NCBI GenBank assembly: GCA_035515795.1
Contig: DATJAY010000012.1
Location: forward strand, 88,532 to 152,531
Length of the DNA stretch: 64,000 nt
Source of the DNA: Candidatus Acidiferrales bacterium
GTDB lineage: Bacteria; Bacteroidota; Ignavibacteria; Kryptoniales; JAKASW01
Reading direction: 5' to 3'
The position numbers and the translations under genes are program-made. The notes under the pieces are model-generated. The model saw nothing but the letters and a program-made list of their open reading frames with translations, ran no database searches and was not told where the DNA came from. Positions 1-64,000 of this stretch are shown here, in pieces (position 1 is the first letter of the stretch; each line of letters opens with the position of its first letter).

Positions 1-1061
1 ACACGTACAACGGTGTGACACTCCCATTCTACTTTTTCGTACCAGCAGGCTACAATTCTGCTTCGAAGTATCCTCTTGTTCTTTGTTTGCATGGAGCCGG
101 AGAGAGAGGCGATGACTCGACTGCCGTGGAGAAAAATAGCATGGCGACGGTCTGGGCGCAGGACACAAACCAGATTAAGTGGCCATGTTTTATACTTGTG
201 CCACAATGCCCGATCACCGGATCGTGGGTGTATTTGTATGGCCCCGGCTCCTACAGCACGAACGCTATACCCATCAGCGCGGAGTTGCTTAACGTCCTCG
301 ATATCATGGATTCATTGATCGGAAGATATTCAGTCGATACAAACAGAGTTTATGTCACAGGTCTCTCCATGGGCGGATTCGGAACGTGGGATTTGATAGT
401 GCGGTTTCCGGATAAATTTGCCGCCGCAGTTCCGATGTCGGGAGCTGGAGATACGTCGAAAGCTGAAGTGATAAAAGATATCCCGGTTTGGGATTTTCAT
501 GGTGCGCTGGACGGCACCGTTCCCGTCTCGGGCTCGCGGGAAATGATGCATTCACTTGAAGAGGTCGGAGACGAAGTGGTTTACACCAATTGTGGAAACG
601 GAAGTTGCACCGGACTTTCCGATAGTGCGGTTGCGGCGAAGATACAAAATGGCGCCAGGCATTTGTACACCGAGTATCAGTATGGCTCTCACACAATCTG
701 GGATGTGGCTTACAACGATCCATTTCTCCTGCCGTGGGTCTTTTCTCAGTCGAAAGCGGACAGACCGAATGCGATTCGAAATCCCGCGACAATTCCGGAC
801 AAAGTCAGCCTGTCTCAAAATTATCCCAATCCATTCAACCCAACGACAGAGATCGACTATCGGCTGTCAACTGGCTGCCGTGTAACTTTAAAACTCTATG
901 ATGTGCTCGGAAGAGAGATCAGGACTTTGGTGGACCAGAGGGAGAACGCAGGCAGTTATACCGTTGAGTTCGACGCGAGCCAATTGTCGACCGGAGTTTA
1001 TTTGGTAATATTGCGCGCGAATGGATATCTTGCCGTCCGCAAGATCAGCCTCATCAAATGA
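1..1061 (+). CDS. Secreted alpha/beta-hydrolase (esterase-like) with T9SS C-terminal sorting domain, 5' partial
   Basis: The frame is open to the left edge; codons before the GTG at 15 read T-Y-N-G and continue the domain, so the true start lies outside the window. Numbering from codon 15, the nucleophile elbow G-L-S-M-G has Ser118, Asp166 follows in G-A-L-D-G-T-V-P, and His226 sits in Y-G-S-H-T, giving a complete Ser-Asp-His triad like that of polyhydroxybutyrate-depolymerase or phospholipase/carboxylesterase-type hydrolases. Residues from about 265 to 348 form a type A T9SS sorting domain (Y-P-N-P-F-N-P-T-T, then L-G-R-E, ending in K-I-S-L-I-K). The protein is therefore probably secreted or surface bound. 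The substrate cannot be read from the sequence. Confidence 0.85.
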   Translation, partial: TYNGVTLPFYFFVPAGYNSASKYPLVLCLHGAGERGDDSTAVEKNSMATVWAQDTNQIKWPCFILVPQCPITGSWVYLYGPGSYSTNAIPISAELLNVLDIMDSLIGRYSVDTNRVYVTGLSMGGFGTWDLIVRFPDKFAAAVPMSGAGDTSKAEVIKDIPVWDFHGALDGTVPVSGSREMMHSLEEVGDEVVYTNCGNGSCTGLSDSAVAAKIQNGARHLYTEYQYGSHTIWDVAYNDPFLLPWVFSQSKADRPNAIRNPATIPDKVSLSQNYPNPFNPTTEIDYRLSTGCRVTLKLYDVLGREIRTLVDQRENAGSYTVEFDASQLSTGVYLVILRANGYLAVRKISLIK

Positions 1062-1076
1062 AGCTCTAGAGCCTCC

Positions 1077-1625
1077 ATGCCTGTTTACATTTCACTCTTG
1101 CGTGGAATAAACGTCGGCGGGAACAAAATCATTCTGATGGATGACCTGGCGGAGCTTTTCGAAAAGTTGGAGTTCTCGGAAGTAAGAACATATATCCAGA
1201 GTGGAAACGTGGTGTTCGCCTATCGAAAGAAGACAGCGTCACAGTTGGAAGAAATGATAAAGGCTGCGGTCAAAACTCAATTTAAATTTGACATCGAAGT
1301 TCTTGTATTGAATCTCGAGGACCTTGGTGACATCATCGAAGAAAATCCATTCAAAGGAAATAAGCCAAAGGCAGGTGAGCGGATTTATCTTACAATTTTG
1401 TCGCAGACTCCTTTGAGTGAGAAGGTCGCAGAACTTCGCAAGATAAAAAGTCCGAATGATGACTTCGAAATCATCGGAAGAACGGTTTATGTCCTGTGTC
1501 GGAAGGGATATGCAAAGTCGGTTTTCAACAACAATTCCATCGAGAAAACCTTGAAGGTCCTTGCCACAAGCAGAAATCTTGAGACGATGAAGAAACTGGT
1601 AGAGATTGGAAAAGCAATTGACTAA
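1077..1625 (+). CDS. DUF1697 family protein
   Basis: This 182-residue protein starts with an ATG 15 bases after the esterase stop. Its opening (M-P-V-Y-I-S-L-L-R-G-I-N-V-G-G) and the following Q-S-G-N-V-V-F strand are hallmarks of the DUF1697 family, and the length matches full family members. There is no signal peptide or membrane segment, so it should be cytoplasmic. The family has no established biochemical role. The neighbours (secreted esterase, DnaJ-domain protein) suggest no specific pathway. Confidence 0.85.
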   Translation: MPVYISLLRGINVGGNKIILMDDLAELFEKLEFSEVRTYIQSGNVVFAYRKKTASQLEEMIKAAVKTQFKFDIEVLVLNLEDLGDIIEENPFKGNKPKAGERIYLTILSQTPLSEKVAELRKIKSPNDDFEIIGRTVYVLCRKGYAKSVFNNNSIEKTLKVLATSRNLETMKKLVEIGKAID

Positions 1626-1661
1626 ATTTGAAATTCAAGATTTAGAGTTCAAAATTTGAGA

Positions 1662-2255
1662 ATGACCTGGCAGGAAGCTTTCCGCATACTGGAACTTTCC
1701 AATCCTAAGACGCTCGAAGAAGTGCGTGAGGCGTACAACGTTCAGGCGAAGGCGTGGCATCCGGACCGTTTCGAGGGCGACACGAAGATGCAGCGAATCG
1801 GAACCGCGAAGCTGAAACTAATAAACGAGGCATTCAAGCTCGTGAAAGAAAATTGGGATCGTCGAGGTTCGTTTCACAGTTCATATGAGTTTCCGAAGGC
1901 TCTGGAGCCGGCTCGACGCGGCAAATCTAAGGTGCCGTCCACTGGAACGGGCCCGAGAGATTTGGTCACGGTGTCGGAGAATGACACAGTGCTGGCGAAA
2001 AAAACAAATATCACCGTCGGCGCAAAAAGGGTGCACGAGTATTTAGGCGATGCTGTGATCACCGTGATCTTTCCAGATCATCGCAGCCGCGAACTCAAAA
2101 TGAAAGTCGGCGACGCTGCGACGGTCGACTTCGGAAAATCTGCGAAGTTCGAGATCCGTCTGCTCCAGGTTCGCCACGTGTACAAGTCGCGCCGTGGTAT
2201 GCCGTTCCCGCTGTTCTATCCTGCGGCGGATCTGGCGGTGACAAAAATTGGTTGA
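1662..2255 (+). CDS. J-domain (DnaJ-like) protein
   Basis: The N-terminal 60 residues are a J domain, with the H-P-D tripeptide at residues 33-35 when counted from the ATG at 1662. A TTG two codons upstream (1656) is a less likely start. The J domain would stimulate the ATPase of a DnaK-type Hsp70. The remaining part (about residues 75-197) lacks the Gly/Phe and zinc regions of classical DnaJ. It holds a beta-rich stretch (around V-I-T-V-I-F-P-D) of unknown function, so this is a specialised J protein rather than DnaJ itself. An AT-rich spacer of a recurrent type precedes it. Confidence 0.8.
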   Translation: MTWQEAFRILELSNPKTLEEVREAYNVQAKAWHPDRFEGDTKMQRIGTAKLKLINEAFKLVKENWDRRGSFHSSYEFPKALEPARRGKSKVPSTGTGPRDLVTVSENDTVLAKKTNITVGAKRVHEYLGDAVITVIFPDHRSRELKMKVGDAATVDFGKSAKFEIRLLQVRHVYKSRRGMPFPLFYPAADLAVTKIG

Positions 2256-2264
2256 GGTGACTGC

Positions 2265-2471
2265 TTGAACGGCACAAAACGATCCGACGTAAAGCCAGGC
2301 ATGAAGGTGGCAATCGTTCTGAAACAAGACCAGCGCACCGGCAAACTGACGGAGGGAATTGTAAAAGATATCCTCACTAACTCGCCGATTCATCCGCGCG
2401 GAATCAAAGTCAGACTGGAAACAGGCGAAGTCGGAAGGGTGAGGAGAATTGACGGAGAAAATCGGGATTAA
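2265..2471 (+). CDS. YwbE-like small protein (DUF2196)
   Basis: This is a 68-residue basic protein with a TTG start. A GAGGTGA Shine-Dalgarno-like stretch lies 4 bases upstream and overlaps the stop of the J-domain gene, so the two are probably co-translated. The sequence R-S-D-V-K-P-G-M-K-V followed by G-K-L-T-E-G-I-V and H-P-R-G-I-K-V-R-L matches the YwbE family. That fold is a small beta barrel reminiscent of nucleic-acid-binding KOW/SH3-like proteins, but the cellular role is not established. Confidence 0.8.
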   Translation: MNGTKRSDVKPGMKVAIVLKQDQRTGKLTEGIVKDILTNSPIHPRGIKVRLETGEVGRVRRIDGENRD

Positions 2472-2495
2472 ACGAATTTTTTCATTCTTCACTTC

Positions 2496-3734
2496 ATGAC
2501 TACTGGAATAAGAGTTCTCGTTATTTTGTCTCTGAATGTTCTCAATGTGAAATTCTCATTCGCACAGCTCGATACGTTGATCTCTTATGATGTAAGGACC
2601 CAACAGATTACCGTCTTGCCTTGTGTTGCTCCGGATTCGGTAATAAAGTTCGACTCCACCGGCTGTTTCTATGGTACCGTCCCGGGTTTCAGTCCGCTCG
2701 ATACGAGTGAACCAACGAATACTTACATGAATTCCGGCTCTACGGATTATACTCCGGCACATCTTTTCTTCCCTGTGTCGAACTATCCGCTTAGGGCTGC
2801 TGTGAAATTGTTCAGATACGCGAAAGACACTCTTTCGCAGGAGTGTTCCGGGATGATGGTTGAAAAAGATTTGGTGTTGACATCAGCGCACTGTTTGCAT
2901 TACTATTTCAGATCCAACGACACGGCATCTTTTCAGGATAGTATGCTCGTTGTTCCGGCATATGACGATGGTGAGATAAATCCGGAGTTTGGCGAGAGCG
3001 TGAGTGAGTCTTACATCTTGCCGAAGGCGGATCTTGTTTTTCCTTTGGAGGAGGATATTGCGCTGATAAAGTTACGAGACCCGATAGGAATCAAAACAGG
3101 ATGGATCGGGATTGCGTTGCCAGCTAACGACAGCATCTTCAAAGGTATGGTATTGCATCAATTCAGTTATCCTGGTGTCCCCGATCCTTTCGACTCTACA
3201 AAGGTGTTTAATGGTGATACAATGTACTACAATTATGGGGCCCCGACTCTTGTTAATTCTATATACCTGGGCTACGTTGGATTCTATGGCGTACCGGGCC
3301 AGAGTGGATCCTCTATCTTCTACACCGACAACATAAATTATTATTCGTTCGGAGTGGCGCAGTACGCGGCGGACGCAGAACACTATCGCATAGACAGAAA
3401 TATTTTTTATGCCTTCAAGAACATTATCGACCAAGAGGGGACTTCAGTGAAGGCGCCGCCGTCGGCAGCGACCGACTACGTGTTGTACAATGCCTATCCA
3501 AATCCTTTCAATCCCGCTACCAACATCTCGTTCAGTGTCCCGAGAATGGGCCACGTGACTTTGACCGTTTATGATATTCTCGGAAGGACCGTGACAAAAC
3601 TTGTTGATGAAATGAAGCGTCCCGGCAAGTACATCGTTCGGTTCGATGCTTCCGGTCTCGCGAGCGGCGTTTACTTCTACCGCATTGAATCGGAGGGATT
3701 TCATGAGACGAAGAAAATGCTATTCCTCAAGTAG
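2496..3734 (+). CDS. Secreted trypsin/V8-like serine protease with T9SS sorting domain
   Basis: A signal peptide of about 23 residues (cleavage near S-F-A-Q) is followed by a chymotrypsin-fold protease domain. His132 lies in T-S-A-H-C, Asp187 in E-E-D-I-A-L and Ser270 in G-Q-S-G-S-S, so the triad is complete. The substitution of S-S for the usual G-P after the serine is typical of glutamyl-endopeptidase/V8-like members. Residues from about 325 to 412 are a T9SS sorting domain (Y-P-N-P-F-N-P-A-T, ending K-K-M-L-F-L-K). The product should be an extracellular or surface endopeptidase. The gene stands alone and ends in TAG. Confidence 0.87.
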   Translation: MTTGIRVLVILSLNVLNVKFSFAQLDTLISYDVRTQQITVLPCVAPDSVIKFDSTGCFYGTVPGFSPLDTSEPTNTYMNSGSTDYTPAHLFFPVSNYPLRAAVKLFRYAKDTLSQECSGMMVEKDLVLTSAHCLHYYFRSNDTASFQDSMLVVPAYDDGEINPEFGESVSESYILPKADLVFPLEEDIALIKLRDPIGIKTGWIGIALPANDSIFKGMVLHQFSYPGVPDPFDSTKVFNGDTMYYNYGAPTLVNSIYLGYVGFYGVPGQSGSSIFYTDNINYYSFGVAQYAADAEHYRIDRNIFYAFKNIIDQEGTSVKAPPSAATDYVLYNAYPNPFNPATNISFSVPRMGHVTLTVYDILGRTVTKLVDEMKRPGKYIVRFDASGLASGVYFYRIESEGFHETKKMLFLK

Positions 3735-3992
3735 CATCGTTCTGTACCTCGCGTGAGCGAGCCCTGAACGAGTCAATTGGATTTTTTTCCGGAATCTGTT
3801 TCCCGGTCGGTTGCTTCTCTCACTTCTATATTATAGATTCCATCAGTCCCGCCTACGGGATCTTCGATATGATGGAGCAGACAGAGCATTTGGTGGTCGT
3901 CCTTCGGGACTTAACGGAGAGTTTTTCAGTTTTGATTTTCATTCAAGATTTACAATTCACAATTTAACATTCTCCAAAAGGGAGTTGATTCC
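3735..3992. other. Intergenic spacer without recognisable gene
   Basis: This 258-base spacer precedes pepD. A short open frame on the plus strand (3811-3996) has no protein-like character. The right end (3940-3972) carries an AT-rich stretch of the CATTCAAGATTTACAATTC type that recurs between genes in this window. A Shine-Dalgarno sequence, GGGAG at 3980-3984, serves pepD. No terminator or promoter could be assigned with confidence. Confidence 0.5.
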
Positions 3993-5453
3993 ATGAACGA
4001 AACGGTCATTCAGGGTCTGAAACCGGAAAGAATCTGGCATTATTTTAACCAAATAAGTGAGATTCCGCGCGGCTCGAAAAACGAAAAGGCAGTACTCGAG
4101 TATATCAAGAAAACCACCCAAGAGATGGGTCTCAAGTCGAAGCAGGACAAAGTAGGAAATGTTGTCGTCACAAAGCCGGCAAGTCCGGGAAAAGAAAACT
4201 CGACGACCATCGTTCTTCAGGTTCACACCGATATGGTCTGCGAAAAGAACCGCGATGTCCAGCATGACTTCCTGAAGGACGGGATCAAATTTCACAGGGA
4301 AGGAAACTACATCAAAGCCGACGGAACTACACTCGGCTCTGATGACGGCATCGGCGTCGCGGCGCTCCTCGCACTCCTTGAAGACAAGTCGCTGGTGCAC
4401 GGACCCATTGAAGGACTCTTCACGATAGACGAAGAAACGGGACTGACCGGAGCAAATTTCATTGCGCCGGGTTTCATCACTGGAAAGATCATGATGAATT
4501 TAGACTCCGAGGATGAAGGCGTACTTTACATCGGCTGCGCCGGCGGAGAAGATACGACGATTGCCGTTCCTGCGAAGAAGAAGGCTGTCACCGGAAAAGT
4601 TGCTGTTCTGAATGTGATGATACGCGGATTGAAAGGCGGGCATTCCGGAGTCGATATCCATCTTGGAAGAGCCAACGCTTTGAAACTTTTAACACGCACT
4701 CTGCTGGCCATCGACGCGAAAACCAAAATGAAGCTCGTTTCTCTCGAGGGTGGAAGCAAGCACAATGCAATTCCACGCGAAGCGGATGCAACTGTCGTTG
4801 TTCCGCCAGCGGATGAGAAAAAAGTCAGGAAGATCGCCGCCGAATGCGAGAAGACTTTCCTGAACGCATTCAAGTCCGTGGATCCGGACGTCAGAGTCGT
4901 CGTGGAAGAAGGCAAAAAAGCAAAACAATCGTTCGACGACGTGACCAAGAAAAAGGTTCTCGGAATGCTCGCCGCGCTGCCGCACGGTGTTATCAGAATG
5001 AGCAGCGATATCCCGGATTTGGTCGAAACCTCTACCAACGTGGCCGTGATGAGAACGGAGCGCAACGGCGTTACAGTCGTGACAAGTCAGAGGAGCTCGA
5101 TCGAATCGGAGAAAGAAATGATCGCTGGACAGGTTGCCGCCGTCGGACAGCTGGCCGGCGCCAAGATCAAAGTGAGCGACGGTTATCCGGGCTGGCAGCC
5201 GGATGTGAGTTCTGCCGTTCTCATGAAAGGGAAAGAGGTTTATAAAAGTCTTTTCGGCAAAGAGCCCGCGGTAAAAGCAATACACGCCGGCCTTGAATGC
5301 GGTATCATAAACGATAGAGTCGGCGGCGGTGTCGATACCATCTCATTCGGTCCGACGATCATCGGTCCTCATTCGCCTGACGAGAAAGTTGAGATCGGTA
5401 GCGTCGAGAAGTTTTATAAATTCCTGGTGGCTATGGTGCAGGCTGTCGCGTAG
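3993..5453 (+). CDS. pepD: Aminoacyl-histidine dipeptidase (peptidase D, M20C)
   Basis: This is a 486-residue cytosolic dinuclear-zinc dipeptidase, the normal length for PepD. Visible motifs are H-T-D-M-V-C-E-K-N (His78 as metal ligand, Asp80), G-S-D-D-G-I-G (bridging Asp117) and D-E-E-T-G-L-T-G (general base Glu147, ligand Glu148). The large lid domain and the C-terminal H-A-G-L-E-C ligand segment are also present. The family hydrolyses Xaa-His dipeptides such as carnosine and many other dipeptides. The start is fixed by GGGAG 8 bases before the ATG. There is no signal peptide. The gene is monocistronic by spacing. Confidence 0.95.
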   Translation: MNETVIQGLKPERIWHYFNQISEIPRGSKNEKAVLEYIKKTTQEMGLKSKQDKVGNVVVTKPASPGKENSTTIVLQVHTDMVCEKNRDVQHDFLKDGIKFHREGNYIKADGTTLGSDDGIGVAALLALLEDKSLVHGPIEGLFTIDEETGLTGANFIAPGFITGKIMMNLDSEDEGVLYIGCAGGEDTTIAVPAKKKAVTGKVAVLNVMIRGLKGGHSGVDIHLGRANALKLLTRTLLAIDAKTKMKLVSLEGGSKHNAIPREADATVVVPPADEKKVRKIAAECEKTFLNAFKSVDPDVRVVVEEGKKAKQSFDDVTKKKVLGMLAALPHGVIRMSSDIPDLVETSTNVAVMRTERNGVTVVTSQRSSIESEKEMIAGQVAAVGQLAGAKIKVSDGYPGWQPDVSSAVLMKGKEVYKSLFGKEPAVKAIHAGLECGIINDRVGGGVDTISFGPTIIGPHSPDEKVEIGSVEKFYKFLVAMVQAVA

Positions 5454-5600
5454 AATTCCAGAAGTGCGTTACGCTCGGCCGCCGTCCGCTATTGACTGTT
5501 TAAGATCAGACGGCTAATTTACTGCGTCAGAAAATCACGGCGTGATTGAGTAGCACAACCTCATTCTTGTTATTTGAAATTCAAATAGGGAGTTGTTGCT

Positions 5601-6047
5601 ATGAAAAAAATCGGGCTGTTTTTTCTTCTCGCGATTTCATCGGGAATTCTCATTACCTGCTCCGATAAGTCATCGGATCCGGGGAAACAGCAGGTCAAGA
5701 CCTCGCTCACCCAAGTTGGAGGCTGTGGGTCGCACCAGCTGGGGAAGGTTTCCATGTGGGATTCTTGCTTCACATATCAATTCGACCAAAATCTCGAAGT
5801 AAATTTCTTCCTGTCCGGAAACTGTTGCCCGGACTCGAACAGGTTCCTTCTCTCTAACAGGATCAGCAACGATACAATTTTTGTCGTCGCGATGGATACG
5901 GCCGCTCAGGTTTGCAACTGTGTTTGCAACTACACGATCAACGCGAAATTTGAAAATCTTTCCCTGTCGCATTACGTCTTCTATTGTACGCGGGCAGACG
6001 ACAGCAATAGAGTATACTATGCTAAGGATGTTTATAGAAGCAAATGA
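5601..6047 (+). CDS. Cysteine-rich lipoprotein of unknown function
   Basis: The 148-residue protein begins with a lipoprotein signal peptide (M-K-K-I-G then a hydrophobic run and the lipobox L-I-T-C-S, Cys20). The ATG follows a GGGAG Shine-Dalgarno. The mature part has many cysteines, including C-G, C-F, C-C and C-N-C-V-C-N arrangements, suggesting disulfides in the periplasm or on the outer surface. I do not recognise a family. It lies just upstream of another, broken lipoprotein gene, so the pair may once have formed a small operon. Confidence 0.7.
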   Translation: MKKIGLFFLLAISSGILITCSDKSSDPGKQQVKTSLTQVGGCGSHQLGKVSMWDSCFTYQFDQNLEVNFFLSGNCCPDSNRFLLSNRISNDTIFVVAMDTAAQVCNCVCNYTINAKFENLSLSHYVFYCTRADDSNRVYYAKDVYRSK

Positions 6048-6069
6048 TGAAAGGGAGAAGGGATGTGCC

Positions 6070-6603
6070 GTGAAAGCAAGCGGATATTTGGAATCGGCGT
6101 CGGCGATGCTTGTCTGCACTTTCTTATTCGGATGTGGAGGAACAAAGATAGTCGATGCGGGGAGCAACTCGGGGAGAATAATTTATTCTAATTCTTTTTA
6201 GTCGGCTGCGGACACAGTAGGGTGGACAGGATCCGGCAGCATGCAATTTAGGAACGTTGCTCCTTCAGGCGGAGGGAAACAATCGCTTTTCGTTTCGGGT
6301 GGATGCATCGTGCCGCACGCACAATATAAAATCGGGAAGATATCGCAAGATGGTCACTATGTCCTTCGGTGCTGGGGGAAAAATCTTGGCGTTGGCGGCG
6401 TGGTTATTCTGGGTGGATCGCAAAATGCTTTCGAGGGAGGCGGAATCTATATAAACGTTGGTGACACCAGCTGGACGCTCTATCAGTCTGCAGACACTTT
6501 GTTTTGTCCAGCCGATTCAAGTCTTTGGCTTACGATGATCTCCGGCGGATTTGTCGAGAGTGCCATGCTGGTTGACGAGGTCCGGGTAGTGAAAATGAAT
6601 TAA
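6070..6603 (+). pseudogene. Lipoprotein gene interrupted by one in-frame amber codon
   Basis: A GTG at 6070, preceded by an AGGGAGAAGGG ribosome-binding stretch, opens a frame coding for a lipoprotein signal with lipobox L-F-G-C-G-G. The frame runs to a TAG at 6199-6201 after ...Y-S-N-S-F. The same frame then continues without any other stop to 6603, reading S-A-A-D-T-V-G-W-T-G-S-G-S-M and a beta-rich, Gly/Trp-rich domain resembling carbohydrate-binding or LamG-type jelly rolls. The natural reading is one gene of about 177 codons carrying a nonsense mutation or a base error at 6199-6201. The downstream part has no good start of its own. Confidence 0.65.
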
Positions 6604-6606
6604 AAA

Positions 6607-6664
6607 TAACCTTGTCAGGATTTTCCCGAAGATACCCTTTGGACTGTAAATCTCGACAAGGTTA
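6607..6664. repeat. Inverted repeat between convergent genes
   Basis: TAACCTTGTC at 6607-6616 and its exact complement GACAAGGTTA at 6655-6664 form a perfect 10-bp inverted repeat around a 38-base spacer. It lies between the converging lipoprotein pseudogene and the S46 peptidase gene. It may act as a bidirectional termination structure, although no T tract follows on either strand. Confidence 0.4.
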
Positions 6665-6704
6665 GTGAATATCCTGTTTCTCTCCGCTGACTTCCTAATT
6701 ACTA

Positions 6705-8903
6705 TTACTGAATCTTACCGTCCTTTATTTCATTTACGAGTCTGTCTGCGTGGTAAATGTACTTCAGCGCTTCGGGTATAGCGTCTGAATGAACCGCGAC
6801 CGAACGATTGTACGTGTCGACATAGATGAAATCGCCGGGGAGGCTCTCGATGTTTCCATCAAATATTAACCCGACGACCTGCAGCTCCTTGTTCAGCACC
6901 GGGCTGCCCGAGTTGCCGCCTATGATGTCATTTGTCGCGACGAAATCGAGCGGTGTACTCAGATTGAAATCAACAGGAGGATTCTGCCAGTTGCCCGGCA
7001 AACTCCAGGGATATTTCTTCCCGAATGAATAATACCTGTCATACATTCCGTAGTAAGTGGTATTTGTCGGAGCGATTGTACCATTATATTCGTATCCCTT
7101 CACGACCCCGTCGGCGATTCTCAGCGTGAACGTTGCATCTGGCGGAATCGTAGCCCCATAGACGTCAAACAGCGCTCTTCCGAGGAGTTGCACCTTCGCC
7201 CCTTCTTCTGCGGTCAGATGGCTGTATTTCGAACTCAAATCTCCTATGGCTTGCTGCGACTCGACTATGAATTGAATGAAAGGATCGGAAGATGTCAATA
7301 TTCTATTCGGATCGCCGCTCAACAGCTTGGCAACGCTTGCGCTATCGCTGATTTCAGTTGACCCTTCAAGAAAGTCCGCTGCCTCCTCCGGTGTTCTCCC
7401 GCCGAGGAGTTTGTTGAGGGGTTCGCTGGTGGTTCCTAGAACACTCTGCATCAACTTCAATTGAAATGCGAGAATCATTTTTTCCAACTCGGGGTTGAAA
7501 TCGGACGGGAAAAATTTTGATTTCATCTCTTCTAATGCAGCGCCTTGATAACCGCCCGGCCTGCTCGAATCCGGCATCTTCATGTTATTTGCGTATTGAA
7601 CCAATCGTGTCGCAAGCGATAAATATTGTGACCTGCCGAAACCCGTAGTGTTATAGGCGTTAACGTCCGCAAACAGGTTTGCCTTCTCCATTTGAACAGC
7701 GGAAATATCATTCCACACCGAGCCGTATTTTGCCGCAAGCGAAGGATTTGCCATGACTTTTTCTTTAAATTCTTTTTCGAATGCTTTTTTCCTCGCCATC
7801 AAATATGGGTCTCGAAGACCGCTGAGATAACCGTTTATTGCCTTCAGCGAATTTGAATTAAAAAACAATTGGGTTTCATATTTCACCTTTTTGTCGGGAT
7901 GATCCATGATATACTTGTCGTAGATATCGTAATTCCCCTGCAGCAAATTTATAATGAACGGATATGAGTAATCACGATTGAATTCGAGCTGGGAGACCGT
8001 CAGGAGCCTGCTTGTCCTGCCGGGATTCCCTACTACAAAAACAGGTTCTCCTTCTTTTGCGCCATCCTTGCTCCACTTGAAATAATGGCCGGCCTTCAAC
8101 GGTTTGTCGTGGTCGTAAATCCTGAAGAGCGAGAAATCGACGTCATATCGCGGATACGTGAAATTATCAGGGTCGCCCCCGAAATATGCGACGATCATCT
8201 GCGGTGCAAAAACCAATCTCACATCCGTGTATCGTTTATATCCATATAAAGAATATTTTCCGCCGTTGAAAAAATTCACGACCTGGAAAATCATCGAATC
8301 TGCGGGCTGATCTTTTTTGTACTGCGTCCAATAATCCTTCTGAATTCTCTTAATTTCCTCAGTCCTGTCGGCGATTTTTTCTTCATCCGTCTTTCCCCTC
8401 TCGAACGCAGCTTGAACGTCGGTCGTGACATCCTTTATCAGGACAAGCTGGTCTGCATACATGCCATCGACTTTTCTTTCGTCGTTCAAAGTGGGTGCAT
8501 AGAACCCGCTGTCGGGAAGATCTTCACCGGGTTTGTTGACTTTGTCAAGTGCGGTTCTTGCGCAATGATGATTTGTGAGCACGAGGCCGTCTTCCGATAT
8601 GAATGAAGCTGTACAGCCTGACAGTCTGAGTGCGCCGAGCCGTGCGTCGTCGAACCAGTCTTGATCCGGAGTAAAGCCGTAAGCTTCCTGGAAATATTGA
8701 GCAGGTGGATTGTCAAATGTCCACATTTTCCCAGTGTCGAACCGTCCTGCTTTTACCGTGTCGGGATCAAAATATAGATTTGATGCAGGCAGTGTCGCTT
8801 GATACGACGAACAGCCGGCAATCGCAAACAGCATTAGCAAGGCCGACATGCCGCCAGATACGGGAAGACTTTTTCCTATCCGAAAAGTTAGAGCCTGTTT
8901 CAT
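6705..8903 (-). CDS. S46 family dipeptidyl-peptidase (DPP7-like), lipoprotein
   Basis: The 732-residue protein has the S46 architecture: a chymotrypsin-like fold with a long helical insertion. The catalytic histidine lies in L-T-N-H-H-C (112/113) and the nucleophile is Ser665 in G-N-S-G-S-P. The residue in the F-D-G-N position (Gly683) corresponds to the glycine of DPP7, which prefers hydrophobic P1 residues, rather than the arginine of Asp/Glu-specific DPP11. The N-terminus has a signal ending in the lipobox I-A-G-C-S (Cys31), so the enzyme is probably membrane anchored. An AAGAGG ribosome-binding site precedes the ATG. S46 enzymes support growth on peptides. Confidence 0.92.
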   Translation of the reverse strand: MKQALTFRIGKSLPVSGGMSALLMLFAIAGCSSYQATLPASNLYFDPDTVKAGRFDTGKMWTFDNPPAQYFQEAYGFTPDQDWFDDARLGALRLSGCTASFISEDGLVLTNHHCARTALDKVNKPGEDLPDSGFYAPTLNDERKVDGMYADQLVLIKDVTTDVQAAFERGKTDEEKIADRTEEIKRIQKDYWTQYKKDQPADSMIFQVVNFFNGGKYSLYGYKRYTDVRLVFAPQMIVAYFGGDPDNFTYPRYDVDFSLFRIYDHDKPLKAGHYFKWSKDGAKEGEPVFVVGNPGRTSRLLTVSQLEFNRDYSYPFIINLLQGNYDIYDKYIMDHPDKKVKYETQLFFNSNSLKAINGYLSGLRDPYLMARKKAFEKEFKEKVMANPSLAAKYGSVWNDISAVQMEKANLFADVNAYNTTGFGRSQYLSLATRLVQYANNMKMPDSSRPGGYQGAALEEMKSKFFPSDFNPELEKMILAFQLKLMQSVLGTTSEPLNKLLGGRTPEEAADFLEGSTEISDSASVAKLLSGDPNRILTSSDPFIQFIVESQQAIGDLSSKYSHLTAEEGAKVQLLGRALFDVYGATIPPDATFTLRIADGVVKGYEYNGTIAPTNTTYYGMYDRYYSFGKKYPWSLPGNWQNPPVDFNLSTPLDFVATNDIIGGNSGSPVLNKELQVVGLIFDGNIESLPGDFIYVDTYNRSVAVHSDAIPEALKYIYHADRLVNEIKDGKIQ

Positions 8904-9171
8904 ATTTGCCTCTTGTTGGTTTGATTTGAGTGAATTTAACTAATGGGGTACGACATTTACCACTGTCGATAATTGCCCTATAAGACGGCAGATCGGCTGG
9001 GAGGTTTCCATGGTTCCACAGAAAAATCTGGAATCTCTTCGGTCCTGCAAAGCGTGGCGGCACTTGTGCAACTTCAACAGGGTTTTATTCTATTCAGGCG
9101 TTATTGTAAATTCCTTCGACTATTGATATATTTTCCCGTAAACAAGCATATCAAAATATGAGGAGTGCTTT
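8904..9171. other. Divergent intergenic region
   Basis: This 268-base region lies between the divergent S46 peptidase and the downstream lipoprotein gene. The right part carries a sigma70-like promoter, reported separately. No protein-like frame or RNA gene was seen. Confidence 0.5.
9104..9132 (+). promoter_or_regulatory. Candidate sigma70-type promoter for the two-domain lipoprotein gene
   Basis: TTGTAA at 9104-9109 and TATATT at 9127-9132 are separated by 17 bases, 40 bases before the ATG at 9172. An AGGAGTG ribosome-binding site lies close to that ATG. The elements are inferred from spacing and consensus only. Confidence 0.4.
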
Positions 9172-10182
9172 ATGAAAACAAAAATCTCTACGAAGTTTTT
9201 CGTTCTCACTTTCCTGGTGATTGCGGGTTGTCAGAAGAGCGAGCCGGTTGCCGTTCCCCCTTTGCAGGAGTACAGAGATGGCTCAAATCTTTTTGTCGTA
9301 AAAATTCCCTCGACGTGGCAACAGTCCGCTGAGCCGGGGAAGCTGAACATATATAATTCGCAGGACTCATGGAATCGATTTGCAGATCCGACATCGAGTT
9401 CGAAATCGGCGGTGAGGATGTACATTTATGCCCAGGAGGCAGGAGCAAAAACACTCGTGGCTGCAGCGGAGGATTTCAAATCTCAATTGAGGCAGGAACA
9501 GGCACAAATCGATCCTGATGTGCAGACGACGTTAGCGGGGAGTCCGGCCGTGAAGATTCCGTATTCGTTGAAGCTCGATGCTAACAACACCATATATTCT
9601 TATCGCATCATCAGTGTCAACGACAGTATGGAATACGGAGTCGAGTGCCAGGGATTTAACGACGATTTTAAAGATTACACGAATGTATTTGACAGCGTGG
9701 CGCTGACCTACAGCATAGTTCCCAAGGCGGTGGCCCAGCAGCAGCTTCCGGAAAACATGATACCGGCGGCGACCATGGCATCATATCAGAACGACTATTT
9801 TGTAATCCAGTATCCGGATAATTTTACCGTGACTCCGAAAGGGATGTCGGGCGGTGTATTGGCATCGCTTTCAATTAAGGGCTACCGGGACGATTGCACC
9901 ATCGTAGCAGACGTTCATGATGCGAAGAACTTGACGGTCGACAAAATCTTTAATCAGGTCAAAGGGAGTTATCCTGCCAGCGCTCGTTCCGTGAAAACAA
10001 AGGTTAGCGGTCTCGATGCGTACCAGATCAGCTATTCTCCGTTCAAAGGAATTCAGAGCCGCGCGTACATCGTTGTGAAGAATAATAAATGGATTCGTAT
10101 AACTCTTAATTGGGCGGAGGAAATGCAGAAAGATTACCTGCCTGCTTTTGAGAAAACCGTCTCAAGTCTAAAGTTAAAATAA
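9172..10182 (+). CDS. Lipoprotein with two tandem related domains, unknown function
   Basis: The 336-residue protein has a lipoprotein signal (lipobox V-I-A-G-C, Cys20). The mature part appears to hold two copies of one beta-rich module. Each opens with a short aromatic/acidic strand and a Y/K-x-P-x-x-[W/F] turn (F-V-V-K-I-P-S-T-W near residue 45, F-V-I-Q-Y-P-D-N-F near residue 205). Each ends with a V-F-D-S-V-A-L-T-like or F-E-K-T-V-S-S-L-K segment. This resembles PsbP/DUF1795-type modules found in many lipoproteins, but the assignment is tentative. It stands alone between its own promoter and a hairpin region. Confidence 0.75.
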   Translation: MKTKISTKFFVLTFLVIAGCQKSEPVAVPPLQEYRDGSNLFVVKIPSTWQQSAEPGKLNIYNSQDSWNRFADPTSSSKSAVRMYIYAQEAGAKTLVAAAEDFKSQLRQEQAQIDPDVQTTLAGSPAVKIPYSLKLDANNTIYSYRIISVNDSMEYGVECQGFNDDFKDYTNVFDSVALTYSIVPKAVAQQQLPENMIPAATMASYQNDYFVIQYPDNFTVTPKGMSGGVLASLSIKGYRDDCTIVADVHDAKNLTVDKIFNQVKGSYPASARSVKTKVSGLDAYQISYSPFKGIQSRAYIVVKNNKWIRITLNWAEEMQKDYLPAFEKTVSSLKLK

Positions 10183-10190
10183 CGATAGCT

Positions 10191-10248
10191 AATGGCTCAT
10201 AGCTCGCGGCTGATAGCCGCGGGCCGTGGGCTGTGAATATGAGCCATT
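10191..10248. promoter_or_regulatory. Nested inverted repeat covering the start codon of the glycerophosphodiesterase gene
   Basis: AATGGCTCATA (10191-10201) is the exact complement of TATGAGCCATT (10238-10248). Inside it, CGCGGCT (10205-10211) pairs with AGCCGCG (10215-10221) around a 3-base loop. In the mRNA this would place the ATG at 10239, and the GTG at 10233 next to it, in or beside a stable structure. Confidence 0.5.
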
Positions 10249-11003
10249 CATTGTTTGGAGACGGTGTAGAATTTTATAACGTCGCGCATCGCGGCTTTTC
10301 TGCGATAGCTCCTGAAAATACCATGGTGGCTTTCGAGAAGGGGATGGAAGCGGGGGCCAACATGCTCGAAATGGATGTTATGATGACGGGCGACGGCCAG
10401 GTCATCGTGTTCCATGATTATAGGCTTGGAAGAACCACAAACGGGAACGGTCTCGTAAAGAGATCCAATTTCAATCACATCAGGATGCTGGATGCGGGGA
10501 CCTGGTTCAGTCACAAATACAAAGAGGAGCGAGTGCCACTCCTCGACGAGGTCCTCGAGATGGCGAAGAACCGTATCAGGTTAAACATCGAAATGAAGCA
10601 TCGACGGCATAATGGAGTGTACGCGCTGGTCGACAAATGTCTGAGGATAGTCGAACACCGGCGGATGGGTGACGATGTCATTTTTTCTTCTTTCAATTTA
10701 GAGGCGCTCCGTTATCTTCACTACAAAGCGCCGCATCTTCGTTTTGCACCCCTCTATCGTCACAATTTCAATCCGACCCCGCGTTCGTTCCCGCTGCAAT
10801 ACGGGGCACAGGGAATAGTCCTTAATCATCTGTTCCTCAATCGCACTACAGTTCAACAGTTCCATAACCTCGGCATCAAAGTATTTGTTTATACTGTAAA
10901 CGGGCTTCGTAAAATTGAGAAGACGATCAGGTTGGGAGTCGATGGCGTAATATCGGATAATCCGGCGGCGGTTGCCTCGGTCACAAGACGAATTATAGGA
11001 TAA
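10239..11003 (+). CDS. Glycerophosphodiester phosphodiesterase
   Basis: GDPD-family TIM-barrel enzyme of about 254 residues, the usual size for the cytosolic UgpQ-like type. The catalytic signatures are H-R-G-F (His17), A-P-E-N-T (Glu26), L-E-M-D-V (Glu44, Asp46) and V-F-H-D (His59, general acid/base). The C-terminal strand V-Y-T-V-N and G-V-D-G-V-I-S-D-N-P are also family-typical. It hydrolyses glycerophosphodiesters to glycerol-3-phosphate and an alcohol. It has no signal peptide. The start may be the ATG at 10239 or the GTG at 10233; both lie within the right arm region of a nested inverted repeat, and there is no obvious ribosome-binding site. Confidence 0.9.
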   Translation: MSHSLFGDGVEFYNVAHRGFSAIAPENTMVAFEKGMEAGANMLEMDVMMTGDGQVIVFHDYRLGRTTNGNGLVKRSNFNHIRMLDAGTWFSHKYKEERVPLLDEVLEMAKNRIRLNIEMKHRRHNGVYALVDKCLRIVEHRRMGDDVIFSSFNLEALRYLHYKAPHLRFAPLYRHNFNPTPRSFPLQYGAQGIVLNHLFLNRTTVQQFHNLGIKVFVYTVNGLRKIEKTIRLGVDGVISDNPAAVASVTRRIIG

Positions 11004-11049
11004 GATTTAATTGCCGGCGTTCAGCCGTTAGGCAGCATCTAAAACGCGG

Positions 11050-12129
11050 CTACTTGCTATTGGAAGTGAAATGCTGGTATGAAGGGAAACCGACGTATTC
11101 GTCCGTCTTTCCATCGACACGCCGTACCGCAACCTTCGTTTGACCCTCTTTCACCCTTCCGATGGCTCTGACATTTCCTTCCAATGAATGCAATTTGGTG
11201 AAGTCTTTCTCTGCGATGGTGAAGAGCAGTTCGTAATCTTCTCCTCCTAACAACGCGTAATCTAACGAGTTTTCTCCGAGCTCGTCGGCAACTTTCCGAG
11301 TGATTGGATCGATTGGAATTAATTCCTCATCGATCTCAGATGCAAGGCTGCTACCTCCGTGAGTAGAGCTCGCTAGGCATATGTGCATCATATCGGAAAT
11401 CAGGCCGTCGCTGACATCGATCATTGAATGAACTTTGATTTTTTCAGTTAATGTCCTCGAAAGCATGATCCGGGATTCGGGCAATAAATGTTTTTGGAGT
11501 GCGTCATCATACCCTTCAAAGTTGGGTGAGAAGTCTGCGGGCTGGCCGGCTTCGATGTATCTATCTTTTTCGCGCTGAAGAATTCTTAGGCCGGCCTTTG
11601 CGCGTCCAAGGTCTCCCGTCACGCAGATTACATCCCCGGCTTTTGCTCCATTTCGAAGTACCTGACGATCGGGCTCAACTTCACCAACCAGAGTAATGCT
11701 GATGACGAAACCGATCGGTGAAGCTGAAGTATCACCTCCGGCGATGGTGCAATTGAGTTTCCCAAACTCATTTGCAAGCGACTCGTAAAATTCTTTGATC
11801 ATTTCTACGCTGATACCGGAATGAATTCCGAGCGAGACGAATGCGGCAACCGGCAGTCCTGACATCGCTGCAATATCGCTCAAGTTCACGAGTGCCGCTT
11901 TTTGCCCGAGATGTTTCATCGATGTATATGATAGATCAAAGTGGACAGCTTGTGTCAGAATGTCCGTGGTGACCAAAGTATGTTTGTCCTGCGACGGCTT
12001 GATTATCGACGTGTCGTCGCCGATGCCCTGTAGCACGACTGGATTTGAAAACTTTGCGGCTATTGATTTGAATTCATCGATGAGTTTGAATTCTCCGATT
12101 TGCGAAAGGGGGGTGAATTTTATTTCCAT
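11050..12129 (-). CDS. thiL: Thiamine-monophosphate kinase
   Basis: ThiL phosphorylates thiamine monophosphate to thiamine diphosphate using ATP. The sequence shows the PurM/AIR-synthase-like fold: an N-terminal I-G-E-F-x-L-I motif, G-I-G-D-D-T (metal-binding Asp pair), T-T-D, a V-N-L-S-D-I-A-A-M segment and G-G-D-T-S. Further on are V-T-G-D-L-G-R-A, D-V-S-D-G-L and the late L-G-G-E-D-Y-E-L-L-F motif. An upstream in-frame ATG at 12219 would add 30 residues absent from the family, so the ATG at 12129 is preferred. No other thiamine gene and no TPP riboswitch was recognised nearby. It converges on the phosphodiesterase gene. Confidence 0.93.
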   Translation of the reverse strand: MEIKFTPLSQIGEFKLIDEFKSIAAKFSNPVVLQGIGDDTSIIKPSQDKHTLVTTDILTQAVHFDLSYTSMKHLGQKAALVNLSDIAAMSGLPVAAFVSLGIHSGISVEMIKEFYESLANEFGKLNCTIAGGDTSASPIGFVISITLVGEVEPDRQVLRNGAKAGDVICVTGDLGRAKAGLRILQREKDRYIEAGQPADFSPNFEGYDDALQKHLLPESRIMLSRTLTEKIKVHSMIDVSDGLISDMMHICLASSTHGGSSLASEIDEELIPIDPITRKVADELGENSLDYALLGGEDYELLFTIAEKDFTKLHSLEGNVRAIGRVKEGQTKVAVRRVDGKTDEYVGFPSYQHFTSNSK

Positions 12130-12275
12130 CTTCCTTGCCAAGAAATTAGTGAAAAGACAGAGTAAATCAAATTGTGCTTCCTTGTTTGTCTTGATCCTGA
12201 AGAATACTTTTATAATCATTGACCATGATTTCCATGCTGCTTTTGTCCGAATTTCGGATAAGATCGAAGTACTAG

Positions 12276-14876
12276 ATGAGGAAATTTATCGTCTGCGTTG
12301 TTCTCCTTTCGTGGCGCCTTCTTCCGGCTCAACAAAAGGTGTTTAATGTGGAACCCTGGCAGCATCCCGGAGCACCACCGGGATTTGTCGGCGAGAAACA
12401 CCCTTCGATCCCACGACTGAGCCCTTTTGTGACTCCGATAAGAACGAATGGCACCTCCTACTCCACGACGTTTTATACCTTCAATGACATAGCCGTCTTC
12501 TCGTACATTGACAGCACGAGCGTAACAATCACGACGTCGGCGGCCGATACGATTTTAAACAAGACTCTTCGCGCGGACTCATTTGACACCCTCTCGCCGG
12601 GCAATGGGATCTACATGGTCACCGCAAACGAGCCGTTTTCGCTTCTGACGGGAGACGCGATCACAAGTTTCGCGAGCGGATATTTTGCGGTAGATGCCAA
12701 CGGAAGCGGTGTAAGCACTAAGCTGAATACCTGGATGATGAAAAACAGCTCAGATATTGAAGCGCACTTTATTCTTTTTTCTTACGACGGGATTACGCAA
12801 TTCACCATAAGAGATCTTGGAGCGGGAAATCTCATATACCGGGGGTTTATCGACACTTCGGGCTATTTTGACTTCCCGAACGTTTCATTGCTGGAGGGAA
12901 AGGCAATTCAAGTCTCAAGTGATAAGCCGGTGTCCGCTCTCTCGTACAACGACCAGGGATATTACATCCCCAGTGCGAACGGAACCTTCGCCGGGAATTT
13001 GTTCTACGGTTTCTCAGGACATCCTTCCGGGTTGGAGAACTCGATTACCCTCACGTCATATTCCGATAGTAATTCGATTGTTATTACGGATTTGTCTAAT
13101 GGTGATACTATTTTGGTCGATACCCTCAATCACCAGCAGGTGAGAACGCTCGGCGTTTCCGGAGATATATTCTGGAAAGTGGCGTCAAGCGGAACCCTCA
13201 CTGCCGCTAACATCCCTTTCGAGGAATCCTGGGAAAGAATAACCCCGTACTATTATCAGCTTACCGAAGTTGCGGACTCAACGGGGAAAAACATCGGCAC
13301 CTCGTTCGTTGTTCCGACAACTGAAACTTATTTATCAATTTTTTCTTACACTGACAACAACCAGGTTCGTATCACGCTGCTCGGCGACATTTCTCATCCA
13401 TATCAATCGCAAGAACTGATAAAGGACACCATTCTGCAAAATGGGGGAGTACTTGTTATTAGTACTGAGCTTGGGGATAATGTTTATCAAGTTCAGAGTG
13501 GCAGCGGCGTTTCCGTTGTGGAGAGTTTTGGGGGTGGGGGCGGAGCATTCGTGCCGATAAGAAACCCGGCGGTGAGCCTCGCTGATTTGGCAATTGCACA
13601 GTCCGATATCGTGCCGGATACGACGAATTACCAGGCCGGACAGGACGTGACTTTCAACTTGACGATCCATAATTACGGCTCGATCGCTGCTTCGAATGTT
13701 GCAGTTGTTGCTTATGATGGAAATCCTGACCTCGGCGTTGCACCCGTGCTGCTGCGTCAAACCGTTCCGGTAATTACCGCCGGTGACAGCGCGAGATTGT
13801 CGTTCTCCATGGTTATACCGCCGGGATGGCAGTACCATTCGATTTACGTCAAGGTCGATCCGAATAATTCCATAAATGAATTGAACAAATCGAATAATGA
13901 AGCGTTCAGATACTTGTTGCCGGGCAAATATCTGCAATCGCCCTATGCGGTGTATTTCTCTTCGCCGGGGGCACTCAAATCGCAGGGCGATACTCTTTCC
14001 CCGAATCCATTTACGGTCACTGCAGATATATTTAATACCGGAACCACAGACGTTTCCGATCTTAATATCGATGTTTCGGCCAGCGGGATGACCATACTTT
14101 CCGGAGCCACAAGTTCAACGATCAATGATTTTTCCGCCGGCGGTCATTTGAATTTCACCTGGAGCTTGCGGGCATATAAAGATTCGACAGGATTCGATTC
14201 GCTGACAGTGAACTTATTCCAGCCATTCATAGACACAACCGTAATGAGTGCCGGCATACTTGTGCCAGACACTGTTGCTCCTCCGGTTCCGCAAGGGCTC
14301 AACGCGGAAATCGACAGCTCCGGACCGGGCAGGGTGAAGCTGAAATGGACAGCGGATAGCATCCGCGACCTAGCCGGTTACAAAATTTATTATTCGACCG
14401 ACAGCACTAATCTTCTTGCCGGAACGGCAGCAGCGCAAGGCAGCTCCCCCATCTATACTTCGAATATTGACTCGTTTGTCATATCGCAACTTGTAAGTGA
14501 AGCGAACTATTGGTTTGCTCTGTCGGCATATGATTTCTCGGCGAACGAAAGCTCAAGGAGTCAGAGCGTTAAGGTTTTTACCATTACGAGTGTTCATCAA
14601 AATCTCCTGCCGAGAACTTTTGCCATTTCACAGAATTACCCGAACCCGTTTAATCCGACGACGATCATCAATTATCAACTCCCATCGATCAGCCATGTCC
14701 TACTGAAAGTCTACGATGTGCTTGGCAGAGAAGTGGCGACGCTGGTAGATGAGGTCAAGGCGCCGGGAAAGTACGAGGTCGGATTCAATGGCTCGCGGCT
14801 TGCGAGCGGGGTTTATTTCTATCGAATTGTGGCGGGCAATTATATTTCGACAAAAAAGATGCTGATCGTCAAATAA
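12276..14876 (+). CDS. Large secreted T9SS cargo protein with CARDB and fibronectin III domains
   Basis: The 866-residue protein has a signal peptide of about 18 residues ending near L-P-A-Q. An N-terminal beta-sandwich region (to about 430) reminiscent of IgGFc-binding/adhesin N-terminal domains follows. Next come a CARDB-like cell-adhesion domain (about 437-545), a second Ig-like domain (about 550-660) and a fibronectin type III domain (about 665-765). The T9SS sorting domain has Y-P-N-P-F-N-P-T-T near residue 788 and ends K-K-M-L-I-V-K. No catalytic motif is visible. The likely role is surface adhesion or structure; the ligand is unknown. Confidence 0.85.
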   Translation: MRKFIVCVVLLSWRLLPAQQKVFNVEPWQHPGAPPGFVGEKHPSIPRLSPFVTPIRTNGTSYSTTFYTFNDIAVFSYIDSTSVTITTSAADTILNKTLRADSFDTLSPGNGIYMVTANEPFSLLTGDAITSFASGYFAVDANGSGVSTKLNTWMMKNSSDIEAHFILFSYDGITQFTIRDLGAGNLIYRGFIDTSGYFDFPNVSLLEGKAIQVSSDKPVSALSYNDQGYYIPSANGTFAGNLFYGFSGHPSGLENSITLTSYSDSNSIVITDLSNGDTILVDTLNHQQVRTLGVSGDIFWKVASSGTLTAANIPFEESWERITPYYYQLTEVADSTGKNIGTSFVVPTTETYLSIFSYTDNNQVRITLLGDISHPYQSQELIKDTILQNGGVLVISTELGDNVYQVQSGSGVSVVESFGGGGGAFVPIRNPAVSLADLAIAQSDIVPDTTNYQAGQDVTFNLTIHNYGSIAASNVAVVAYDGNPDLGVAPVLLRQTVPVITAGDSARLSFSMVIPPGWQYHSIYVKVDPNNSINELNKSNNEAFRYLLPGKYLQSPYAVYFSSPGALKSQGDTLSPNPFTVTADIFNTGTTDVSDLNIDVSASGMTILSGATSSTINDFSAGGHLNFTWSLRAYKDSTGFDSLTVNLFQPFIDTTVMSAGILVPDTVAPPVPQGLNAEIDSSGPGRVKLKWTADSIRDLAGYKIYYSTDSTNLLAGTAAAQGSSPIYTSNIDSFVISQLVSEANYWFALSAYDFSANESSRSQSVKVFTITSVHQNLLPRTFAISQNYPNPFNPTTIINYQLPSISHVLLKVYDVLGREVATLVDEVKAPGKYEVGFNGSRLASGVYFYRIVAGNYISTKKMLIVK

Positions 14877-14923
14877 CTTCAAATATCGTTTAAAACCGGA
14901 CAGATTGACCGTTTTCTGGAATG

Positions 14924-14952
14924 TTGAAGATTCGGGGTGCAAGAATTATATT
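14924..14952 (+). promoter_or_regulatory. Candidate promoter of the tRNA-Leu gene
   Basis: TTGAAG at 14924-14929 and TATATT at 14947-14952 are separated by exactly 17 bases. They lie 45 bases before the mature tRNA 5' end, a plausible position for a short leader. Confidence 0.45.
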
Positions 14953-14996
14953 TTACATTCAAAATCAGTTGCTCCTTTCCGAACCAGGTATTGCGA

Positions 14997-15078
14997 GGGC
15001 ACGTGGCGGAATTGGCAGACGCGCTAGCCTTAGGAGCTAGTAGGTCACCCTGTGAGGGTTCGAGTCCCTCCGTGCCCA
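14997..15078 (+). tRNA. tRNA-Leu (anticodon UAG)
   Basis: The acceptor stem GGGCACG (14997-15003) pairs with CGTGCCC (15071-15077), and the discriminator is A15078. The anticodon stem CTAGC/GCTAG encloses the loop CTTAGGA with anticodon TAG at 15031-15033. The D arm (GGCGGAATTGGCAGACGC) is typical of leucine tRNAs, and the T arm contains GGTTCGAGTCC. The 3' CCA is not encoded (CACT follows), so it must be added post-transcriptionally. The tRNA is single and precedes the tig-clpP-clpX cluster. Confidence 0.95.
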
Positions 15079-15258
15079 CTAACGAAAGTTAGGCGCCGGA
15101 ATAAAATATCTTTGATCGCAAATCAATCATTTGCCGACGAAGAAATATTTTGGTGAAATAGACTCGATGCATCGTTGTCGTGAAGGACCTCCTTGAGACG
15201 ATCTTCACGGATTGGATCCTAGTCGGATGGAACGAAAACTTAGTCAGCAGGAGATAAG

Positions 15259-16545
15259 GTGGATTACAAAATCATTGACCTCGGCGGATTAAAAAAACAG
15301 CTCGAGGTAACTGCAACATTGGAAGATGAAAAAGTCAAGACAAAATTGGAATCTGCATATAATGAATTCCAGCAAAAGGCGGTCATACCCGGTTTTAGAA
15401 AGGGGAAAACTCCAATTGAAATTGTCAAGAAAAGATTCGGTGAAGAAATAGAATCGGAATCTTTACCCGAGATAGTTAACGACGTTGTAAAAGAAATATT
15501 CGAAAAGGAGAACACGAAAGTTGCCGGTGTGGTCGACTACAACCTTGACTCTAGAAAGTCGGGCGAGCCGCTCCATTTCAGATTGACCTTTGAAGTCGTT
15601 CCCGAAATCGAGCCGGCGGGATATAAGGAGATGAGACTTGAGCGCTCGATGTACAAGATTCTTCCACAGAATGTTGAACATGAGTTGATGCATATCCGGG
15701 AAGCGAATGCCGAGAAAAAGGAAGTAGAACATCTCGATGATGAAAAAGGGATGGTGACGGTCGATCTTCAGGTAATCGACGCGGGCGGTTTGCCGCTAAT
15801 CGGACAGCGAAGAGAAAATTATAAAATCGACCTGCGGAGAAAGGCACCGGAATTGGCGGAGATACAGGCTCGGCTGTTGAAAGGCAATAAAGGGGACGAG
15901 TTTAACATCGAGCTTGAGACTTTCGACAAGGACGGCAAGCAGGGCGGCAAAAAACCATTCAGGGTATTTGTGAAGACCCTGGAGAAATTTGTGTTGCCCG
16001 ATCTGACCGATGAATTTGCAAAGAAAATTTCCGGCGGGAAAATGGAGACGCTTGCCGCCTTGAAGGATGACATCGAAAGAGAGCTTGAACATTATTACGA
16101 AGACAAGGCCGAAGAGGAACTTCGCGATAGGATCGCAGAGGAGCTATTGAAGACAAATGAATTTGAGATTCCTGAAAGCATGGTTGAAGATTATCTTAAT
16201 GATTTGATAGCAGAACTGAAGAAACAATCCGGCGACCAGGAAGTCGATGAAGGCTTTGTAAAGGAGCGATATCGAGAGGCCGGGGTAAGGGCAGTGAAGT
16301 GGAATCTTCTCGCTGCAGCAATTATCCAGAAGGAAGGATTGAAAGTCGATGAGTCGATTCTCGAGCGGACGGCCGACGACGAATCGACGAAGTACAACAT
16401 TGACAAGGGCACGCTTATCAAACACTACAGACAATCCGACGACGTCAAAAACAAGTTGTTGTTTAATGAGATGTTTAATTTTATAATTAACAATGCTGAA
16501 GTTAAAGTTGTAGAAAAGAATCCGACACACGAACATGAGGACTGA
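15259..16545 (+). CDS. tig: Trigger factor, ribosome-associated chaperone
   Basis: The 428-residue protein shows the trigger-factor order: an N-terminal ribosome-binding domain with the G-F-R-K-G-K signature at residues 45-50, a central FKBP-like domain (about 150-245) and a helical C-terminal domain. The central domain lacks an obvious complete peptidyl-prolyl isomerase site, so it may be mainly structural. A GTG start follows AGGAGATAAG. It is the first gene of a tig-clpP-clpX operon, the arrangement common in bacteria. It chaperones nascent chains at the ribosome exit. Confidence 0.93.
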
Positions 16546-16549
16546 TGAA

Positions 16550-17161
16550 ATGGAAGTATTCAATCAATTGACGATTCCTTACGTTATCGAGCAAACAGGC
16601 CGGGGCGAACGAGCGTATGACATTTTTTCCCGATTGCTGAAGGAGAGAATCATCTTCATCGGAACTGCGATTGACGATACCGTCGCGAGCCTGGTAATTG
16701 CTCAACTCCTCTTTCTTGAAAGTGAAGATCCGAACAAGGACATAAACTTGTACATAAACAGTCCGGGGGGGAGCGTTCCTGCCGGATTGGCAATATACGA
16801 TACCATGCAGTACATCAAACCGGATATCGCGACAACCTGCGTCGGGCTTGCCGCCAGTATGGGAGCGGTTCTTCTTGCAGGCGGGGCAAAAGGAAAACGA
16901 GCCTCTCTCCCGAATGCCCGTATAATGATTCACCAGCCGTGGGGCGGTTTTCAAGGGTCCGCGGCCGATATCAGCATTCAAGCTGAAGAAGTGATCAAAA
17001 CCAAAAGAAGACTCAACGAAATTCTTTCTCAACATACCGGTAAACCCGTTGAACAAATTGAAAAAGATACAGATAGAGATTATTTTATGGCTGGTGAAGA
17101 TGCGGTAAAATACGGCTTAATCGACACAGTTCTCATGAAAAGGGACGATAAAAAGAAGTGA
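16550..17161 (+). CDS. clpP: ATP-dependent Clp protease proteolytic subunit
   Basis: ClpP serine peptidase of about 203 residues. The catalytic triad is Ser103 (G-L-A-A-S-M-G-A), His128 (M-I-H-Q-P-W-G-G) and Asp177 (D-R-D-Y-F-M). The ATG at 16550 is preferred over an ATG five codons upstream (16535, overlapping tig) because a GAGGAC element sits about 9 bases before it and the family starts there. It is 4 bases from the tig stop and thus translationally linked. It forms tetradecameric rings and works with the ClpX encoded downstream. Confidence 0.96.
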
Positions 17162-17188
17162 AACTAAATTGGAGTTACAAAAAACATT

Positions 17189-17308
17189 ATGGGCAGTTTG
17201 CTCCTGATTGTTATGTTGATTTTTCTTGTTTTGTTTGCTATCTCTATTCCGACGGTGATCTCGGACTTAAAGTCAGGACGACAAAAGGACGTCGAGAAGG
17301 AATTCTAA
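17189..17308 (+). CDS. Putative 39-residue single-pass membrane microprotein between clpP and clpX
   Basis: An ATG at 17189 opens a 39-codon frame ending in TAA at 17306-17308, just 6 bases before clpX. It begins M-G-S-L-L-L-I-V-M-L with about 21 consecutive hydrophobic residues, then a hydrophilic charged tail (D-L-K-S-G-R-Q-K-D-V-E-K-E-F). This is the pattern of a single transmembrane helix with a cytosolic tail. A GGAG lies 14 bases upstream, which is far for a ribosome-binding site. It could equally be a chance frame in an operon spacer. Its function is unknown; an adaptor or regulator of ClpXP is speculation from position. Confidence 0.45.
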   Translation: MGSLLLIVMLIFLVLFAISIPTVISDLKSGRQKDVEKEF

Positions 17309-17314
17309 ATAACA

Positions 17315-18580
17315 ATGGCTAAGCAGCGTCAAGAAGACATGCACTGTTCCTTTTGCGGACGTGCCGCGAAGGAAGTGAAGAGTCTGGTTGCTGGACCGGG
17401 GGACGTTTATATCTGCGACGTCTGTGTAGAACACTCTGTCGAAATTCTGCGAAGCAATATACCCATTTATAAGCAGCATACGGATAGTTTCACCGGAAGA
17501 GCTCCACTCACACCTGTAGAGATAAAAAATGCGCTGGATGAATATGTGATCGGACAGGAGCACGCAAAAAAAATCCTGTCCGTTGCAGTTTACAATCATT
17601 ACAAACGCATCTCTCTTCCTCCGGGTCTGACTTCCGAAGATGACACCGAGATCGAGAAGAGCAATATCGTTCTAATCGGTCCGACAGGAACAGGCAAGAC
17701 TCTTCTTGCACAGACTCTCGCAAAAATTCTGAACGTTCCGTTTGCTATCGCAGACGCTACGACCCTGACGGAAGCCGGTTATGTCGGTGACGATGTGGAG
17801 ACTATTCTCGTTCATCTTTTGCAGAATACGGATTATGATGTTGCTCGCGCGGAGCGAGGAATTGTTTATGTCGATGAGATTGACAAGATAGCGAGAAAAA
17901 GCGACACGCCGTCGATAACACGCGATGTCTCCGGTGAAGGTGTGCAACAAGCTCTTTTGAAAATTCTCGAGGGCACAGTTGCGGGTGTACCGCCTCGCGG
18001 CGGCAGAAAGCACCCCGAACAGCCGCTGATCAATGTAAACACCAGAAATATTCTCTTCATTTGCGGCGGCGCATTCGAAGGGCTGGAGAAAATAATTGCG
18101 CGCCGGACGAGCAAGAATCCGATCGGCTTCAGAGCGGACGTGCATTCCGTCAAAGAAGACCAGGTGAACGAACTGTTGCCCCTCGTTCAGCCGGACGATC
18201 TTCTGAAATTCGGGTTGATTCCCGAGTTCATCGGCCGCTTGCCGGTGGTAGCGACCTTGCACACCCTCAGCCATGAAGCGATGAAAGATATACTTACCCT
18301 TCCGAAGAATGCGCTCGTGAAACAGTACAAGAAACTCTTTAAACTTGAAGGGGTGGACCTCGAGTTTGAAGACAAGGCGCTTATGGCCATTGTCGGGAAA
18401 GCGGTAGAACGCGGAACGGGTGCGCGAGGACTAAGGTCGATTCTTGAAGAGAAGATGGTTGATATAATGTACAATCTTCCATCCATGTCGAATATCGGCA
18501 AATGCATTATTACAAAAGAGGTTGTTACTGACGGAGCGGATCCGCTTTTCCTGACAAATAGGAAACAAGCCTCAGCCTGA
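17315..18580 (+). CDS. clpX: ATP-dependent Clp protease ATP-binding subunit ClpX
   Basis: The 421-residue AAA+ unfoldase is full length. The N-terminal zinc-binding domain has Cys11, Cys14, Cys34 and Cys37. Walker A is G-P-T-G-T-G-K-T (122-129), Walker B is V-Y-V-D-E-I-D (Asp187/Glu188), and the pore loop G-Y-V-G is at 156-159. The I-G-F pattern needed to dock on ClpP is present (N-P-I-G-F). It unfolds tagged substrates and feeds them to ClpP. It is the last gene of the tig-clpP-clpX cluster and converges with the DUF1573 gene. Confidence 0.97.
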
Positions 18581-18721
18581 TTTATCATCGCTTTACCCGC
18601 GAGTTGAAACTAACCACAAAGACACGCAAGCTCACTGCCAACCAAGTGTGTATCCATGGTCCCTCGGGACAGCAATAGTGAGTCGGGGTGATCGATGAAT
18701 GAACGGATAGACCTCTACATC

Positions 18722-19414
18722 TTACCTTAGGAGCGTTCCCGCAAAAATCCTTACTTGTAACACAGGTTGCAATGTGCTTGTGGAAAAAATTTTTATGAAG
18801 CCGGATATGTTGTTCTGGTCCTTTGGACTAAGATAAAGGTGTAAGTCGGTAAACTCGCCAGGCTTTAGTTCTTTTTTGTCCAACCTGTAAGTGATCTCGT
18901 CGTATGGTATCTCTACCTTGGTTATTTGAATCTGTTCGTCCGACGTATTGCTCAGAGTAACGCTTGTGCTGTCGGTTGTACCAACTTTGATTTCGCCGAA
19001 TACTGCATTATTGGGAGTCGATTGTAAGGCATAAGCAACGTATCCCGTCATCCGAATTGAGATAAGCTGGGTCTTCGGATCGGAAGTATAAACGTAAATA
19101 TTTTTTGAGACTTCGCCGATGTAACCCAGCGGATTAAATTCAATGTTTATTCGGACTTGCCCGCCGGGTTCCAAAGTACTGTCCGAAATCATGGCGGCAG
19201 TGCAACCGCAGCTTGTGCCAACATTCGTTATCTTGATTGCCTCATTCCCCAAATTTTTTAGAGTAATTGCCTCATGAACTTTTTCCCCAGTTTGATAAAT
19301 CTTGCCGAAAGAGATTTCATTTCCTTCAAGTACTTTTAGCTGAGCTTTCGCTCCCGCCGCAGCAAATAGGAGCACCAAGATAGGCAGCATCCGAAAAATG
19401 AATTTATGTTTCAT
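18722..19414 (-). CDS. DUF1573 domain exported protein
   Basis: A signal peptide (about residues 1-24, ending A-K-A-Q) is followed by an Ig-like DUF1573/ASH-type domain. It carries the family hallmark T-S-C-G-C-T-A, then P-G-G-Q-V-R-I-N-I-E-F-N-P and the Y-V-Y-T-S-D-P strand. A second related beta domain follows (about 125-230). DUF1573 proteins are abundant in Bacteroidota and exported, but their role is unknown. Its start overlaps the end of the upstream NYN gene by 11 bases, so the two form one operon on the minus strand. Confidence 0.88.
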   Translation of the reverse strand: MKHKFIFRMLPILVLLFAAAGAKAQLKVLEGNEISFGKIYQTGEKVHEAITLKNLGNEAIKITNVGTSCGCTAAMISDSTLEPGGQVRINIEFNPLGYIGEVSKNIYVYTSDPKTQLISIRMTGYVAYALQSTPNNAVFGEIKVGTTDSTSVTLSNTSDEQIQITKVEIPYDEITYRLDKKELKPGEFTDLHLYLSPKDQNNISGFIKIFSTSTLQPVLQVRIFAGTLLR

Positions 19415-19886
19415 GTTTATTCTCTTTAAAAAGTTTCAACAATTCAGGATCAAATTTTGGAGTCGGTTTTTCCGAAAGATGTTCGATCGTCTCTCTTTCT
19501 CTTCTCCGGCAGCGCATGAATGAAAGAAAGTCTTTGCTTCCGATGACCTTTGCGCCGCATTCCTTTGCATAATTTATGATTGAACGGTCATTCGAAACGA
19601 CAGTAATGGAACTCCGTTTCTCATGGTTGCCGACAATCTTTTTTATGAGTTCATCCGCCGTTTCATGTGAGGCTGAGAATCTTATTTCGAAATTGGGAGT
19701 AATTTTCTCTACTGCTCCTCCCGATCTTCCGTCAAAGACCAGAACTATCCTGTCACCACGAAATTTCCCAGAGAAAGCGATCTCTTGGATCAATTCTCTT
19801 CTGGAACCTTCTATGCTGTTTCTTGCCATCGCCGCCAATTTATGATCGGCAAGGATGACATTATACCCGTCCAATATCCACTTCAC
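19404..19886 (-). CDS. NYN domain protein, YacP-like predicted ribonuclease
   Basis: The 160-residue protein starts M-K-W-I-L-D-G-Y-N-V-I, the opening of the YacP/DUF901 branch of NYN (PIN-like) nucleases, with the metal-binding Asp6. Further acidic positions occur in V-L-V-F-D-G-R-S, E-T-A-D-E-L-I and V-V-S-N-D-R-S. The family includes Rae1, a ribosome-associated endoribonuclease of Bacillus subtilis, so an RNA target is likely. It is cytosolic and co-transcribed with the DUF1573 gene it overlaps. The reason for that pairing is not evident. Confidence 0.85.
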   Translation of the reverse strand: MKWILDGYNVILADHKLAAMARNSIEGSRRELIQEIAFSGKFRGDRIVLVFDGRSGGAVEKITPNFEIRFSASHETADELIKKIVGNHEKRSSITVVSNDRSIINYAKECGAKVIGSKDFLSFMRCRRRERETIEHLSEKPTPKFDPELLKLFKENKHET

Positions 19887-20120
19887 ACCTCCGAATATAA
19901 CGTGCGGTTATTTCTGTTCAAAATAATATACGCGCAGATAAAAATCCCATTTTGCGATTTCCAATCTCGTATTGCAACGATTCTGTTATAAAAACATCCA
20001 AAAGAATCATTTTTTTGAATATTTTTTTGGCACGATCTTAGTATATTAGAAACATGAGTTTACAGTTCATTAGACAAATTTGATTCTCAGGCAAGCAGTT
20101 TGCGAAGAAAAATATGAGTT

Positions 20121-20313
20121 TGCATACCCGCAAACAGCCCCCTGACATGGGAAGGAGATCTTGCCGCTCAGTTATCCCACGCTGCCACAAATCGCGAAGC
20201 ACGACTCGCATGCCCTAATGCAGCCTCCTAATTTAGCGGTCAAACCCCAAGAAAGATTCTTCTTCCCGCTGCGGAAAACAGGCACTCCTGCCCGGGAGTG
20301 CCTCGTTTTTTTT
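20121..20313 (+). ncRNA. Candidate structured small RNA ending in a strong intrinsic terminator (6S-like architecture possible)
   Basis: The 500-base gap between the NYN gene and the next coding region contains nested long-range pairing. CCGCA (20128-20132) pairs with TGCGG (20270-20274). GGGAAGGAGATCTT (20149-20162) pairs with AAGATTCTTCTTCCC (20253-20267), with one bulge and one G-U. GCCGCT (20163-20168) pairs with AGCGGT (20235-20240), and a small apical hairpin GCAT/ATGC lies at 20208-20221. Together these make one long rod with an asymmetric internal bubble containing CAGCCCCCTGACAT, followed at once by a terminator. Rod plus bubble is reminiscent of 6S RNA, but no family consensus was confirmed. 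No protein-like frame covers it, and the 5' end is not defined. Confidence 0.5.
20280..20313 (+). terminator. Strong intrinsic terminator
   Basis: AGGCACTCC (20280-20288) pairs perfectly with GGAGTGCCT (20295-20303) around a short loop, and eight T residues follow at 20306-20313. It ends the candidate small RNA, and no coding region precedes it on this strand. Confidence 0.85.
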
Positions 20314-20387
20314 GGAATGAATCTCGTGAAACCGCTGATCGGTCAAGGTTTTCTTATGAAGGGCTAAGTTTACAGGTCTTATTTTAA

Positions 20388-20708
20388 GTGACGGCAACTG
20401 AGCATACAAAAAGAGTGTTTGGTACAAGAGAAGAGCGCGATTCGTTGTTCGGCAGTCTGATTGGAGCCACTGTAATTGCAGTAATTGCGACTTCTTCCTT
20501 TCGCTTAATTCCCACAGAATCCATTAGTTATGAAAGAATCTTGATCGGTGGAATAGGAGGCGGGATCGGGGGTATATTGGGTCTTTTCATCATTTGCGAG
20601 ATTGTGGGGCGGAGGTGGCTTAGAGTGGTTATGCTTTCTTTGGCGCTCGGTGTTCTTGACGGGCTGCTGGTGGGTGCTGCAATCGCCTTTTTCCCATCTA
20701 TTTTCTGA
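20388..20708 (+). CDS. Small multi-pass membrane protein, unknown function
   Basis: A GTG start gives a 106-residue protein with three predicted hydrophobic segments (about 21-41, 51-70 and 78-103). The middle one is a glycine-rich G-G-I-G-G-G-I-G-G-I-L-G stretch with glycine-zipper-like G-x-x-x-G spacing. The basic G-R-R-W-L-R loop lies between segments two and three. I do not recognise a family, and the start is uncertain. It follows the small-RNA terminator and precedes the M23 peptidase promoter, so it is probably transcribed separately. Confidence 0.6.
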   Translation: MTATEHTKRVFGTREERDSLFGSLIGATVIAVIATSSFRLIPTESISYERILIGGIGGGIGGILGLFIICEIVGRRWLRVVMLSLALGVLDGLLVGAAIAFFPSIF

Positions 20709-20775
20709 ATTCTCCCAGTCTAGTACGCACTTTTCAAATTCGGTTTAAAAATCTTTCGGGGTATGAATTTTTTTC

Positions 20776-20803
20776 TTGACAAAGACTTCGGCCCTTCTTA
20801 ACT
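20776..20803 (+). promoter_or_regulatory. Candidate sigma70-type promoter of the M23 peptidase gene
   Basis: TTGACA at 20776-20781 and TTAACT at 20798-20803 are spaced by 16 bases, 110 bases upstream of the ATG at 20914. The -35 is consensus; the -10 is weak. Confidence 0.35.
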
Positions 20804-20913
20804 TCCACTTGTCGCGTTTGTAAGGCAACCCTGTTTTCGAATACGACTTTTCATGCCCGAGGGTCGTTGTTTGCTCGAGGGCAATCCGTATCTTAAAAAG
20901 TGAGGTTAGGCTT

Positions 20914-21846
20914 ATGCGAAAACTCTACTATTTCTCTAAGGCCGACTTGAGCTTCAAATCTGTCGGAGGGGGAAAGCTGTCGGCGGTGATAGTCATCGTG
21001 ATGCTAGCTGCATCAATTCTGACTATGGTGTCGGGTTATTTTGGAGTCGATTTGTTCGGGTTAAAGAGCTTGCGCGCAGATAGTATGGCTAGAGAGAATT
21101 CTATTTTGAGAGCTCAGCTTGCGTCTTTGAATCGGCAGCTGGGATCTTTCCAGACTGTTATGAAAACCCTAGGGCAAAGTGATGAGCAATTGCGAACCAC
21201 AGTTAACCTCCCACCGATCCCGGACGACATGCGGAAAGCCGCTGTAGGCGGTGTCGAGATGAATACGGATTACGGGGTGTCCTCAGATGCGAATGAACTG
21301 ATTGCGAATGCGGCTGGTACCTTAGATGCACTTGAGAGACAATCGAAACTGCAAAGCCAGAGCTACGCGGAAATAATGAATAAGTATCAGAACAACCAAA
21401 AACTTTTTGCGCACATTCCAGCGATTGATCCGATCCACGGCGGAATCGTTACCGATGGCTTCGGGATGAGGTACCACCCGATATTGCGAATGCGACTCAT
21501 GCACGAGGGGATTGACATCGTAGCTGATGTCGGGACAGATGTATACGCGACTGGTGACGGAACAGTCTCTTATGTTGGTCCCAGGGGTGGTTACGGCAGT
21601 GTGGTCGAAATAGATCACGGGTTCGGTTATACCACTTTATACGGACATCTATCTAAACCATTGGTGCATGAAGGGCAGAAAATAAAACGAGGGCAGGTGA
21701 TAGCTTTGACCGGAGATACGGGTTTGTCCACCGGTCCTCACTTACATTATGAAGTGATGAAAAACGGCGTACATGTTGATCCAACAGCATACTTCTTCAG
21801 TGGAAAAGAGTATAACGAAGCAGTGCCTTATAATACAGCGAACTAA
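20914..21846 (+). CDS. M23 family metallopeptidase (peptidoglycan endopeptidase)
   Basis: The 310-residue protein has one N-terminal membrane segment (about 22-45), a coiled-coil-like stretch (about 58-95) and a C-terminal LytM/M23 domain. The zinc site is complete: H-E-G-I-D (His197, Asp201) and H-L-H (His276, His278), and the Y-G-H-L strand is also present. This layout matches bacterial cell-wall DD-endopeptidases anchored in the inner membrane that act in the periplasm during growth or division. The next gene encodes a small DUF2795 protein 73 bases downstream. Confidence 0.92.
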   Translation: MRKLYYFSKADLSFKSVGGGKLSAVIVIVMLAASILTMVSGYFGVDLFGLKSLRADSMARENSILRAQLASLNRQLGSFQTVMKTLGQSDEQLRTTVNLPPIPDDMRKAAVGGVEMNTDYGVSSDANELIANAAGTLDALERQSKLQSQSYAEIMNKYQNNQKLFAHIPAIDPIHGGIVTDGFGMRYHPILRMRLMHEGIDIVADVGTDVYATGDGTVSYVGPRGGYGSVVEIDHGFGYTTLYGHLSKPLVHEGQKIKRGQVIALTGDTGLSTGPHLHYEVMKNGVHVDPTAYFFSGKEYNEAVPYNTAN

Positions 21847-21919
21847 CATTAAATTGTTTTTGTTATGGTGACCAAAAAGGTAAGGCGTTTTCGCCACGGA
21901 CAGAAAGGAGGTTGACGAC

Positions 21920-22144
21920 ATGATATGGACGCCGGAACTTGCAACTTACCTAGAAGATGCTCCATGGCCTGCTACGAAAGAAGAGCTTATCGATTATGCC
22001 GTTAGAAGCGGGGCACCTCTAGAGGTTGTTGAAAATCTTCGTGAGCTGGAAGACACCGATGAACCTTATGAAAGCATTGAAGAAATTTGGCCAGACTATC
22101 CAAGCGACGAAGATTTTTTCTACGAAGACGAAAGCGAATACTGA
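21920..22144 (+). CDS. DUF2795 family small acidic protein
   Basis: This 74-residue protein has an excellent AAAGGAGG ribosome-binding site. It shows the DUF2795 pattern: a short helix with P-A-T-K-E-E-L-I-D-Y-A, then G-A-P-L-E-V-V-E-N-L, and a very acidic tail (D-E-D-F-F-Y-E-D-E-S-E-Y). The family is found widely as a short winged-helix-like unit of unknown function. It is followed directly by an intrinsic terminator, so it closes the transcription unit. Confidence 0.85.
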   Translation: MIWTPELATYLEDAPWPATKEELIDYAVRSGAPLEVVENLRELEDTDEPYESIEEIWPDYPSDEDFFYEDESEY

Positions 22145-22164
22145 GATTTAGCATTTTAAGTCAT

Positions 22165-22200
22165 GCCCAGTTGAGTCCTCGGATTCGACTGGGCTTTTTT
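22165..22200 (+). terminator. Intrinsic terminator after the DUF2795 gene
   Basis: GCCCAGTTGAGTCC pairs with GGATTCGACTGGGC (about 22165-22194, two G-U pairs) and is followed by TTTTTT at 22195-22200. Confidence 0.85.
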
Positions 22201-22219
22201 ATATCTTTATATTTACTTG

Positions 22220-24247
22220 ATGAAGTCATTTTATATTGTTGCGGGGCTTCTATTTGCTGCTTCCATTTCATCAGCACAGGAAGCCTTCATGGTTCACTCG
22301 GTTTCTTTCTACGGCAATAAATCATTTCCTGAAGATGACTTTCGGGCCATAATGCTTACTAAAGAATCTCCCGCGTCTTTTTACAGATTTGTTTACAGAG
22401 TGTTTCATATTGGCAATCAGCCCGAATATTTTGATCCGTTAGTTCTTAAGGCGGATGTACAAAGAATAAAGCAATTTTACAAGAACAACGGCTTTTTCAA
22501 CAGTCAGGTTGATACTTCCATAAGGTATAATATAGAGGATAACGAAGTTGACATCGGGATACAAATAAAAGAAGGTCCGGCATCTTATGTCGATTCCGTC
22601 TCTTATTATGGAATTGCGGACAGTTCGAAGGAATTTTTCGACATGCTGAAGGAAAAACCTCTTCTGGCAGGCGGAACAAGGTATTCGCTTGATAGACTAA
22701 ATGAAGAAGTGGCACGAGTAGATAGCATTTTGCAAAACGACGGATATCCATATGCGAGACGAGATAGTACACCTGTTGTAAATGTCGAAAAGCTATCCCG
22801 GAATGACTCGGACACTGTGCACGTCGGCATCGATCTTTTTTTCTCGTCGGGGAAAAAATATCTTTGGGGAAATGTATCGGTCCAGCCTTCAGACAGTGCC
22901 GATCTCTCGTATGAAAGTCGGGTCGTTCTGCGTGAACTCCTTTTCAAAATCGGAGAACCATACAGACTTTCTAAGAAGTCCGATAGCGAACAACGCATCG
23001 ATGCTTTGAACCTATTCGAGCCGGTCAAAATAATCATTCCGAACAGACCTCCTATCTCAGACACCTTGCCAGGGACGCTATCCCTGAAGTCGCGCCCCGC
23101 ACACGAAATTACGCTCGGGCCTCTGGTGAGCGACGAAAACAACGCTTTCAACTTTGGGGGTGAGCTGGATTATCTTCAGCGGAATTTTCTCGGAGACGCA
23201 AGACTTTTAACGCTGACTACGAGCCTTCAGCTACAGTCTATCGGACTTCTTACTTTTAGCTCAAAGGCGCTCAGCGATACCGTCACGGTCGGCAGAATCG
23301 ATGCTTCCGCTCAGATGACTCAGCCATATTTTTTTTCCAACTCGACAAGCTTAACGGAAGGCATCTCGTTCCTCGTGGACAAACAGAGGCCTTATGTTCA
23401 ACTCGTACTGCGAAATAAAGTCCGGATAAGTGAGAGGTTTGCCGAATATACCACGGGTTATCTAGATTGGGATATTGAGCGTGCCAGGGTTGATTCACTC
23501 CAGGCACACCCATTACCGCAGGGACTCGAGACACCTCAATTCAACTCGATCCTTTCCTTCACGCTCCAGCGTGACAAGACAGACGACATCTACAATCCTA
23601 CAGAAGGCTTTTTCAATTTGATGACAATCGAAGAGGGCGGAGTTCTTCCCTATTTTATCCATTCAATCTTCACTCATTCTGATTTTCCCTACTCCCGGTA
23701 TTGGGAATTTACTCTCCTGGGTAAATGGTACTTTTCGATGAATGATAATGCAACAAATATTTTCGCCTTCAAATCGAAAGTCGGATATGCGCAGGAATAT
23801 GGAACATATGCACAGGATCTTGCCGGTCCCATCCCGCTCAGCTACCGATTTTTTGCAGGAGGCTCGGGGAGTGTCAGGGGCTGGAGGACAAGAGAACTGG
23901 GTGATGTGTCTCTTCCTGAGTACGGCGGCAATACTCTTTTGGAATTGAACTTTGAAGATAGATTTCGGATAATCGGAAATTTCGGCGGTGTTGTGTTTAT
24001 TGACGCAGGAGATCTCTGGGATACTTACAGGGATGCTACTCTCAAAAGCATAGCCGGAGCAGTCGGTTTCGGTCTGCGATATAATACTTTCTTCGGACCG
24101 TTGAGAGTCGATTTCGGAAACAGGCTTTACGATCCGTTTGCACCCGCCGGTCAGCAATTCATTTTCCAACTTTTCAGGACCAAACAAGAAAGAAGAACCC
24201 TCTTAAACCAACTGGTAATTCATTTTGGAATTGGACAGGCGTTCTGA
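22220..24247 (+). CDS. BamA/TamA-family outer-membrane barrel protein (Omp85 superfamily)
   Basis: A signal peptide (to about S-S-A-Q) is followed by two or more POTRA repeats (about 25-290), recognisable by V-x-S-V-x-F-Y-G-N-K and I-Q-I-K-E-G-P-A-S-Y-V-D-S-V. A C-terminal 16-strand barrel carries the conserved loop-6 motif G-S-G-S-V-R-G-W near residue 550 and a terminal F-G-P-L-R-V-D-F-G segment. Omp85 proteins insert or export outer-membrane proteins. The low POTRA number fits a TamA- or BamA-like paralogue rather than canonical five-POTRA BamA. The ATG at 22220 is chosen over the adjacent TTG. The stop overlaps the holB start. Confidence 0.88.
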   Translation: MKSFYIVAGLLFAASISSAQEAFMVHSVSFYGNKSFPEDDFRAIMLTKESPASFYRFVYRVFHIGNQPEYFDPLVLKADVQRIKQFYKNNGFFNSQVDTSIRYNIEDNEVDIGIQIKEGPASYVDSVSYYGIADSSKEFFDMLKEKPLLAGGTRYSLDRLNEEVARVDSILQNDGYPYARRDSTPVVNVEKLSRNDSDTVHVGIDLFFSSGKKYLWGNVSVQPSDSADLSYESRVVLRELLFKIGEPYRLSKKSDSEQRIDALNLFEPVKIIIPNRPPISDTLPGTLSLKSRPAHEITLGPLVSDENNAFNFGGELDYLQRNFLGDARLLTLTTSLQLQSIGLLTFSSKALSDTVTVGRIDASAQMTQPYFFSNSTSLTEGISFLVDKQRPYVQLVLRNKVRISERFAEYTTGYLDWDIERARVDSLQAHPLPQGLETPQFNSILSFTLQRDKTDDIYNPTEGFFNLMTIEEGGVLPYFIHSIFTHSDFPYSRYWEFTLLGKWYFSMNDNATNIFAFKSKVGYAQEYGTYAQDLAGPIPLSYRFFAGGSGSVRGWRTRELGDVSLPEYGGNTLLELNFEDRFRIIGNFGGVVFIDAGDLWDTYRDATLKSIAGAVGFGLRYNTFFGPLRVDFGNRLYDPFAPAGQQFIFQLFRTKQERRTLLNQLVIHFGIGQAF

Positions 24248-25386
24248 TGAGCTGGGACAAAGTCATCGGACAGGAACGGGTGAAAAATTTGCTGAAGCAA
24301 ATTCTGCGTTCCGGCAAACTGCCGAGTGCGCTTTTATTTGAAGGTCCCGAAGGCGTCGGAAAAGATGCGCTCGCTATCGAACTTGCCAAGACGCTTAATT
24401 GCGAAAGAAATAAAGTTGATCCCTGTGAAGAGTGTATTTCGTGCAGGCAGGCAAATGCACTCCATCATCCAAACATTCGATTTGTTTTTCCCTTGCCCAG
24501 GGGAGAAAATGAAACGAAGGAGGATGGTCCTCTCGACAAGCTCGACGAGAAAACGATCAGGAAAATAAGAGAAGAGCTTGCTCTAAAGGCTGAGAACCCA
24601 TACCACAGAATCTCTATCCCCAGGGCGCAGGTAATCAAAATCAGCAGCATTCGAGAAGTGATCAGAGAGGATTCTCTTTCGCTGTACCAGCATGGTCATA
24701 GAGTCGTCATTGTAATGCAGGCTGAGGAGGTTGGAACCGAGTCTGCCAATGCGCTCTTGAAAGTACTTGAGGAGCCTAACCCCGGTACGATTTTCATTTT
24801 AACCACTAGCAGACGGAGCTCGCTATTGCCGACAATAGTGTCACGCTGTCAGTCGCTTCGTTTTGATCTTCTATCCGAAGACGAGATAATGAGAGCGTTG
24901 ATTTTAAAGCATGCCGTTTCAACGGCCGATGCAAAATTGAAAGCACGACTGGCTGGTGGGTCTTACACAAAAGCAGTTGATCTCCTCGAAACCGACACGC
25001 TCGATATCCGCGAAGAGGCACTCGATCTTCTGAGGGATGTTGCGACGAACAATTATTCCCGAATCGCCTTTCGAGGAAAGAAAGCCATTGAGTCAAAAGA
25101 TTTGAGAAGAATTGAAACTCTGTTGAAGATGCTCCAGATTTGGTTAAGAGATGCTGCCGTGATGCACGTGGGCTTGCCCCGAGAATTAATCAATCAGGAC
25201 AAGACTGAAATTCTTGAAAGAATGACGAAAAGCTTCGACGGGGGTAAGCTCGTAGACGCTGCCAACAGCATAGATGGGGCAATCTCGCAATTGTACAGCA
25301 ATGTGAATTTAGGATTGCTTTTCGTAAATTTACTGATGAATCTGAGCGGAATGCTTAACAGGAAAAAAGAGCTTCAAAATGTCTGA
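24247..25386 (+). CDS. holB: DNA polymerase III delta' subunit
   Basis: The clamp-loader AAA+ subunit opens S-W-D-K-V-I-G-Q-E. It has a P-loop-like G-P-E-G-V-G-K-D near residue 34 and a zinc module C-E-E-C-x-x-C. The downstream S-A-N-A-L-L-K-V-L-E-E-P and S-R-C motifs are diagnostic of delta'/gamma subunits. At 379 residues it is of usual length. It belongs to the replisome and helps load the beta clamp. Its ATG overlaps the barrel gene stop (ATGA) and its end overlaps ricT by 8 bases, so the three are translationally coupled. Confidence 0.94.
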   Translation: MSWDKVIGQERVKNLLKQILRSGKLPSALLFEGPEGVGKDALAIELAKTLNCERNKVDPCEECISCRQANALHHPNIRFVFPLPRGENETKEDGPLDKLDEKTIRKIREELALKAENPYHRISIPRAQVIKISSIREVIREDSLSLYQHGHRVVIVMQAEEVGTESANALLKVLEEPNPGTIFILTTSRRSSLLPTIVSRCQSLRFDLLSEDEIMRALILKHAVSTADAKLKARLAGGSYTKAVDLLETDTLDIREEALDLLRDVATNNYSRIAFRGKKAIESKDLRRIETLLKMLQIWLRDAAVMHVGLPRELINQDKTEILERMTKSFDGGKLVDAANSIDGAISQLYSNVNLGLLFVNLLMNLSGMLNRKKELQNV

Positions 25387-26509
25387 CGACTTTACGGGCC
25401 TTTCTGATTGGATCCCCTCGGAAGAGGAGCCTGTCTGGACAGGGGAAAGTTTAGAAAGACTTGAAGATAGAAATCTCGAGAAAGGGGTCGAAAAGGCGGG
25501 ACCGGTTTTTGTGGAAGACTACTGGGGACCGTGTGCCAGTTGTACCTTTTGCGCATCAGGTTCGTACGCCGCGGGTACAGACTTTGAGAATAAGGAAGCC
25601 GCTCTCGATATTGTCGAAGTCCTATTCAAAGCAAACCGGGCTGAATTTTATGCAAACGAGACGGGCGTCTTTTTGCAGGTTGGCTCCAGAGTCATTGTCG
25701 AAGCTGAACATGGTATTGATCTTGGGATCGTTGCAGCGACGGGCGATGTCGTACACTGGAAAAGACGTTCGCAGGGTATCGTGTGCCAGCCAATGGGCAA
25801 GATTCTTCGGATTGCTAACGACGAGGATTTGAAGCAGCTTGACGAAATCCGCAGGACCGAAGAAAAGGCGCCGTTTGTTTTCAGAGAAAAATGTTCCAAC
25901 CATAACCTTCAGATGAAATTGACCGCTGTCGAATTTCAATTCGATCGGTCTCGGATCACCTTTTATTTTATATCGGAAAGAAGAGTCGATTTCAGATTGC
26001 TGGTGAGAGACCTGGCCAGCGTCTATCACACAAGAATTGAATTGAGGCAAATCGGAGCGCGGGACGTGGCTCGGAAAGTCGGCGGCCTTGGAATCTGTGG
26101 AAGGGAAGTGTGCTGTGTGGCTTGGATGACGCAGCTTCATAAGGTAAATGTCGACTGTGCAAGATATCAGAACCTTGCCCTGAGCTCATCGCGACTCGCA
26201 GGTGCGTGCGGGCGTTTGAAGTGCTGCATACTCTTTGAGAATCAAAATTATCTCGAATCTCTGGAGAAATTTCCGCTGCTTGGTTCGGAATTAATAACGG
26301 CAAAAGGGAGCTGCATCGTAGAAAGGGTCGATATTTTCAACGATCGTATTTTCTTAAGATATCATGATACGGGAACGATTGACTCGGTCGATTTAAAAGA
26401 GTTTAAGACCTATCAAGTTCAGACACAAAACCACACCGGAAGCTTGTCCCGGACAGGGATTCCTTCCGGAAAGTCGATGGATGTTGCATCTCAAGAAAAA
26501 ACTCAGTAG
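25379..26509 (+). CDS. ricT: PSP1 domain protein RicT (YaaT homologue)
   Basis: The C-terminal half is the PSP1 domain, with the cysteine signatures L-G-I-C-G-R-E-V-C-C and A-G-A-C-G-R-L-K-C-C that ligate iron-sulfur clusters in the Ric complex. An extra cysteine cluster near the N-terminus reads C-A-S-C-T-F-C. In Bacillus the RicAFT complex influences RNase Y-dependent mRNA processing and sporulation; the Bacteroidota homologue is conserved next to holB and metG, as here. It is cytoplasmic, starts inside holB and ends in TAG. Confidence 0.9.
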   Translation: MSDDFTGLSDWIPSEEEPVWTGESLERLEDRNLEKGVEKAGPVFVEDYWGPCASCTFCASGSYAAGTDFENKEAALDIVEVLFKANRAEFYANETGVFLQVGSRVIVEAEHGIDLGIVAATGDVVHWKRRSQGIVCQPMGKILRIANDEDLKQLDEIRRTEEKAPFVFREKCSNHNLQMKLTAVEFQFDRSRITFYFISERRVDFRLLVRDLASVYHTRIELRQIGARDVARKVGGLGICGREVCCVAWMTQLHKVNVDCARYQNLALSSSRLAGACGRLKCCILFENQNYLESLEKFPLLGSELITAKGSCIVERVDIFNDRIFLRYHDTGTIDSVDLKEFKTYQVQTQNHTGSLSRTGIPSGKSMDVASQEKTQ

Positions 26510-26519
26510 CGGATAAAAA

Positions 26520-28592
26520 TTGCATCAAAGGTTCTCTCGCACTCTTGTTACAGCAGCACTCCCGTATGCAAACGGCCCCATCCATCTAGGTCATCTCGCG
26601 GGAGCATATTTGCCCGCCGATATTTATGTCCGTTACCTTCGTATGAAAGGCGAGGACGTCTTATTCATTTGCGGCTCCGACGAACATGGCGTGCCGATCA
26701 CGATAACGGCAGACAAAGAGGGCGTGTCACCCCAGCAGATCGTAGATCGCTACCACGCGATGAACAAAGAGAGCTTTGAAAAATTCGGGATGAGCTTCGA
26801 TAATTATTCGAGGACGACTCTTCCTGCACATCATCAGACAGGCCAGGAGTTCTTTCTCGAGTTTTATCGGCAGAAAATATTGGTTGAGAAAAGCGAGAAG
26901 CAGCTCTATTGCGAAAAAGATAGAATGTTTCTTGCCGATCGATATGTTGAGGGAACCTGTCCGGTCTGCGGAAATCCGGAGGCCCGAGGCGATCAGTGCG
27001 AAAAATGCGGAACGTGGCTTGAACAAACGCAGCTTATAAATCCCAAGTGTAAGATATGTGGTTCGACCCCGGTCGTTCGAGAGACCAAGCATTGGTATTT
27101 TCCGCTTGGCAGGTTTCAGAAGCGGCTTGAAGAATATGTCGATTCAAGAATCTGGAAAGACAATGTCCGCAGCTACATTGACAGCTGGCTCAAGAAGGGC
27201 CTGGAAGACCGTGCAATAACGAGAGATCTGCACTGGGGAATACCTGTGCCGTTGCAGGGCTATGAGAATAAAGTCATTTACGTTTGGTTCGAGGCAGTTC
27301 TGGGATATATCTCTGCAACAAAGGAACTTTCTCAAAAAAGGAATGAGCCCAATCTCTGGAAAAAATATTGGATGGATGATGCCACGAGGTATGTCGCATT
27401 TATAGGCAAGGACAATATCGTTTTCCATACGATAATTTTCCCCGCTTTCTTGATGGCCTGGAACGACGGGGGAAAGTCTCATTACTTACTTCCCGACACG
27501 GTACCTGCCAATGAATTTTTGAATTTCGAAGGGAAGAAATTTTCGAAAAGCCGCGGTTGGGGGATTGATCTCAAAGATTTCTTGGATGTCTTTCCCCCCG
27601 ACACGTTGCGTTATGCACTTGCCCTGAATCTTCCCGAGTCTCGCGACAGCGATTTTTATTGGAAAGATTTTCAGGCGCGCGTGAACGGCGAGCTTGCCGA
27701 CACGCTCGGCAACTTTGTGAATCGGACATTGCAATTTGTCCAGAGATATTATGACGGCAAAGTCCCGGCCGCGGGAAAACTTAGCAGCCTCGACAAATGG
27801 ATCGTGGAACAGATGACCGAAGCGCCGAAGAAAATCGGAAAATTTCATGAAGACTTCAGGTTTCGCGATGGGGTAATCGAAACAATGTCGTTGGCCCGTT
27901 CCGCGAACAAGTTCTTCAACGATTCGGAGCCGTGGAAAACTCGCAGCGAGAATCCCGAGCAGTGTGCCACGACGATAAATATCTGTGTCCAGCTCACCCG
28001 CTCGCTCGCTGTCCTCCTGTCTCCTGTAATTCCATTCTCATCCGAGGATATCTGGAAGATGCTGAACGTTGATGCGGCGGCCGAAAATGCAAAATGGGAT
28101 TCTGCAGCCGAATTGAAAATCAACACCGGCCATAAAATCGGCGGATTGAAAATACTATTCAACAAGATTGAAGACTCGGTAATCGAGGATGAAATTCGAA
28201 AGACTGCAAATGAAAGTGCGATTGACGAATCGCCTGCGGTGAAAAGTACCGTTGCTGCCATTAAGCCGCAAATTTCAATAGATGATTTCAGGAGAATAGA
28301 TCTCCGCGTCGGTAAGGTCCTGATCTGTGAAAAAGTGGAGAAGTCGGATAAGCTTTTGCGCATCGAAGTGGAACTCGGCGGAGAGAAGCGGCAAATTGTT
28401 GCGGGCATTTCAAAACATTATAAACCCGAAGATTTGATCGGAAAGAACGTAATCATCGTAGCGAATCTTGCCCCTGCGAAGCTGATGGGACTCGAATCGA
28501 ACGGGATGCTGCTCGCGGCGTCTTCAGAAGATGGAAGACTTTCGATTCTTACGACCATGGCGGACATTGGGAGCGGCAACATCGTAAGATAA
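26520..28592 (+). CDS. metG: Methionyl-tRNA synthetase with C-terminal tRNA-binding domain
   Basis: This class Ia synthetase has 690 residues. It shows the HIGH signature as H-L-G-H (within P-Y-A-N-G-P-I-H-L-G-H), two zinc knuckles (C-P-V-C-G/C-E-K-C-G and C-K-I-C-G) and KMSKS as K-F-S-K-S. The C-terminal Trbp111/EMAP-like domain starts around residue 585 (F-R-R-I-D-L-R-V-G-K-V). The start must be the TTG at 26520: an in-frame TAA lies two codons upstream (26514-26516), and the next ATG would remove the HIGH motif. It lies 10 bases after ricT and belongs to that operon. Confidence 0.97.
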   Translation: MHQRFSRTLVTAALPYANGPIHLGHLAGAYLPADIYVRYLRMKGEDVLFICGSDEHGVPITITADKEGVSPQQIVDRYHAMNKESFEKFGMSFDNYSRTTLPAHHQTGQEFFLEFYRQKILVEKSEKQLYCEKDRMFLADRYVEGTCPVCGNPEARGDQCEKCGTWLEQTQLINPKCKICGSTPVVRETKHWYFPLGRFQKRLEEYVDSRIWKDNVRSYIDSWLKKGLEDRAITRDLHWGIPVPLQGYENKVIYVWFEAVLGYISATKELSQKRNEPNLWKKYWMDDATRYVAFIGKDNIVFHTIIFPAFLMAWNDGGKSHYLLPDTVPANEFLNFEGKKFSKSRGWGIDLKDFLDVFPPDTLRYALALNLPESRDSDFYWKDFQARVNGELADTLGNFVNRTLQFVQRYYDGKVPAAGKLSSLDKWIVEQMTEAPKKIGKFHEDFRFRDGVIETMSLARSANKFFNDSEPWKTRSENPEQCATTINICVQLTRSLAVLLSPVIPFSSEDIWKMLNVDAAAENAKWDSAAELKINTGHKIGGLKILFNKIEDSVIEDEIRKTANESAIDESPAVKSTVAAIKPQISIDDFRRIDLRVGKVLICEKVEKSDKLLRIEVELGGEKRQIVAGISKHYKPEDLIGKNVIIVANLAPAKLMGLESNGMLLAASSEDGRLSILTTMADIGSGNIVR

Positions 28593-28705
28593 TCAGAATC
28601 TTAGAATTCAAGATTAAAAAAAGCCAGAGACGCCGGAAGATTTTAGTAACAAGACGAATCCCCGAAAATGGAATCGCGTTACTGAAGAGTCATTTTATCG
28701 TTGAC

Positions 28706-29608
28706 GTGAATGAGCGAGAGCGTGATTTGTTGCGGGGGGAGCTTCGGCAAAAGTTGTCGGACGTCTTTGGTGTCGTGGCGGTAATGGCGAATAAGTTCGA
28801 CAGGAAATTGATTTCGGAGCTTGATTCGCTTCGCGTCATTTCGAATTTCGCGGTCGGTTATGATAACGTGGATGTCGGAGCGGCCACGGAAAAAGGTATA
28901 GCGGTGACAAACACCCCGGGAGTTTTGACTGATGCGTCGGCTGATCTTGCCTTCGGCCTGCTGCTCGCAGTTTCAAGAAGAATCGCCGAAGGTGACAGGC
29001 TCGTTCGCGCCGAAAAATTCACCGGATGGACGCCGATGATGATGCTCGGCAGTGATGTTTCGGGAAAAGCGATCGGAATAATCGGGGCCGGGAGAATAGG
29101 AACTGCAGTTGCAAAACGTGCTTATGGTTTTGGTATGAAGGTTTTCTATTTTTCGCACAGAAGAAACGATGAGATCGACAAGAGCGGCGGTGAGTTTGTC
29201 GGTTTGGAAGAACTGTTAAGGCATGCAGATTTTATTTCCTTGAACGTTCCGTTGAACGAAGAGACGCGCGGATTGATCGGGAGAAAAGAAATTTCAATGA
29301 TGAAGGATAATGCGATCTTGATTAACACTGCTCGCGGAGAGATCGTTGATGAAGATGCGCTGATCGTGGCTCTCAAAAAAGGTAAAGTTGCCGGAGCCGG
29401 GCTCGATGTTTATAAGAACGAGCCGAAAGTGAATCGTAAGCTTTTAAAATTGAACAACGTCGTCCTCGCTCCTCACCTCGGGAGTGCGACGTTAGAGACT
29501 CGCGCGAAGATGGCGGAGATGGCGGCACTGAACGCTATCGCTGTTCTGAAATGTGAGAAACCGCCCTCAATAGTTAACCCGGAAGTTATGCGGGGTTTTG
29601 CCGCCTGA
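28706..29608 (+). CDS. D-2-hydroxyacid dehydrogenase, glyoxylate/hydroxypyruvate reductase type
   Basis: This is an NAD(P)-dependent 2-hydroxyacid dehydrogenase. It has the Rossmann signature I-G-I-I-G-A-G-R-I-G, then T-P-G-V-L-T-D-A-S-A-D, I-N-T-A-R-G-E-I-V-D-E and the catalytic A-P-H-L-G-S-A-T histidine. The coordinates begin at the first GTG. However, the same frame is open upstream and encodes a family-like N-terminus (I-L-V-T-R-R-I-P-E-N-G-I-A-L-L at 28640-28684), so translation probably starts earlier at a non-standard codon, such as ATT at 28640 or 28613. Likely reaction: glyoxylate or hydroxypyruvate reduction. Confidence 0.9.
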   Translation: MNERERDLLRGELRQKLSDVFGVVAVMANKFDRKLISELDSLRVISNFAVGYDNVDVGAATEKGIAVTNTPGVLTDASADLAFGLLLAVSRRIAEGDRLVRAEKFTGWTPMMMLGSDVSGKAIGIIGAGRIGTAVAKRAYGFGMKVFYFSHRRNDEIDKSGGEFVGLEELLRHADFISLNVPLNEETRGLIGRKEISMMKDNAILINTARGEIVDEDALIVALKKGKVAGAGLDVYKNEPKVNRKLLKLNNVVLAPHLGSATLETRAKMAEMAALNAIAVLKCEKPPSIVNPEVMRGFAA

Positions 29609-29715
29609 TTGCTACCCTCTAATTTAGTCCTTTTTGAAGCTTCCATTCTTCCATCATGAGTCTTGCCGCTTAGTGGTGGGAGTCACATCCTGATGTAACT
29701 TTATTACTTCGCTAT

Positions 29716-29743
29716 TTGACTTTTCCACCCATTATGGTAAATT
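29716..29743 (+). promoter_or_regulatory. Candidate promoter upstream of the cyclase gene
   Basis: TTGACT at 29716-29721 and TAAATT at 29738-29743 are spaced by 16 bases, 70 bases upstream of the GTG start at 29813. It is the only plausible promoter found at the head of the 16.6-kb plus-strand cluster. Confidence 0.4.
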
Positions 29744-29812
29744 CTTTGAGCAAGACCGAGTGCATTTACAAGAAATCATAGTGGGACAGAACCAAGGAGG
29801 ATGTTAAAATAG

Positions 29813-31960
29813 GTGCGTGATCTTCTAAAGAGCGAATCTAAGTTTTCGCTGTCGTTAGGTGTAGGTGCTGTTGCGGCCCTGGTAGTCTTTTTCTTCATCG
29901 CGACAAACTTAGTTTCATTGATAGACAGACCCGCCCTCGACAATATGTTTCGGCTAGCCTCCCATCCTCAACATGCCGACACTTCTGTTGTCATTGCCGC
30001 AATTGACCAAAAGAGTCTAAATTTTTTCGATAGGCAGCAGCTTGTCGGCTGGCCGTGGCCAAGGGAATTCTACGCTATCTTGGTTGATTACTTCAAGAAG
30101 GGCGGAGCCAAAGCCGTCATTTTTGACATGGATTTCTCTAACAGGTTAAACATCCAGGACACCGAATCCGACGACAGGTTTGCCAATTCTATTGAATCAT
30201 CCGCCAACGTCGTGCTGGCTTCGGTCTTGATCGGCGGTGATTCAGGTGGAACGAGAACTCCTATATCTCGAATAAGTCTTACACGGCAAAGCGGGTACGG
30301 CAGGCTCGACATTCCTGATTTGACCTCGGCCGTCCTTCCTGCAGGCCGGTTTATGCAGAATTGTCGGCAGCTGGGGGTCGCCAATTACATAGTGGACGTT
30401 GACGGAGTCACGAGAAGGATCCCGCTCCTGTTTCAGTATCATGGTACGGTCCTCCCGCAGTTGGCGCTTGCCGGTTTTGCGGTCGGCGAAAATTATTCCG
30501 CGGCCGATATGAACAATTTTCTTCATGCAATTCCGACGGACAGGAACGGCGATTATTTGATAAACTGGTACGGCAAGGGAGGTCCTGACGGAGTTTTTAA
30601 ATATTACTCCATCGGTGCCTTGATAGTTTCTGCCGCCCAGATTATGGAAGGAAGGCCGCCCGAAGTTTCTCCTGCGGCTTTCAAGGATAAATATGTGATT
30701 GTCGGCGGAAGCGCCGTCGGTCTGATGGATTTCAAAGCAACCCCGTTCACGATCTACGAACCCTATCCTGGAATGGAGATCCACGCGACTGTTCTCAGCA
30801 ATTTTTTACAGGGAGATTTTATGCGCGAGGCACCATTATGGATCTCCTATGCTCTCGCTGCAATTTTCGCCCTTGTTATTTCTTGGGCGTTCTTCAAGAT
30901 CGGAAAGATAACTCCTTCCTCTCTCGTAGTTGTCGCCTCAATTGCCGGTTATATCGTGGCTGTATTTATTGCGTTCTACAATTACAGTCTTTGGCTTCCC
31001 TTCGGTGCTCCGATCCTATCAATCATCCTCGGATTTTCTTTTTCCGGTGCAGTTAGTTACGTAACTGAAGGGAGACGCCGCAGAGAGTTGCGGAGAGTCT
31101 TCAACCGGTACATGAGCCCCCGGGTTGTGGACGAGATTCTGACACATCCAAACGAGCTGGAACTCGGCGGGAAGGAAATGGAGGCAACAGTTTTCTTTTC
31201 CGACATAAAAAATTTCACGGGTTTATCGGAAAAAATGTCTCCCAGGGAAGTGGTTGCGAACTTAAACAATTATTTTACTCTAACATGCGACATTGTTTTA
31301 GACCATGGCGGAATGTTGGATAAGTACATTGGTGATGCTATAATGGCGGTCTTCGGGGCGCCTCTTCAGTCGGACAAGCACGCTATAAATGCCTGTTTAG
31401 CCGCGATTGAGGTGCAAGATCAGCTCAAGAAGTATTATTCGCTCGACGAAAATAAAAAAGGACCGGTGTTTGAGACTCGAATTGGACTGAACAGCGGCAA
31501 AATGGTTATCGGCAACATCGGTTCCTTGAAACGATTGGATTACACCGCGATCGGTGACAACGTGAACCTTGCATCAAGGCTCGAAGGAGTGAATAAAGAA
31601 TTTGGCACGAAGATCATCGTGAGTGAATCCACTTATGAACAGGTGAAAGATTCAATTGAAGCGAGAGAACTCGACTTGATCAAGGTAAAGGGTAAACAAA
31701 TTCCCATTCGCATTTACGAACTGATTTGTGAAAAAGGGAAATTACCGGTTTCTCAGGCATATCTCATCGGGATGTTTCATGAAGCACTTTACCATTACCG
31801 ATTAAGAAAGTGGAAAAAGGCATCGGAAATTTTCCGCGAAATCCTGAGAATTTCTCCCGATGACGGCCCGTCCAAGACCTACGCCGCGCGATGCAAAATG
31901 CTCGAGAAAACCGGAGTGCCTAAAGGTTGGGACAGAGTCTTTGTAATGACAACAAAATAA
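29813..31960 (+). CDS. CHASE2 receptor adenylate cyclase (class III)
   Basis: This 715-residue protein has an N-terminal membrane segment (about 15-38), a periplasmic CHASE2 sensor (about 40-325, with F-D-M-D-F and V-G-W-P-W-P-R signatures) and a hydrophobic block of about three helices (about 340-420). A class III cyclase domain (about 455-600) and a C-terminal TPR-like tail follow. The catalytic metal residues are Asp464 (F-S-D-I-K) and Asp508 (Y-I-G-D-A), and the adenine-selecting pair is Lys504 and Asp576 (L-D-Y-T-A-I-G-D), so cAMP is the expected product. The GTG start directly follows a three-codon ATG-TTA-AAA-TAG frame preceded by AAGGAGG. Confidence 0.93.
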   Translation: MRDLLKSESKFSLSLGVGAVAALVVFFFIATNLVSLIDRPALDNMFRLASHPQHADTSVVIAAIDQKSLNFFDRQQLVGWPWPREFYAILVDYFKKGGAKAVIFDMDFSNRLNIQDTESDDRFANSIESSANVVLASVLIGGDSGGTRTPISRISLTRQSGYGRLDIPDLTSAVLPAGRFMQNCRQLGVANYIVDVDGVTRRIPLLFQYHGTVLPQLALAGFAVGENYSAADMNNFLHAIPTDRNGDYLINWYGKGGPDGVFKYYSIGALIVSAAQIMEGRPPEVSPAAFKDKYVIVGGSAVGLMDFKATPFTIYEPYPGMEIHATVLSNFLQGDFMREAPLWISYALAAIFALVISWAFFKIGKITPSSLVVVASIAGYIVAVFIAFYNYSLWLPFGAPILSIILGFSFSGAVSYVTEGRRRRELRRVFNRYMSPRVVDEILTHPNELELGGKEMEATVFFSDIKNFTGLSEKMSPREVVANLNNYFTLTCDIVLDHGGMLDKYIGDAIMAVFGAPLQSDKHAINACLAAIEVQDQLKKYYSLDENKKGPVFETRIGLNSGKMVIGNIGSLKRLDYTAIGDNVNLASRLEGVNKEFGTKIIVSESTYEQVKDSIEARELDLIKVKGKQIPIRIYELICEKGKLPVSQAYLIGMFHEALYHYRLRKWKKASEIFREILRISPDDGPSKTYAARCKMLEKTGVPKGWDRVFVMTTK

Positions 31961-31984
31961 GATGAAAGGGAGGCATTACATTAT

Positions 31985-33208
31985 ATGAGCAAGCTGGTGA
32001 TGGCATTGTGCGCATGTGCCGTCTCATTTTATCTAATGTCCACTCTTTTTGTGAAACGAGATAACGCCTATCTGAGAGAAGGAGCCGGTTCTTTCTACCC
32101 GCTTGTGACCGTATTGCAGCGCGGCGACAAACTTGAACAAATCGAGACGGACGGGAACTGGTATAAGGTTCGCACCCAAAATCAGCAGGAAGGCTGGATT
32201 GCGGCGAATTGTCTGGCTGATAAACAGCCCGAAGGCGAGGTCGTTGAGAAGATTAGCAAAAGCTGGAGTTCAGCGAAAGCATCCCAAAGCGGATTGGCGG
32301 CTGCTATAAAAGGATTTGCCAAGAAGTATGGGAAAGCTAACCCTGGAAACGTGGACGATGTTTATGAACACTTGCAGAAGAATTTTACCGGAAGCGACGT
32401 GGCACGGTTCAACATGCCTCTTGCAGACTATCATTCTCGCAACCGAGGAAGGCTCGACATTGATGATCTCGATCTTGATCAGCCTGAGTATGATCCGTCG
32501 TTCGAGGAGCAGGGGATCGGAGTCGGTATCGCCGCGCGGTTAATATCGAAAGGAATTGTAACCGATCCTGAATTGGTAAGATATGTAAATTTAATTGCCG
32601 CAGTGGTGGCCCAGAATTCCAAAGTATATGATTGGGATTTCACCGTTTTCATTTTAAATGATCCCACCATCAACGGATTCGCATGCCCTGGCGGATATGT
32701 ATTTGTTACGCTCGGCGCGGTCAAGGCTTGCGAAGATGAATCGATGCTTGCCGCGATAATTGCCCACGAGATGGCACACGTGATAAGAAGACATGGTCTG
32801 CAGGAGATGACGAAACGCCTGGTCGACATAAAAGCGGACCAGGCGTACAATGAACTTGAAGAAGAGACCGGAGAATCTGATGTCGACTCGGAACTTGAAT
32901 CGATGGCCGAAAGCAGTTATGATATCGTCGTACACAAGCGGCTGATGGATTACGAAACGGAGGCTGACAAAATTTCAGCTATCTTATGCGCCAATGCAGG
33001 CTACGATCCAACTGGTATTGTTAGGATGGACGCCAAAGTGGCTTCGATGGCGGACACCAACCCCGATATTTTTGGCGACGATTTTTCTCTGCAGAACAAT
33101 CCGGCGGAGCGCTACAACTCCATCAAGAAGTTTGTGGATAATAAATTTACTGGGACCGATCCGGGCGCCCAGATGAAAGACAGATTTGAATCCGAGATCC
33201 GGAAATAG
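31985..33208 (+). CDS. SH3b domain - M48 family zinc metallopeptidase
   Basis: The 407-residue exported protein has an N-terminal signal/anchor (about 1-24), a bacterial SH3 domain (about 26-78, with A-Y-L-R-E-G-A-G-S-F-Y-P and G-W-I-A-A-N) and a linker. An M48 peptidase domain (about 180-400) follows with H-E-M-A-H at 261-265 and the downstream third-ligand segment Y-E-T-E-A-D-K. Such proteins resemble periplasmic BepA-like proteases that survey outer-membrane proteins, while the SH3b domain may bind peptidoglycan. It lies 24 bases after the cyclase gene, which suggests co-transcription. Confidence 0.9.
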   Translation: MSKLVMALCACAVSFYLMSTLFVKRDNAYLREGAGSFYPLVTVLQRGDKLEQIETDGNWYKVRTQNQQEGWIAANCLADKQPEGEVVEKISKSWSSAKASQSGLAAAIKGFAKKYGKANPGNVDDVYEHLQKNFTGSDVARFNMPLADYHSRNRGRLDIDDLDLDQPEYDPSFEEQGIGVGIAARLISKGIVTDPELVRYVNLIAAVVAQNSKVYDWDFTVFILNDPTINGFACPGGYVFVTLGAVKACEDESMLAAIIAHEMAHVIRRHGLQEMTKRLVDIKADQAYNELEEETGESDVDSELESMAESSYDIVVHKRLMDYETEADKISAILCANAGYDPTGIVRMDAKVASMADTNPDIFGDDFSLQNNPAERYNSIKKFVDNKFTGTDPGAQMKDRFESEIRK

Positions 33209-33286
33209 TCATAGAGACCATGGTGACACAGATCAAGAATTTTTTCGTAAATAAATCGTAACATTTAACAAAAAATGGAGGCAAAT

Positions 33287-33895
33287 ATGCGTTATGTTGT
33301 ATCCGTATTATCGAGCTTATTGGTCGTAATTCTAATCGGCTGCGGCGGGTCGAAGTCCATGCAGTCCGCTAACACAGGAGATATTCCTGATTGGTTCACG
33401 AATGTGCCGCAGGATCCGAACTTCCTTTACGCCGCAAACACACAGGCGTCTCAAGATCTTCAACTCGCAATCGACAAGGCGGTTACCGGTGCACGGTCGG
33501 AGATCGGCAGACAGCTCGAAGTTAAGCTGGAAGGTTTGCAGAAGAAATTTTCAGAGGAGACCGGGACAGGGAGCGATGCACAGTTGCTGCAGATGTTCAC
33601 TCAGGCAGAAAAGACGGTGGTTTCGACGACTCTCAACGGCAGCCGCGTGAAGTACCAGAAGCAGGTAAAGGACGGCGAACTTTGGAGATCTTATGTGCTG
33701 GTGGAGTATCCTATCGGCGCAGCGAACACAGCATTGATGGAGCAGATTAAAAACAACAATCAGATGTACACGAGATTTAGAGCTTCTGAAAGTTTCAAAG
33801 AGCTCCAGGATGAAGTTGACAAGTACGATAAGTATAAACAAGAGCAATCGCAGCCGCAGACTCAGCCGCAGCCGCAGCAGCAACAACAGCAGTAA
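33287..33895 (+). CDS. LPP20-type lipoprotein
   Basis: The ATG at 33287 has GGAGG 5 bases upstream; an earlier ATG at 33275 overlaps that site and is rejected. The lipobox L-I-G-C-G-G marks an outer-membrane lipoprotein. The mature domain follows the LPP20 pattern: I-P-D-W-F-T-N-V-P, L-Y-A-A-N-T-Q-A-S, a helix with A-x-x-x-A-R-S-E-I-G-R-Q and a Y-V-L-V-E-Y-P strand. The last 16 residues are a Gln/Pro low-complexity tail. The LPP20 name comes from a Helicobacter lipoprotein; its molecular function is unknown. Related modules recur in this cluster. Confidence 0.88.
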   Translation: MRYVVSVLSSLLVVILIGCGGSKSMQSANTGDIPDWFTNVPQDPNFLYAANTQASQDLQLAIDKAVTGARSEIGRQLEVKLEGLQKKFSEETGTGSDAQLLQMFTQAEKTVVSTTLNGSRVKYQKQVKDGELWRSYVLVEYPIGAANTALMEQIKNNNQMYTRFRASESFKELQDEVDKYDKYKQEQSQPQTQPQPQQQQQQ

Positions 33896-33937
33896 CGTTA
33901 AGGTCTGAAAGCTTAAAGTTTTCCGAAGGACAAAACT

Positions 33938-33980
33938 GTCATTCAAAAAGAGTCCCGCCGATGGCGGGACTCGGAATGAC
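33938..33980. repeat. Nested palindrome, possible bidirectional terminator
   Basis: GTCATTC (33938-33944) complements GAATGAC (33974-33980). Inside, GAGTCCCGCC (33950-33959) pairs perfectly with GGCGGGACTC (33963-33972) around a 3-base loop. It sits between the LPP20 gene and the next gene. It could terminate or attenuate transcription, or be an interspersed repeat of the GTCATTCCGAG type common in bacterial intergenic DNA. Confidence 0.6.
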
Positions 33981-34027
33981 AAATTGCTTTTTATCATTCT
34001 TAAGTTTCTCTGAAGGTTTTCTTAATC

Positions 34028-34762
34028 TTGCGTAAGATTGAATTATTGCTTTTGGTTCTATTCGCGCTAATCGCAGCGAGCGTCAGCTCCAACGCTCAAG
34101 TCTATCCGCGGTGGTTTCTTGAGCCGCTCAAATTGAAAGGTACAGCGTCGGGATACACACAGAATTTCTTTCTCCAGAGTTCATCCGACTCCGCGGCATT
34201 TGTGAAAGCCTCCGAAAACCTGACGTCGCAGCATTATACTGAATTTTCCGGCGGCGAAGCCTATTGGGAAACAGAAGCAGGCGTTTACTGGATGGGAGAC
34301 AATTTCGCTGAGAAGGTTGACACCTCGTATCTCAAGGATGTATTGTCACATGCTAAAAAAGTTGCGGAATATTCCAACAAGAGCATGACCTTCGTGCTCG
34401 TGTCCATGAGTGATTCGACGATCTCCGATTCGATGCGCACTATGATGAAGTGTTCCGTGAAAGAGCCTGATTGGGTCGAGGCAATACCTCAAGGCGGCGG
34501 CTACATCTATGCGGAAGGAGTTTCGCCTCAATATTTTTATGAATCGAGTTCGTGGGGAGTTGCAGAAAGGAAAGCGCGCTTTAATCTTGCACGGAATATT
34601 AAAGTGACCCTGGAAACGATGCAGAAAGTGGAAGACCGTTCAGGCCAAGAAATCAGGGACGAAGAAGTCTCCGAATCGATCTGCAACATCGAAGTCGTAT
34701 ATCGATGGCGGGACGCCGGGCGAGGACTTTATTACGTCCTGATGCGAATGCAGTACAAGTGA
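34028..34762 (+). CDS. Exported protein with two LPP20-like modules
   Basis: A TTG start directly precedes a good signal peptide (R-K-I-E then hydrophobic, ending S-S-N-A-Q). The mature protein has two similar halves. Each opens with a P-x-W-[F/V]-E motif (Y-P-R-W-F-L-E and E-P-D-W-V-E) and a G-x-A/Y-x-x-G-x-[T/S] strand, then an A-rich helix; the second half ends in Y-Y-V-L-M-R-M-Q-Y-K. This is the LPP20-like arrangement seen in the neighbouring lipoprotein, but without a lipobox, so it should be periplasmic. Its function is unknown. Confidence 0.75.
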   Translation: MRKIELLLLVLFALIAASVSSNAQVYPRWFLEPLKLKGTASGYTQNFFLQSSSDSAAFVKASENLTSQHYTEFSGGEAYWETEAGVYWMGDNFAEKVDTSYLKDVLSHAKKVAEYSNKSMTFVLVSMSDSTISDSMRTMMKCSVKEPDWVEAIPQGGGYIYAEGVSPQYFYESSSWGVAERKARFNLARNIKVTLETMQKVEDRSGQEIRDEEVSESICNIEVVYRWRDAGRGLYYVLMRMQYK

Positions 34763-34853
34763 AAATGGATGATAAAATATTGGATTATTTCAGAATCGAC
34801 CGTTTTGTGCCGATATTTCTAAGGGAAGATAACCAAACAAAAGGACGCATGCT

Positions 34854-36101
34854 TTGCAGCATAGATGTTTCGAAAGATTTGATGTTGGGTTGATTGGGCG
34901 GAGCAAGTTAAGCGGGTCATTTTTCATAACCATCGCGGTACTGTCACTTGTGCTGGTCGGGTGCAGTTCTTCAGTGGAAATCTCGAGTGATCCTCCCGGC
35001 GCCGATGTGGATATTAATGGTGAGTCGTACGGCACAACTCCTGTGGACATATCTCTCAGCGATTTTGATTTTAACGTCTATCATCTGGCTCTCACAAAAT
35101 TGGGATACAGGGATAAAACGATAACGCTTCAGGGTGAAATAAAAGTCGGTCCGTTCGTAGGAGGTTTTGTCTTTTGGCCGTTCTGGCTGTGGTGTTACGG
35201 TCCGCAAGACACCTATGTCTTCAAGCTGGAGCCTAAAGGAGGAAATGTCGAACCGACGCCGAAAGAAAATGTACAGCCCGTCATGACCTCTCCCTCTGAC
35301 AGTGACATCGAGAATAATGTTCCCGTGCTTGACAGGAAAAATCCCGATGCAGTTGCGGTGGTGATCGGCATATCTCATTACAAGAGCAGCGATATCCCGG
35401 AAGTTTCATACGCCGTCAAAGGAGCAAATCTTGTAAGAAATTATTTTGAGAAGACTTTCGGCGTCGACGAGCGGAAGATTATTTTTGCAGCGGACGAAAA
35501 CGCTTCGCTTTCAGATTTCAGGAAAATCTTTGAAGAAAAACTGAGAGATTACATCACGCCGGGGAAGAGCGACGTTTACGTTTATTACCAGGGCCATGGT
35601 GTGCCGGATCCCGAGACGAAAGAAGCGTACTTCGTTCCTTATGACTGCGATCCATCTTATGCTAAATCGACGGGTTATTCATTGAAGGAGTTTTACGACA
35701 GACTCGCCGCGCTTCCGGCGAAGAGCGTAACCGTAATTCTAGATGCATGCTTCAGCGGGGCAAGCGCCGGCGGAACACTCGTCAAAAATATCAGCCCGCT
35801 ATATATGAAAGTGAAGACTCCCGTCGTCTCGATGAATAACGGCGTCGTGTTCAGTTCGTCGACGGGAGAACAGGTCTCATGCTGGTATCCTGAGAAAAAG
35901 GAGAGTCTGTTCACATATTATTTTCTAAAAGGTTTGACAGGAAGTGCTGATTTGGACAATGATGGCACGATAACTAATGCGGAAATGCAGACGTATCTTG
36001 AACAAAATGTTCCCGTCGAGGCAAGGTACTTGAGCAATCGCGAGCAGACTCCGCAGATGATGACGAAAGACCCCGACGGACTGCTGCTGAAGTATAAATG
36101 A
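34854..36101 (+). CDS. PEGA-domain caspase-like (C14) protease, lipoprotein
   Basis: Counting from the TTG at 34854, a lipobox V-L-V-G-C gives Cys37. A TTG at 34890 would give a more usual 24-residue signal and may be the true start. A PEGA domain follows (about 41-95, S-S-D-P-P-G-A-D-V-D-I-N-G), then an unusual aromatic hydrophobic stretch (F-W-P-F-W-L-W, about 105-115) and a caspase/metacaspase domain (about 165-400). That domain has His248 in Y-Y-Q-G-H-G and Cys299 in L-D-A-C-F-S-G, so the dyad is intact. PEGA domains are thought to contact the cell wall. This would be an envelope-anchored cysteine protease. Confidence 0.9.
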   Translation: MQHRCFERFDVGLIGRSKLSGSFFITIAVLSLVLVGCSSSVEISSDPPGADVDINGESYGTTPVDISLSDFDFNVYHLALTKLGYRDKTITLQGEIKVGPFVGGFVFWPFWLWCYGPQDTYVFKLEPKGGNVEPTPKENVQPVMTSPSDSDIENNVPVLDRKNPDAVAVVIGISHYKSSDIPEVSYAVKGANLVRNYFEKTFGVDERKIIFAADENASLSDFRKIFEEKLRDYITPGKSDVYVYYQGHGVPDPETKEAYFVPYDCDPSYAKSTGYSLKEFYDRLAALPAKSVTVILDACFSGASAGGTLVKNISPLYMKVKTPVVSMNNGVVFSSSTGEQVSCWYPEKKESLFTYYFLKGLTGSADLDNDGTITNAEMQTYLEQNVPVEARYLSNREQTPQMMTKDPDGLLLKYK

Positions 36102-36209
36102 TTTTCGCGCGCAAGCTTTCCGAAAGCTTTTCCGCGCCCTCGGTTCGTGACTCAATAACGCCGGCTCCTTTGATTTGCCGAGGTGAATTAAATATAGAGG
36201 CTAGAAAGT

Positions 36210-37124
36210 ATGCGAGTTGAAAAATCGTCGTTGCATGCCCGTGTGGTGAACGTCGGAATTGTCGTATCCCTTTGCCTATTTCTCTTTTCCTCCAAGTGCT
36301 GGTCTCAGTCCGACAGCCTTTCGGTTGAATCGACAGGGCATTGTTACAGCTCGGAGGTAACACCCGAAGACGGGTGGCGGCGCGCGCTACAGGACGCCGA
36401 AGCAAATGCAATTAGAACGGCTCTCGGAATAACTGTGAGCGGACATACTTTTCAGATGACCTCCGAGTCCATGAAGGGAGATAAGCCTACGGATTACCTC
36501 AGTACTTTTTCGGAACTGAATACTACAACGACTTCGGGAAGGGTCATTGCGGAACACATTATGGATTCTACCCTTGGTACGGAAGGAAATCTTCCCGTTT
36601 ACACCATCAAAATACAGGCCACGGTCGCGAAAGATAAAGGCGAGCCCGACCCGGGTTTTCAAGTGGAAATCCATTTGGATAAAGACGTATTCTATGATCG
36701 CGGCGGCATTGACCGTAACGACGCCGTTGATTTTTCGATTTCTGCCACCATGGATTGCTATCTGTACATTTTCGATATCATGGCAAACGATTCCGTGATG
36801 CTTCTTATGCCGAACGCTTACTTTACCGACAACTTTTACTCCGCCGCAGAAGGCGCGAAAGGCTTTCAACGGAAACTTGCAAAGCTGCCGTATGATCTAC
36901 GGGTTGGATTGCCTCCGAAGAAAGACTTGACGACCGAGATGATTTATGTCGTGGCATTAAAGAAGAAAATTGATTTTCACTCATCGAGTATGACACAAGA
37001 ATCATCGGGAATCTTGCCGACATACCAGAGCGCAATTCTTGATTTACAAAAATGGCTCGTAAGGATCCCGCAGGATTTGAGAACAACGGCGTCGGGGCCG
37101 TTCACGATAAAGAGGTTAAAATGA
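36210..37124 (+). CDS. DUF4384 exported protein with LPP20/FlgT-like N-terminal module
   Basis: After a signal peptide (about 1-33, S-S-K-C-W-S-Q), the N-terminal module reads D-G-W-R-R-A-L-Q-D-A-E-A-N-A-I, like the LPP20/FlgT family helix. The C-terminal half (about 150-300) is a DUF4384 domain, with D-C-Y-L-Y-I-F-D-I-M, D-S-V-M-L-L-M-P-N and a late V-V-A-L-K-K strand. DUF4384 proteins often neighbour caspase-like proteases, as here. The function is unknown. The stop overlaps the start of the next gene (ATGA), so the two products are probably made in fixed ratio. Confidence 0.82.
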   Translation: MRVEKSSLHARVVNVGIVVSLCLFLFSSKCWSQSDSLSVESTGHCYSSEVTPEDGWRRALQDAEANAIRTALGITVSGHTFQMTSESMKGDKPTDYLSTFSELNTTTTSGRVIAEHIMDSTLGTEGNLPVYTIKIQATVAKDKGEPDPGFQVEIHLDKDVFYDRGGIDRNDAVDFSISATMDCYLYIFDIMANDSVMLLMPNAYFTDNFYSAAEGAKGFQRKLAKLPYDLRVGLPPKKDLTTEMIYVVALKKKIDFHSSSMTQESSGILPTYQSAILDLQKWLVRIPQDLRTTASGPFTIKRLK

Positions 37125-37624
37125 AGCGAAAAATATTTTTCATGTTTTGTGTCTGGGGCATCCCTTTCTTGCTGTCTGACGGCAACTTTGCATTTTCACA
37201 GGAGGTCACCGTCTCGAATGTCTCATTCTCGATGAGGGACAGTGACGTCGTGGTTCATTACGATCTCAATGGACCGGCAGATGGGAACTACCAGGTGAGA
37301 CTGATTCTGAGAAGGGAGTCTCAGTCTTTTTTCAAAATGTTTCCCAAAGACATCGAGGGTGATGTTGGAACCGGCGCATTTTCTGGAAGGAATCGGGAGA
37401 TCGTGTGGCGTCTCTATGAAGATGTCCCTCATGGACTGGATGGAGACGACTATTATTTCGAAGTAAACGCCGCACTGCAGCGAGTGGAAAAAGGTGGAGG
37501 AGCGTCATGGCTATACTATGTGGGCGGCGCGTTGGTCGCGGGAGGTGCCGTAGTCTATTTCGGTACTGATTTATTCAAAAAGTCCGGCGGGAGTCAGTTA
37601 CCGACTCCGCCATTGAGACCTTAA
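37121..37624 (+). CDS. Small exported protein with C-terminal membrane anchor
   Basis: The ATG at 37121 overlaps the preceding TGA. The 167-residue protein has a signal peptide (about 1-27, F-A-F-S-Q) and one beta-sandwich-like domain (about 28-128) with V-V-V-H-Y-D-L-N-G and I-V-W-R-L-Y-E-D segments. A C-terminal hydrophobic helix (about 133-151, W-L-Y-Y-V-G-G-A-L-V-A-G-G) and a short Pro-rich tail complete it. I do not recognise the family. The position between DUF4384 and a second caspase gene suggests a membrane partner. Confidence 0.7.
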   Translation: MKRKIFFMFCVWGIPFLLSDGNFAFSQEVTVSNVSFSMRDSDVVVHYDLNGPADGNYQVRLILRRESQSFFKMFPKDIEGDVGTGAFSGRNREIVWRLYEDVPHGLDGDDYYFEVNAALQRVEKGGGASWLYYVGGALVAGGAVVYFGTDLFKKSGGSQLPTPPLRP

Positions 37625-37642
37625 GAGAACGGAGATGATTCA

Positions 37643-39430
37643 ATGAATAAAATTTCCTTTATATGCCTGTTGTTCTTCACCGGCCTTGCCTATGGTCAAA
37701 CGGTTAGCGGGAAGAGCCAAACGGGATCTCTAAAACCTGTTTCGCCGACTATCCCGCCCGCGGAAAACCAAGGGACCAGCGTGAACGTGAAAAACCAGAT
37801 AAACGCATACAGTCCATTTCTGACCGCAGAAATTACTTTTAAAGATTCATCAGCCGATAATATCCTGGGTGCGGACGAAAGTGCTCAGGTTCTCGTGTCG
37901 CTTCGGAACATCGGGGGAAAACCTGCCGAGTCGTGCGAAGTGGAGCTTGTGCCGTCGGTGGAAAACTCCGGTATTGATGTCATAAATCCTCCGACCATCC
38001 TGCACCTTGCACCCAATGAGGAAATGTCGACGCGCGTACTTCTGAGAGGCTCTCATGCCATTTCGACGGGCAATGTCGAGTTTGTGCTGAAGGTTCTGGA
38101 GAAAGACGGATTTGACCTCGATCCCGAAAAGATTCTTGTCGTGCCCACCTTGGCATTCCAGCCGCCAAGCGTGGATCTGGTCGACTATGGTGTTCAAGAT
38201 CCCAGCCGGACGGGAAAGATCCAGAAACGCGAAAACGTATCCGTGACATTGAGGCTGCAAAACAGAGGTGGCACCACGAGCCATGGTACAGTCGCTTCGC
38301 TTACCCTGGGAGACAACGTCATCTCTCTCGATTCATCAGCGGTGGAGGAGAGCGGCATCTTTCATTCGACATTTAACCTTGGTGACTTGAAACCCGGAGA
38401 CTACAAGGATGTGACCACAAATTTGATCACCAACAACCGTGCAACGGATGTTCGTATAGACATTGTGGTGACCGAGAGAAGCGGAGAACACTCTACAGAC
38501 ACAACCCTTGAACTTCCATTCAACATTCCAACAAAGAAAACAGAAGAGATAGTAGTTGCCGCCAGGAAGGCAGAAGACGTGAATATTCCGAATGTGGCAA
38601 ACTTGAAACTTGACATTGTCGACAATCTGCCCGTCGCTTCCCAGACGAAACCTGATGCCTTTGCTGTAGTTATTGGGAACAAGGATTACACCAATGCTCC
38701 CGGAGTGGAATTTGCGTTGAATGATGCAGCAATCATGAAGCGCTATCTGACTACCACCATGGGATTTCAAGCTGAGAATATCATATATCTTGAGAACGCT
38801 TCGCAATCTGACATGACCCGTGTTTTTGGAAACGAATCGAACTACAAAGGACAATTGTACGATTATGTTAGAAAAGGGAGTGAGATTTTTGTCTATTACA
38901 GCGGCCATGGCGCGCCGGATACCGACTCGAAAGAAGGATACATTGTCCCGGTTGACTGCGATCCGGCTCATGTTGCCTTAAACGGATATTCGCTTAAGCT
39001 GCTTTATTCAAATCTTGACAAAATCGATGCAGAGAAAGAGTTGAAGCACATAACGGTTGTCTTAGACGCGTGCTTTTCGGGCAGTTCGGTCAAAGGCTCT
39101 CTTCTTGCCAACGTTAGTCCCATCTATATTGCAGTGAGCAAAGATGCGATGGCTTCTCCGAATGCTACTATCGTAACAAGCGCAAGCGGGGACCAGGTGA
39201 GCGGCTGGTACAGAGACAAGCAGCAGAGTCTCTTCACTTACTTCTTCTTAAAGGGACTGCAGGGCTCGGCAGATTATGAACATAATAAAACCATCACCGC
39301 GAAAGAGCTGTATGAGTTTACCGCAGACGAAGTCAATGGTGTCCCATATTGGTCAAGACGTCTGAACAGCAAAACACAAACGCCGACATTTTATGGAAGT
39401 GATTGGGTGATTTATGAAGGCGCAAAGTAA
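37643..39430 (+). CDS. Secreted caspase-like (C14) protease with Ig-like domains
   Basis: The 595-residue exported protein has a signal peptide (about 1-18, G-L-A-Y-G-Q) and no lipobox. Two beta-sandwich CARDB/NEW3-like domains (about 55-170 and 175-290), recognisable by V-L-V-S-L-R-N-I-G-G and V-T-L-R-L-Q-N-R-G-G, precede a caspase/metacaspase domain (about 335-585). That domain has His422 in Y-Y-S-G-H-G and Cys477 in L-D-A-C-F-S-G. The post-cysteine block, with S-L-F-T-Y-F-F-L-K-G-L and G-S-A-D, closely parallels the PEGA caspase 2 kb upstream, so the two are paralogues. It starts 18 bases after the previous gene. Confidence 0.9.
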   Translation: MNKISFICLLFFTGLAYGQTVSGKSQTGSLKPVSPTIPPAENQGTSVNVKNQINAYSPFLTAEITFKDSSADNILGADESAQVLVSLRNIGGKPAESCEVELVPSVENSGIDVINPPTILHLAPNEEMSTRVLLRGSHAISTGNVEFVLKVLEKDGFDLDPEKILVVPTLAFQPPSVDLVDYGVQDPSRTGKIQKRENVSVTLRLQNRGGTTSHGTVASLTLGDNVISLDSSAVEESGIFHSTFNLGDLKPGDYKDVTTNLITNNRATDVRIDIVVTERSGEHSTDTTLELPFNIPTKKTEEIVVAARKAEDVNIPNVANLKLDIVDNLPVASQTKPDAFAVVIGNKDYTNAPGVEFALNDAAIMKRYLTTTMGFQAENIIYLENASQSDMTRVFGNESNYKGQLYDYVRKGSEIFVYYSGHGAPDTDSKEGYIVPVDCDPAHVALNGYSLKLLYSNLDKIDAEKELKHITVVLDACFSGSSVKGSLLANVSPIYIAVSKDAMASPNATIVTSASGDQVSGWYRDKQQSLFTYFFLKGLQGSADYEHNKTITAKELYEFTADEVNGVPYWSRRLNSKTQTPTFYGSDWVIYEGAK

Positions 39431-39516
39431 AATGCAAGAGCTACGACCGATGCTTCTTGTCTTGACTCTGCTGAAATGAGATGTTTGATTCTATCAAATT
39501 TTTTTGGAGAATATAC

Positions 39517-42500
39517 ATGCGCAAGATTTTAATTCTGTCTATGGTGATTGTGTTGGCACAAACTTACGCCGCCGAAAGCCCTTCCCGGCACGGAAAAGGG
39601 AAAAAGGTTCTGGGATATACTATCATTGTCAAACCGTCGTCGGAGAAAAAGGCTTTTCAAAGCGTGGTCAGTGCCGAGAAGCAATATAAACCTGGAGATG
39701 CAGCCGGCCTAGTTAACCACCTTCCTCCATCAGGCGGATCGGGAAAAATTTTTAACATGCAGTCGGTTGAGTCTGGAGTAAACCTTACTCCTTATCAACC
39801 AGCGGGGTGGAGTGACAAGATAGTAATCTATAAGAACCGGACTAATATTACCGGTTCTATCCCGACCAGTCTCACCGATGCTTCCGTAATTTATCCCACG
39901 GACAGTGTCTTTGTGGCTTGGGCAATTACGAATAACGGTACAGATAACATTTCGACGGGGTTTTATACGGATGTTTATGTTGACAACGTTGAAATTTATA
40001 ATGAATACCTTGCTTCGCTCAGCGGCGGTTATTACTGGGCATGGTGGGACGGCAATATTGGTAAACTAAGCCCCGGGGTGCATACGTTTGAAGTGTATGT
40101 TGATCCCACAAGCGCTATCGCAGAAACGAACGAATCTGATAACATATACACCCGGCAGTATACCATCTCTCCCGGTCTTCCGAATGCTCCGACCAATTTG
40201 AAGGCCGTTGCGGTGTCTTCGGGACAGATCGACTTAACCTGGACGGCGAGTACCGGCAGTCCAGCTTACTATAGAGTTCTTCGCTCTACGTCATCACCGT
40301 CCGCTTTCAGTTCGATTGATACTCTCCGAGATTCGTCAGCCACGGAATGTTTCAGTGTTTTCCTCAATCCCAATACAACTTATTACTACGAAGTCATTGC
40401 GGGAAACAGTACGGGTGAATCTTCGCCGAGTGCAACGGTGTCTGCAACGACACCGGGATATTCTTCCAATTGGACAATCCAAAACAAAGATAGTGTTTCA
40501 TGGTGGGCTATTAAGGCGGTTGATACGAGTACGGTATGGGCGTGCGGCTACAGTGCGGTGACAGGTGCAGGTAATGCTTACATTGAGCGCTCAACGGACG
40601 GCGGCACAACCTGGGTGAATTGCAGCGGCAGCCTCGCGTCCATAAAGGCAGCAATTTCAACTATAGAAGCGACGAGTCGAACTCAGGCATGGGCTGGCGA
40701 TCAATTTGGAAATATTTATTATACGAGCAACGGCGGAAGTACATGGGTGACTCAAAGCAGCGGCACTGCAAATTTCATTAACGCGATAAAATATGTATCC
40801 TCAAACACCTTGGTCGCGGTTGCAGATCCGATTAACCAGGGAGATCCCTTTTTGATTTTACGAACAACGGACAACGGTTCAACGTGGGCAGTTGTTACCG
40901 GTACACCAAGTTCACGTTCGGATGTCCACGAATTCTGCATTGCCAACTCAGTCTGTATGGTGGGAGACACCATATTCGCGGGAACACAGTATTATGGCGA
41001 AAGCGACGGCAGGGCGATTGCCTCCATCGATGGGGGAATAACCTGGTACATTCCTTCGTGGCATGGTCTGCCATGGTATTTTCAATACTCTCCCACGAGC
41101 ATCTCGTTCAGAAATGGATTGACGGGAATTGTAACAGGAGATTCGGGGTTCGCAGAATATTGCAACGATGCTCCCTGGACGAGCATTAGTAAATTTGTTC
41201 CGGATTGGATTAATGCTTCGCAGGCAATTTCAGGAACTCTGACATACTGGGCCGCTGGAGAGGACGGAGTATTCCACTCTACCGACGACGGCTCGACATG
41301 GAGCATTGAAAGCGTTCCGTTCCAGAAGTCAATCGGCGCGATCGCATTCCCAACCGCGACTAAAGGTTGGGTGGCATCCGGAGAAGGAATGATTGCACGA
41401 TATTCAGCTACCACTTCATCACCGTCATCTCCAGCGCTTGTTGGTCCTACGAACAGCTCAACCGGAGCGCCGACCAATCCCACACTGTCATGGAATGCTT
41501 CCGCCGGAGCAACAAGTTACAGGCTGCAGGTGTCAACGTCTGCGGCTTTTGTGCCGATTTTTTTCGACAGGTCCAACATCCTGACTACCTCGCAAAGCGT
41601 AAGCGGTTTGTCTAGGAGCACGACGTACTATTGGCGTGTCGATGCGTCTAACGTGGTCGGCCCGAGCAGCTGGTCTCCTACATGGAGCTTCACCACGTTT
41701 GCCTATCCGTCTTCCATACAGGTGTCGACGCAGTTTATGCCGCCGGGCACGCTGGACCAAACGAGCTATAGGATTTTCGGTTTGCCGGGAGATATCGATA
41801 TCGCGTTGTCCGGCGTTGTTTCCGGTACGCAGGGGAAGGACTGGGATGCGTATTGGGATAATGGCGACGATCAAAACTATTATGTAGAGTACGATGGAAG
41901 CGGGAGATTTTATTTCATGCCCGGAACGGCATTCTGGATACTTAGCAAGAATCCGTTTTCCGTTTCACAATTTGCATCGACCGTGCCTCTGGATACGAGC
42001 GCCTGCTTTTCGATTACTCTCCATAGCGGTTGGAATCTCATCTCCAATCCTTTTGAAAAAAGCGTTTCATGGTCTGCAATTCAAACTCTGAACGGTGTCG
42101 CTCAGCCAATCTACTCCTTCAATGGGAGTTACAGTACGCAAGTCTCGTTCGATCCTTATGTCGGGTACTATTTCTACAACAACCAAAACCTCGTGTCGCT
42201 CAAGGTTCCTTACATAACGACGGTCCAGAACAAGAAAGAAGAACGACCGTGGAAAGTGAGTTCGGATCAGAAAAACGAGGTCAAGCTTTCCCTTTTATCG
42301 AAAAAGAACCAGCCGCTTCCGATCAGTGTCGGCTTCTATACCGAAGCGTCCGATACTCTCGACAATGTCAATATCTTTGCCCCCCCGGACAACTTTGAAG
42401 ACGTGAGAATTCAAGTCGTCGATCAAAATGTCGGAGGTAATTGGAAAAAATTGTACGTGGATTTCAGGAATGAGATTGGGAAAGGACAGTCCTTCGATAT

Positions 42501-43008
42501 CGAAGTGAAGAATCTGTCGGGGGATCCGGTAACGATGAATTCATTTGTGCATGGATTGGAAGATTACGGCGTCTATTTGGTTGACAATGGTACGCACGCG
42601 TTTTACAACCTGAAGACGAGCGACAGCATTTTAATTGGCGGAGTGTACAAGTACAAGAATTATGCTTTGTTGGTCGGTGATGGGAATTACATCGACTCGA
42701 TTAGAGCCGTCAACACACCTAGGAGCTATCAGTTGTACCAGAACTATCCGAACCCGTTCAATCCGTCAACAATAATTCGATACGAAATTCCCGGAAAAGC
42801 CGAAGTCACGCTCGGGGTCTATAATGTTCTTGGTCAACTGGTGCGGACGCTTGTCAATCAGGTCCAGCAATCTGGCTATTACGAGGTGGAGTTTGATGGA
42901 ACGCATCTGGCATCAGGTGTCTATTTCTGCAGGCTTACGGTAAATGGAATCGAATCACTGAATGCTGGAACCTACGACCAGATAAAGAAAATGACATTGA
43001 TCAAATGA
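39517..43008 (+). CDS. Giant T9SS cargo protein: CARDB, FN3, Ycf48/BNR propeller, FN3, sorting domain
   Basis: The start is the ATG at 39517, preceded by GGAGA; an earlier ATG at 39481 has no such site. The 1164-residue product has a signal peptide (about 1-18, T-Y-A-A-E) and a CARDB domain (about 100-215). Next are a fibronectin III domain (about 220-315) and a Ycf48/BNR-type propeller (about 320-632) with repeated S-T-D-G-G-T-T-W / S-N-G-G-S-T-W motifs. A second FN3 (about 635-730), a beta-rich region and a T9SS sorting domain (Y-P-N-P-F-N-P-S-T near 1083) follow. It is probably surface exposed. No catalytic site was seen. Confidence 0.87.
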   Translation: MRKILILSMVIVLAQTYAAESPSRHGKGKKVLGYTIIVKPSSEKKAFQSVVSAEKQYKPGDAAGLVNHLPPSGGSGKIFNMQSVESGVNLTPYQPAGWSDKIVIYKNRTNITGSIPTSLTDASVIYPTDSVFVAWAITNNGTDNISTGFYTDVYVDNVEIYNEYLASLSGGYYWAWWDGNIGKLSPGVHTFEVYVDPTSAIAETNESDNIYTRQYTISPGLPNAPTNLKAVAVSSGQIDLTWTASTGSPAYYRVLRSTSSPSAFSSIDTLRDSSATECFSVFLNPNTTYYYEVIAGNSTGESSPSATVSATTPGYSSNWTIQNKDSVSWWAIKAVDTSTVWACGYSAVTGAGNAYIERSTDGGTTWVNCSGSLASIKAAISTIEATSRTQAWAGDQFGNIYYTSNGGSTWVTQSSGTANFINAIKYVSSNTLVAVADPINQGDPFLILRTTDNGSTWAVVTGTPSSRSDVHEFCIANSVCMVGDTIFAGTQYYGESDGRAIASIDGGITWYIPSWHGLPWYFQYSPTSISFRNGLTGIVTGDSGFAEYCNDAPWTSISKFVPDWINASQAISGTLTYWAAGEDGVFHSTDDGSTWSIESVPFQKSIGAIAFPTATKGWVASGEGMIARYSATTSSPSSPALVGPTNSSTGAPTNPTLSWNASAGATSYRLQVSTSAAFVPIFFDRSNILTTSQSVSGLSRSTTYYWRVDASNVVGPSSWSPTWSFTTFAYPSSIQVSTQFMPPGTLDQTSYRIFGLPGDIDIALSGVVSGTQGKDWDAYWDNGDDQNYYVEYDGSGRFYFMPGTAFWILSKNPFSVSQFASTVPLDTSACFSITLHSGWNLISNPFEKSVSWSAIQTLNGVAQPIYSFNGSYSTQVSFDPYVGYYFYNNQNLVSLKVPYITTVQNKKEERPWKVSSDQKNEVKLSLLSKKNQPLPISVGFYTEASDTLDNVNIFAPPDNFEDVRIQVVDQNVGGNWKKLYVDFRNEIGKGQSFDIEVKNLSGDPVTMNSFVHGLEDYGVYLVDNGTHAFYNLKTSDSILIGGVYKYKNYALLVGDGNYIDSIRAVNTPRSYQLYQNYPNPFNPSTIIRYEIPGKAEVTLGVYNVLGQLVRTLVNQVQQSGYYEVEFDGTHLASGVYFCRLTVNGIESLNAGTYDQIKKMTLIK

Positions 43009-43248
43009 GCTTGCAACAGGTGCAGCTCAAAGGGAACATGCCAGCGGTCGGCGGGGGAATCAAAATATGAAGGTGACAAAAGATTCCTTTTCTTGTCGCG
43101 ATTTCATGTTATGTGGAGGTGTGATTCTTCTCGCCTTTCGTTTCTGCTTCCATGGGAATGCCGTTTCGCTTTTTTAACGAATAAAAAGTTCAGTCGATGT
43201 AATGATAGAAAGAGTACACGAATTTACAAAAGCAAAAGGAGGACGCTT

Positions 43249-43845
43249 ATGAAATACAAGATGTTTTTGATTCTGATTCCATTGCTTCTAATCGGATGTT
43301 CCTCATCGCGGCAGGTGTCACGCGTTTCCGCGGATACCGATGTCGACCTCAGCGGGAATTGGAACGATACAGATTCTCGGCTGGTGGCGGAGCAGATGAT
43401 ATCGAGTCTCACGACGAAGCCATGGCTCGATGATTTTACTTCGCAAAATTCAAAAAAGCCGGCAGTGATCGTGGGAACAGTCCGCAATCTCAGTTCCGAA
43501 CATATCCAGACCGACGCTTTCATCGATGACATTGAGCGCGAGCTGGTGAACAGCGGCAAAGTTACGTTTGTCGCAAGCAAGAAAGAACGCCAGGAAGTTC
43601 GCCAAGAACGTCTCGACCAACAGACCAATGCTACGGAAGAATCGGCGAAGAAATTGGCTGCAGAAACCGGCGCTGACTACATGCTCCAAGGAAGCATCAA
43701 AGACATCGTCGACAGGGTTGAGGGAAAAGAAGTGAAGTACTACCAAGTGGACATGGTATTGGTTGATCTTCAGACGAGTGAAAAAGTCTGGATGGATACG
43801 AAAAAAATTAAGAAAGTCATCGACCGTCCCAGTTCGTCCTGGTGA
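43249..43845 (+). CDS. LpoB-like lipoprotein (penicillin-binding-protein activator family)
   Basis: The ATG at 43249 follows AAAGGAGGA and opens a lipoprotein with lipobox L-I-G-C-S-S (Cys17). The 198-residue protein shows the LpoB/CsgG-like fold: V-D-L-S-G-N-W-N-D-T-D-S, then P-A-V-I-V-G-T-V-R-N, F-I-D-D-I-E-R-E-L and G-A-D-Y-M-L-Q-G-S-I. The final K-V-W-M-D-T-K-K-I-K strand is also present. In Enterobacteria LpoB activates PBP1b; here the family is usually found beside LPP20 and COG3014 genes, as in this window, so the local role may differ. Its stop overlaps the next gene. Confidence 0.88.
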   Translation: MKYKMFLILIPLLLIGCSSSRQVSRVSADTDVDLSGNWNDTDSRLVAEQMISSLTTKPWLDDFTSQNSKKPAVIVGTVRNLSSEHIQTDAFIDDIERELVNSGKVTFVASKKERQEVRQERLDQQTNATEESAKKLAAETGADYMLQGSIKDIVDRVEGKEVKYYQVDMVLVDLQTSEKVWMDTKKIKKVIDRPSSSW

Positions 43846-45401
43846 GGCAGGTACAGATGAGAAGTTGCTGGCGTTTGTTTAGTGTCCGACATGCCGAAAG
43901 AGTGTGTTTTTTCAGAGAGGGAACTTTGCTTTCGCGTTCTTTTCTCAGAAGCGGGGGTCATCTCCGCGGACCAAAGAACTTTTCTGCCCACCCGCGAGGA
44001 ACGAGTTCAACCCGTGAAAGGTGGATCTCCGATGTTCTCCTCGCTATCTTTCTATCCGCCTTTTTTATTTGCTCCTGCTCTTCAGTGCAGACTCAGAAGA
44101 AACAATTCGCGGAGGTCGATAAGGACGTCGCCGCGCAAAACTTCGGCGCCGCTGCAAATTCGCTTGAAAAATCGAAGGACAAATATTACGCAAAAAAAGA
44201 TCGCGTCCTTTATTACTTAGATCTGGGTATGCTGTACCATTATGCATACGCTTGTCCAAGTAGTAATGAGGCGCTGAGTTCGGCAGAGGAAGGGATAGAC
44301 GAGCTCTTTACGAAGAGCATTTCCAAGGGCGCTGAGTCTCTTCTCCTGAACGATAATGCTCTCGACTACAGCGGCGAGGATTACGAGAATGTTTATCTGA
44401 ACATTTTCAAAGCGCTGAATTACCTCAATCAAAAGCATTTCGACGATGGCTTTGTGGAGGTCAGGCGGGCAGATAATAAACTCTCTCAGCTCGAGGACAA
44501 ATATCAGAAAATTGCGGATGATTTCAACAAATCCAGCGATGCAAAGAAGAAATTCAAAGTTGCCGATGTGCATTTCTCGAGTTCGGCACTTGCAAGCTAC
44601 GTCAGTCTTCTTATGTACCGCGCGGAGGGAAAATTCGACGATGCCAGGATAGATGCGCAGAAGATCGGCGATGCATGGTCGACCGAGGGCTCCGTCTATG
44701 ATTTTCCTCAGCCGAATTTGGACGGCTATCTTGACGAGACTTCAAAAGCGAGGATGAATGTAATCGGTTTTGTCGGGAAATCGCCTGAACTTTTCGCGCA
44801 TGTGTTCACGATTCATACCATCAAGGATGCAGTCATAATTTACCAGTCCGACGGCAAAAAGGAAGAAAAGCTGGAAGTCATACCATGGCAGGACATGAAA
44901 AGCGGTTATCATTTCAAGTTTTCTTTGCCGTACATGGAAAAGAAGGGCACCACGATCGGCAAGATAGCGATTGAAATGAACGGCGGTGAAGTCGCTTCCC
45001 TCCAGGCGATTGAGAGCATTGAGAACGTTGCTCAGGAGACGTATAAGCTGCACGAGGGAATTACTTATCTGAAGACAATCATCCGTACCGTTGTCAAGGG
45101 ACTTCTAAATGAGAAGGCGAATGAGGAGCTTGACAAGAAGACGGGCGGAGGCGGCTGGGGAGAGCTGACACGTGCGGTGACAAGCACGGCCGTGGACATC
45201 AGTGAAAATGCCGATCTTCGGCTTTCAAGATACTTCCCGGCGAAAGCGTTAGTGGGCGAATGCCTTGTCGATCCCGGGACGTATCATCTTGTGGTAAAGT
45301 ATTATTCTCTTGACGGCAGGCTCGTGCATTCAGATGATAAAGGTGCTGTTAATGTGAGCGCGGACTCGTTGAATTTATACGAATCATTCTTTCTAAACTA
45401 A
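43842..45401 (+). CDS. COG3014-like lipoprotein with TPR-like helical domain
   Basis: The mature protein has TPR-like helices (A-E-V-D-K-D-V-A-A-Q-N-F and Y-Y-L-D-L-G-M-L-Y-H-Y-A) and S-A-L-A-S-Y-V-S-L-L-M-Y-R. This matches the COG3014 family that travels with LpoB- and LPP20-type genes. A lipobox-like F-I-C-S-C-S-S lies at 44063-44083, but the upstream 60-70 codons are atypical and charged. The GTG at 43842, an ATG at 43857 or a TTG at 43926 all give an oddly long n-region. An ATC beside AAAGGTGG would give an ideal signal peptide, so the start is unresolved. Its function is unknown. Confidence 0.78.
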   Translation: MRQVQMRSCWRLFSVRHAERVCFFREGTLLSRSFLRSGGHLRGPKNFSAHPRGTSSTRERWISDVLLAIFLSAFFICSCSSVQTQKKQFAEVDKDVAAQNFGAAANSLEKSKDKYYAKKDRVLYYLDLGMLYHYAYACPSSNEALSSAEEGIDELFTKSISKGAESLLLNDNALDYSGEDYENVYLNIFKALNYLNQKHFDDGFVEVRRADNKLSQLEDKYQKIADDFNKSSDAKKKFKVADVHFSSSALASYVSLLMYRAEGKFDDARIDAQKIGDAWSTEGSVYDFPQPNLDGYLDETSKARMNVIGFVGKSPELFAHVFTIHTIKDAVIIYQSDGKKEEKLEVIPWQDMKSGYHFKFSLPYMEKKGTTIGKIAIEMNGGEVASLQAIESIENVAQETYKLHEGITYLKTIIRTVVKGLLNEKANEELDKKTGGGGWGELTRAVTSTAVDISENADLRLSRYFPAKALVGECLVDPGTYHLVVKYYSLDGRLVHSDDKGAVNVSADSLNLYESFFLN

Positions 45402-45418
45402 ATGAAAATGAGGCGTCT

Positions 45419-46432
45419 ATGATTTCCATGTTCCTCCACCTTCTTTGCTTTGCGATTATATTTTTCCCGAAAGCGCAGGATCGCAAACCCGACTGGATCA
45501 ACGACCCCGAGAAGAGTTATCCGAATTCTCAATACATGACAGCGGTAGGCACGGGTGATTCCCGAAAGGAAGCAGAAAATTCCGCTGCCTCCAACCTGTC
45601 AAACATTTTTGAGTCAAAAATAAAATCGGAGGAGACGATCAATGCTCGGTATCAGGAGCTGATGAAATCCTCGAATCAATCGTCCCTCGAAAGTCAGACC
45701 AACATCAACAAAAATATTTCCGTTTCTTCGGAGCAAACTCTCTTTAACGTTCGCTATCCCGAGAGCTATACTGACAATCTCGGCAAGGTATATGTCCTCG
45801 GAGTTATCGAGCGGGAACCTACGGCGGCGATCTACAAGAACAAAATGGATGACAATAATGCTCGGGTCGCGGAGTTCGTAAAAAAATACGAGGAGTTGAA
45901 AGATCCGATTAAAAAATATGCGAATATCAGCGCCGCGCTTGTTACGGCAAAGGTCAACGAAACGCTCGGACAACAGCTCCAGATAATTATGCCCGGCATG
46001 ATGGTACAGTCTGATACGGCGTACTCTATCGGCCGAATTACGGAGAAGTGCACGGATGCGCAAAAGGGGATTCCGTTCGCGGTGAACATCTCTGGTGCCG
46101 AAAAGGGTGACGTGGAAGGTTTTATCGGCGACATGCTTTCCGGGCTCGGATTCACCGTGGCTGAAAAGGGCGTTCTGACAATCACGGGGAACGAAAAGGT
46201 CGAGCCGCTCGATCTAAAAAATGATCAGATGAAATTTGCACGATGGAGTTACCAGCTTTCAGTACTCGACCCGTCAGGGACAGCCATTATATCTCTCTCT
46301 GAAAACGGCAGGGAAGCTCACGTAACCTACGATGAGGCTGTTGCACGCGCAATGAGAACGATGCGCGATAAAATAAAAACTGATTTCTCAAAAAAAATAA
46401 ACAGTTATTTTGACGGTCTCGTGATGAAGTAA
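45419..46432 (+). CDS. LPP20-family exported protein
   Basis: The 337-residue protein lies 17 bases after the COG3014-like gene. A signal peptide (about 1-20, F-P-K-A-Q) is followed by a classical LPP20 module: K-P-D-W-I-N-D-P, Y-M-T-A-V-G-T-G-D-S-R-K-E-A-E-N-S-A and the strand G-K-V-Y-V-L-G-V-I-E-R. A coiled or helical region follows, and the C-terminal domain has V-T-Y-D-E-A-V-A-R-A-M-R-T-M. No lipobox is visible. With lpoB-like and COG3014-like genes it forms the conserved three-gene set. It ends the plus-strand cluster. Confidence 0.85.
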   Translation: MISMFLHLLCFAIIFFPKAQDRKPDWINDPEKSYPNSQYMTAVGTGDSRKEAENSAASNLSNIFESKIKSEETINARYQELMKSSNQSSLESQTNINKNISVSSEQTLFNVRYPESYTDNLGKVYVLGVIEREPTAAIYKNKMDDNNARVAEFVKKYEELKDPIKKYANISAALVTAKVNETLGQQLQIIMPGMMVQSDTAYSIGRITEKCTDAQKGIPFAVNISGAEKGDVEGFIGDMLSGLGFTVAEKGVLTITGNEKVEPLDLKNDQMKFARWSYQLSVLDPSGTAIISLSENGREAHVTYDEAVARAMRTMRDKIKTDFSKKINSYFDGLVMK

Positions 46433-46463
46433 AATTCTGGACGAATTTCAGCCAGTGTGGATT

Positions 46464-47351
46464 TCAAAAATCAGATCTTGCGGCAACAATATTTTTGTCC
46501 GTCAATATGTAGATTCTTCGGCCGCTGATCGAAACGTCGTCGAAATGTTTGACCTTCGCTCCCCAAATGTCGTCGGTCGAAAATTTAGAAATCAATTCTC
46601 CATCCATGTTGAAGAAGTAAAGCGTATCCGAGTCGCAGACCCCGATCTTATCGTCGCCGATTCCGATTCCCTTAGGATCATGGAGCACTCCGATTCCTAT
46701 CGATTTCAGGTAAGTCCCGAAATTATCATAAACCGCAATTCTTCCTTTGTCCAAGACAAAGACATCGTCGTGAGGCCCCACGGCCACCTGACGCGGCATT
46801 GTCAATCCGCCCGGCCCGTCGCCGTAATTTCCGAAGGTTCGCTCGACGGTCGAGAAGGTATTCACTTTCATCATTCTGACATCCTCATCGTCGCAGATGA
46901 ATAGATCGCCAAGCCTCGACACGGCAACACCTGAAGGATATCCGAATCGTTTTGAATCGTCGTTGGATTCATGAGTCGAAAGTGTGGCCACGTTTGCAAG
47001 CGTTCTGTCGAATCGCTGGATTCTGTGGTTGTTATAATCTGCGACATATATCTCAATCCCATTCGTTGCGCAAACATCAACTGGCTGGTCAAACTGATAG
47101 TCTCCCCACCCATACCCGCCCACTTCACCGGTTGAATCTCCCACCGAACTAAAACGCTCGAGGAGGTTTCTGCCGGTGTCCACAACATATATATTGTCTC
47201 CGGGATCTATGCTTATACCTTTCGGATCCTTGAAGTTGCCGAAGGTGAACTCTGCGACGAGGGATGGCAGCGTTTGAAAGGAAGTCAGGACAGATGCAGC
47301 CAGCGGGAATAAAAGGACAAATTTATAATGGATTGTTTTGTGAATTTTCAT
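46464..47351 (-). CDS. NHL-repeat beta-propeller exported protein
   Basis: An N-terminal hydrophobic signal (about 1-27) is followed by a six-bladed NHL-type propeller over the rest of the 295 residues. Blade motifs include F-K-D-P-K-G-I-S-I-D-P-G-D-N-I-Y-V-V-D-T, V-Y/I-Y-V-A-D-Y-N-N-H-R-I-Q-R-F and F-G-Y-P-S-G-V-A-V-S. Similar proteins are common in FCB bacteria and are usually secreted or periplasmic; ligands are unknown. It converges with the LPP20 gene, leaving only 31 bases between them. Confidence 0.85.
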   Translation of the reverse strand: MKIHKTIHYKFVLLFPLAASVLTSFQTLPSLVAEFTFGNFKDPKGISIDPGDNIYVVDTGRNLLERFSSVGDSTGEVGGYGWGDYQFDQPVDVCATNGIEIYVADYNNHRIQRFDRTLANVATLSTHESNDDSKRFGYPSGVAVSRLGDLFICDDEDVRMMKVNTFSTVERTFGNYGDGPGGLTMPRQVAVGPHDDVFVLDKGRIAVYDNFGTYLKSIGIGVLHDPKGIGIGDDKIGVCDSDTLYFFNMDGELISKFSTDDIWGAKVKHFDDVSISGRRIYILTDKNIVAARSDF

Positions 47352-47420
47352 TCAATCAAATATTCCAATTATGATGAAATCAATCAAGACTTGATGTGAA
47401 TGTTCCGCGCTGGATTTTCT

Positions 47421-48764
47421 CTATCTGGAAAGGGAGGTCGTGTGTAGCCGGAAACCGTTTCGGTCGCTCTCGTATTCCTGTTCCATCTTGTCGATTATGC
47501 CGAAATAGACCGAATGGTATCCGAATTTATCCCGGAGCCTGTCGACGCTCCGCAAAAGATCGGTCCGTCTGAGCTCCGACCTGCGAAACAAGTCAAGCTG
47601 GATACATTCCTTTTTGATGTTCATGACTCCGACGCCTACCAGTCGCACTTTTACTTTCCTGAGCCAGAGACTCTTGAAAAGGGCGAACGCAGCCGATGCG
47701 ATTTCAAATTCAGAGTTCGTCGGCTCATCGAGAGTGTAATTTTTCTGGTAGGTCACGAATCGCCGGTTCGGATGCGGGCTTTTTATTCTACTTCCCCCGC
47801 GAAGCGAGTATCCGAGAAGCGGCGCACCGTCTGAGTATCGCATCTTCGCGAAGATGGTCGACGCCGCAAGTTTATCACGCCGTAAAGCCTTCGCGACTTT
47901 CTCCGACAAATAGAAAATCACGGATGTGATAAACTCTTCGTCGCCTGAGTCTCCGCTGAATGTCGTGCTCCGTGAAATGGATTTTGCGTCATGGTTGCCT
48001 TCAGAAACATCGGCGTCTCCGGATCCGTTAGCGGCGGCATGCAGATAATTTCCTACGATTCCGAATATTTGTCTCAGCAGGCTAACGTTCGTATCGGCGA
48101 GCTCTCGGACGGTTTTGATTCCAAGTGAGTCGAGAGCCTCCGCCGTTCTCTTCCCGATTCCCGGGAGCGCAGAAACTGAAAGAGGCGCAAGAAAATTCTT
48201 TTCTCCCCCGAGCGGCACGATGAAAAGTCCGTTTGGTGGAGAGAAGATACCGTCGTTGGATTTCCTCTCTGCTTTCTTCGAATAGTCCGTGGCAACTTTT
48301 GCGCACAATTTGTTTGAAGCGATGCCGATAGACACAGTAATCTTGAGCTCCTCCCAGATCGCACGCTTAATCGCCATTGCAAGGCTGCGCGGTTCGTAAT
48401 TCCAAAAATGCAGGCAGCCGTCTGCGTCGAGAAATGCTTCATCAAGACTTACTGCCTGTAACACGGGGGAAAAGTCGTGCAATATTTCGATAAATCTCCT
48501 CGAATACTTCTCATACTCTTTATAGTTTCCTCTGACAAAGATTGCTGCAGGTGCAATGCGATAGGCCTGCGAGAGAGGCATCGCAGTCTTCACGCCAAAT
48601 TCTCTTGCTTCGTAATTCGGGCAGGCAACCACTCCACGCTCATTAGGCAAACCGCCGACGATAACGGGTTTTCCCCGCAATGCCGGACACAGGGATTCTT
48701 CAACCGATGCGAAAAATGCGTCGATGTCGATGTGAAATATCGTCGGAAATTTGTCGCGGTCCAT
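47421..48764 (-). CDS. dinB: DNA polymerase IV (Y family)
   Basis: This is a 447-residue translesion polymerase. The catalytic palm motifs are H-I-D-I-D-A-F-F-A-S-V-E and S-L-D-E-A-F-L-D. The helix-hairpin-helix thumb (L-P-G-I-G-K-R-T-A-E-A-L) and a C-terminal little-finger domain follow. The extra 60-90 residues relative to Escherichia coli DinB are mainly C-terminal and in the palm. It lies 34 bases downstream of lexA on the same strand, so it should be induced as part of the SOS response through the lexA operator. Confidence 0.94.
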   Translation of the reverse strand: MDRDKFPTIFHIDIDAFFASVEESLCPALRGKPVIVGGLPNERGVVACPNYEAREFGVKTAMPLSQAYRIAPAAIFVRGNYKEYEKYSRRFIEILHDFSPVLQAVSLDEAFLDADGCLHFWNYEPRSLAMAIKRAIWEELKITVSIGIASNKLCAKVATDYSKKAERKSNDGIFSPPNGLFIVPLGGEKNFLAPLSVSALPGIGKRTAEALDSLGIKTVRELADTNVSLLRQIFGIVGNYLHAAANGSGDADVSEGNHDAKSISRSTTFSGDSGDEEFITSVIFYLSEKVAKALRRDKLAASTIFAKMRYSDGAPLLGYSLRGGSRIKSPHPNRRFVTYQKNYTLDEPTNSEFEIASAAFALFKSLWLRKVKVRLVGVGVMNIKKECIQLDLFRRSELRRTDLLRSVDRLRDKFGYHSVYFGIIDKMEQEYESDRNGFRLHTTSLSR

Positions 48765-48798
48765 CTCTATTTCCCGCCCGTCAGTAATCAGGATTCAC

Positions 48799-49428
48799 TT
48801 ACCTCAATCTTTTTACAGTGAGCTGGTTGTCAAGAAGCCTGAGAACAGCCAGCACTTTGCCGATAATTTTCACCGAAGTTGAATCGGAGTATATCGGCTC
48901 GAAGTCGGGATTTTCCGGTTCGAGGATGATCTCGTCACCATTTTGCCTGAATCTTTTTACGGTCGCTTCTTCATCACTGATGAGCGCGGCTACGATGTCA
49001 CCGGATTCCGCCGTTGTCTGCTGTCTCACCAGTACAAGATCGCCGTCGAGGATGCCGGCATTCTTCATGCTGAGTCCTTCGACCATCAGCAGGAAGCTCT
49101 CTCCTCCCTTGGCGAATGACGGATCGAGAACGATTTTTTCTTCGACATTCTCGACTGCAAGTATCGGTTTGCCCGCGGTTATCCTGCCGATGACAGGTAC
49201 TTCTGTTCCCATCGGGCGGGAGGTCAACTGTATTCCGCGGCTTTTGTCGCGTACCCGCGTGATGTGTCCTTTCCGCTGAAGAGCCTGAAGATGCCTCTCG
49301 ACGCCGTGGTTCCATTTCGTCCCGATATGGTTCCCGATCTCGCGAATTGTCGGAGGATACCCATTTTTCCTGAACTGGGCTTGAATGAATTTTAAAATCC
49401 GTTCCTGCCTCTTGGTCAATGCTTCCAT
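48799..49428 (-). CDS. lexA: LexA repressor
   Basis: The start is the ATG at 49428, with GGAGA 5 bases upstream; a TTG at 49440 overlaps that site. The N-terminal winged helix (L-T-K-R-Q-E-R-I-L-K-F-I and P-P-T-I-R-E-I-G) is linked to an S24 autopeptidase domain. The self-cleavage site is Ala85-Gly86 and the dyad is Ser120 (V-E-G-L-S-M) and Lys158 (A-T-V-K-R-F). RecA filaments on damaged DNA would trigger cleavage and derepress the operon. The gene lies upstream of dinB and downstream of an operator that matches an autoregulatory site. Confidence 0.95.
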   Translation of the reverse strand: MEALTKRQERILKFIQAQFRKNGYPPTIREIGNHIGTKWNHGVERHLQALQRKGHITRVRDKSRGIQLTSRPMGTEVPVIGRITAGKPILAVENVEEKIVLDPSFAKGGESFLLMVEGLSMKNAGILDGDLVLVRQQTTAESGDIVAALISDEEATVKRFRQNGDEIILEPENPDFEPIYSDSTSVKIIGKVLAVLRLLDNQLTVKRLR

Positions 49429-49449
49429 TATGTTCTCCAAATGGTAATA

Positions 49450-49465
49450 GTAGACGTATTTCTAC
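49450..49465 (-). promoter_or_regulatory. Candidate LexA operator (SOS box)
   Basis: GTAGA (49450-49454) and TCTAC (49461-49465) form a perfect inverted repeat with a 6-base spacer. It lies 21 bases upstream of the lexA ATG and just downstream of the -10 element on the minus strand, where a bound repressor would block initiation. The half-site differs from the enterobacterial CTGT...ACAG form. Confidence 0.6.
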
Positions 49466-49468
49466 CAT

Positions 49469-49497
49469 AATATGTCAGATGAAAATCTTAATGTCAA
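49469..49497 (-). promoter_or_regulatory. Promoter of lexA-dinB
   Basis: On the minus strand TTGACA (complement of 49492-49497) and CATATT (complement of 49469-49474) are separated by exactly 17 bases. The initiation point would fall inside the adjacent inverted repeat. Confidence 0.6.
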
Positions 49498-49623
49498 GAG
49501 CTGACAGAAATTTTCTGGAACACCTCTGAATTTCCGGTTCAAATATCAAGTTCAACCGTTGTTATAGTTCCTTAACTTGATTAGATTCAAAAGGTCATAT
49601 CAGTCAACTAATTACGGCTTCGA

Positions 49624-52708
<3,085 letters not shown>

Positions 52709-52709
<1 letters not shown>

Positions 52710-53239
52710 TGATAAATCTTAAAAACAAAATTGCTGCAAAGTACGCCTCCAGCCGGGCGAGGCACATCAGGAAAATCATAGGTTTCAACGACGCGATTAA
52801 GATGGCGCAGACCGCCGTTTTTCTAATGCCGAGACTCAACATGGAGTTTTACCTGGCGCGATCCGTTGTGGAATCTCTCCTCCGGTATTTTCGCAGGGTT
52901 GTACTTGTCGTGACAGACAACATGCGAGAGCTTGCCACTTATCGCAGCGAGGTTATCGTCGTCTCTCATGCCGATGCCAATTGGCTGAAACTTCCTTCGC
53001 GCGACCTCATCGCGCGGCTCCGTCAATACAAGTTTGACATCGCGTTTGATCTCAATTTTTCCAGTGATATTTTTATGTCCTATCTTTGCCGAAAATCCGA
53101 GGCGAAGATGTCGGTAGGTTTTGTAAAAGAGAACTGCGATTGTTTCTACGATATGCAGATCAAAACTCCGCGAAGCGGCGACATGAAAAGAGCCTACGAA
53201 GTCGTCGCGCGCATAATTAAAATGTTCAAGGAAAAATGA
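52709..53239 (+). CDS. GT9-like N-terminal half-domain protein, unknown function
   Basis: The 176-residue protein overlaps the ligA stop by one base and the next start by four. Its order R-H-I-R-K-I..., then A-V-F-L-M-P, V-V-L-V-V-T-D and D-I-A-F-D-L-N-F-S-S-D is reminiscent of the N-terminal Rossmann half of family 9 (heptosyl-) glycosyltransferases. The C-terminal nucleotide-sugar-binding half is absent. It may be a remnant or a stand-alone domain such as those seen in Bacteroidota (DUF6913-like). No catalytic motif is visible. Confidence 0.65.
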
Positions 53240-53571
53240 AAACGAAAATATTCGAGATTGAAAATCACAAAGGACGTGCCGTCTTGCGGTTGAAGTTCGA
53301 TAAACTGGACACTCAAGTTTCGCCGCAGCTCAAGGCGGAGTTTCTTATCGTCTGTCAATCGCCGCTGAAGAAATTGATTGTCGATATGACCACGGTGAAA
53401 TCGTGTGACTCGTCAGGGCTGAGCGCGTTGCTTGTCGCCGAAAGGCTGATGCGGGAACTCAAAGGGGAAATTCATCTTGTCATACCGAACCAGGACGTGC
53501 GAAATCTTTTCAAGATTACCCAGTTAGAAAAAGTTTTTTCAATCCATCCAACGGCCGACGCCGTCAGCTGA
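53236..53571 (+). CDS. STAS domain protein (anti-sigma factor antagonist-like)
   Basis: The 111-residue protein is a single STAS domain. The D-S-S-G-L-S-A-L-L signature places a phosphorylatable serine at 59, as in SpoIIAA/RsbV. The family switches partners by binding unphosphorylated to anti-sigma kinases. No cognate HATPase kinase or sigma factor is nearby. Its ATG overlaps the preceding gene by 4 bases, so it belongs to the rodZ-ligA chain, an odd setting for a partner-switch protein. Confidence 0.87.
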   Translation: MKTKIFEIENHKGRAVLRLKFDKLDTQVSPQLKAEFLIVCQSPLKKLIVDMTTVKSCDSSGLSALLVAERLMRELKGEIHLVIPNQDVRNLFKITQLEKVFSIHPTADAVS

Positions 53572-53599
53572 TCCCAGCCGCGCCGGGTTAGGAATCTTC

Positions 53600-55075
53600 G
53601 TGGGTTTTAAGTCCATTGACTATGTAATCGTCTTTGCGTATCTCATCGGCGTCACCATCTTTGGAATATTGACCGGCGGAAAGCAAACCAGCATCAAAGA
53701 CTATTTTGTGGGAGGGAGGAAAATCCCGTGGCTTGCCGTGTCGTTTGCCATAGTCGCGACGGAAACAAGCGCGATAACGTTCATCTCAATTCCCGGCCTG
53801 GCCTATCTGACAAATCTTAATTTCCTTCAGATTACAATCGGATACATCATCGGACGGATTGCTATTGCAGTTCTTTTCCTGCCGTCATATTACAGCGGTG
53901 AACTCGTTACCGCTTACGAGTTTTTGAAAAGCCGTTTCGGCGACAGGACCCGCAATTATGCCTCCGTCGTCTTCCTAGTGACGAGGACGCTTGCAACCGG
54001 CGTCCGGCTCTTCACTACGGCGATTCCTCTCGCAATCATATTCAGGGCATACGAAATGTTCTCCGGGTACTCCGATTCTTTTGTTTATGCGGTCGCAATC
54101 GTCATCATCACTGTTTTTACTTTTGCATATACCTACACCGGTGGAATCAAGGCGGTTATCTGGACAGACATCATTCAGATGTTTGTTTATATCGGGGGTG
54201 CCTCTGTGGCGTTGTACATCATGCTGTCCCATCTTCCAAGCGGCTGGGATAGCGCTATGGCGTTGGTGAAGTCGAAATTACAATTTATCAACTGGGGATT
54301 CGGCGGCGGCCTGGCCCACTTCTTCACGATCAAGTATACCTTCGTCGCGAGCGTCCTCGGCGGTGCGTTTCTCTCCATGGCCTCACACGGGACAGACCAG
54401 CTTATAGTCCAAAGGCTCCTGGCAACGGACTCTTTGAAAAATAGCAGGAAAGCGGTTATAGCAAGCGGCTTCTTCGTAGCAATTCAGTTTCTGTTTTTCT
54501 TGATAATTGGAATATCGCTTTACGCTTTTTACAATGCGTATCCGTTCAACGATGGCGACCAGATTTTTCCGAAGTTCATAGTCGAGCAGCTTCCAAGCGG
54601 ACTGAGCGGAATAATTGTGGCTGGACTCTTCGCGAGCGCGATGGGATCGCTCAGCGGCTCCATAAGCTCGCTGGCATCCTCGACTCTGGTGGATCTTTAC
54701 AAGCCGTACTTCGGCAAAAGCAATAGCGAAGAAGATGACCTCAGACTCTCCAGACTTTTCAGCCTCATCTGGACCATCATACTCGTCGCAACCGCTTTTA
54801 TTTTCCTGAGCTCGAACGAATCGGTCATCGAGGTCGCCCTTTCCATTGCATCGGTAACTTACGGAGGACTGCTCGGTACATTTCTTCTCGGTGTATTGTT
54901 CAAGAAGCCCCGGCAGATTGACGCCATGGTCGGATTTACAGCGGGTTTGCTGATGCTCCTTTATGTTTTTTTCTTCACGCCGATTGCATGGACCTGGTAC
55001 ACGTTGATCGGCTCCTTAACTACGATTGTCGTAGGATTGTTTTCGTCATTGTTTGGAAGAGTGGAAGCAGTATGA
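53600..55075 (+). CDS. Sodium:solute symporter (SSS family)
   Basis: The 491-residue polytopic protein starts with GTG. It shows the SSS signature set: D-Y-F-V-G-G-R-K-I-P-W in the first loop, F-A-I-V-A-T-E-T-S-A-I-T-F and G-Y-I-I-G-R-I. The Y-T-G-G-I-K-A-V-I-W-T-D segment and the S-M-A-S-H-G-T-D-Q-L and A-S-A-M-G-S-L-S-G-S-I-S-S-L regions are also typical of SGLT-type LeuT-fold carriers. About thirteen membrane helices are expected. The substrate (sugar, amino acid or vitamin) cannot be told. Its stop overlaps the next start. Confidence 0.92.
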   Translation: MGFKSIDYVIVFAYLIGVTIFGILTGGKQTSIKDYFVGGRKIPWLAVSFAIVATETSAITFISIPGLAYLTNLNFLQITIGYIIGRIAIAVLFLPSYYSGELVTAYEFLKSRFGDRTRNYASVVFLVTRTLATGVRLFTTAIPLAIIFRAYEMFSGYSDSFVYAVAIVIITVFTFAYTYTGGIKAVIWTDIIQMFVYIGGASVALYIMLSHLPSGWDSAMALVKSKLQFINWGFGGGLAHFFTIKYTFVASVLGGAFLSMASHGTDQLIVQRLLATDSLKNSRKAVIASGFFVAIQFLFFLIIGISLYAFYNAYPFNDGDQIFPKFIVEQLPSGLSGIIVAGLFASAMGSLSGSISSLASSTLVDLYKPYFGKSNSEEDDLRLSRLFSLIWTIILVATAFIFLSSNESVIEVALSIASVTYGGLLGTFLLGVLFKKPRQIDAMVGFTAGLLMLLYVFFFTPIAWTWYTLIGSLTTIVVGLFSSLFGRVEAV

Positions 55076-56271
55076 TTAGAGAAGCTGCAAAGGCACAGGA
55101 ACACAAAGGGAAAGTTAAGTCTCCATGGCTTTGTCCTTCTGGAACGAAGTTTATACAACTATTGGCAGTATCCCTTTGCACCTTGTTGGTCATGTCCTGC
55201 GCATCTCTCAGGCTCCCCCGTGAGCTGAAGACATCGTCGGCAGGTTGGGCTATGTATGGAAGGGATGCGGTCCACAGCTCGATGACTGAAATGACTTCGA
55301 CGCGCCTGGAACAAATATGGAACCATAATGTAAACGCCGGCTTTGGGAATTTCTCTCCTATTATCAAAAATGGAATCGTTTATGTCGGGACGCTCAAGGG
55401 CGAGATTTACGCACTCGATGTTGTTACCGGGAAAGAATTTGCGTCCAAAACCTTTAACGGAGCTATTTTTTCGGGGCCGGCAATTTCCGACAGCATCATG
55501 GTTGTCTGTTCGTCCCAATCGGATAAAAACATCTTTGCCTACGACATTTATTCCGGTAGCATAATTTGGTCGAAGCAGATTGCCGATGTCGAATCGTCTC
55601 CAACCATTCTCAAGAGCGAAATTTTTGTTGCGACCGTGAAAGGAGATTTTTATAAATTTGATCTGCAAACCGGCGCAGAAATTTTTCATAAAAATTTTAT
55701 CGGTCCCATTAGATCATCTCCTGCAGTGGATGACAGCCTTTGCGTTTTCGGCTGCGACGATGGAAATGTTTATGGGATAAGTGCGGTTGATGGAAGGCAA
55801 ATATGGAAGTATGACGTTCCGCAAGGCGGGATATGGTGTTCTGCATCTATGAACGATTCGTCGGTGTTTATAGGTACAAATGGAGGAAGGCTGCTGGCGC
55901 TGGGCAAAGATGGAAAATTGGAATTTGATTTCGCAACCGACAATAAGATCCTTTCGATGCCGATCACCGATGAGAGATGCGTCTATTTCGGCTGTGATGA
56001 CGGAAATTTCTATGCCCTTAACATTCACAGCGGTGCACTTATCTGGAAGGTCCATATTGATGCTCCAATAACAAGTTCCGCTTCTCAGACGACGAACCAG
56101 GTTTTCTTTGGCGGGTTGGATAAAAATCTTTATGTTATAGAAAAGAGCGACGGCAAAGTGGCACAGGAAATAAGTCTGCCGGGACGGGTTCGCACTCAGC
56201 CTGCTATCTGGAAAAATCATTTGGTCGTCGGCGCGGAAGACTCGGATGTCTATGGCTTTGAAATCAAATGA
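55072..56271 (+). CDS. PQQ-repeat beta-propeller lipoprotein (BamB-like)
   Basis: The ATG at 55072 overlaps the symporter stop. The 399-residue product has a long n-region and then a lipoprotein signal with lipobox L-V-M-S-C-A (Cys43). Seven or eight PQQ/WD-like blades follow, marked by repeated G-x-[I/V]-Y-A-L-D, D-G-N-V/F-Y and W-K-x-x-[I/V/D] segments. BamB, a member of the outer-membrane assembly complex, has this shape and anchoring, but propellers of this type are diverse. It is followed by lipid A and LPS genes, consistent with an envelope role. Confidence 0.85.
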   Translation: MIREAAKAQEHKGKVKSPWLCPSGTKFIQLLAVSLCTLLVMSCASLRLPRELKTSSAGWAMYGRDAVHSSMTEMTSTRLEQIWNHNVNAGFGNFSPIIKNGIVYVGTLKGEIYALDVVTGKEFASKTFNGAIFSGPAISDSIMVVCSSQSDKNIFAYDIYSGSIIWSKQIADVESSPTILKSEIFVATVKGDFYKFDLQTGAEIFHKNFIGPIRSSPAVDDSLCVFGCDDGNVYGISAVDGRQIWKYDVPQGGIWCSASMNDSSVFIGTNGGRLLALGKDGKLEFDFATDNKILSMPITDERCVYFGCDDGNFYALNIHSGALIWKVHIDAPITSSASQTTNQVFFGGLDKNLYVIEKSDGKVAQEISLPGRVRTQPAIWKNHLVVGAEDSDVYGFEIK

Positions 56272-57191
56272 ATTTCAGTGATTATTTGCAGTTATTGCTC
56301 TTAAGAGTTATCGGAGCTTTTCTTCGGCGGTTTTCGTTGAAAAGCGTTCACAAAATGGCCGCGTCGCTTGGAAGTTTTTTTTACCGTCATATTCCGATTC
56401 GCGAAAACGTTGCGCTGACTAACTTGAAATTATGTTTCCCTGAAAAGGGAAACGATGAAATAGAATCGATACTTGAAAAATCTTATGTGAACATTACAAC
56501 GGTGTTCTTTGAGTTCCTCTATTTCCCAGAGTTTACAAAGGACAGTTTGAGAAATGTCGTCGAGTTTCCGGATGAATCGCGGCGCCTGATCGAATCGGCG
56601 CTTGAACGAGGACGAGGCCTGATCTTGATGAGCGGGCACTTTTCAAATTGGGAACTCGTCGCTCTTGCGATCGGCGCATTCTCTCCGAAACATTTTTCGG
56701 TTGTCGTTCACCCGTTCCACAACAAGTCAGTCGACAAGTTTGCGAACAAATATCGCGAACTTCTCGGCAATTCGACCGTGCCGATGGAAAACTCCGTGCG
56801 TGCATCGCTTTCAACTCTTCGAGAAAACGGCATCGTGGCGCTTCTTGCAGATCAAAGTGCAGCAAAGGAGAGCACGCAGGCAAAATTTTTCGGAATCGAT
56901 GTTCCGACTTTCCAAGGTCCTGCATTATTTGCTCTAAGGACACGCGCGGCCGTACAATTTGGTGTCCTTGTCAGAAAGAATGACGGGACATACCGTCTGC
57001 ATCTTCATGAGATAGATTACAGTGATCTCCCTGACGACTCGGAGGCAAGCGTTGCGGAGCTGACTCAGCGTCATGTTACTGCGCTCGAAGGATTCATCAG
57101 AGAATGTCCGGAAAATTGGCTCTGGTTTCACAAGCGATTCAAACATGTGCAAATTTTCCAGGAAAAACTCCGGGAAATAGAAGAAACGTGA
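56268..57191 (+). CDS. Lysophospholipid/lipid A acyltransferase (LpxL/HtrB family)
   Basis: The 307-residue protein has an N-terminal membrane-associated helix. The acyltransferase H-x4-E motif is at G-H-F-S-N-W-E (His124, Glu129). The later L-A-D-Q-S and F-F-G-I-D-V-P-T-F-Q-G-P segments are typical of LpxL, LpxM and the Bacteroidota homologues. It would add a secondary acyl chain to lipid A at the inner-membrane inner face. It overlaps the previous stop by 4 bases and the following heptosyltransferase start by 4, so the group is translationally coupled. Confidence 0.92.
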   Translation: MNFSDYLQLLLLRVIGAFLRRFSLKSVHKMAASLGSFFYRHIPIRENVALTNLKLCFPEKGNDEIESILEKSYVNITTVFFEFLYFPEFTKDSLRNVVEFPDESRRLIESALERGRGLILMSGHFSNWELVALAIGAFSPKHFSVVVHPFHNKSVDKFANKYRELLGNSTVPMENSVRASLSTLRENGIVALLADQSAAKESTQAKFFGIDVPTFQGPALFALRTRAAVQFGVLVRKNDGTYRLHLHEIDYSDLPDDSEASVAELTQRHVTALEGFIRECPENWLWFHKRFKHVQIFQEKLREIEET

Positions 57192-58222
57192 AAAGATTCT
57201 TGATAATCAACACTGCCTTTCTAGGAGACGTTATCCTGACATTGCCGCTCGTGCAGGTGTTGAAGCGAGCGATGCCCGGTTCACAGATTGACTTTGTTGT
57301 AATTCCGGAAACTTCAGATGTCGTCAGGAGCCATCCCGACATTTCTAATGTCATTGTGTATGACAAACATGGGAAGCAAAGATCGCTTTTATCTTTTCTT
57401 CTGTTTCGTAATCAGCTTCGGGCTGCAACCTATGACGTGGTGATTTGTCCGCATAGATCCCTGCGGAGCTGTCTTCTGGCGAGAGGAATGCGGGCAAAAA
57501 TAAGAATAGGTTTCGATAATTCCGCGATGAAGATGTGCTTCACTAATTTGCTGCCATGGAGATTCGGCGTTCATGAAGTGGACCGGAATCTTTCCCTTCT
57601 TGAACCACTTTCGATCATGACCGGTGAACTGCCCGCTATCCAGCACGAACGGCCGAAGATTTTTCTGGCTGAAGAAAATGTCAGGGAGGCGGAGCAGTTC
57701 ATAACCGAGCACAAAATCGGCGGCCCATTCGCCGTTCTTGCTCCCGGGACTACCTGGCAAACGAAGCGATATCCCGCGGAGATGATGGCGCGGGTGGCGA
57801 AAAAATTATCGGAGAAATTTGCGGCGGTCGTTATCATCGGCGGGCGGAGAGACGTGGAGATTCTGGAAAGCTTCCATAAGATGAGCGATAACATTATTTC
57901 AGCGATAGGAAAATTTTCAATTATGACATCTGCTGAAATTATCAGACGGTCTTCTCTTATGATTGCAAATGATTCTGCCCCGGTCCATATCGCATCCTCG
58001 TTCAATGTCCCGACGGTGGCAATCTTTGGCCCGACAGTAAAAGATTTCGGCTTTTATCCGTACCATAAAAGATCGACGGTCATTGAAGTTAGAGATTTGG
58101 GGTGTCGTCCGTGTTCCATCCACGGTGGACCACGATGTCCTATCGGGACTTTCGACTGCATGAAGAAGATTTCGCCGGATGAAATTGTCAGAAAGGCTTT
58201 AGAGATCTTGAACAATGGTTAA
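57188..58222 (+). CDS. Family 9 glycosyltransferase (lipopolysaccharide heptosyltransferase)
   Basis: A GTG at 57188, overlapping the acyltransferase stop, starts a 344-residue GT9 protein. It opens I-I-N-T-A-F-L-G-D-V-I-L-T-L-P (the G-D-x-x-x-x-x-P donor/acceptor motif). The nucleotide-sugar-binding half has A-P-G-T-T-W-Q-T-K-R-Y-P, V-I-I-G-G-R-R-D and N-D-S-A-P-V-H-I-A. The family transfers heptose to the LPS inner core, as WaaF/WaaC do. Exact acceptor specificity is not evident. Co-occurrence with an LpxL-type enzyme supports an LPS role. Confidence 0.9.
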   Translation: MKRFLIINTAFLGDVILTLPLVQVLKRAMPGSQIDFVVIPETSDVVRSHPDISNVIVYDKHGKQRSLLSFLLFRNQLRAATYDVVICPHRSLRSCLLARGMRAKIRIGFDNSAMKMCFTNLLPWRFGVHEVDRNLSLLEPLSIMTGELPAIQHERPKIFLAEENVREAEQFITEHKIGGPFAVLAPGTTWQTKRYPAEMMARVAKKLSEKFAAVVIIGGRRDVEILESFHKMSDNIISAIGKFSIMTSAEIIRRSSLMIANDSAPVHIASSFNVPTVAIFGPTVKDFGFYPYHKRSTVIEVRDLGCRPCSIHGGPRCPIGTFDCMKKISPDEIVRKALEILNNG

Positions 58223-58283
58223 AGGCGAAATATGAAAAATCAACAAAGAAGGCACTTTTGCCGTATAATCTATTTCCGATGAT

Positions 58284-58898
58284 ATGAAAATCGTAAACGC
58301 AAATAAAAAACGCTCTGTCACAGAAGCTGCGCAGGCGATCCTGGATGGAGGCGTCATCGTTTATCCTACTGAAACGATATATGGGCTTGGCGCAAATGCT
58401 CTCGAGCCGAAAATCGTCGAGCGGGTTTTCACTTTGAAAGAAAGAAATAAATCGAACTCTATTCTTGTTTTGATTCCGGATAAGTCGGCGGTCGAAGAGC
58501 TCACGCTGGAGGTTGGCGAGGTCGCTGAAAAATTGATGAGCAAATTTTGGCCTGGTCCGCTGACGCTGGTTTTTAGGGCCGCACCTATCGTCTCCAAAAT
58601 ATTGACGGCAGGATCTGGTAAAATCGGCATACGCCTTTCGAGCGACGAGTTTTGCCGGGAGCTGCTGAATATCTGCAAGATTCCGATAACCTCCACGAGC
58701 GCGAATCTGTCGGGCGAGCCCAATCCCAATTCGATAAACATGATAAACAAAAAGGTGTTGGGAGCAGTTGATCTGATCGTTGACGCCGGGACTCTTAGTT
58801 CTCAAACTCCGTCAACAGTCGTCGATGTCACCAAAGGGAAAATCGTGCTTGTCAGGGAAGGGGCAATCGAGTACAATAAAATTTTAGAAGCGGTTTGA
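58284..58898 (+). CDS. tsaC: L-threonylcarbamoyladenylate synthase (YrdC/Sua5 family)
   Basis: The 204-residue protein is a YrdC-domain enzyme making threonylcarbamoyl-AMP for t6A37 tRNA modification. Signatures are G-G-V-I-V-Y-P-T-E-T-I-Y-G-L-G, then L-K-E-R-N-K-S-N-S, K-F-W-P-G-P-L-T-L, I-G-I-R-L-S and T-S-T-S-A-N-L-S-G-E. The length fits the short TsaC form, without the Sua5 C-terminal domain. It needs TsaD, TsaB and TsaE, none of which is in the window. It lies 61 bases after the heptosyltransferase. Confidence 0.94.
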   Translation: MKIVNANKKRSVTEAAQAILDGGVIVYPTETIYGLGANALEPKIVERVFTLKERNKSNSILVLIPDKSAVEELTLEVGEVAEKLMSKFWPGPLTLVFRAAPIVSKILTAGSGKIGIRLSSDEFCRELLNICKIPITSTSANLSGEPNPNSINMINKKVLGAVDLIVDAGTLSSQTPSTVVDVTKGKIVLVREGAIEYNKILEAV

Positions 58899-59344
58899 AG
58901 TAAGGCGTGGGTCCACCATTTACTGACGTCAATTGCCTGCGATCTTGCACGATTCCAGACGATACTTGAATTTGTCAGAGCCTGGAGTTGGTTTTTTGTG
59001 ATTATATCTGTGAGTCCTGACTTCGTAAGGGAATAATGATTTGTGGCAGAGAATGGATGATCAGCAACCTTTCCAATATTTTGAAAATTGATGACCGGTG
59101 CGGCAGAGTACATCGGAACTTGCATGTTTTGACCTGCTGCTATCACTCCCTGCCCCGGGACAACATTACGATGTCTCGGTCACGCTGATGCAAATTCAAG
59201 TAATACTCATCTCAGCGAAGCATCTCCTGTCGTGAAGATTATCTGCAAATAATCATGTACAATTTGTGCTCGCTTAAGAAGCAAGTGTTTATTAACAGCA
59301 GCTTAGGTCAAAATCACCAGGATCTATAAGAAAGGGAATTTGTC
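58899..59344. other. 446-base region without a convincing gene
   Basis: No plus-strand frame is protein-like here. On the minus strand an open frame (59146 down into the tsaC 3' end) starting with GTG reads as a mildly plausible 114-residue soluble peptide (I-A-A-G-Q-N-M-Q-V-P, F-Q-N-I-G-K-V-A-D-H). It overlaps tsaC antisense and has no recognisable domain. It may be a gene remnant or chance. No terminator, repeat or promoter stood out. Confidence 0.4.
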
Positions 59345-59704
59345 GTGGATGACTCATTTGATCGCGATCCAATATGGTTCAGAGTATTTCTCAAAGCAGC
59401 CTATGTGCTCTGTTGGGGTGTCGTCGGCTTCTTTGTCGGTATATTCATCTCGGAGAATGGAAACTTTGAGCCTGTCGATAAGAACTCAGGTATCCAAGTC
59501 GTAATCTCCACAATATTCTTCGCTTTGTTTGGCGTGGTCGTTCCATGGCACGCTGTCAGGAGATTTGCAGGTTTCGTTAAGGAAAATGAAGATTCAATTC
59601 CTGCTGCGGTCAGAATACTGATTCTGGTTCTTGGTGTCGCGATGATGTTTGTGTACAAATGGATGCTGAACCGGATCTCAGGGTTTTGGTCGGTTCATTT
59701 TTAA
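59345..59704 (+). CDS. Small membrane protein, unknown function
   Basis: A GTG start preceded by AAAGGGAA opens a 119-residue protein with three hydrophobic helices (about 16-36, 48-66 and 86-106). The N-terminal stretch is acidic and the middle loop basic and aromatic. I do not recognise a family. It stands alone between tsaC and the minus-strand methyltransferase. The good ribosome-binding site and clean topology favour a real gene. Confidence 0.6.
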   Translation: MDDSFDRDPIWFRVFLKAAYVLCWGVVGFFVGIFISENGNFEPVDKNSGIQVVISTIFFALFGVVVPWHAVRRFAGFVKENEDSIPAAVRILILVLGVAMMFVYKWMLNRISGFWSVHF

Positions 59705-59806
59705 CCGCATATTGGCGCACGCCGATTCATGGCTCTGTCATTAGCGAGATATGTCAGTCCTCTCTTCTCGCCAGCCGGGACAGGTCTCCACTGTGATCTT
59801 GTCTTA

Positions 59807-60859
59807 TTATTCCGACATTTTCTGAAATGTCAGCATCTCCGTCATCTCGGAAACCAGCGGCTTTCGCTCGAAGTAATTGTATCGCCGCGCTGACCTTTCC
59901 GGCAAAAACACTTTTCCTGCAATTTTGTAATTCGCATCGGAATATATCCGTTCCACCTCATAAGGATAATCGGCGACTCCGGTCTCACCGATCTGAGGCG
60001 CGACAATTACGGAGACTTTTCCCTTAACCTTTAGAATTCTGTGCGATTCCCTGAACACCGTTTTGAATTTCATCTTGAAATTTGAAAGAGCCACAGTCAT
60101 CTCTTCATTTCCCGAGTAGAATTCGTCCGGCAAGTTTATGAAGACGTAATCAGCTGAATTAGTATCCGCAGGGATACCTGTCAAGAAAACGTTGTTCTGC
60201 TTGATCCGCTCGTCGGATGGCTTTGGATCAAACATTTTATAACTGCGATCGCCAAAATAAGAAATCTTTTCTGCCACATCGCCGAGCGTGCCATCACCGG
60301 CAAACGGATCGACGATGGATGCACCGGGATTTGTATAATGATAGATTGCATTTGCGATTACCTGTCCGGCAATTCTCCCTTTGTATCCCTGTTTACCGAA
60401 ACGCGGATCAGGGACGTCGAAGCTCCACACGTTCGCGGCGCGAAGATCGAACCCGAATTTTGTTCGCCCGGCTTCGCGCTCGCTCAGAGAATCTTCCCTC
60501 ACTTTCTTCCGAAGCTCGATTATGGTCCACTTATTCTGGATTGCAGCTTTCTCGTATTCCTTCCGCTTCTCGTCGCCGCTCACCTTAGTGGCGAGCTCAA
60601 AATAAAAACTCTCAGGTAATTTTCGCTTTTTCAGATCGGGATAATAAGTGAAGTACATCTGGCATTGCTTGAGAAGGATGGGCTGAAACTTGAACCCGGG
60701 ATAAGACGATAATACCTTGTATAACTCTTCTTCGGACAACTTGTTCGACTTTGCATAAGGCAGAATTTTCTCGACGACGAATTTTCCTACGTCCCAGAAA
60801 TTATCGACGGAGAGAGAATTTAATCTCTCAGCAAGCTTCTCCAGTGGATCGTTTTTCAT
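59807..60859 (-). CDS. DUF1016-like N-terminal domain fused to a Rossmann methyltransferase
   Basis: The 350-residue protein starts after AGGAG. Residues 15-130 resemble the helical N-terminal domain of DUF1016/YhcG: F-W-D-V-G-K-F-V, S-S-Y-P-G-F-K-F-Q-P-I-L-L-K-Q-C, M-Y-F-T-Y-Y-P and W-T-I-I-E-L-R-K-K-V. Residues 150-350 look like an AdoMet-dependent nucleic-acid methylase, with motif I D-P-F-A-G-D-G-T (Asp184-Thr191) and a motif IV-like I-N-L-P (Asn242-Pro244). No restriction partner or mobility gene adjoins it. The target could be DNA or RNA. It is separated by 49 bases from the B12-binding gene. Confidence 0.65.
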   Translation of the reverse strand: MKNDPLEKLAERLNSLSVDNFWDVGKFVVEKILPYAKSNKLSEEELYKVLSSYPGFKFQPILLKQCQMYFTYYPDLKKRKLPESFYFELATKVSGDEKRKEYEKAAIQNKWTIIELRKKVREDSLSEREAGRTKFGFDLRAANVWSFDVPDPRFGKQGYKGRIAGQVIANAIYHYTNPGASIVDPFAGDGTLGDVAEKISYFGDRSYKMFDPKPSDERIKQNNVFLTGIPADTNSADYVFINLPDEFYSGNEEMTVALSNFKMKFKTVFRESHRILKVKGKVSVIVAPQIGETGVADYPYEVERIYSDANYKIAGKVFLPERSARRYNYFERKPLVSEMTEMLTFQKMSE

Positions 60860-60908
60860 TTGGACTCCTAATTAAGTTGGGATTCAGCTATCGGCGAATG
60901 GCCGATTT

Positions 60909-61307
60909 TTAACGATTAGTCTTCCAGCTACGAATGTAGGCCACTATGTCCAAGGTCGAGGTTCCCGGCGTGAACAATTCGCCGACGCCCATTTTTTTCA
61001 ATGCCGCGATATCCTTGTCGGGAATAATTCCACCCCCGAATAGAAGAACATCGTTAAGTCCTTTTTCTTTCATGAGAGTAAGCACTTTCGGAAATATCGT
61101 CATGTGCGCGCCGCTCAGAAGGCTGATGCCGATCGCGTCTACATCTTCTTGAATGGCGGCATCGACGATCATCTCTGGTGTCTGACGCAGTCCCGTGTAA
61201 ATCACTTCCATCCCTGCATCTCGCAAAGCGGCAGCCACGACTTTTGCGCCGCGGTCATGACCATCGAGCCCTGCCTTAGCGATAAGAACACGAATCTTTC
61301 GTTCCAT
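60909..61307 (-). CDS. Stand-alone cobalamin-binding subunit (methylmalonyl-CoA mutase C-terminal type)
   Basis: The 132-residue protein is a complete B12-binding domain with the D-x-H-x-x-G motif (Asp15, His17, Gly20 in L-D-G-H-D-R-G). The S-G-A-H and G-G-G-I-I-P nucleotide-tail motifs and a terminal helix are also present. It corresponds to the small subunit of split methylmalonyl-CoA/isobutyryl-CoA mutases. The catalytic barrel subunit is not in the window, so the partner must be elsewhere. It is cytosolic, and a 20-base gap separates it from the flippase-like gene upstream. Confidence 0.9.
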
Positions 61308-61327
61308 GAGTAGCTCTTGGTTATCAG

Positions 61328-62332
61328 CTATTGGACGTTAGCCCTGCCATCTTTGACTGCGCTTGCATAGGAATTGTTTTCGAGTTTTTCATTAAGGGCC
61401 GCTCCATAATGCTTCAACATGTAAGATAACATACCCACGCCAATTATGACAGCAAACCACAGTGTCGCTGCACGAATAATGAAAGTAGCAGCGACAGCGG
61501 AGTTCTTCGGGATTTTTGCAAGGACCAAAAGCCCTGCTAAGGAAGTCTCTGTGGCGCCGAGTCCGCCCGGGAGAAATGATACTGCGCCCACTACAGTCGA
61601 GAAAGCGTAGATGAAACTTGCAGACAGGATCTTCAAATGAATATCGAGGCCGTCGAGGACAAATAGAAACCCCAGGCATTCTATGAACCATCCGGCGAGC
61701 CCGATCAACGACGAAATAATGAGGGCTTTTCCGCTCAACATGGCATGGGAACTTTCATAGGCGGACTCGATCGGCTTGATCCGTTTTGCGATGAACGAGA
61801 TCTTCTCGGCCTTCCGGATGATTTTCATTGAAAATGACCGGCTCGCAATAATTCCGATTCCTGCGACGAAGATGAGCGCCACGACTATGATCAGCCTTTT
61901 CTCATAGCCGATACTGTATGCTCCAATTATCGAGATTATCAGAAGGTCGAGGAAATCGGTGATCCGTTCTGCGAAAACGATCGGAGCTGATTTGCTTATC
62001 GGTACCGCGCGAAGCGATTTCAAAAAGTAAGATTTGACGAGCTCGCCCATCTTACCGGGTGTGACGGACATAGAAAGAGAGGAGATGAATATCCCGAAGC
62101 TCTGTGAGCGCGGTACCTTGATTTCGAGAACCCGGAGATAGTATTCCCATCTTGCGAATCTGAAAAGATAGTTGACCGAAGCGCAGGCGGCCGCGAGAGG
62201 AATGAATTCATAATTGAAGGCCGAGAACGCAGCTTTCAGCTGGGAGAAGTCGGCGTAAAAAGAAAAAGCGACGCCGATGAGTGCTGCGATCGCGATTGAA
62301 ATGAAAAGCTTACTGCGGAGTTTTTTCAGCAT
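61328..62332 (-). CDS. Flippase-like / LPG synthase transmembrane-domain protein
   Basis: The 334-residue polytopic protein matches the UPF0104 / lysylphosphatidylglycerol-synthase N-terminal family. It has a typical [10 protein letters not shown] segment, [21 protein letters not shown] and L-P-G-G-L-G-A-T-E. About eight membrane helices are expected. The soluble aminoacyl transfer domain of MprF is absent, so a flippase or lipid-carrier role is more likely than lipid modification. It overlaps the end of maf by 23 bases. Confidence 0.85.
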
Positions 62333-62903
62333 TTGTAAAATTTTTCAATGCGAGATAAAATTTCGGCAGCGGCAGCCCGACGACATTGTAGAAATCTCCG
62401 TTTATTTTTTCCACGAATAGAGCGCTCAGATCGTCCTGGATTCCATAAGCGCCAGCCTTGTCGAACGGCGCGCCTGAACGGACGTATTCGTCAATCTCAT
62501 CGCTTTCCAGCTTTCGGAATGTTACATCGGTAACTTCACATTGCTGTACCATCTTATATCCCGGGGTCTGAAGCAATGTAAATCCGGTAAAGACCTGATG
62601 TGTCCTTCCGCTAAGAAGGTTCAGCATCCTTTCGGCATCTTCGGCATCTTTCGGCTTATTGAGCACCTGACCGCCCAGATAGACGATCGTGTCTGCCGTG
62701 GCCACAATGCCTTTCGCGATCTTCGTCGACGCAGCTCTTGCCTTTTTCTCCGAAAGGGTGATGACATATTCGCGGGGATTGTCAACAAAGTGGTTATCCT
62801 CATCGACCTCTACGTCAAGGAGCGTGAATTTTATTCCAACCATTTCGAGTATCTGTCTTCGCCTCGGCGACCTCGACGCCAGATAAATATGTGGAAGGTT
62901 CAT
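62310..62903 (-). CDS. maf: Maf family nucleoside-triphosphate pyrophosphatase
   Basis: The 197-residue house-cleaning enzyme is of normal length. It shows A-S-R-S-P-R-R-R near the start, V-A-T-A-D-T-I-V-Y, K-P-K-D-A-E-D-A and the D-K-A-G-A-Y-G-I-Q active-site segment. The pattern is that of the YhdE/Maf dTTP/UTP pyrophosphatase branch. It hydrolyses nucleoside triphosphates (canonical or modified) to monophosphates. Its 3' end overlaps the flippase-like gene start by 23 bases, so they share an operon on the minus strand. Confidence 0.93.
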   Translation of the reverse strand: MNLPHIYLASRSPRRRQILEMVGIKFTLLDVEVDEDNHFVDNPREYVITLSEKKARAASTKIAKGIVATADTIVYLGGQVLNKPKDAEDAERMLNLLSGRTHQVFTGFTLLQTPGYKMVQQCEVTDVTFRKLESDEIDEYVRSGAPFDKAGAYGIQDDLSALFVEKINGDFYNVVGLPLPKFYLALKNFTNAEKTPQ

Positions 62904-62986
62904 CTTCAGTAATTTTGGATCTTAAGTAATGAATTTTGAATTGCCATATCGAATTTATAATTCAACATCTGGAATTTGAAATCTTC

Positions 62987-64000
62987 TTAATAGACTTTCT
63001 TCACTTCAGTGCCGGGGAAATAATGCGACAGAATTTGCAGATAGTTGTATCCCAGCCGCGACATTCCGATTGCTCCCCACTGGCACATGCCGACGCCATG
63101 GCCGATTCCTTCGCCTGTGACAGTGATTTTCCCAAGCCTTCCGCTGCCGTCTTTCGAGACAATAATTCTGAAAAGACTGCTGCTCAATAGTGTGCCATCA
63201 TTATTTCGCAGAAGATATCTCGTTCTGTCTCCCCGGACATAATAAACGTTCCCGTTCTTCGTTTTGATCCTGAGCGAGTCGACTCGATACGATTCGAAGC
63301 GGTCGAGTATTTTTATGTCGGTGATGTCGCTTCTAATAATTCGGTCAACATAAGTCGGATTGGCCACTGCCAGGTTATCTCGTATCATTTTGTTGATCTG
63401 GTAATGTGAATAAGTGTTGGTCCAATAAAATTGAGGCGAATAGATGCAATACGGATCACCCGTTGCCGAGTCGATGTCCGAGACGCCCGCCAAATATGGG
63501 AGTGCAGGCTGTCCTTGCCATATGTTCTGCACGCTTTCGGTGTGTCCGCCGCACGTCGAATGGAAAAAACATCTTGCGGGCTGACCATCATATTCGACGA
63601 TCATCCCGGAAGTAAGTTTGATTGCACTGTCGGCAAGCGGCTTGTACTTTTCTATTCCCGAATACACCTGTCCTCTTGTATCCGAATAAACATCGAAGTC
63701 TGCCGTATCCTGATTGTCCATCTTATAAAGAGCGAAATTCCTTGCAGCAATCGCCTGTGCCATGCAAGCCTGGAATTCGTCCGGGGTCAGCTTGTTGACG
63801 AGCTCGTTCGGAACAACGCCGCGCAAATATGTTTCAACCCGAACAAAATTTATCACGCGAAAAGTGCCGTTGTTCTCCGGTATTATTTCCACTGAGCCCG
63901 GGAAGGTTTGGAGATGGAATTTTATTCCGCTCGCAAAATTTGAGGAAACTTCTTCAGGAATTTTTACAGTCGAATCCGTCCGTGTTTTATGAGTGTCTGT
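62987..64000 (-). CDS. SpoIID/LytB domain protein, 5' partial
   Basis: The minus-strand frame stays open to the right edge (residues before the first GTG read D-S-T-V-K-I-P-E-E-V-S-S), so the start is outside the window. The visible part holds the SpoIID/LytB domain: V-E-T-Y-L-R-G-V-V-P-N-E-L, A-Q-A-I-A-A-R-N-F-A-L, F-F-H-S-T-C-G-G-H-T-E and a final G-H-G-V-G-M-C-Q-W-G-A. SpoIID is a lytic transglycosylase acting on denuded glycan strands; non-sporulating homologues act on the cell wall. An AT-rich spacer separates it from maf. Confidence 0.9.
   Translation of the reverse strand, partial: TDTHKTRTDSTVKIPEEVSSNFASGIKFHLQTFPGSVEIIPENNGTFRVINFVRVETYLRGVVPNELVNKLTPDEFQACMAQAIAARNFALYKMDNQDTADFDVYSDTRGQVYSGIEKYKPLADSAIKLTSGMIVEYDGQPARCFFHSTCGGHTESVQNIWQGQPALPYLAGVSDIDSATGDPYCIYSPQFYWTNTYSHYQINKMIRDNLAVANPTYVDRIIRSDITDIKILDRFESYRVDSLRIKTKNGNVYYVRGDRTRYLLRNNDGTLLSSSLFRIIVSKDGSGRLGKITVTGEGIGHGVGMCQWGAIGMSRLGYNYLQILSHYFPGTEVKKVY

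Follow-up and report, generated by a model that had tools for sequence, protein, structure and literature searches.

The Probable RNA Locus and Its Neighborhood

The window, by which we mean the whole 64,000-nucleotide stretch of DNA analyzed here, contains, as previously described, a gap of about 500 bases, which is bounded by open reading frames at 19886 and 20388. Within this gap lies a rod-shaped RNA core followed by an intrinsic terminator, with a promoter-like motif and a boxA-like motif on the upstream side (Table 1). The conserved element occupies about 20122–20310, which corrects the limits of 20121–20313 given in the preliminary description. Beyond the small membrane-protein gene the next gene encodes an M23 peptidase, and in seven loci from the sister family the M23 gene still adjoins a BamA-like gene, but the RNA and the membrane protein were both not found. 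The membrane protein itself is found in all 13 genomes of the genus and in none of 184 other genomes of the class. Its predicted model has three helices at low confidence (mean pLDDT 60.6), it has no match in NCBIfam or PADLOC, and the Pfam matches of the window protein are weak and below cut-off, with only scattered ones among 12 family members.

Table 1. Features of the RNA locus and the adjoining genes, in window coordinates.
Feature	Position	Strand	Basis
YacP-like NYN gene	19404–19886	−	Pfam NYN_YacP
Promoter-like motif GGCACG-N3-TTAG, sigma-54-like (GG, ten bases, G)	20029–20041	+	14/14 aligned loci
Variable 5' leader of the predicted transcript	20053–20121	+	Putative start about 12 bases past the −12-like G
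boxA-like motif GTTCATTAGACAA	20065–20077	+	Pattern TTCNTYNNANAA in 12/14 leaders
Rod-shaped RNA core, nearly invariant	20122–20276	+	Alignment of 13 genomes and fold
Mini-hairpin AACAGCCCCCTGAC, CAG-CCCC-CUG, in the basal bubble	20133–20146	+	Fold; 14/14 in the L015 element
Apical hairpin GCGA-AGCACGAC-UCGC, then AUGCCC	20193–20215	+	Fold; 23/24 in the L015 element
Intrinsic terminator	20276–20313	+	Stem-loop and first five T invariant in 13/13
Small membrane-protein gene, 106 aa, three predicted helices	20388–20708	+	Confined to the genus, as is the RNA

Distribution and Conservation

A blastn search with 20030–20325 against 61 genomes, the window's own included, matched the 13 genomes of the genus and none of the 48 others. 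The same 13 were the only matches of a covariance model of the element, run with stricter filters on 391 genomes of the class (0 of 378 outside the genus). Under laxer filters, with E up to 10 in 20 genomes of the order, no homologue appeared in the seven outside the genus, which belong to the sister family, and in the M23 neighborhoods of 17 non-genus loci searched with filters off the best hit reached only 10.2 bits (E 1). When genome contigs were scanned with a 17-mer, 28 stretches came up, 11 of them the RNA and 17 not; the 11 belong to entries named Bacteroidetes bacterium (10) and Candidatus Kryptoniota bacterium (1). Searches for the element in plasmids and phages, and for a 15-mer of it in viral contigs, gave nothing outside the genus. 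The RNA occupies one locus, at the same place in 13/13 genomes, with gene order kept over the compared stretches. Genome G009, with a contamination of 4%, also has a second copy that is cut off at a contig end.

The alignment of full copies from the 13 genomes spans 191 columns including the terminator, and only 8 of these vary, with pairwise differences from 0 to 5 (mean 2.1). For comparison, seven genomes of the genus were searched for 16S and five yielded it; among these five the 16S genes are 94.2–97.1% identical and the element differs at 0–3 of 191 columns, so that its divergence is about 4 times below that of 16S. Between the window genome (G000) and its relative G004 the element differs at 5 of 191 columns; 6S RNA has, besides gaps, 29 differences in 209 aligned positions. 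The neighboring proteins are 66–78% (M23), 57–68% (membrane protein), 42–59% (DUF1573) and 37–55% (NYN) identical to those of the window, and ClpX, over long matches, 86–89%. Near-invariance begins at GCATACC and stops in the terminator, giving the element sharp borders. Since the flanks have diverged, the element appears to be under purifying selection rather than recently transferred, and its slower change than that of ribosomal RNA suggests that its job is probably important.

Folding of the Element

The minimum free energy of 20121–20313 is −67 kcal/mol, which none of 200 shuffles matched (mean −47.6, sd 4.2, z −4.64). The fold contains, as placed in the preliminary description, all three helices of the proposed long rod (20128–20132/20270–20274, 20149–20162/20253–20267 and 20163–20168/20235–20240), and the terminator announced there is present and strong, with a stem-loop at 20280–20303 and a T run. 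The rod without its terminator also folds better than expected, at −45.9 against −34.3 for shuffles (sd 3.6; 1 of 500 as low). An RNAalifold consensus of the 13 copies comprises 57 pairs, none with a double change, but 55 of the 57 never vary, and the two that do are A-U/G-U. Of the 8 variable columns 6 are unpaired and 2 are paired with the pair kept, so none breaks a pair, an outcome reached in 0.7% of trials when the same 8 changes were placed at random (p 0.007). Because the structure was computed from these same sequences, this compatibility is support for the fold and not proof of it.

Predicted Upstream Control Region

The promoter-like motif reads GGCACG-N3-TTRG across the relatives and is kept in all 14 loci despite their diverged surroundings, 80–105 bases ahead of the core. 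Sigma-54 promoters have a −24/−12 element of the form GG-N10-GC. All 14 loci have the GG and the G at this spacing, and a C follows the G in only two (L002 and L011). The rpoN gene was found in 46/46 genomes. Neither sigma-54 pattern is enriched in the genus: the canonical one gave 10 matches against 14 in a reversed control, and the variant one gave 7 at the RNA locus and 6 elsewhere against 4 in the control, all 6 off-locus matches lying within open frames at least 160 codons long. If the motif is a promoter, transcription probably starts near 20053, about 70 bases before the conserved element, and the resulting 5' leader is unconserved in sequence apart from the boxA-like motif.

The pattern TTCNTYNNANAA occurs in 12 of the 14 leaders, where 0.16 would be expected from shuffles (maximum 2 in 500 rounds). 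When it is combined with the promoter motif, 13 of 197 genomes of the class match; 11 of these belong to the genus, every one of them at the RNA locus, with G003 and G008 the two members that fail the strict pattern. The two matches outside the genus were set aside as chance, one lying in a histidine-kinase-like gene and the other being without the RNA. boxA-like motifs are also present in the rRNA leaders of the genus (5/5) and ahead of 6S (2/2). Upstream of 16S (L023–L027), a terminator-like GC hairpin and T run follow a first boxA-like motif and precede a second motif, G(T)TNTTTGACAAG, in 5/5 loci, an arrangement that suggests attenuation and antitermination of rRNA transcription. Shortly 5' of both 6S genes (L017 and L018) the exact boxA consensus occurs as GTTCTTTAAAA, and the end of the open reading frame preceding them has a putative resemblance to ZapA. 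The pattern in the RNA leaders differs from the exact consensus GYTCTTTAANA, which, as given in PMC5725501, is that of gamma-proteobacteria.

At 20098–20104 the leader reads GTTTGCG, which complements the first part of the core at 20129–20135. This pairing beats shuffles in 5 of the 14 leaders (L001, L002, L004, L006, and L008), where it could form an alternative fold or a processing stem, and not in the other 9, and therefore does not constitute a general switch.

Similar Hairpins Elsewhere

In genome G006 an 84-nt palindrome-closed element lies on the minus strand of a prophage-like, repeat-rich region (L015, about 1485–1568) in which we recognized, by eye, a terminase-small-subunit-like open reading frame. 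It carries AACAGCCCCCTGAC (14/14) and CGCGA-AGCACGACTCGCATGCCC (23/24) in the order and on the strand of the RNA with closer spacing, and folds into the two small hairpins of the RNA. A chance pairing of the two modules seems unlikely by an estimate from their bit scores of 36 and 28, but the coincidence was noticed post hoc. Copies of this element were sought in plasmids, phages and viral contigs and none was convincing, the one weak phage match having an E of 0.8. A further match, at about 1501–1524 of L016, covers the apical hairpin only (23/24). It is located close to the 5' end of a gene on the minus strand, whose leader would therefore be complementary to the apical hairpin.

A more speculative picture, which we regard as quite improbable in its entirety, is that of an RNA-protein machine peculiar to this lineage; it would have originated alongside the small membrane protein within a single genus and be frozen almost throughout, more tightly than 16S, with the otherwise unrelated L015 element as a possible mimic or decoy of the RNA.

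Comparison With Known RNA Families

Across the window the only Rfam family above its cut-off is a tRNA elsewhere, and ARAGORN likewise finds a single tRNA-Leu in the 64 kb. A search of 19880–20920 against Rfam with E up to 10 returned only two eukaryotic families, far under their cut-offs, and the tmRNA, RNase P, and SRP covariance models had no match at the element or in the window. The 6S model, run with E up to 1 and stricter filters and confirmed by cmscan, matched in 2 of the 13 genus genomes: in the window genome on another contig (G000:C35:26059-26282; 47.1 bits against a cut-off of 46.4, RF00013), and in G004 at 49.8 bits, also above the cut-off.

Weighing the Alternatives

The resemblance to 6S RNA that had been remarked on does not hold up as a matter of identity. 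The element is rod-shaped with a bubble, which is what would favor a divergent 6S RNA, but it has no 6S match even at E up to 10, and since the 6S gene of the same genome is found elsewhere, above cut-off as it is in G004, the element is not that gene; we give the idea almost no credence. A small protein gene seems nearly as implausible. The earlier statement that no protein-like frame exists broadly stands, with the exception that one sense frame runs without stops for 55 codons in 12 of the 13 genomes; an indel breaks this frame in the 13th (L007), another alters its tail in the window genome, its stop is not conserved, and its codon positions are equally frozen, third positions changing no more than the others. 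A regulatory RNA that base-pairs through its C-rich loops (CCCCC, CCC, CCC, CCUCC, CCCC), which would bind the Shine-Dalgarno regions of mRNAs, is a more serious candidate that we nevertheless consider unlikely. The five C-rich runs of the core are mostly unpaired and CCTCCT equals the anti-Shine-Dalgarno sequence of the genus 16S (5/5 genes), but 5 such runs are barely above the 3.0 of shuffles, 47 of 500 of which reach that number, and the C-richness of the loops is mostly a matter of composition (C minus G of 24 vs. 22.9 in shuffles). The helices are frozen as much as the loops. The longest open loop, the sole loop searched genome-wide, is without a conserved target, its perfect complement occurring 13 times at the RNA itself and 10 times elsewhere in the 13 genomes against 8 for a reversed control. 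Nor is a duplex with the start of the membrane-protein gene consistently above shuffles at the 13 loci.

The chief rival is a cis-acting leader or attenuator, in which the structure and the terminator would set read-through into the membrane-protein gene, and perhaps the M23 gene, with the decision made at the boxA-like site or by a bound ligand or protein. It owes this place to the next gene being equally restricted to the genus and without an obvious promoter, and we judge it possible, if clearly the less probable account. The RNA (0/378 other class genomes) and the membrane protein (0/184) are both confined to the genus and the distance between them is steady in 13/13 genomes, but this joint occurrence comes from a single clade, so it may reflect one evolutionary event. 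Promoter-like sites in the interval from the terminator to the membrane-protein gene do not clearly exceed shuffles (the best score 9/12 in two loci, as do 9–11 of 100 shuffles), so the gene may be read through from the promoter of the RNA, which would make the RNA its leader. The boxA-like motif stands ahead of the terminator, and the rRNA leaders of the genus likewise put such a motif ahead of a terminator-like hairpin. Against this, the terminator never varies, its loop included, and no consistent antiterminator emerged in the 4 loci examined: pairing of the upstream RNA with the 5' arm of the terminator is no better than in shuffles in 3 of them and only slightly better than shuffles in the window, where 14 of 200 did as well. 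A mechanism that depends on a protein may nevertheless apply.

Proposed Role of the RNA

The preliminary description had proposed a new structured small RNA, and this is supported by the same placement in 13/13 genomes, sharp borders, upstream motifs, a terminator that never changes, variable columns that agree with the fold, and the lack of any Rfam match. It is likely that the element is a free-standing RNA gene, whatever its mechanism. A trans-acting RNA of this kind fits the promoter-like motif, the boxA-like leader, the terminator and the near-total freeze of the sequence. Helices, loops and even the loop of the terminator are frozen, and for this reason the most likely function in our analysis is to bind a protein or serve as a scaffold; the RNA would then work in the way of 6S or CrcZ while being neither of them. 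Constraint over the whole length would favor protein binding over seed pairing. For the complete statement, an RNA gene of its own with a sigma-54-like promoter and a boxA-like leader whose product binds proteins in trans, we put the chances at about even.

In the mechanism that we infer from these features, as regards transcription and its start site as well as the sigma-54 and boxA functions, the action in trans and the protein partner, RNA polymerase would start at the conserved sigma-54-like promoter, near 20053, and transcribe the short leader with its putative Nus-factor site. It would then pass through the rod of about 190 nt, which includes its own terminator, and stop there. The folded RNA would act in trans, presenting its CAG-CCCC-CUG and GCGA-AGCACGAC-UCGC hairpins to a putative protein partner.

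Several known systems offer partial parallels. Like 6S RNA (RF00013), the element would be an RNA gene of similar length that forms a rod with a bubble, and in this genus a boxA-like motif lies upstream of 6S too; unlike it, the element lacks a covariance-model match, and the true 6S, located elsewhere, differs more between G000 and G004. CrcZ and CrcY are RNAs of Pseudomonadaceae that depend on RpoN and titrate Hfq. The element resembles them in its possible sigma-54 promoter, its probable free-standing nature and its proposed protein binding, but it belongs to another phylum, its sigma-54 control and its partner are putative, and no homology is claimed. The boxA-controlled transcripts named in PMC5725501 include rRNA and suhB; as in these, the boxA-like motif of the element sits between a putative promoter and a structured untranslated region, whereas this motif is imperfect and putative and the transcript seems to end at an intrinsic terminator.

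Significance

Our literature searches returned no paper on small RNAs in Kryptonia and none on an sRNA that is confined to one genus and better conserved than 16S. RNAs whose sequence evolves at a lower rate than rRNA usually have a wide distribution. An RNA that changes more slowly than rRNA and yet was found in only one genus of uncultured FCB bacteria is thus an unusual combination, and it raises the question of what partner constrains nearly every nucleotide of it. With one locus, clear ends, upstream motifs that are kept and a possible partner gene adjoining, the element is a clean candidate with which to pursue that question.

What the first reader, a model, noticed from the sequence alone, without database searches (positions are those of the whole stretch)
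29716..46432. Sixteen-kilobase single-strand envelope locus: receptor cyclase, M48 protease, two caspase-like proteases, DUF4384, LPP20 modules, LpoB-like and COG3014-like proteins
Seen: twelve consecutive plus-strand genes with short gaps or overlaps, almost all with signal peptides or lipoboxes, and two proteases with intact His-Cys dyads. Known: caspase-like domains, CHASE2 and DUF4384 often occur together or fused in bacteria, and LpoB-like, COG3014 and LPP20 genes form a recurrent trio. Inference: a cAMP-linked envelope stress or remodelling system in which exported caspase-like proteases act on surface or periplasmic partners. I know of no described system with this full composition.
Basis: partly seen in the sequence, partly recalled or inferred. 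Interest (0 to 1): 0.75.

Follow-up and report, generated by a model that had tools for sequence, protein, structure and literature searches.

The report
Modular surface-protease and cAMP locus
Twelve neighbouring bacterial genes join a secreted giant surface protein, two exported caspase-like proteases, a set of outer-membrane lipoproteins and a membrane receptor that makes cyclic AMP; the same building blocks are found joined again and again in different orders in other bacteria, which suggests that they work together in sensing or processing events at the cell surface.

Summary
In detail: twelve same-strand genes (A-L, 29,813-46,432), mostly exported, with two intact His-Cys caspase-like proteases. 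The title omits the longest gene, I, a 1175-aa type IX secretion (T9SS) cargo. The block lies between 2HADH and NHL, genes that abut (gap -6 to 152 bp) in nine congeners, so it is one discrete insertion. In congeners it separates into modules: A-B (CHASE2 cyclase + M48), C-D-J-K-L (LPP20/LpoB/COG3014-like lipoproteins) and (E)-F-G-H-I (DUF4384, small G, caspase, cargo). The closest relative, G007, carries them at separate places, yet they are joined in different orders elsewhere: F-G-H-I-C-A-B-D(-J) in three congeners, I-G-A-B-C-D in a second family, I-G-caspase in a third, caspase-DUF4384-CHASE2-cyclase in two more. Of ~142 T9SS-tail proteins only I carries its conserved C-terminal module; relatives of that module sit beside G, behind exchangeable N-terminal display domains. 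Best reading: a modular surface system in which exported caspase-like proteases act on a dedicated T9SS surface protein and lipoproteins report its state to a CHASE2 adenylate cyclase. The linkage is shown; protease substrate and signal flow are inferred. 'Stress' is unsupported; the cAMP link is plausible. No paper found describes this set.

The parts
29813..31960 (+). A: CHASE2 receptor adenylate cyclase (715 aa), metal Asp464/Asp508, purine-specifying Lys504/Asp576
   Evidence: PF05226 1e-51, PF00211 2.1e-26; catalytic residues by alignment
31985..33208 (+). B: SH3b + M48 metalloprotease, HEMAH at 261
   Evidence: PF08239, PF01435; paired with A in five families
33275..33895 (+). C: LPP20-type lipoprotein
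   Evidence: PF02169 sub-threshold here, 9/11 homologues match at E<=0.01; lipobox LIGC
33950..33972 (.). 10-bp-stem hairpin in the C-D gap, unique in the genome
34028..34762 (+). D: exported protein with C-terminal LPP20 module
34854..36101 (+). E: PEGA-caspase lipoprotein with EF-hand-like loop; the true start may lie downstream of 34854
   Evidence: PF00656 1.4e-14, PF08308 1.3e-7; dyad intact
36210..37124 (+). F: exported DUF4384 protein
   Evidence: PF14326 3e-8
37118..37624 (+). G: small exported beta-sandwich protein with hydrophobic segment and conserved C-terminal PPxR
   Evidence: AlphaFold pLDDT >90 over about residues 30-122; alignment
37643..39430 (+). H: exported Ig/CARDB caspase-like protease
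   Evidence: PF00656 8.8e-15; phmmer to Metacaspase-1 7qp0 E=0.0023; dyad
39481..43008 (+). I: T9SS cargo, variable N-terminus + conserved C-terminal module (aa 745-1065) + sorting tail
   Evidence: PF18962 7.3e-8; module specificity; variable N-termini
43249..43845 (+). J: LpoB-like lipoprotein
   Evidence: TIGR02722 above cut-off; PF13036 8.8e-44
43842..45401 (+).
   Evidence: no family for the window copy; conserved between J and L
45419..46432 (+). L: exported LPP20 protein
   Evidence: PF02169 1.6e-9
28706..29608 (+). left flank: 2-hydroxyacid dehydrogenase; abuts NHL in nine congeners (empty site)
46464..47351 (-). right flank: NHL-repeat protein

Best explanation
A modular surface-display, processing and signalling locus. 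I is exported by the T9SS and displayed through a variable N-terminal region on a conserved C-terminal module. G is its dedicated membrane-tailed partner. The exported caspase-like protease H (and the lipoprotein caspase E) acts on I or on a partner of I. F (DUF4384) and the C/D/J/K/L lipoproteins form a periplasmic or outer-membrane assembly that carries the state of that event to the CHASE2 sensor of A, which makes cAMP for CRP-type regulators. B is a periplasmic M48 quality-control or activating protease tied to A. Shown: gene content, catalytic residues, G-I exclusivity, block insertion, repeated joining of the modules. Inferred: substrate, complex formation, direction of signalling.
For: Nine congeners have the empty site and the window has all twelve genes there. 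Modules are joined in different orders: F-G-H-I-C-A-B-D-J in G010 with a short H lacking CARDB, F-G-H-I-C-A-B-D in G003/G012, I-G-A-B-C-D in G071, I-G-caspase in G204, CHASE2/papain-DUF4384/G/caspase/I in G215. Caspase-DUF4384-CHASE2 cyclase sits together in seven genomes of two further families, with a different caspase clade. The I module is single-copy in its genome although about 142 T9SS tails exist, and every assessable copy is beside G. Dyads intact 40/40. T9SS translocon and C25 sortase-type proteins present; cNMP effectors present. Precedent: CHASE2 cyclases signalling through an outer-membrane protein (PMC13001267) and clan-CD processing of T9SS cargo (PMC4560394).
Against: I-G pairs exist without a caspase, and A-B pairs without anything else. 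G001/G008 have C-A-B-D-J-K-L with no caspase. In G007 the modules are apart. A conserved cleavage site in I was not identified. The fold of the I module was predicted poorly. Co-transcription is untested; the 240-bp I-J gap could hold a promoter.
Confidence: 0.4

Rival explanations
1. Surface-protein maturation only: H/E and G form a dedicated maturation or anchoring device for I, alongside the general C25 sortase. The cyclase and lipoprotein modules are neighbours with their own tasks.
For: G-I and caspase-G-I are the tightest links and occur without A-D/J-L in f39, f32, f10 and in stand-alone F-G-H-I loci; clan-CD proteases already process T9SS cargo (PMC4560394).
Against: Does not explain caspase-DUF4384-CHASE2 trios in f4/f17, which mostly have no cargo next to them, nor repeated joining with A-B and C-D.
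Confidence: 0.25
2. Insertion hotspot with unrelated envelope genes: the 2HADH/NHL junction collects exported genes and the joint presence has no common function.
For: G002 holds a different 12.8-kb content at the same site, and G004 holds other genes after 2HADH. Modules are separate in G007. No composition signal.
Against: The same modules are joined at other sites and in other families and in different orders; G010's joined set lies about 90 kb from its empty site.
Confidence: 0.2
3. One reading: cAMP-linked envelope stress or peptidoglycan remodelling, with J acting as an LpoB-type synthase activator.
For: J passes the LpoB model; C-D-J-K-L is conserved; M48 resembles BepA-type proteases below cut-off.
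Against: No stress regulator or peptidoglycan enzyme in the locus; the T9SS cargo and G are unexplained.
Confidence: 0.1
4. Conflict or self-recognition: I's variable N-terminus recognises kin or phage and the caspases execute killing or shedding.
For: Exchangeable N-terminal domains (FG-GAP, LamG, DUF5689, CARDB/BNR) on a conserved C-terminus; prokaryotic caspases occur in conflict systems (PMC8195603).
Against: Caspases are exported, not cytosolic; only domain-level cyclase and weak caspase PADLOC matches, and none for the other seven proteins scanned; no immunity gene seen.
Confidence: 0.05

Closest known systems
PorU (C25) T9SS sortase system, Porphyromonas gingivalis
   Same: Clan-CD Cys/His protease acting on T9SS cargo at the surface (PMC4560394)
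   Different: H/E are C14, not C25; the genome already has C25 proteins; here the protease is genetically tied to one cargo type
CyaD1/CyaD2/CyaK CHASE2 cyclases with NsrA, Sinorhizobium meliloti
   Same: CHASE2 adenylate cyclase fed by an envelope protein, output through a CRP-family regulator (PMC13001267)
   Different: No NsrA counterpart identified; the envelope side here is caspases, DUF4384/LPP20 proteins and a T9SS cargo
Prokaryotic metacaspase/orthocaspase architectures and operons (surveys)
   Same: C14 p20 domain with His-Cys dyad; a CHASE2-caspase fusion (PMC3501461, PMC2853523) and DUF4384- and WD40-orthocaspase architectures in cyanobacteria (PMC7475262)
   Different: The cyanobacterial CHASE2 fusion was read as having a cytoplasmic caspase; here the caspases are exported and encoded separately from a CHASE2 cyclase
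HP1457 (LpoB homologue) with HP0018 in Helicobacter
   Same: LpoB-family lipoprotein linked to another envelope lipoprotein of unknown function (PMC11394524)
   Different: No caspase, cyclase or T9SS described there

Membership tests
Peptidase C14 (caspase domain) | Pfam PF00656 above cut-off | tested here: met
   E 54.8 and H 55.5 bits against 21.4
Peptidase C14 (caspase domain) | His-Cys catalytic dyad | tested here: met
   H aligned to Metacaspase-1 7qp0
Peptidase C14 (caspase domain) | proteolytic activity and P1 specificity | not testable with these tools
   needs enzyme assay
EACC1-associated caspase (NF047832) | score above curated cut-off 140 | tested here: not met
   69.5 and 63.8 bits
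CHASE2 receptor adenylate cyclase | CHASE2 + class III cyclase with two metal Asp and Lys/Asp purine residues | tested here: met
Pycsar anti-phage system | PycC-type cyclase with a cognate Pycsar effector | tested here: not met
   PycC domain-level hits to A only; no effector hit among the ten proteins scanned
T9SS substrate | C-terminal sorting domain and machinery in the same genome | tested here: met
   PF18962 33.0 bits against 27; SprA_N and C25 in genome
PorU-type sortase | C25 family domain | tested here: not met
   H and E match C14, not C25; C25 encoded elsewhere
LpoB (TIGR02722) | equivalog score above cut-off | tested here: met
   115.6 against 110.55
LpoB (TIGR02722) | activates a PBP1B-type synthase | not testable with these tools
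   partner not tested
LPP20 (PF02169) | score above cut-off | tested here: inconclusive
   L met (38.5 against 25.9); C 19.5 and D 20.4 below, but homologues match
COG3014 | profile match of K | not testable with these tools
   no COG library; no Pfam hit and no NCBIfam hit near cut-off

The most novel reading that the evidence does not exclude
A new kind of transmembrane surface-sensing system: an exchangeable T9SS surface sensor-protein on a fixed C-terminal module, processed by its own exported caspase-like protease, whose state is relayed through DUF4384/LPP20 lipoproteins to a CHASE2 adenylate cyclase, so that an extracytoplasmic caspase cut becomes a cytoplasmic cAMP signal.
Probability: 0.2. 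Interest if true: 0.85.

Novelty: new variant of a known kind. Interest (0 to 1): 0.6.

Why it matters
Prokaryotic caspases are usually discussed as cytosolic death or defence enzymes. Here several different caspase clades, all exported, are repeatedly tied to envelope lipoproteins, a T9SS surface protein and a CHASE2 adenylate cyclase. If the link is functional it gives bacterial caspases a defined extracytoplasmic role and a candidate substrate, gives DUF4384, LPP20 and the unnamed G family a testable place, and supplies CHASE2 cyclases with a candidate upstream protein input. The module logic makes each step testable by single deletions.

Tried and rejected
Generic T9SS tail as the explanation for I: rejected, because the C-terminal module is single-copy in the genome against about 142 tails. 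C25 sortase identity of H/E: rejected. Defence system (PADLOC): only domain-level cyclase and weak caspase hits. Recent foreign DNA or transposon: no composition shift and no terminal repeats of 9 bp or more. The C-D hairpin as a dispersed repeat: rejected, single copy. AlphaFold of the I module: pLDDT 57, not used for a fold search. Fold search with G: no match at E<=0.001, best DUF3823 at 0.012 with TM 0.37, not interpretable. The search for related loci in genome contigs gave one distant caspase only. Linkage search in the wider phylum: caspases and CHASE2 cyclases were not adjacent outside the class in the sample. Literature searches found no paper with this composition; an LpoB/COG3014/LPP20 search returned only one Helicobacter paper. 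PDB searches with profiles of K and C found nothing at E<=0.1.

Full report
WHAT IS THERE. The window lies in a 4.08-Mb genome. Between 29,813 and 46,432 there are twelve same-strand genes, here lettered A-L, with intergenic distances of -7 to 240 bp. Families: A CHASE2 + class III cyclase; B SH3 + M48; C, D, L LPP20-type; E PEGA-caspase lipoprotein; F DUF4384; G unassigned; H CARDB-caspase; I a 1175-aa protein with CARDB/fn3 domains and a T9SS sorting tail; J LpoB; K unassigned (the COG3014 label could not be tested). A carries both metal aspartates and the Lys/Asp pair typical of adenylate cyclases. E and H are the only PF00656 matches in the genome.

THE BLOCK IS ONE INSERTION. The flanking genes 2HADH and NHL converge and abut, with gaps of -6 to 152 bp, in nine congeners (G001, G003, G005, G007-G012); for eight of these the junction sequence was read, and for G010 it follows from the match coordinates. 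In the window they are separated by the twelve genes. In G002 the same site carries a different 12.8 kb that includes a T9SS cargo and a 172-aa piece similar to E's PEGA region without its caspase domain; G004 has other genes after 2HADH; G006 has a small gene. The site is therefore a hotspot. No composition shift and no terminal repeat of 9 bp or more was found.

THREE MODULES. A search of thirteen genomes of the genus with a concatenated query and annotation of the regions shows modules M1 = A-B, M2 = C-D-J-K-L, M3 = (E)-F-G-H-I. C-D-J-K-L stands alone in G010, G003, G009 and G012. F-G-H-I stands apart from the others in G007 (with a degenerate F in its second copy), G003, G010 and G009. G001 and G008 have C-A-B-D-J-K-L (G008 across two contigs) and no caspase match.

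REPEATED JOINING. G010, G003 and G012 have F-G-H-I-C-A-B-D (followed by J in G010), built with a short H that lacks the CARDB part. The order differs from the window's A-B-C-D-E-F-G-H-I-J-K-L. The caspase tree groups the window's H with G007's (0.999), while the separation of the short-H group itself is weakly supported (0.40), so independence of the two joins rests mainly on order and architecture. In other families: G071 has I-G-A-B-C-D without a caspase, G204 I-G-caspase, G215 CHASE2 / papain-DUF4384 / G / caspase / I, three genomes of f28 G-caspase. In families f4 and f17 seven genomes share WD40-caspase / exported DUF4384 / CHASE2 cyclase (the WD40 and DUF4384 assignments were run on one representative). 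In f2, of the same order, LPP20 proteins, a CsgG/LpoB-like protein and an LPP20-DUF4384 protein precede a caspase. These caspases fall into different clades, so the association was made more than once or has been inherited with strong divergence. In a phylum-wide sample of 118 genomes, caspase and CHASE2 cyclase were not adjacent outside the class.

I AND G. Own-genome search finds about 142 T9SS sorting tails, but the 745-1065 module of I occurs once, and in the genus the copies that were found, wherever the contig allows a check, sit beside G. Around this constant part the N-terminal regions differ completely: FG-GAP repeats, laminin-G, DUF5689, CARDB/BNR. I-G pairs recur in five further families, in f10 and f32 inside a polysaccharide-export setting with a Wza-type protein and a WecA-like transferase, and in f10 also a GH18 lipoprotein (the WecA reading is by eye). 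G is a signal peptide, a confidently predicted beta-sandwich (pLDDT >90), a hydrophobic stretch and a C-terminal PPxR that is conserved in 12 of 13 sequences, with the two prolines invariant. No PDB fold match reached E 0.001.

MECHANISM. Most likely (0.4) the modules form one surface system: T9SS displays I; the exported caspase acts on I or its partner; lipoproteins and DUF4384 pass on the state; the CHASE2 cyclase converts it into cAMP. Shown: content, residues, exclusivity of G-I, insertion as a block, repeated joining. Inferred: substrate, assembly, signal direction. Precedents exist for two separate steps: clan-CD cleavage of T9SS cargo by PorU (PMC4560394) and CHASE2 cyclases fed by the outer-membrane protein NsrA (PMC13001267). 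The main rivals are maturation only (0.25) and a hotspot without common function (0.2).

KNOWN OR NEW. Caspase surveys report a CHASE2 fusion, WD40 and DUF4384 with caspases, mostly in cyanobacteria (PMC3501461, PMC2853523, PMC7475262). None of the papers found describes an exported caspase-DUF4384-CHASE2-cyclase association or its link to T9SS cargo. The library searched is open-access only, so absence there is not proof of novelty.

Noticed in passing
L145 (G002:C73), 3722-16269: The 2HADH/NHL site of a congener holds a different 12.8 kb: a T9SS cargo, a 172-aa piece similar to E without its caspase domain, a response regulator-like gene and a 1323-aa gene. The site is an insertion hotspot.
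   Followed up: partly
33938-33984: A long hairpin (TGTCATTC...GAGTCCCGCC-GAT-GGCGGGACTC...GAATGACA) lies between C and D; it is single-copy in the genome and lies at a junction where relatives have A-B inserted.
   Followed up: partly
L115, L116, L122, L124: I-G pairs without a caspase sit in loci with polysaccharide-export genes (Wza-type lipoprotein, WecA-like transferase, an OMP and, in f10, a GH18 lipoprotein) in families f10 and f32.
   Followed up: partly
window 37118-37624 and homologues (alignment A2): G ends in a conserved PxPPxR motif after a hydrophobic segment, in lineages with and without a caspase nearby.
   Followed up: no
L041:14053-15546, L070:4738-6231, L120:14454-15938: A ~495-aa exported protein with no Pfam match follows D in several relatives; it is not in the window's block.
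   Followed up: partly
L048, L071, L073: Caspase next to a giant cargo, and cargo / ~660-aa LPP20-DUF4384 protein / C, at further loci of the genus: more combinations of the same parts.
   Followed up: partly
window 50370-52709: The NAD-dependent DNA ligase reading frame is 779 aa, longer than usual, with what look like two insertions.
   Followed up: no
genome G000: About 142 T9SS sorting-tail proteins in one 4-Mb genome.
   Followed up: no
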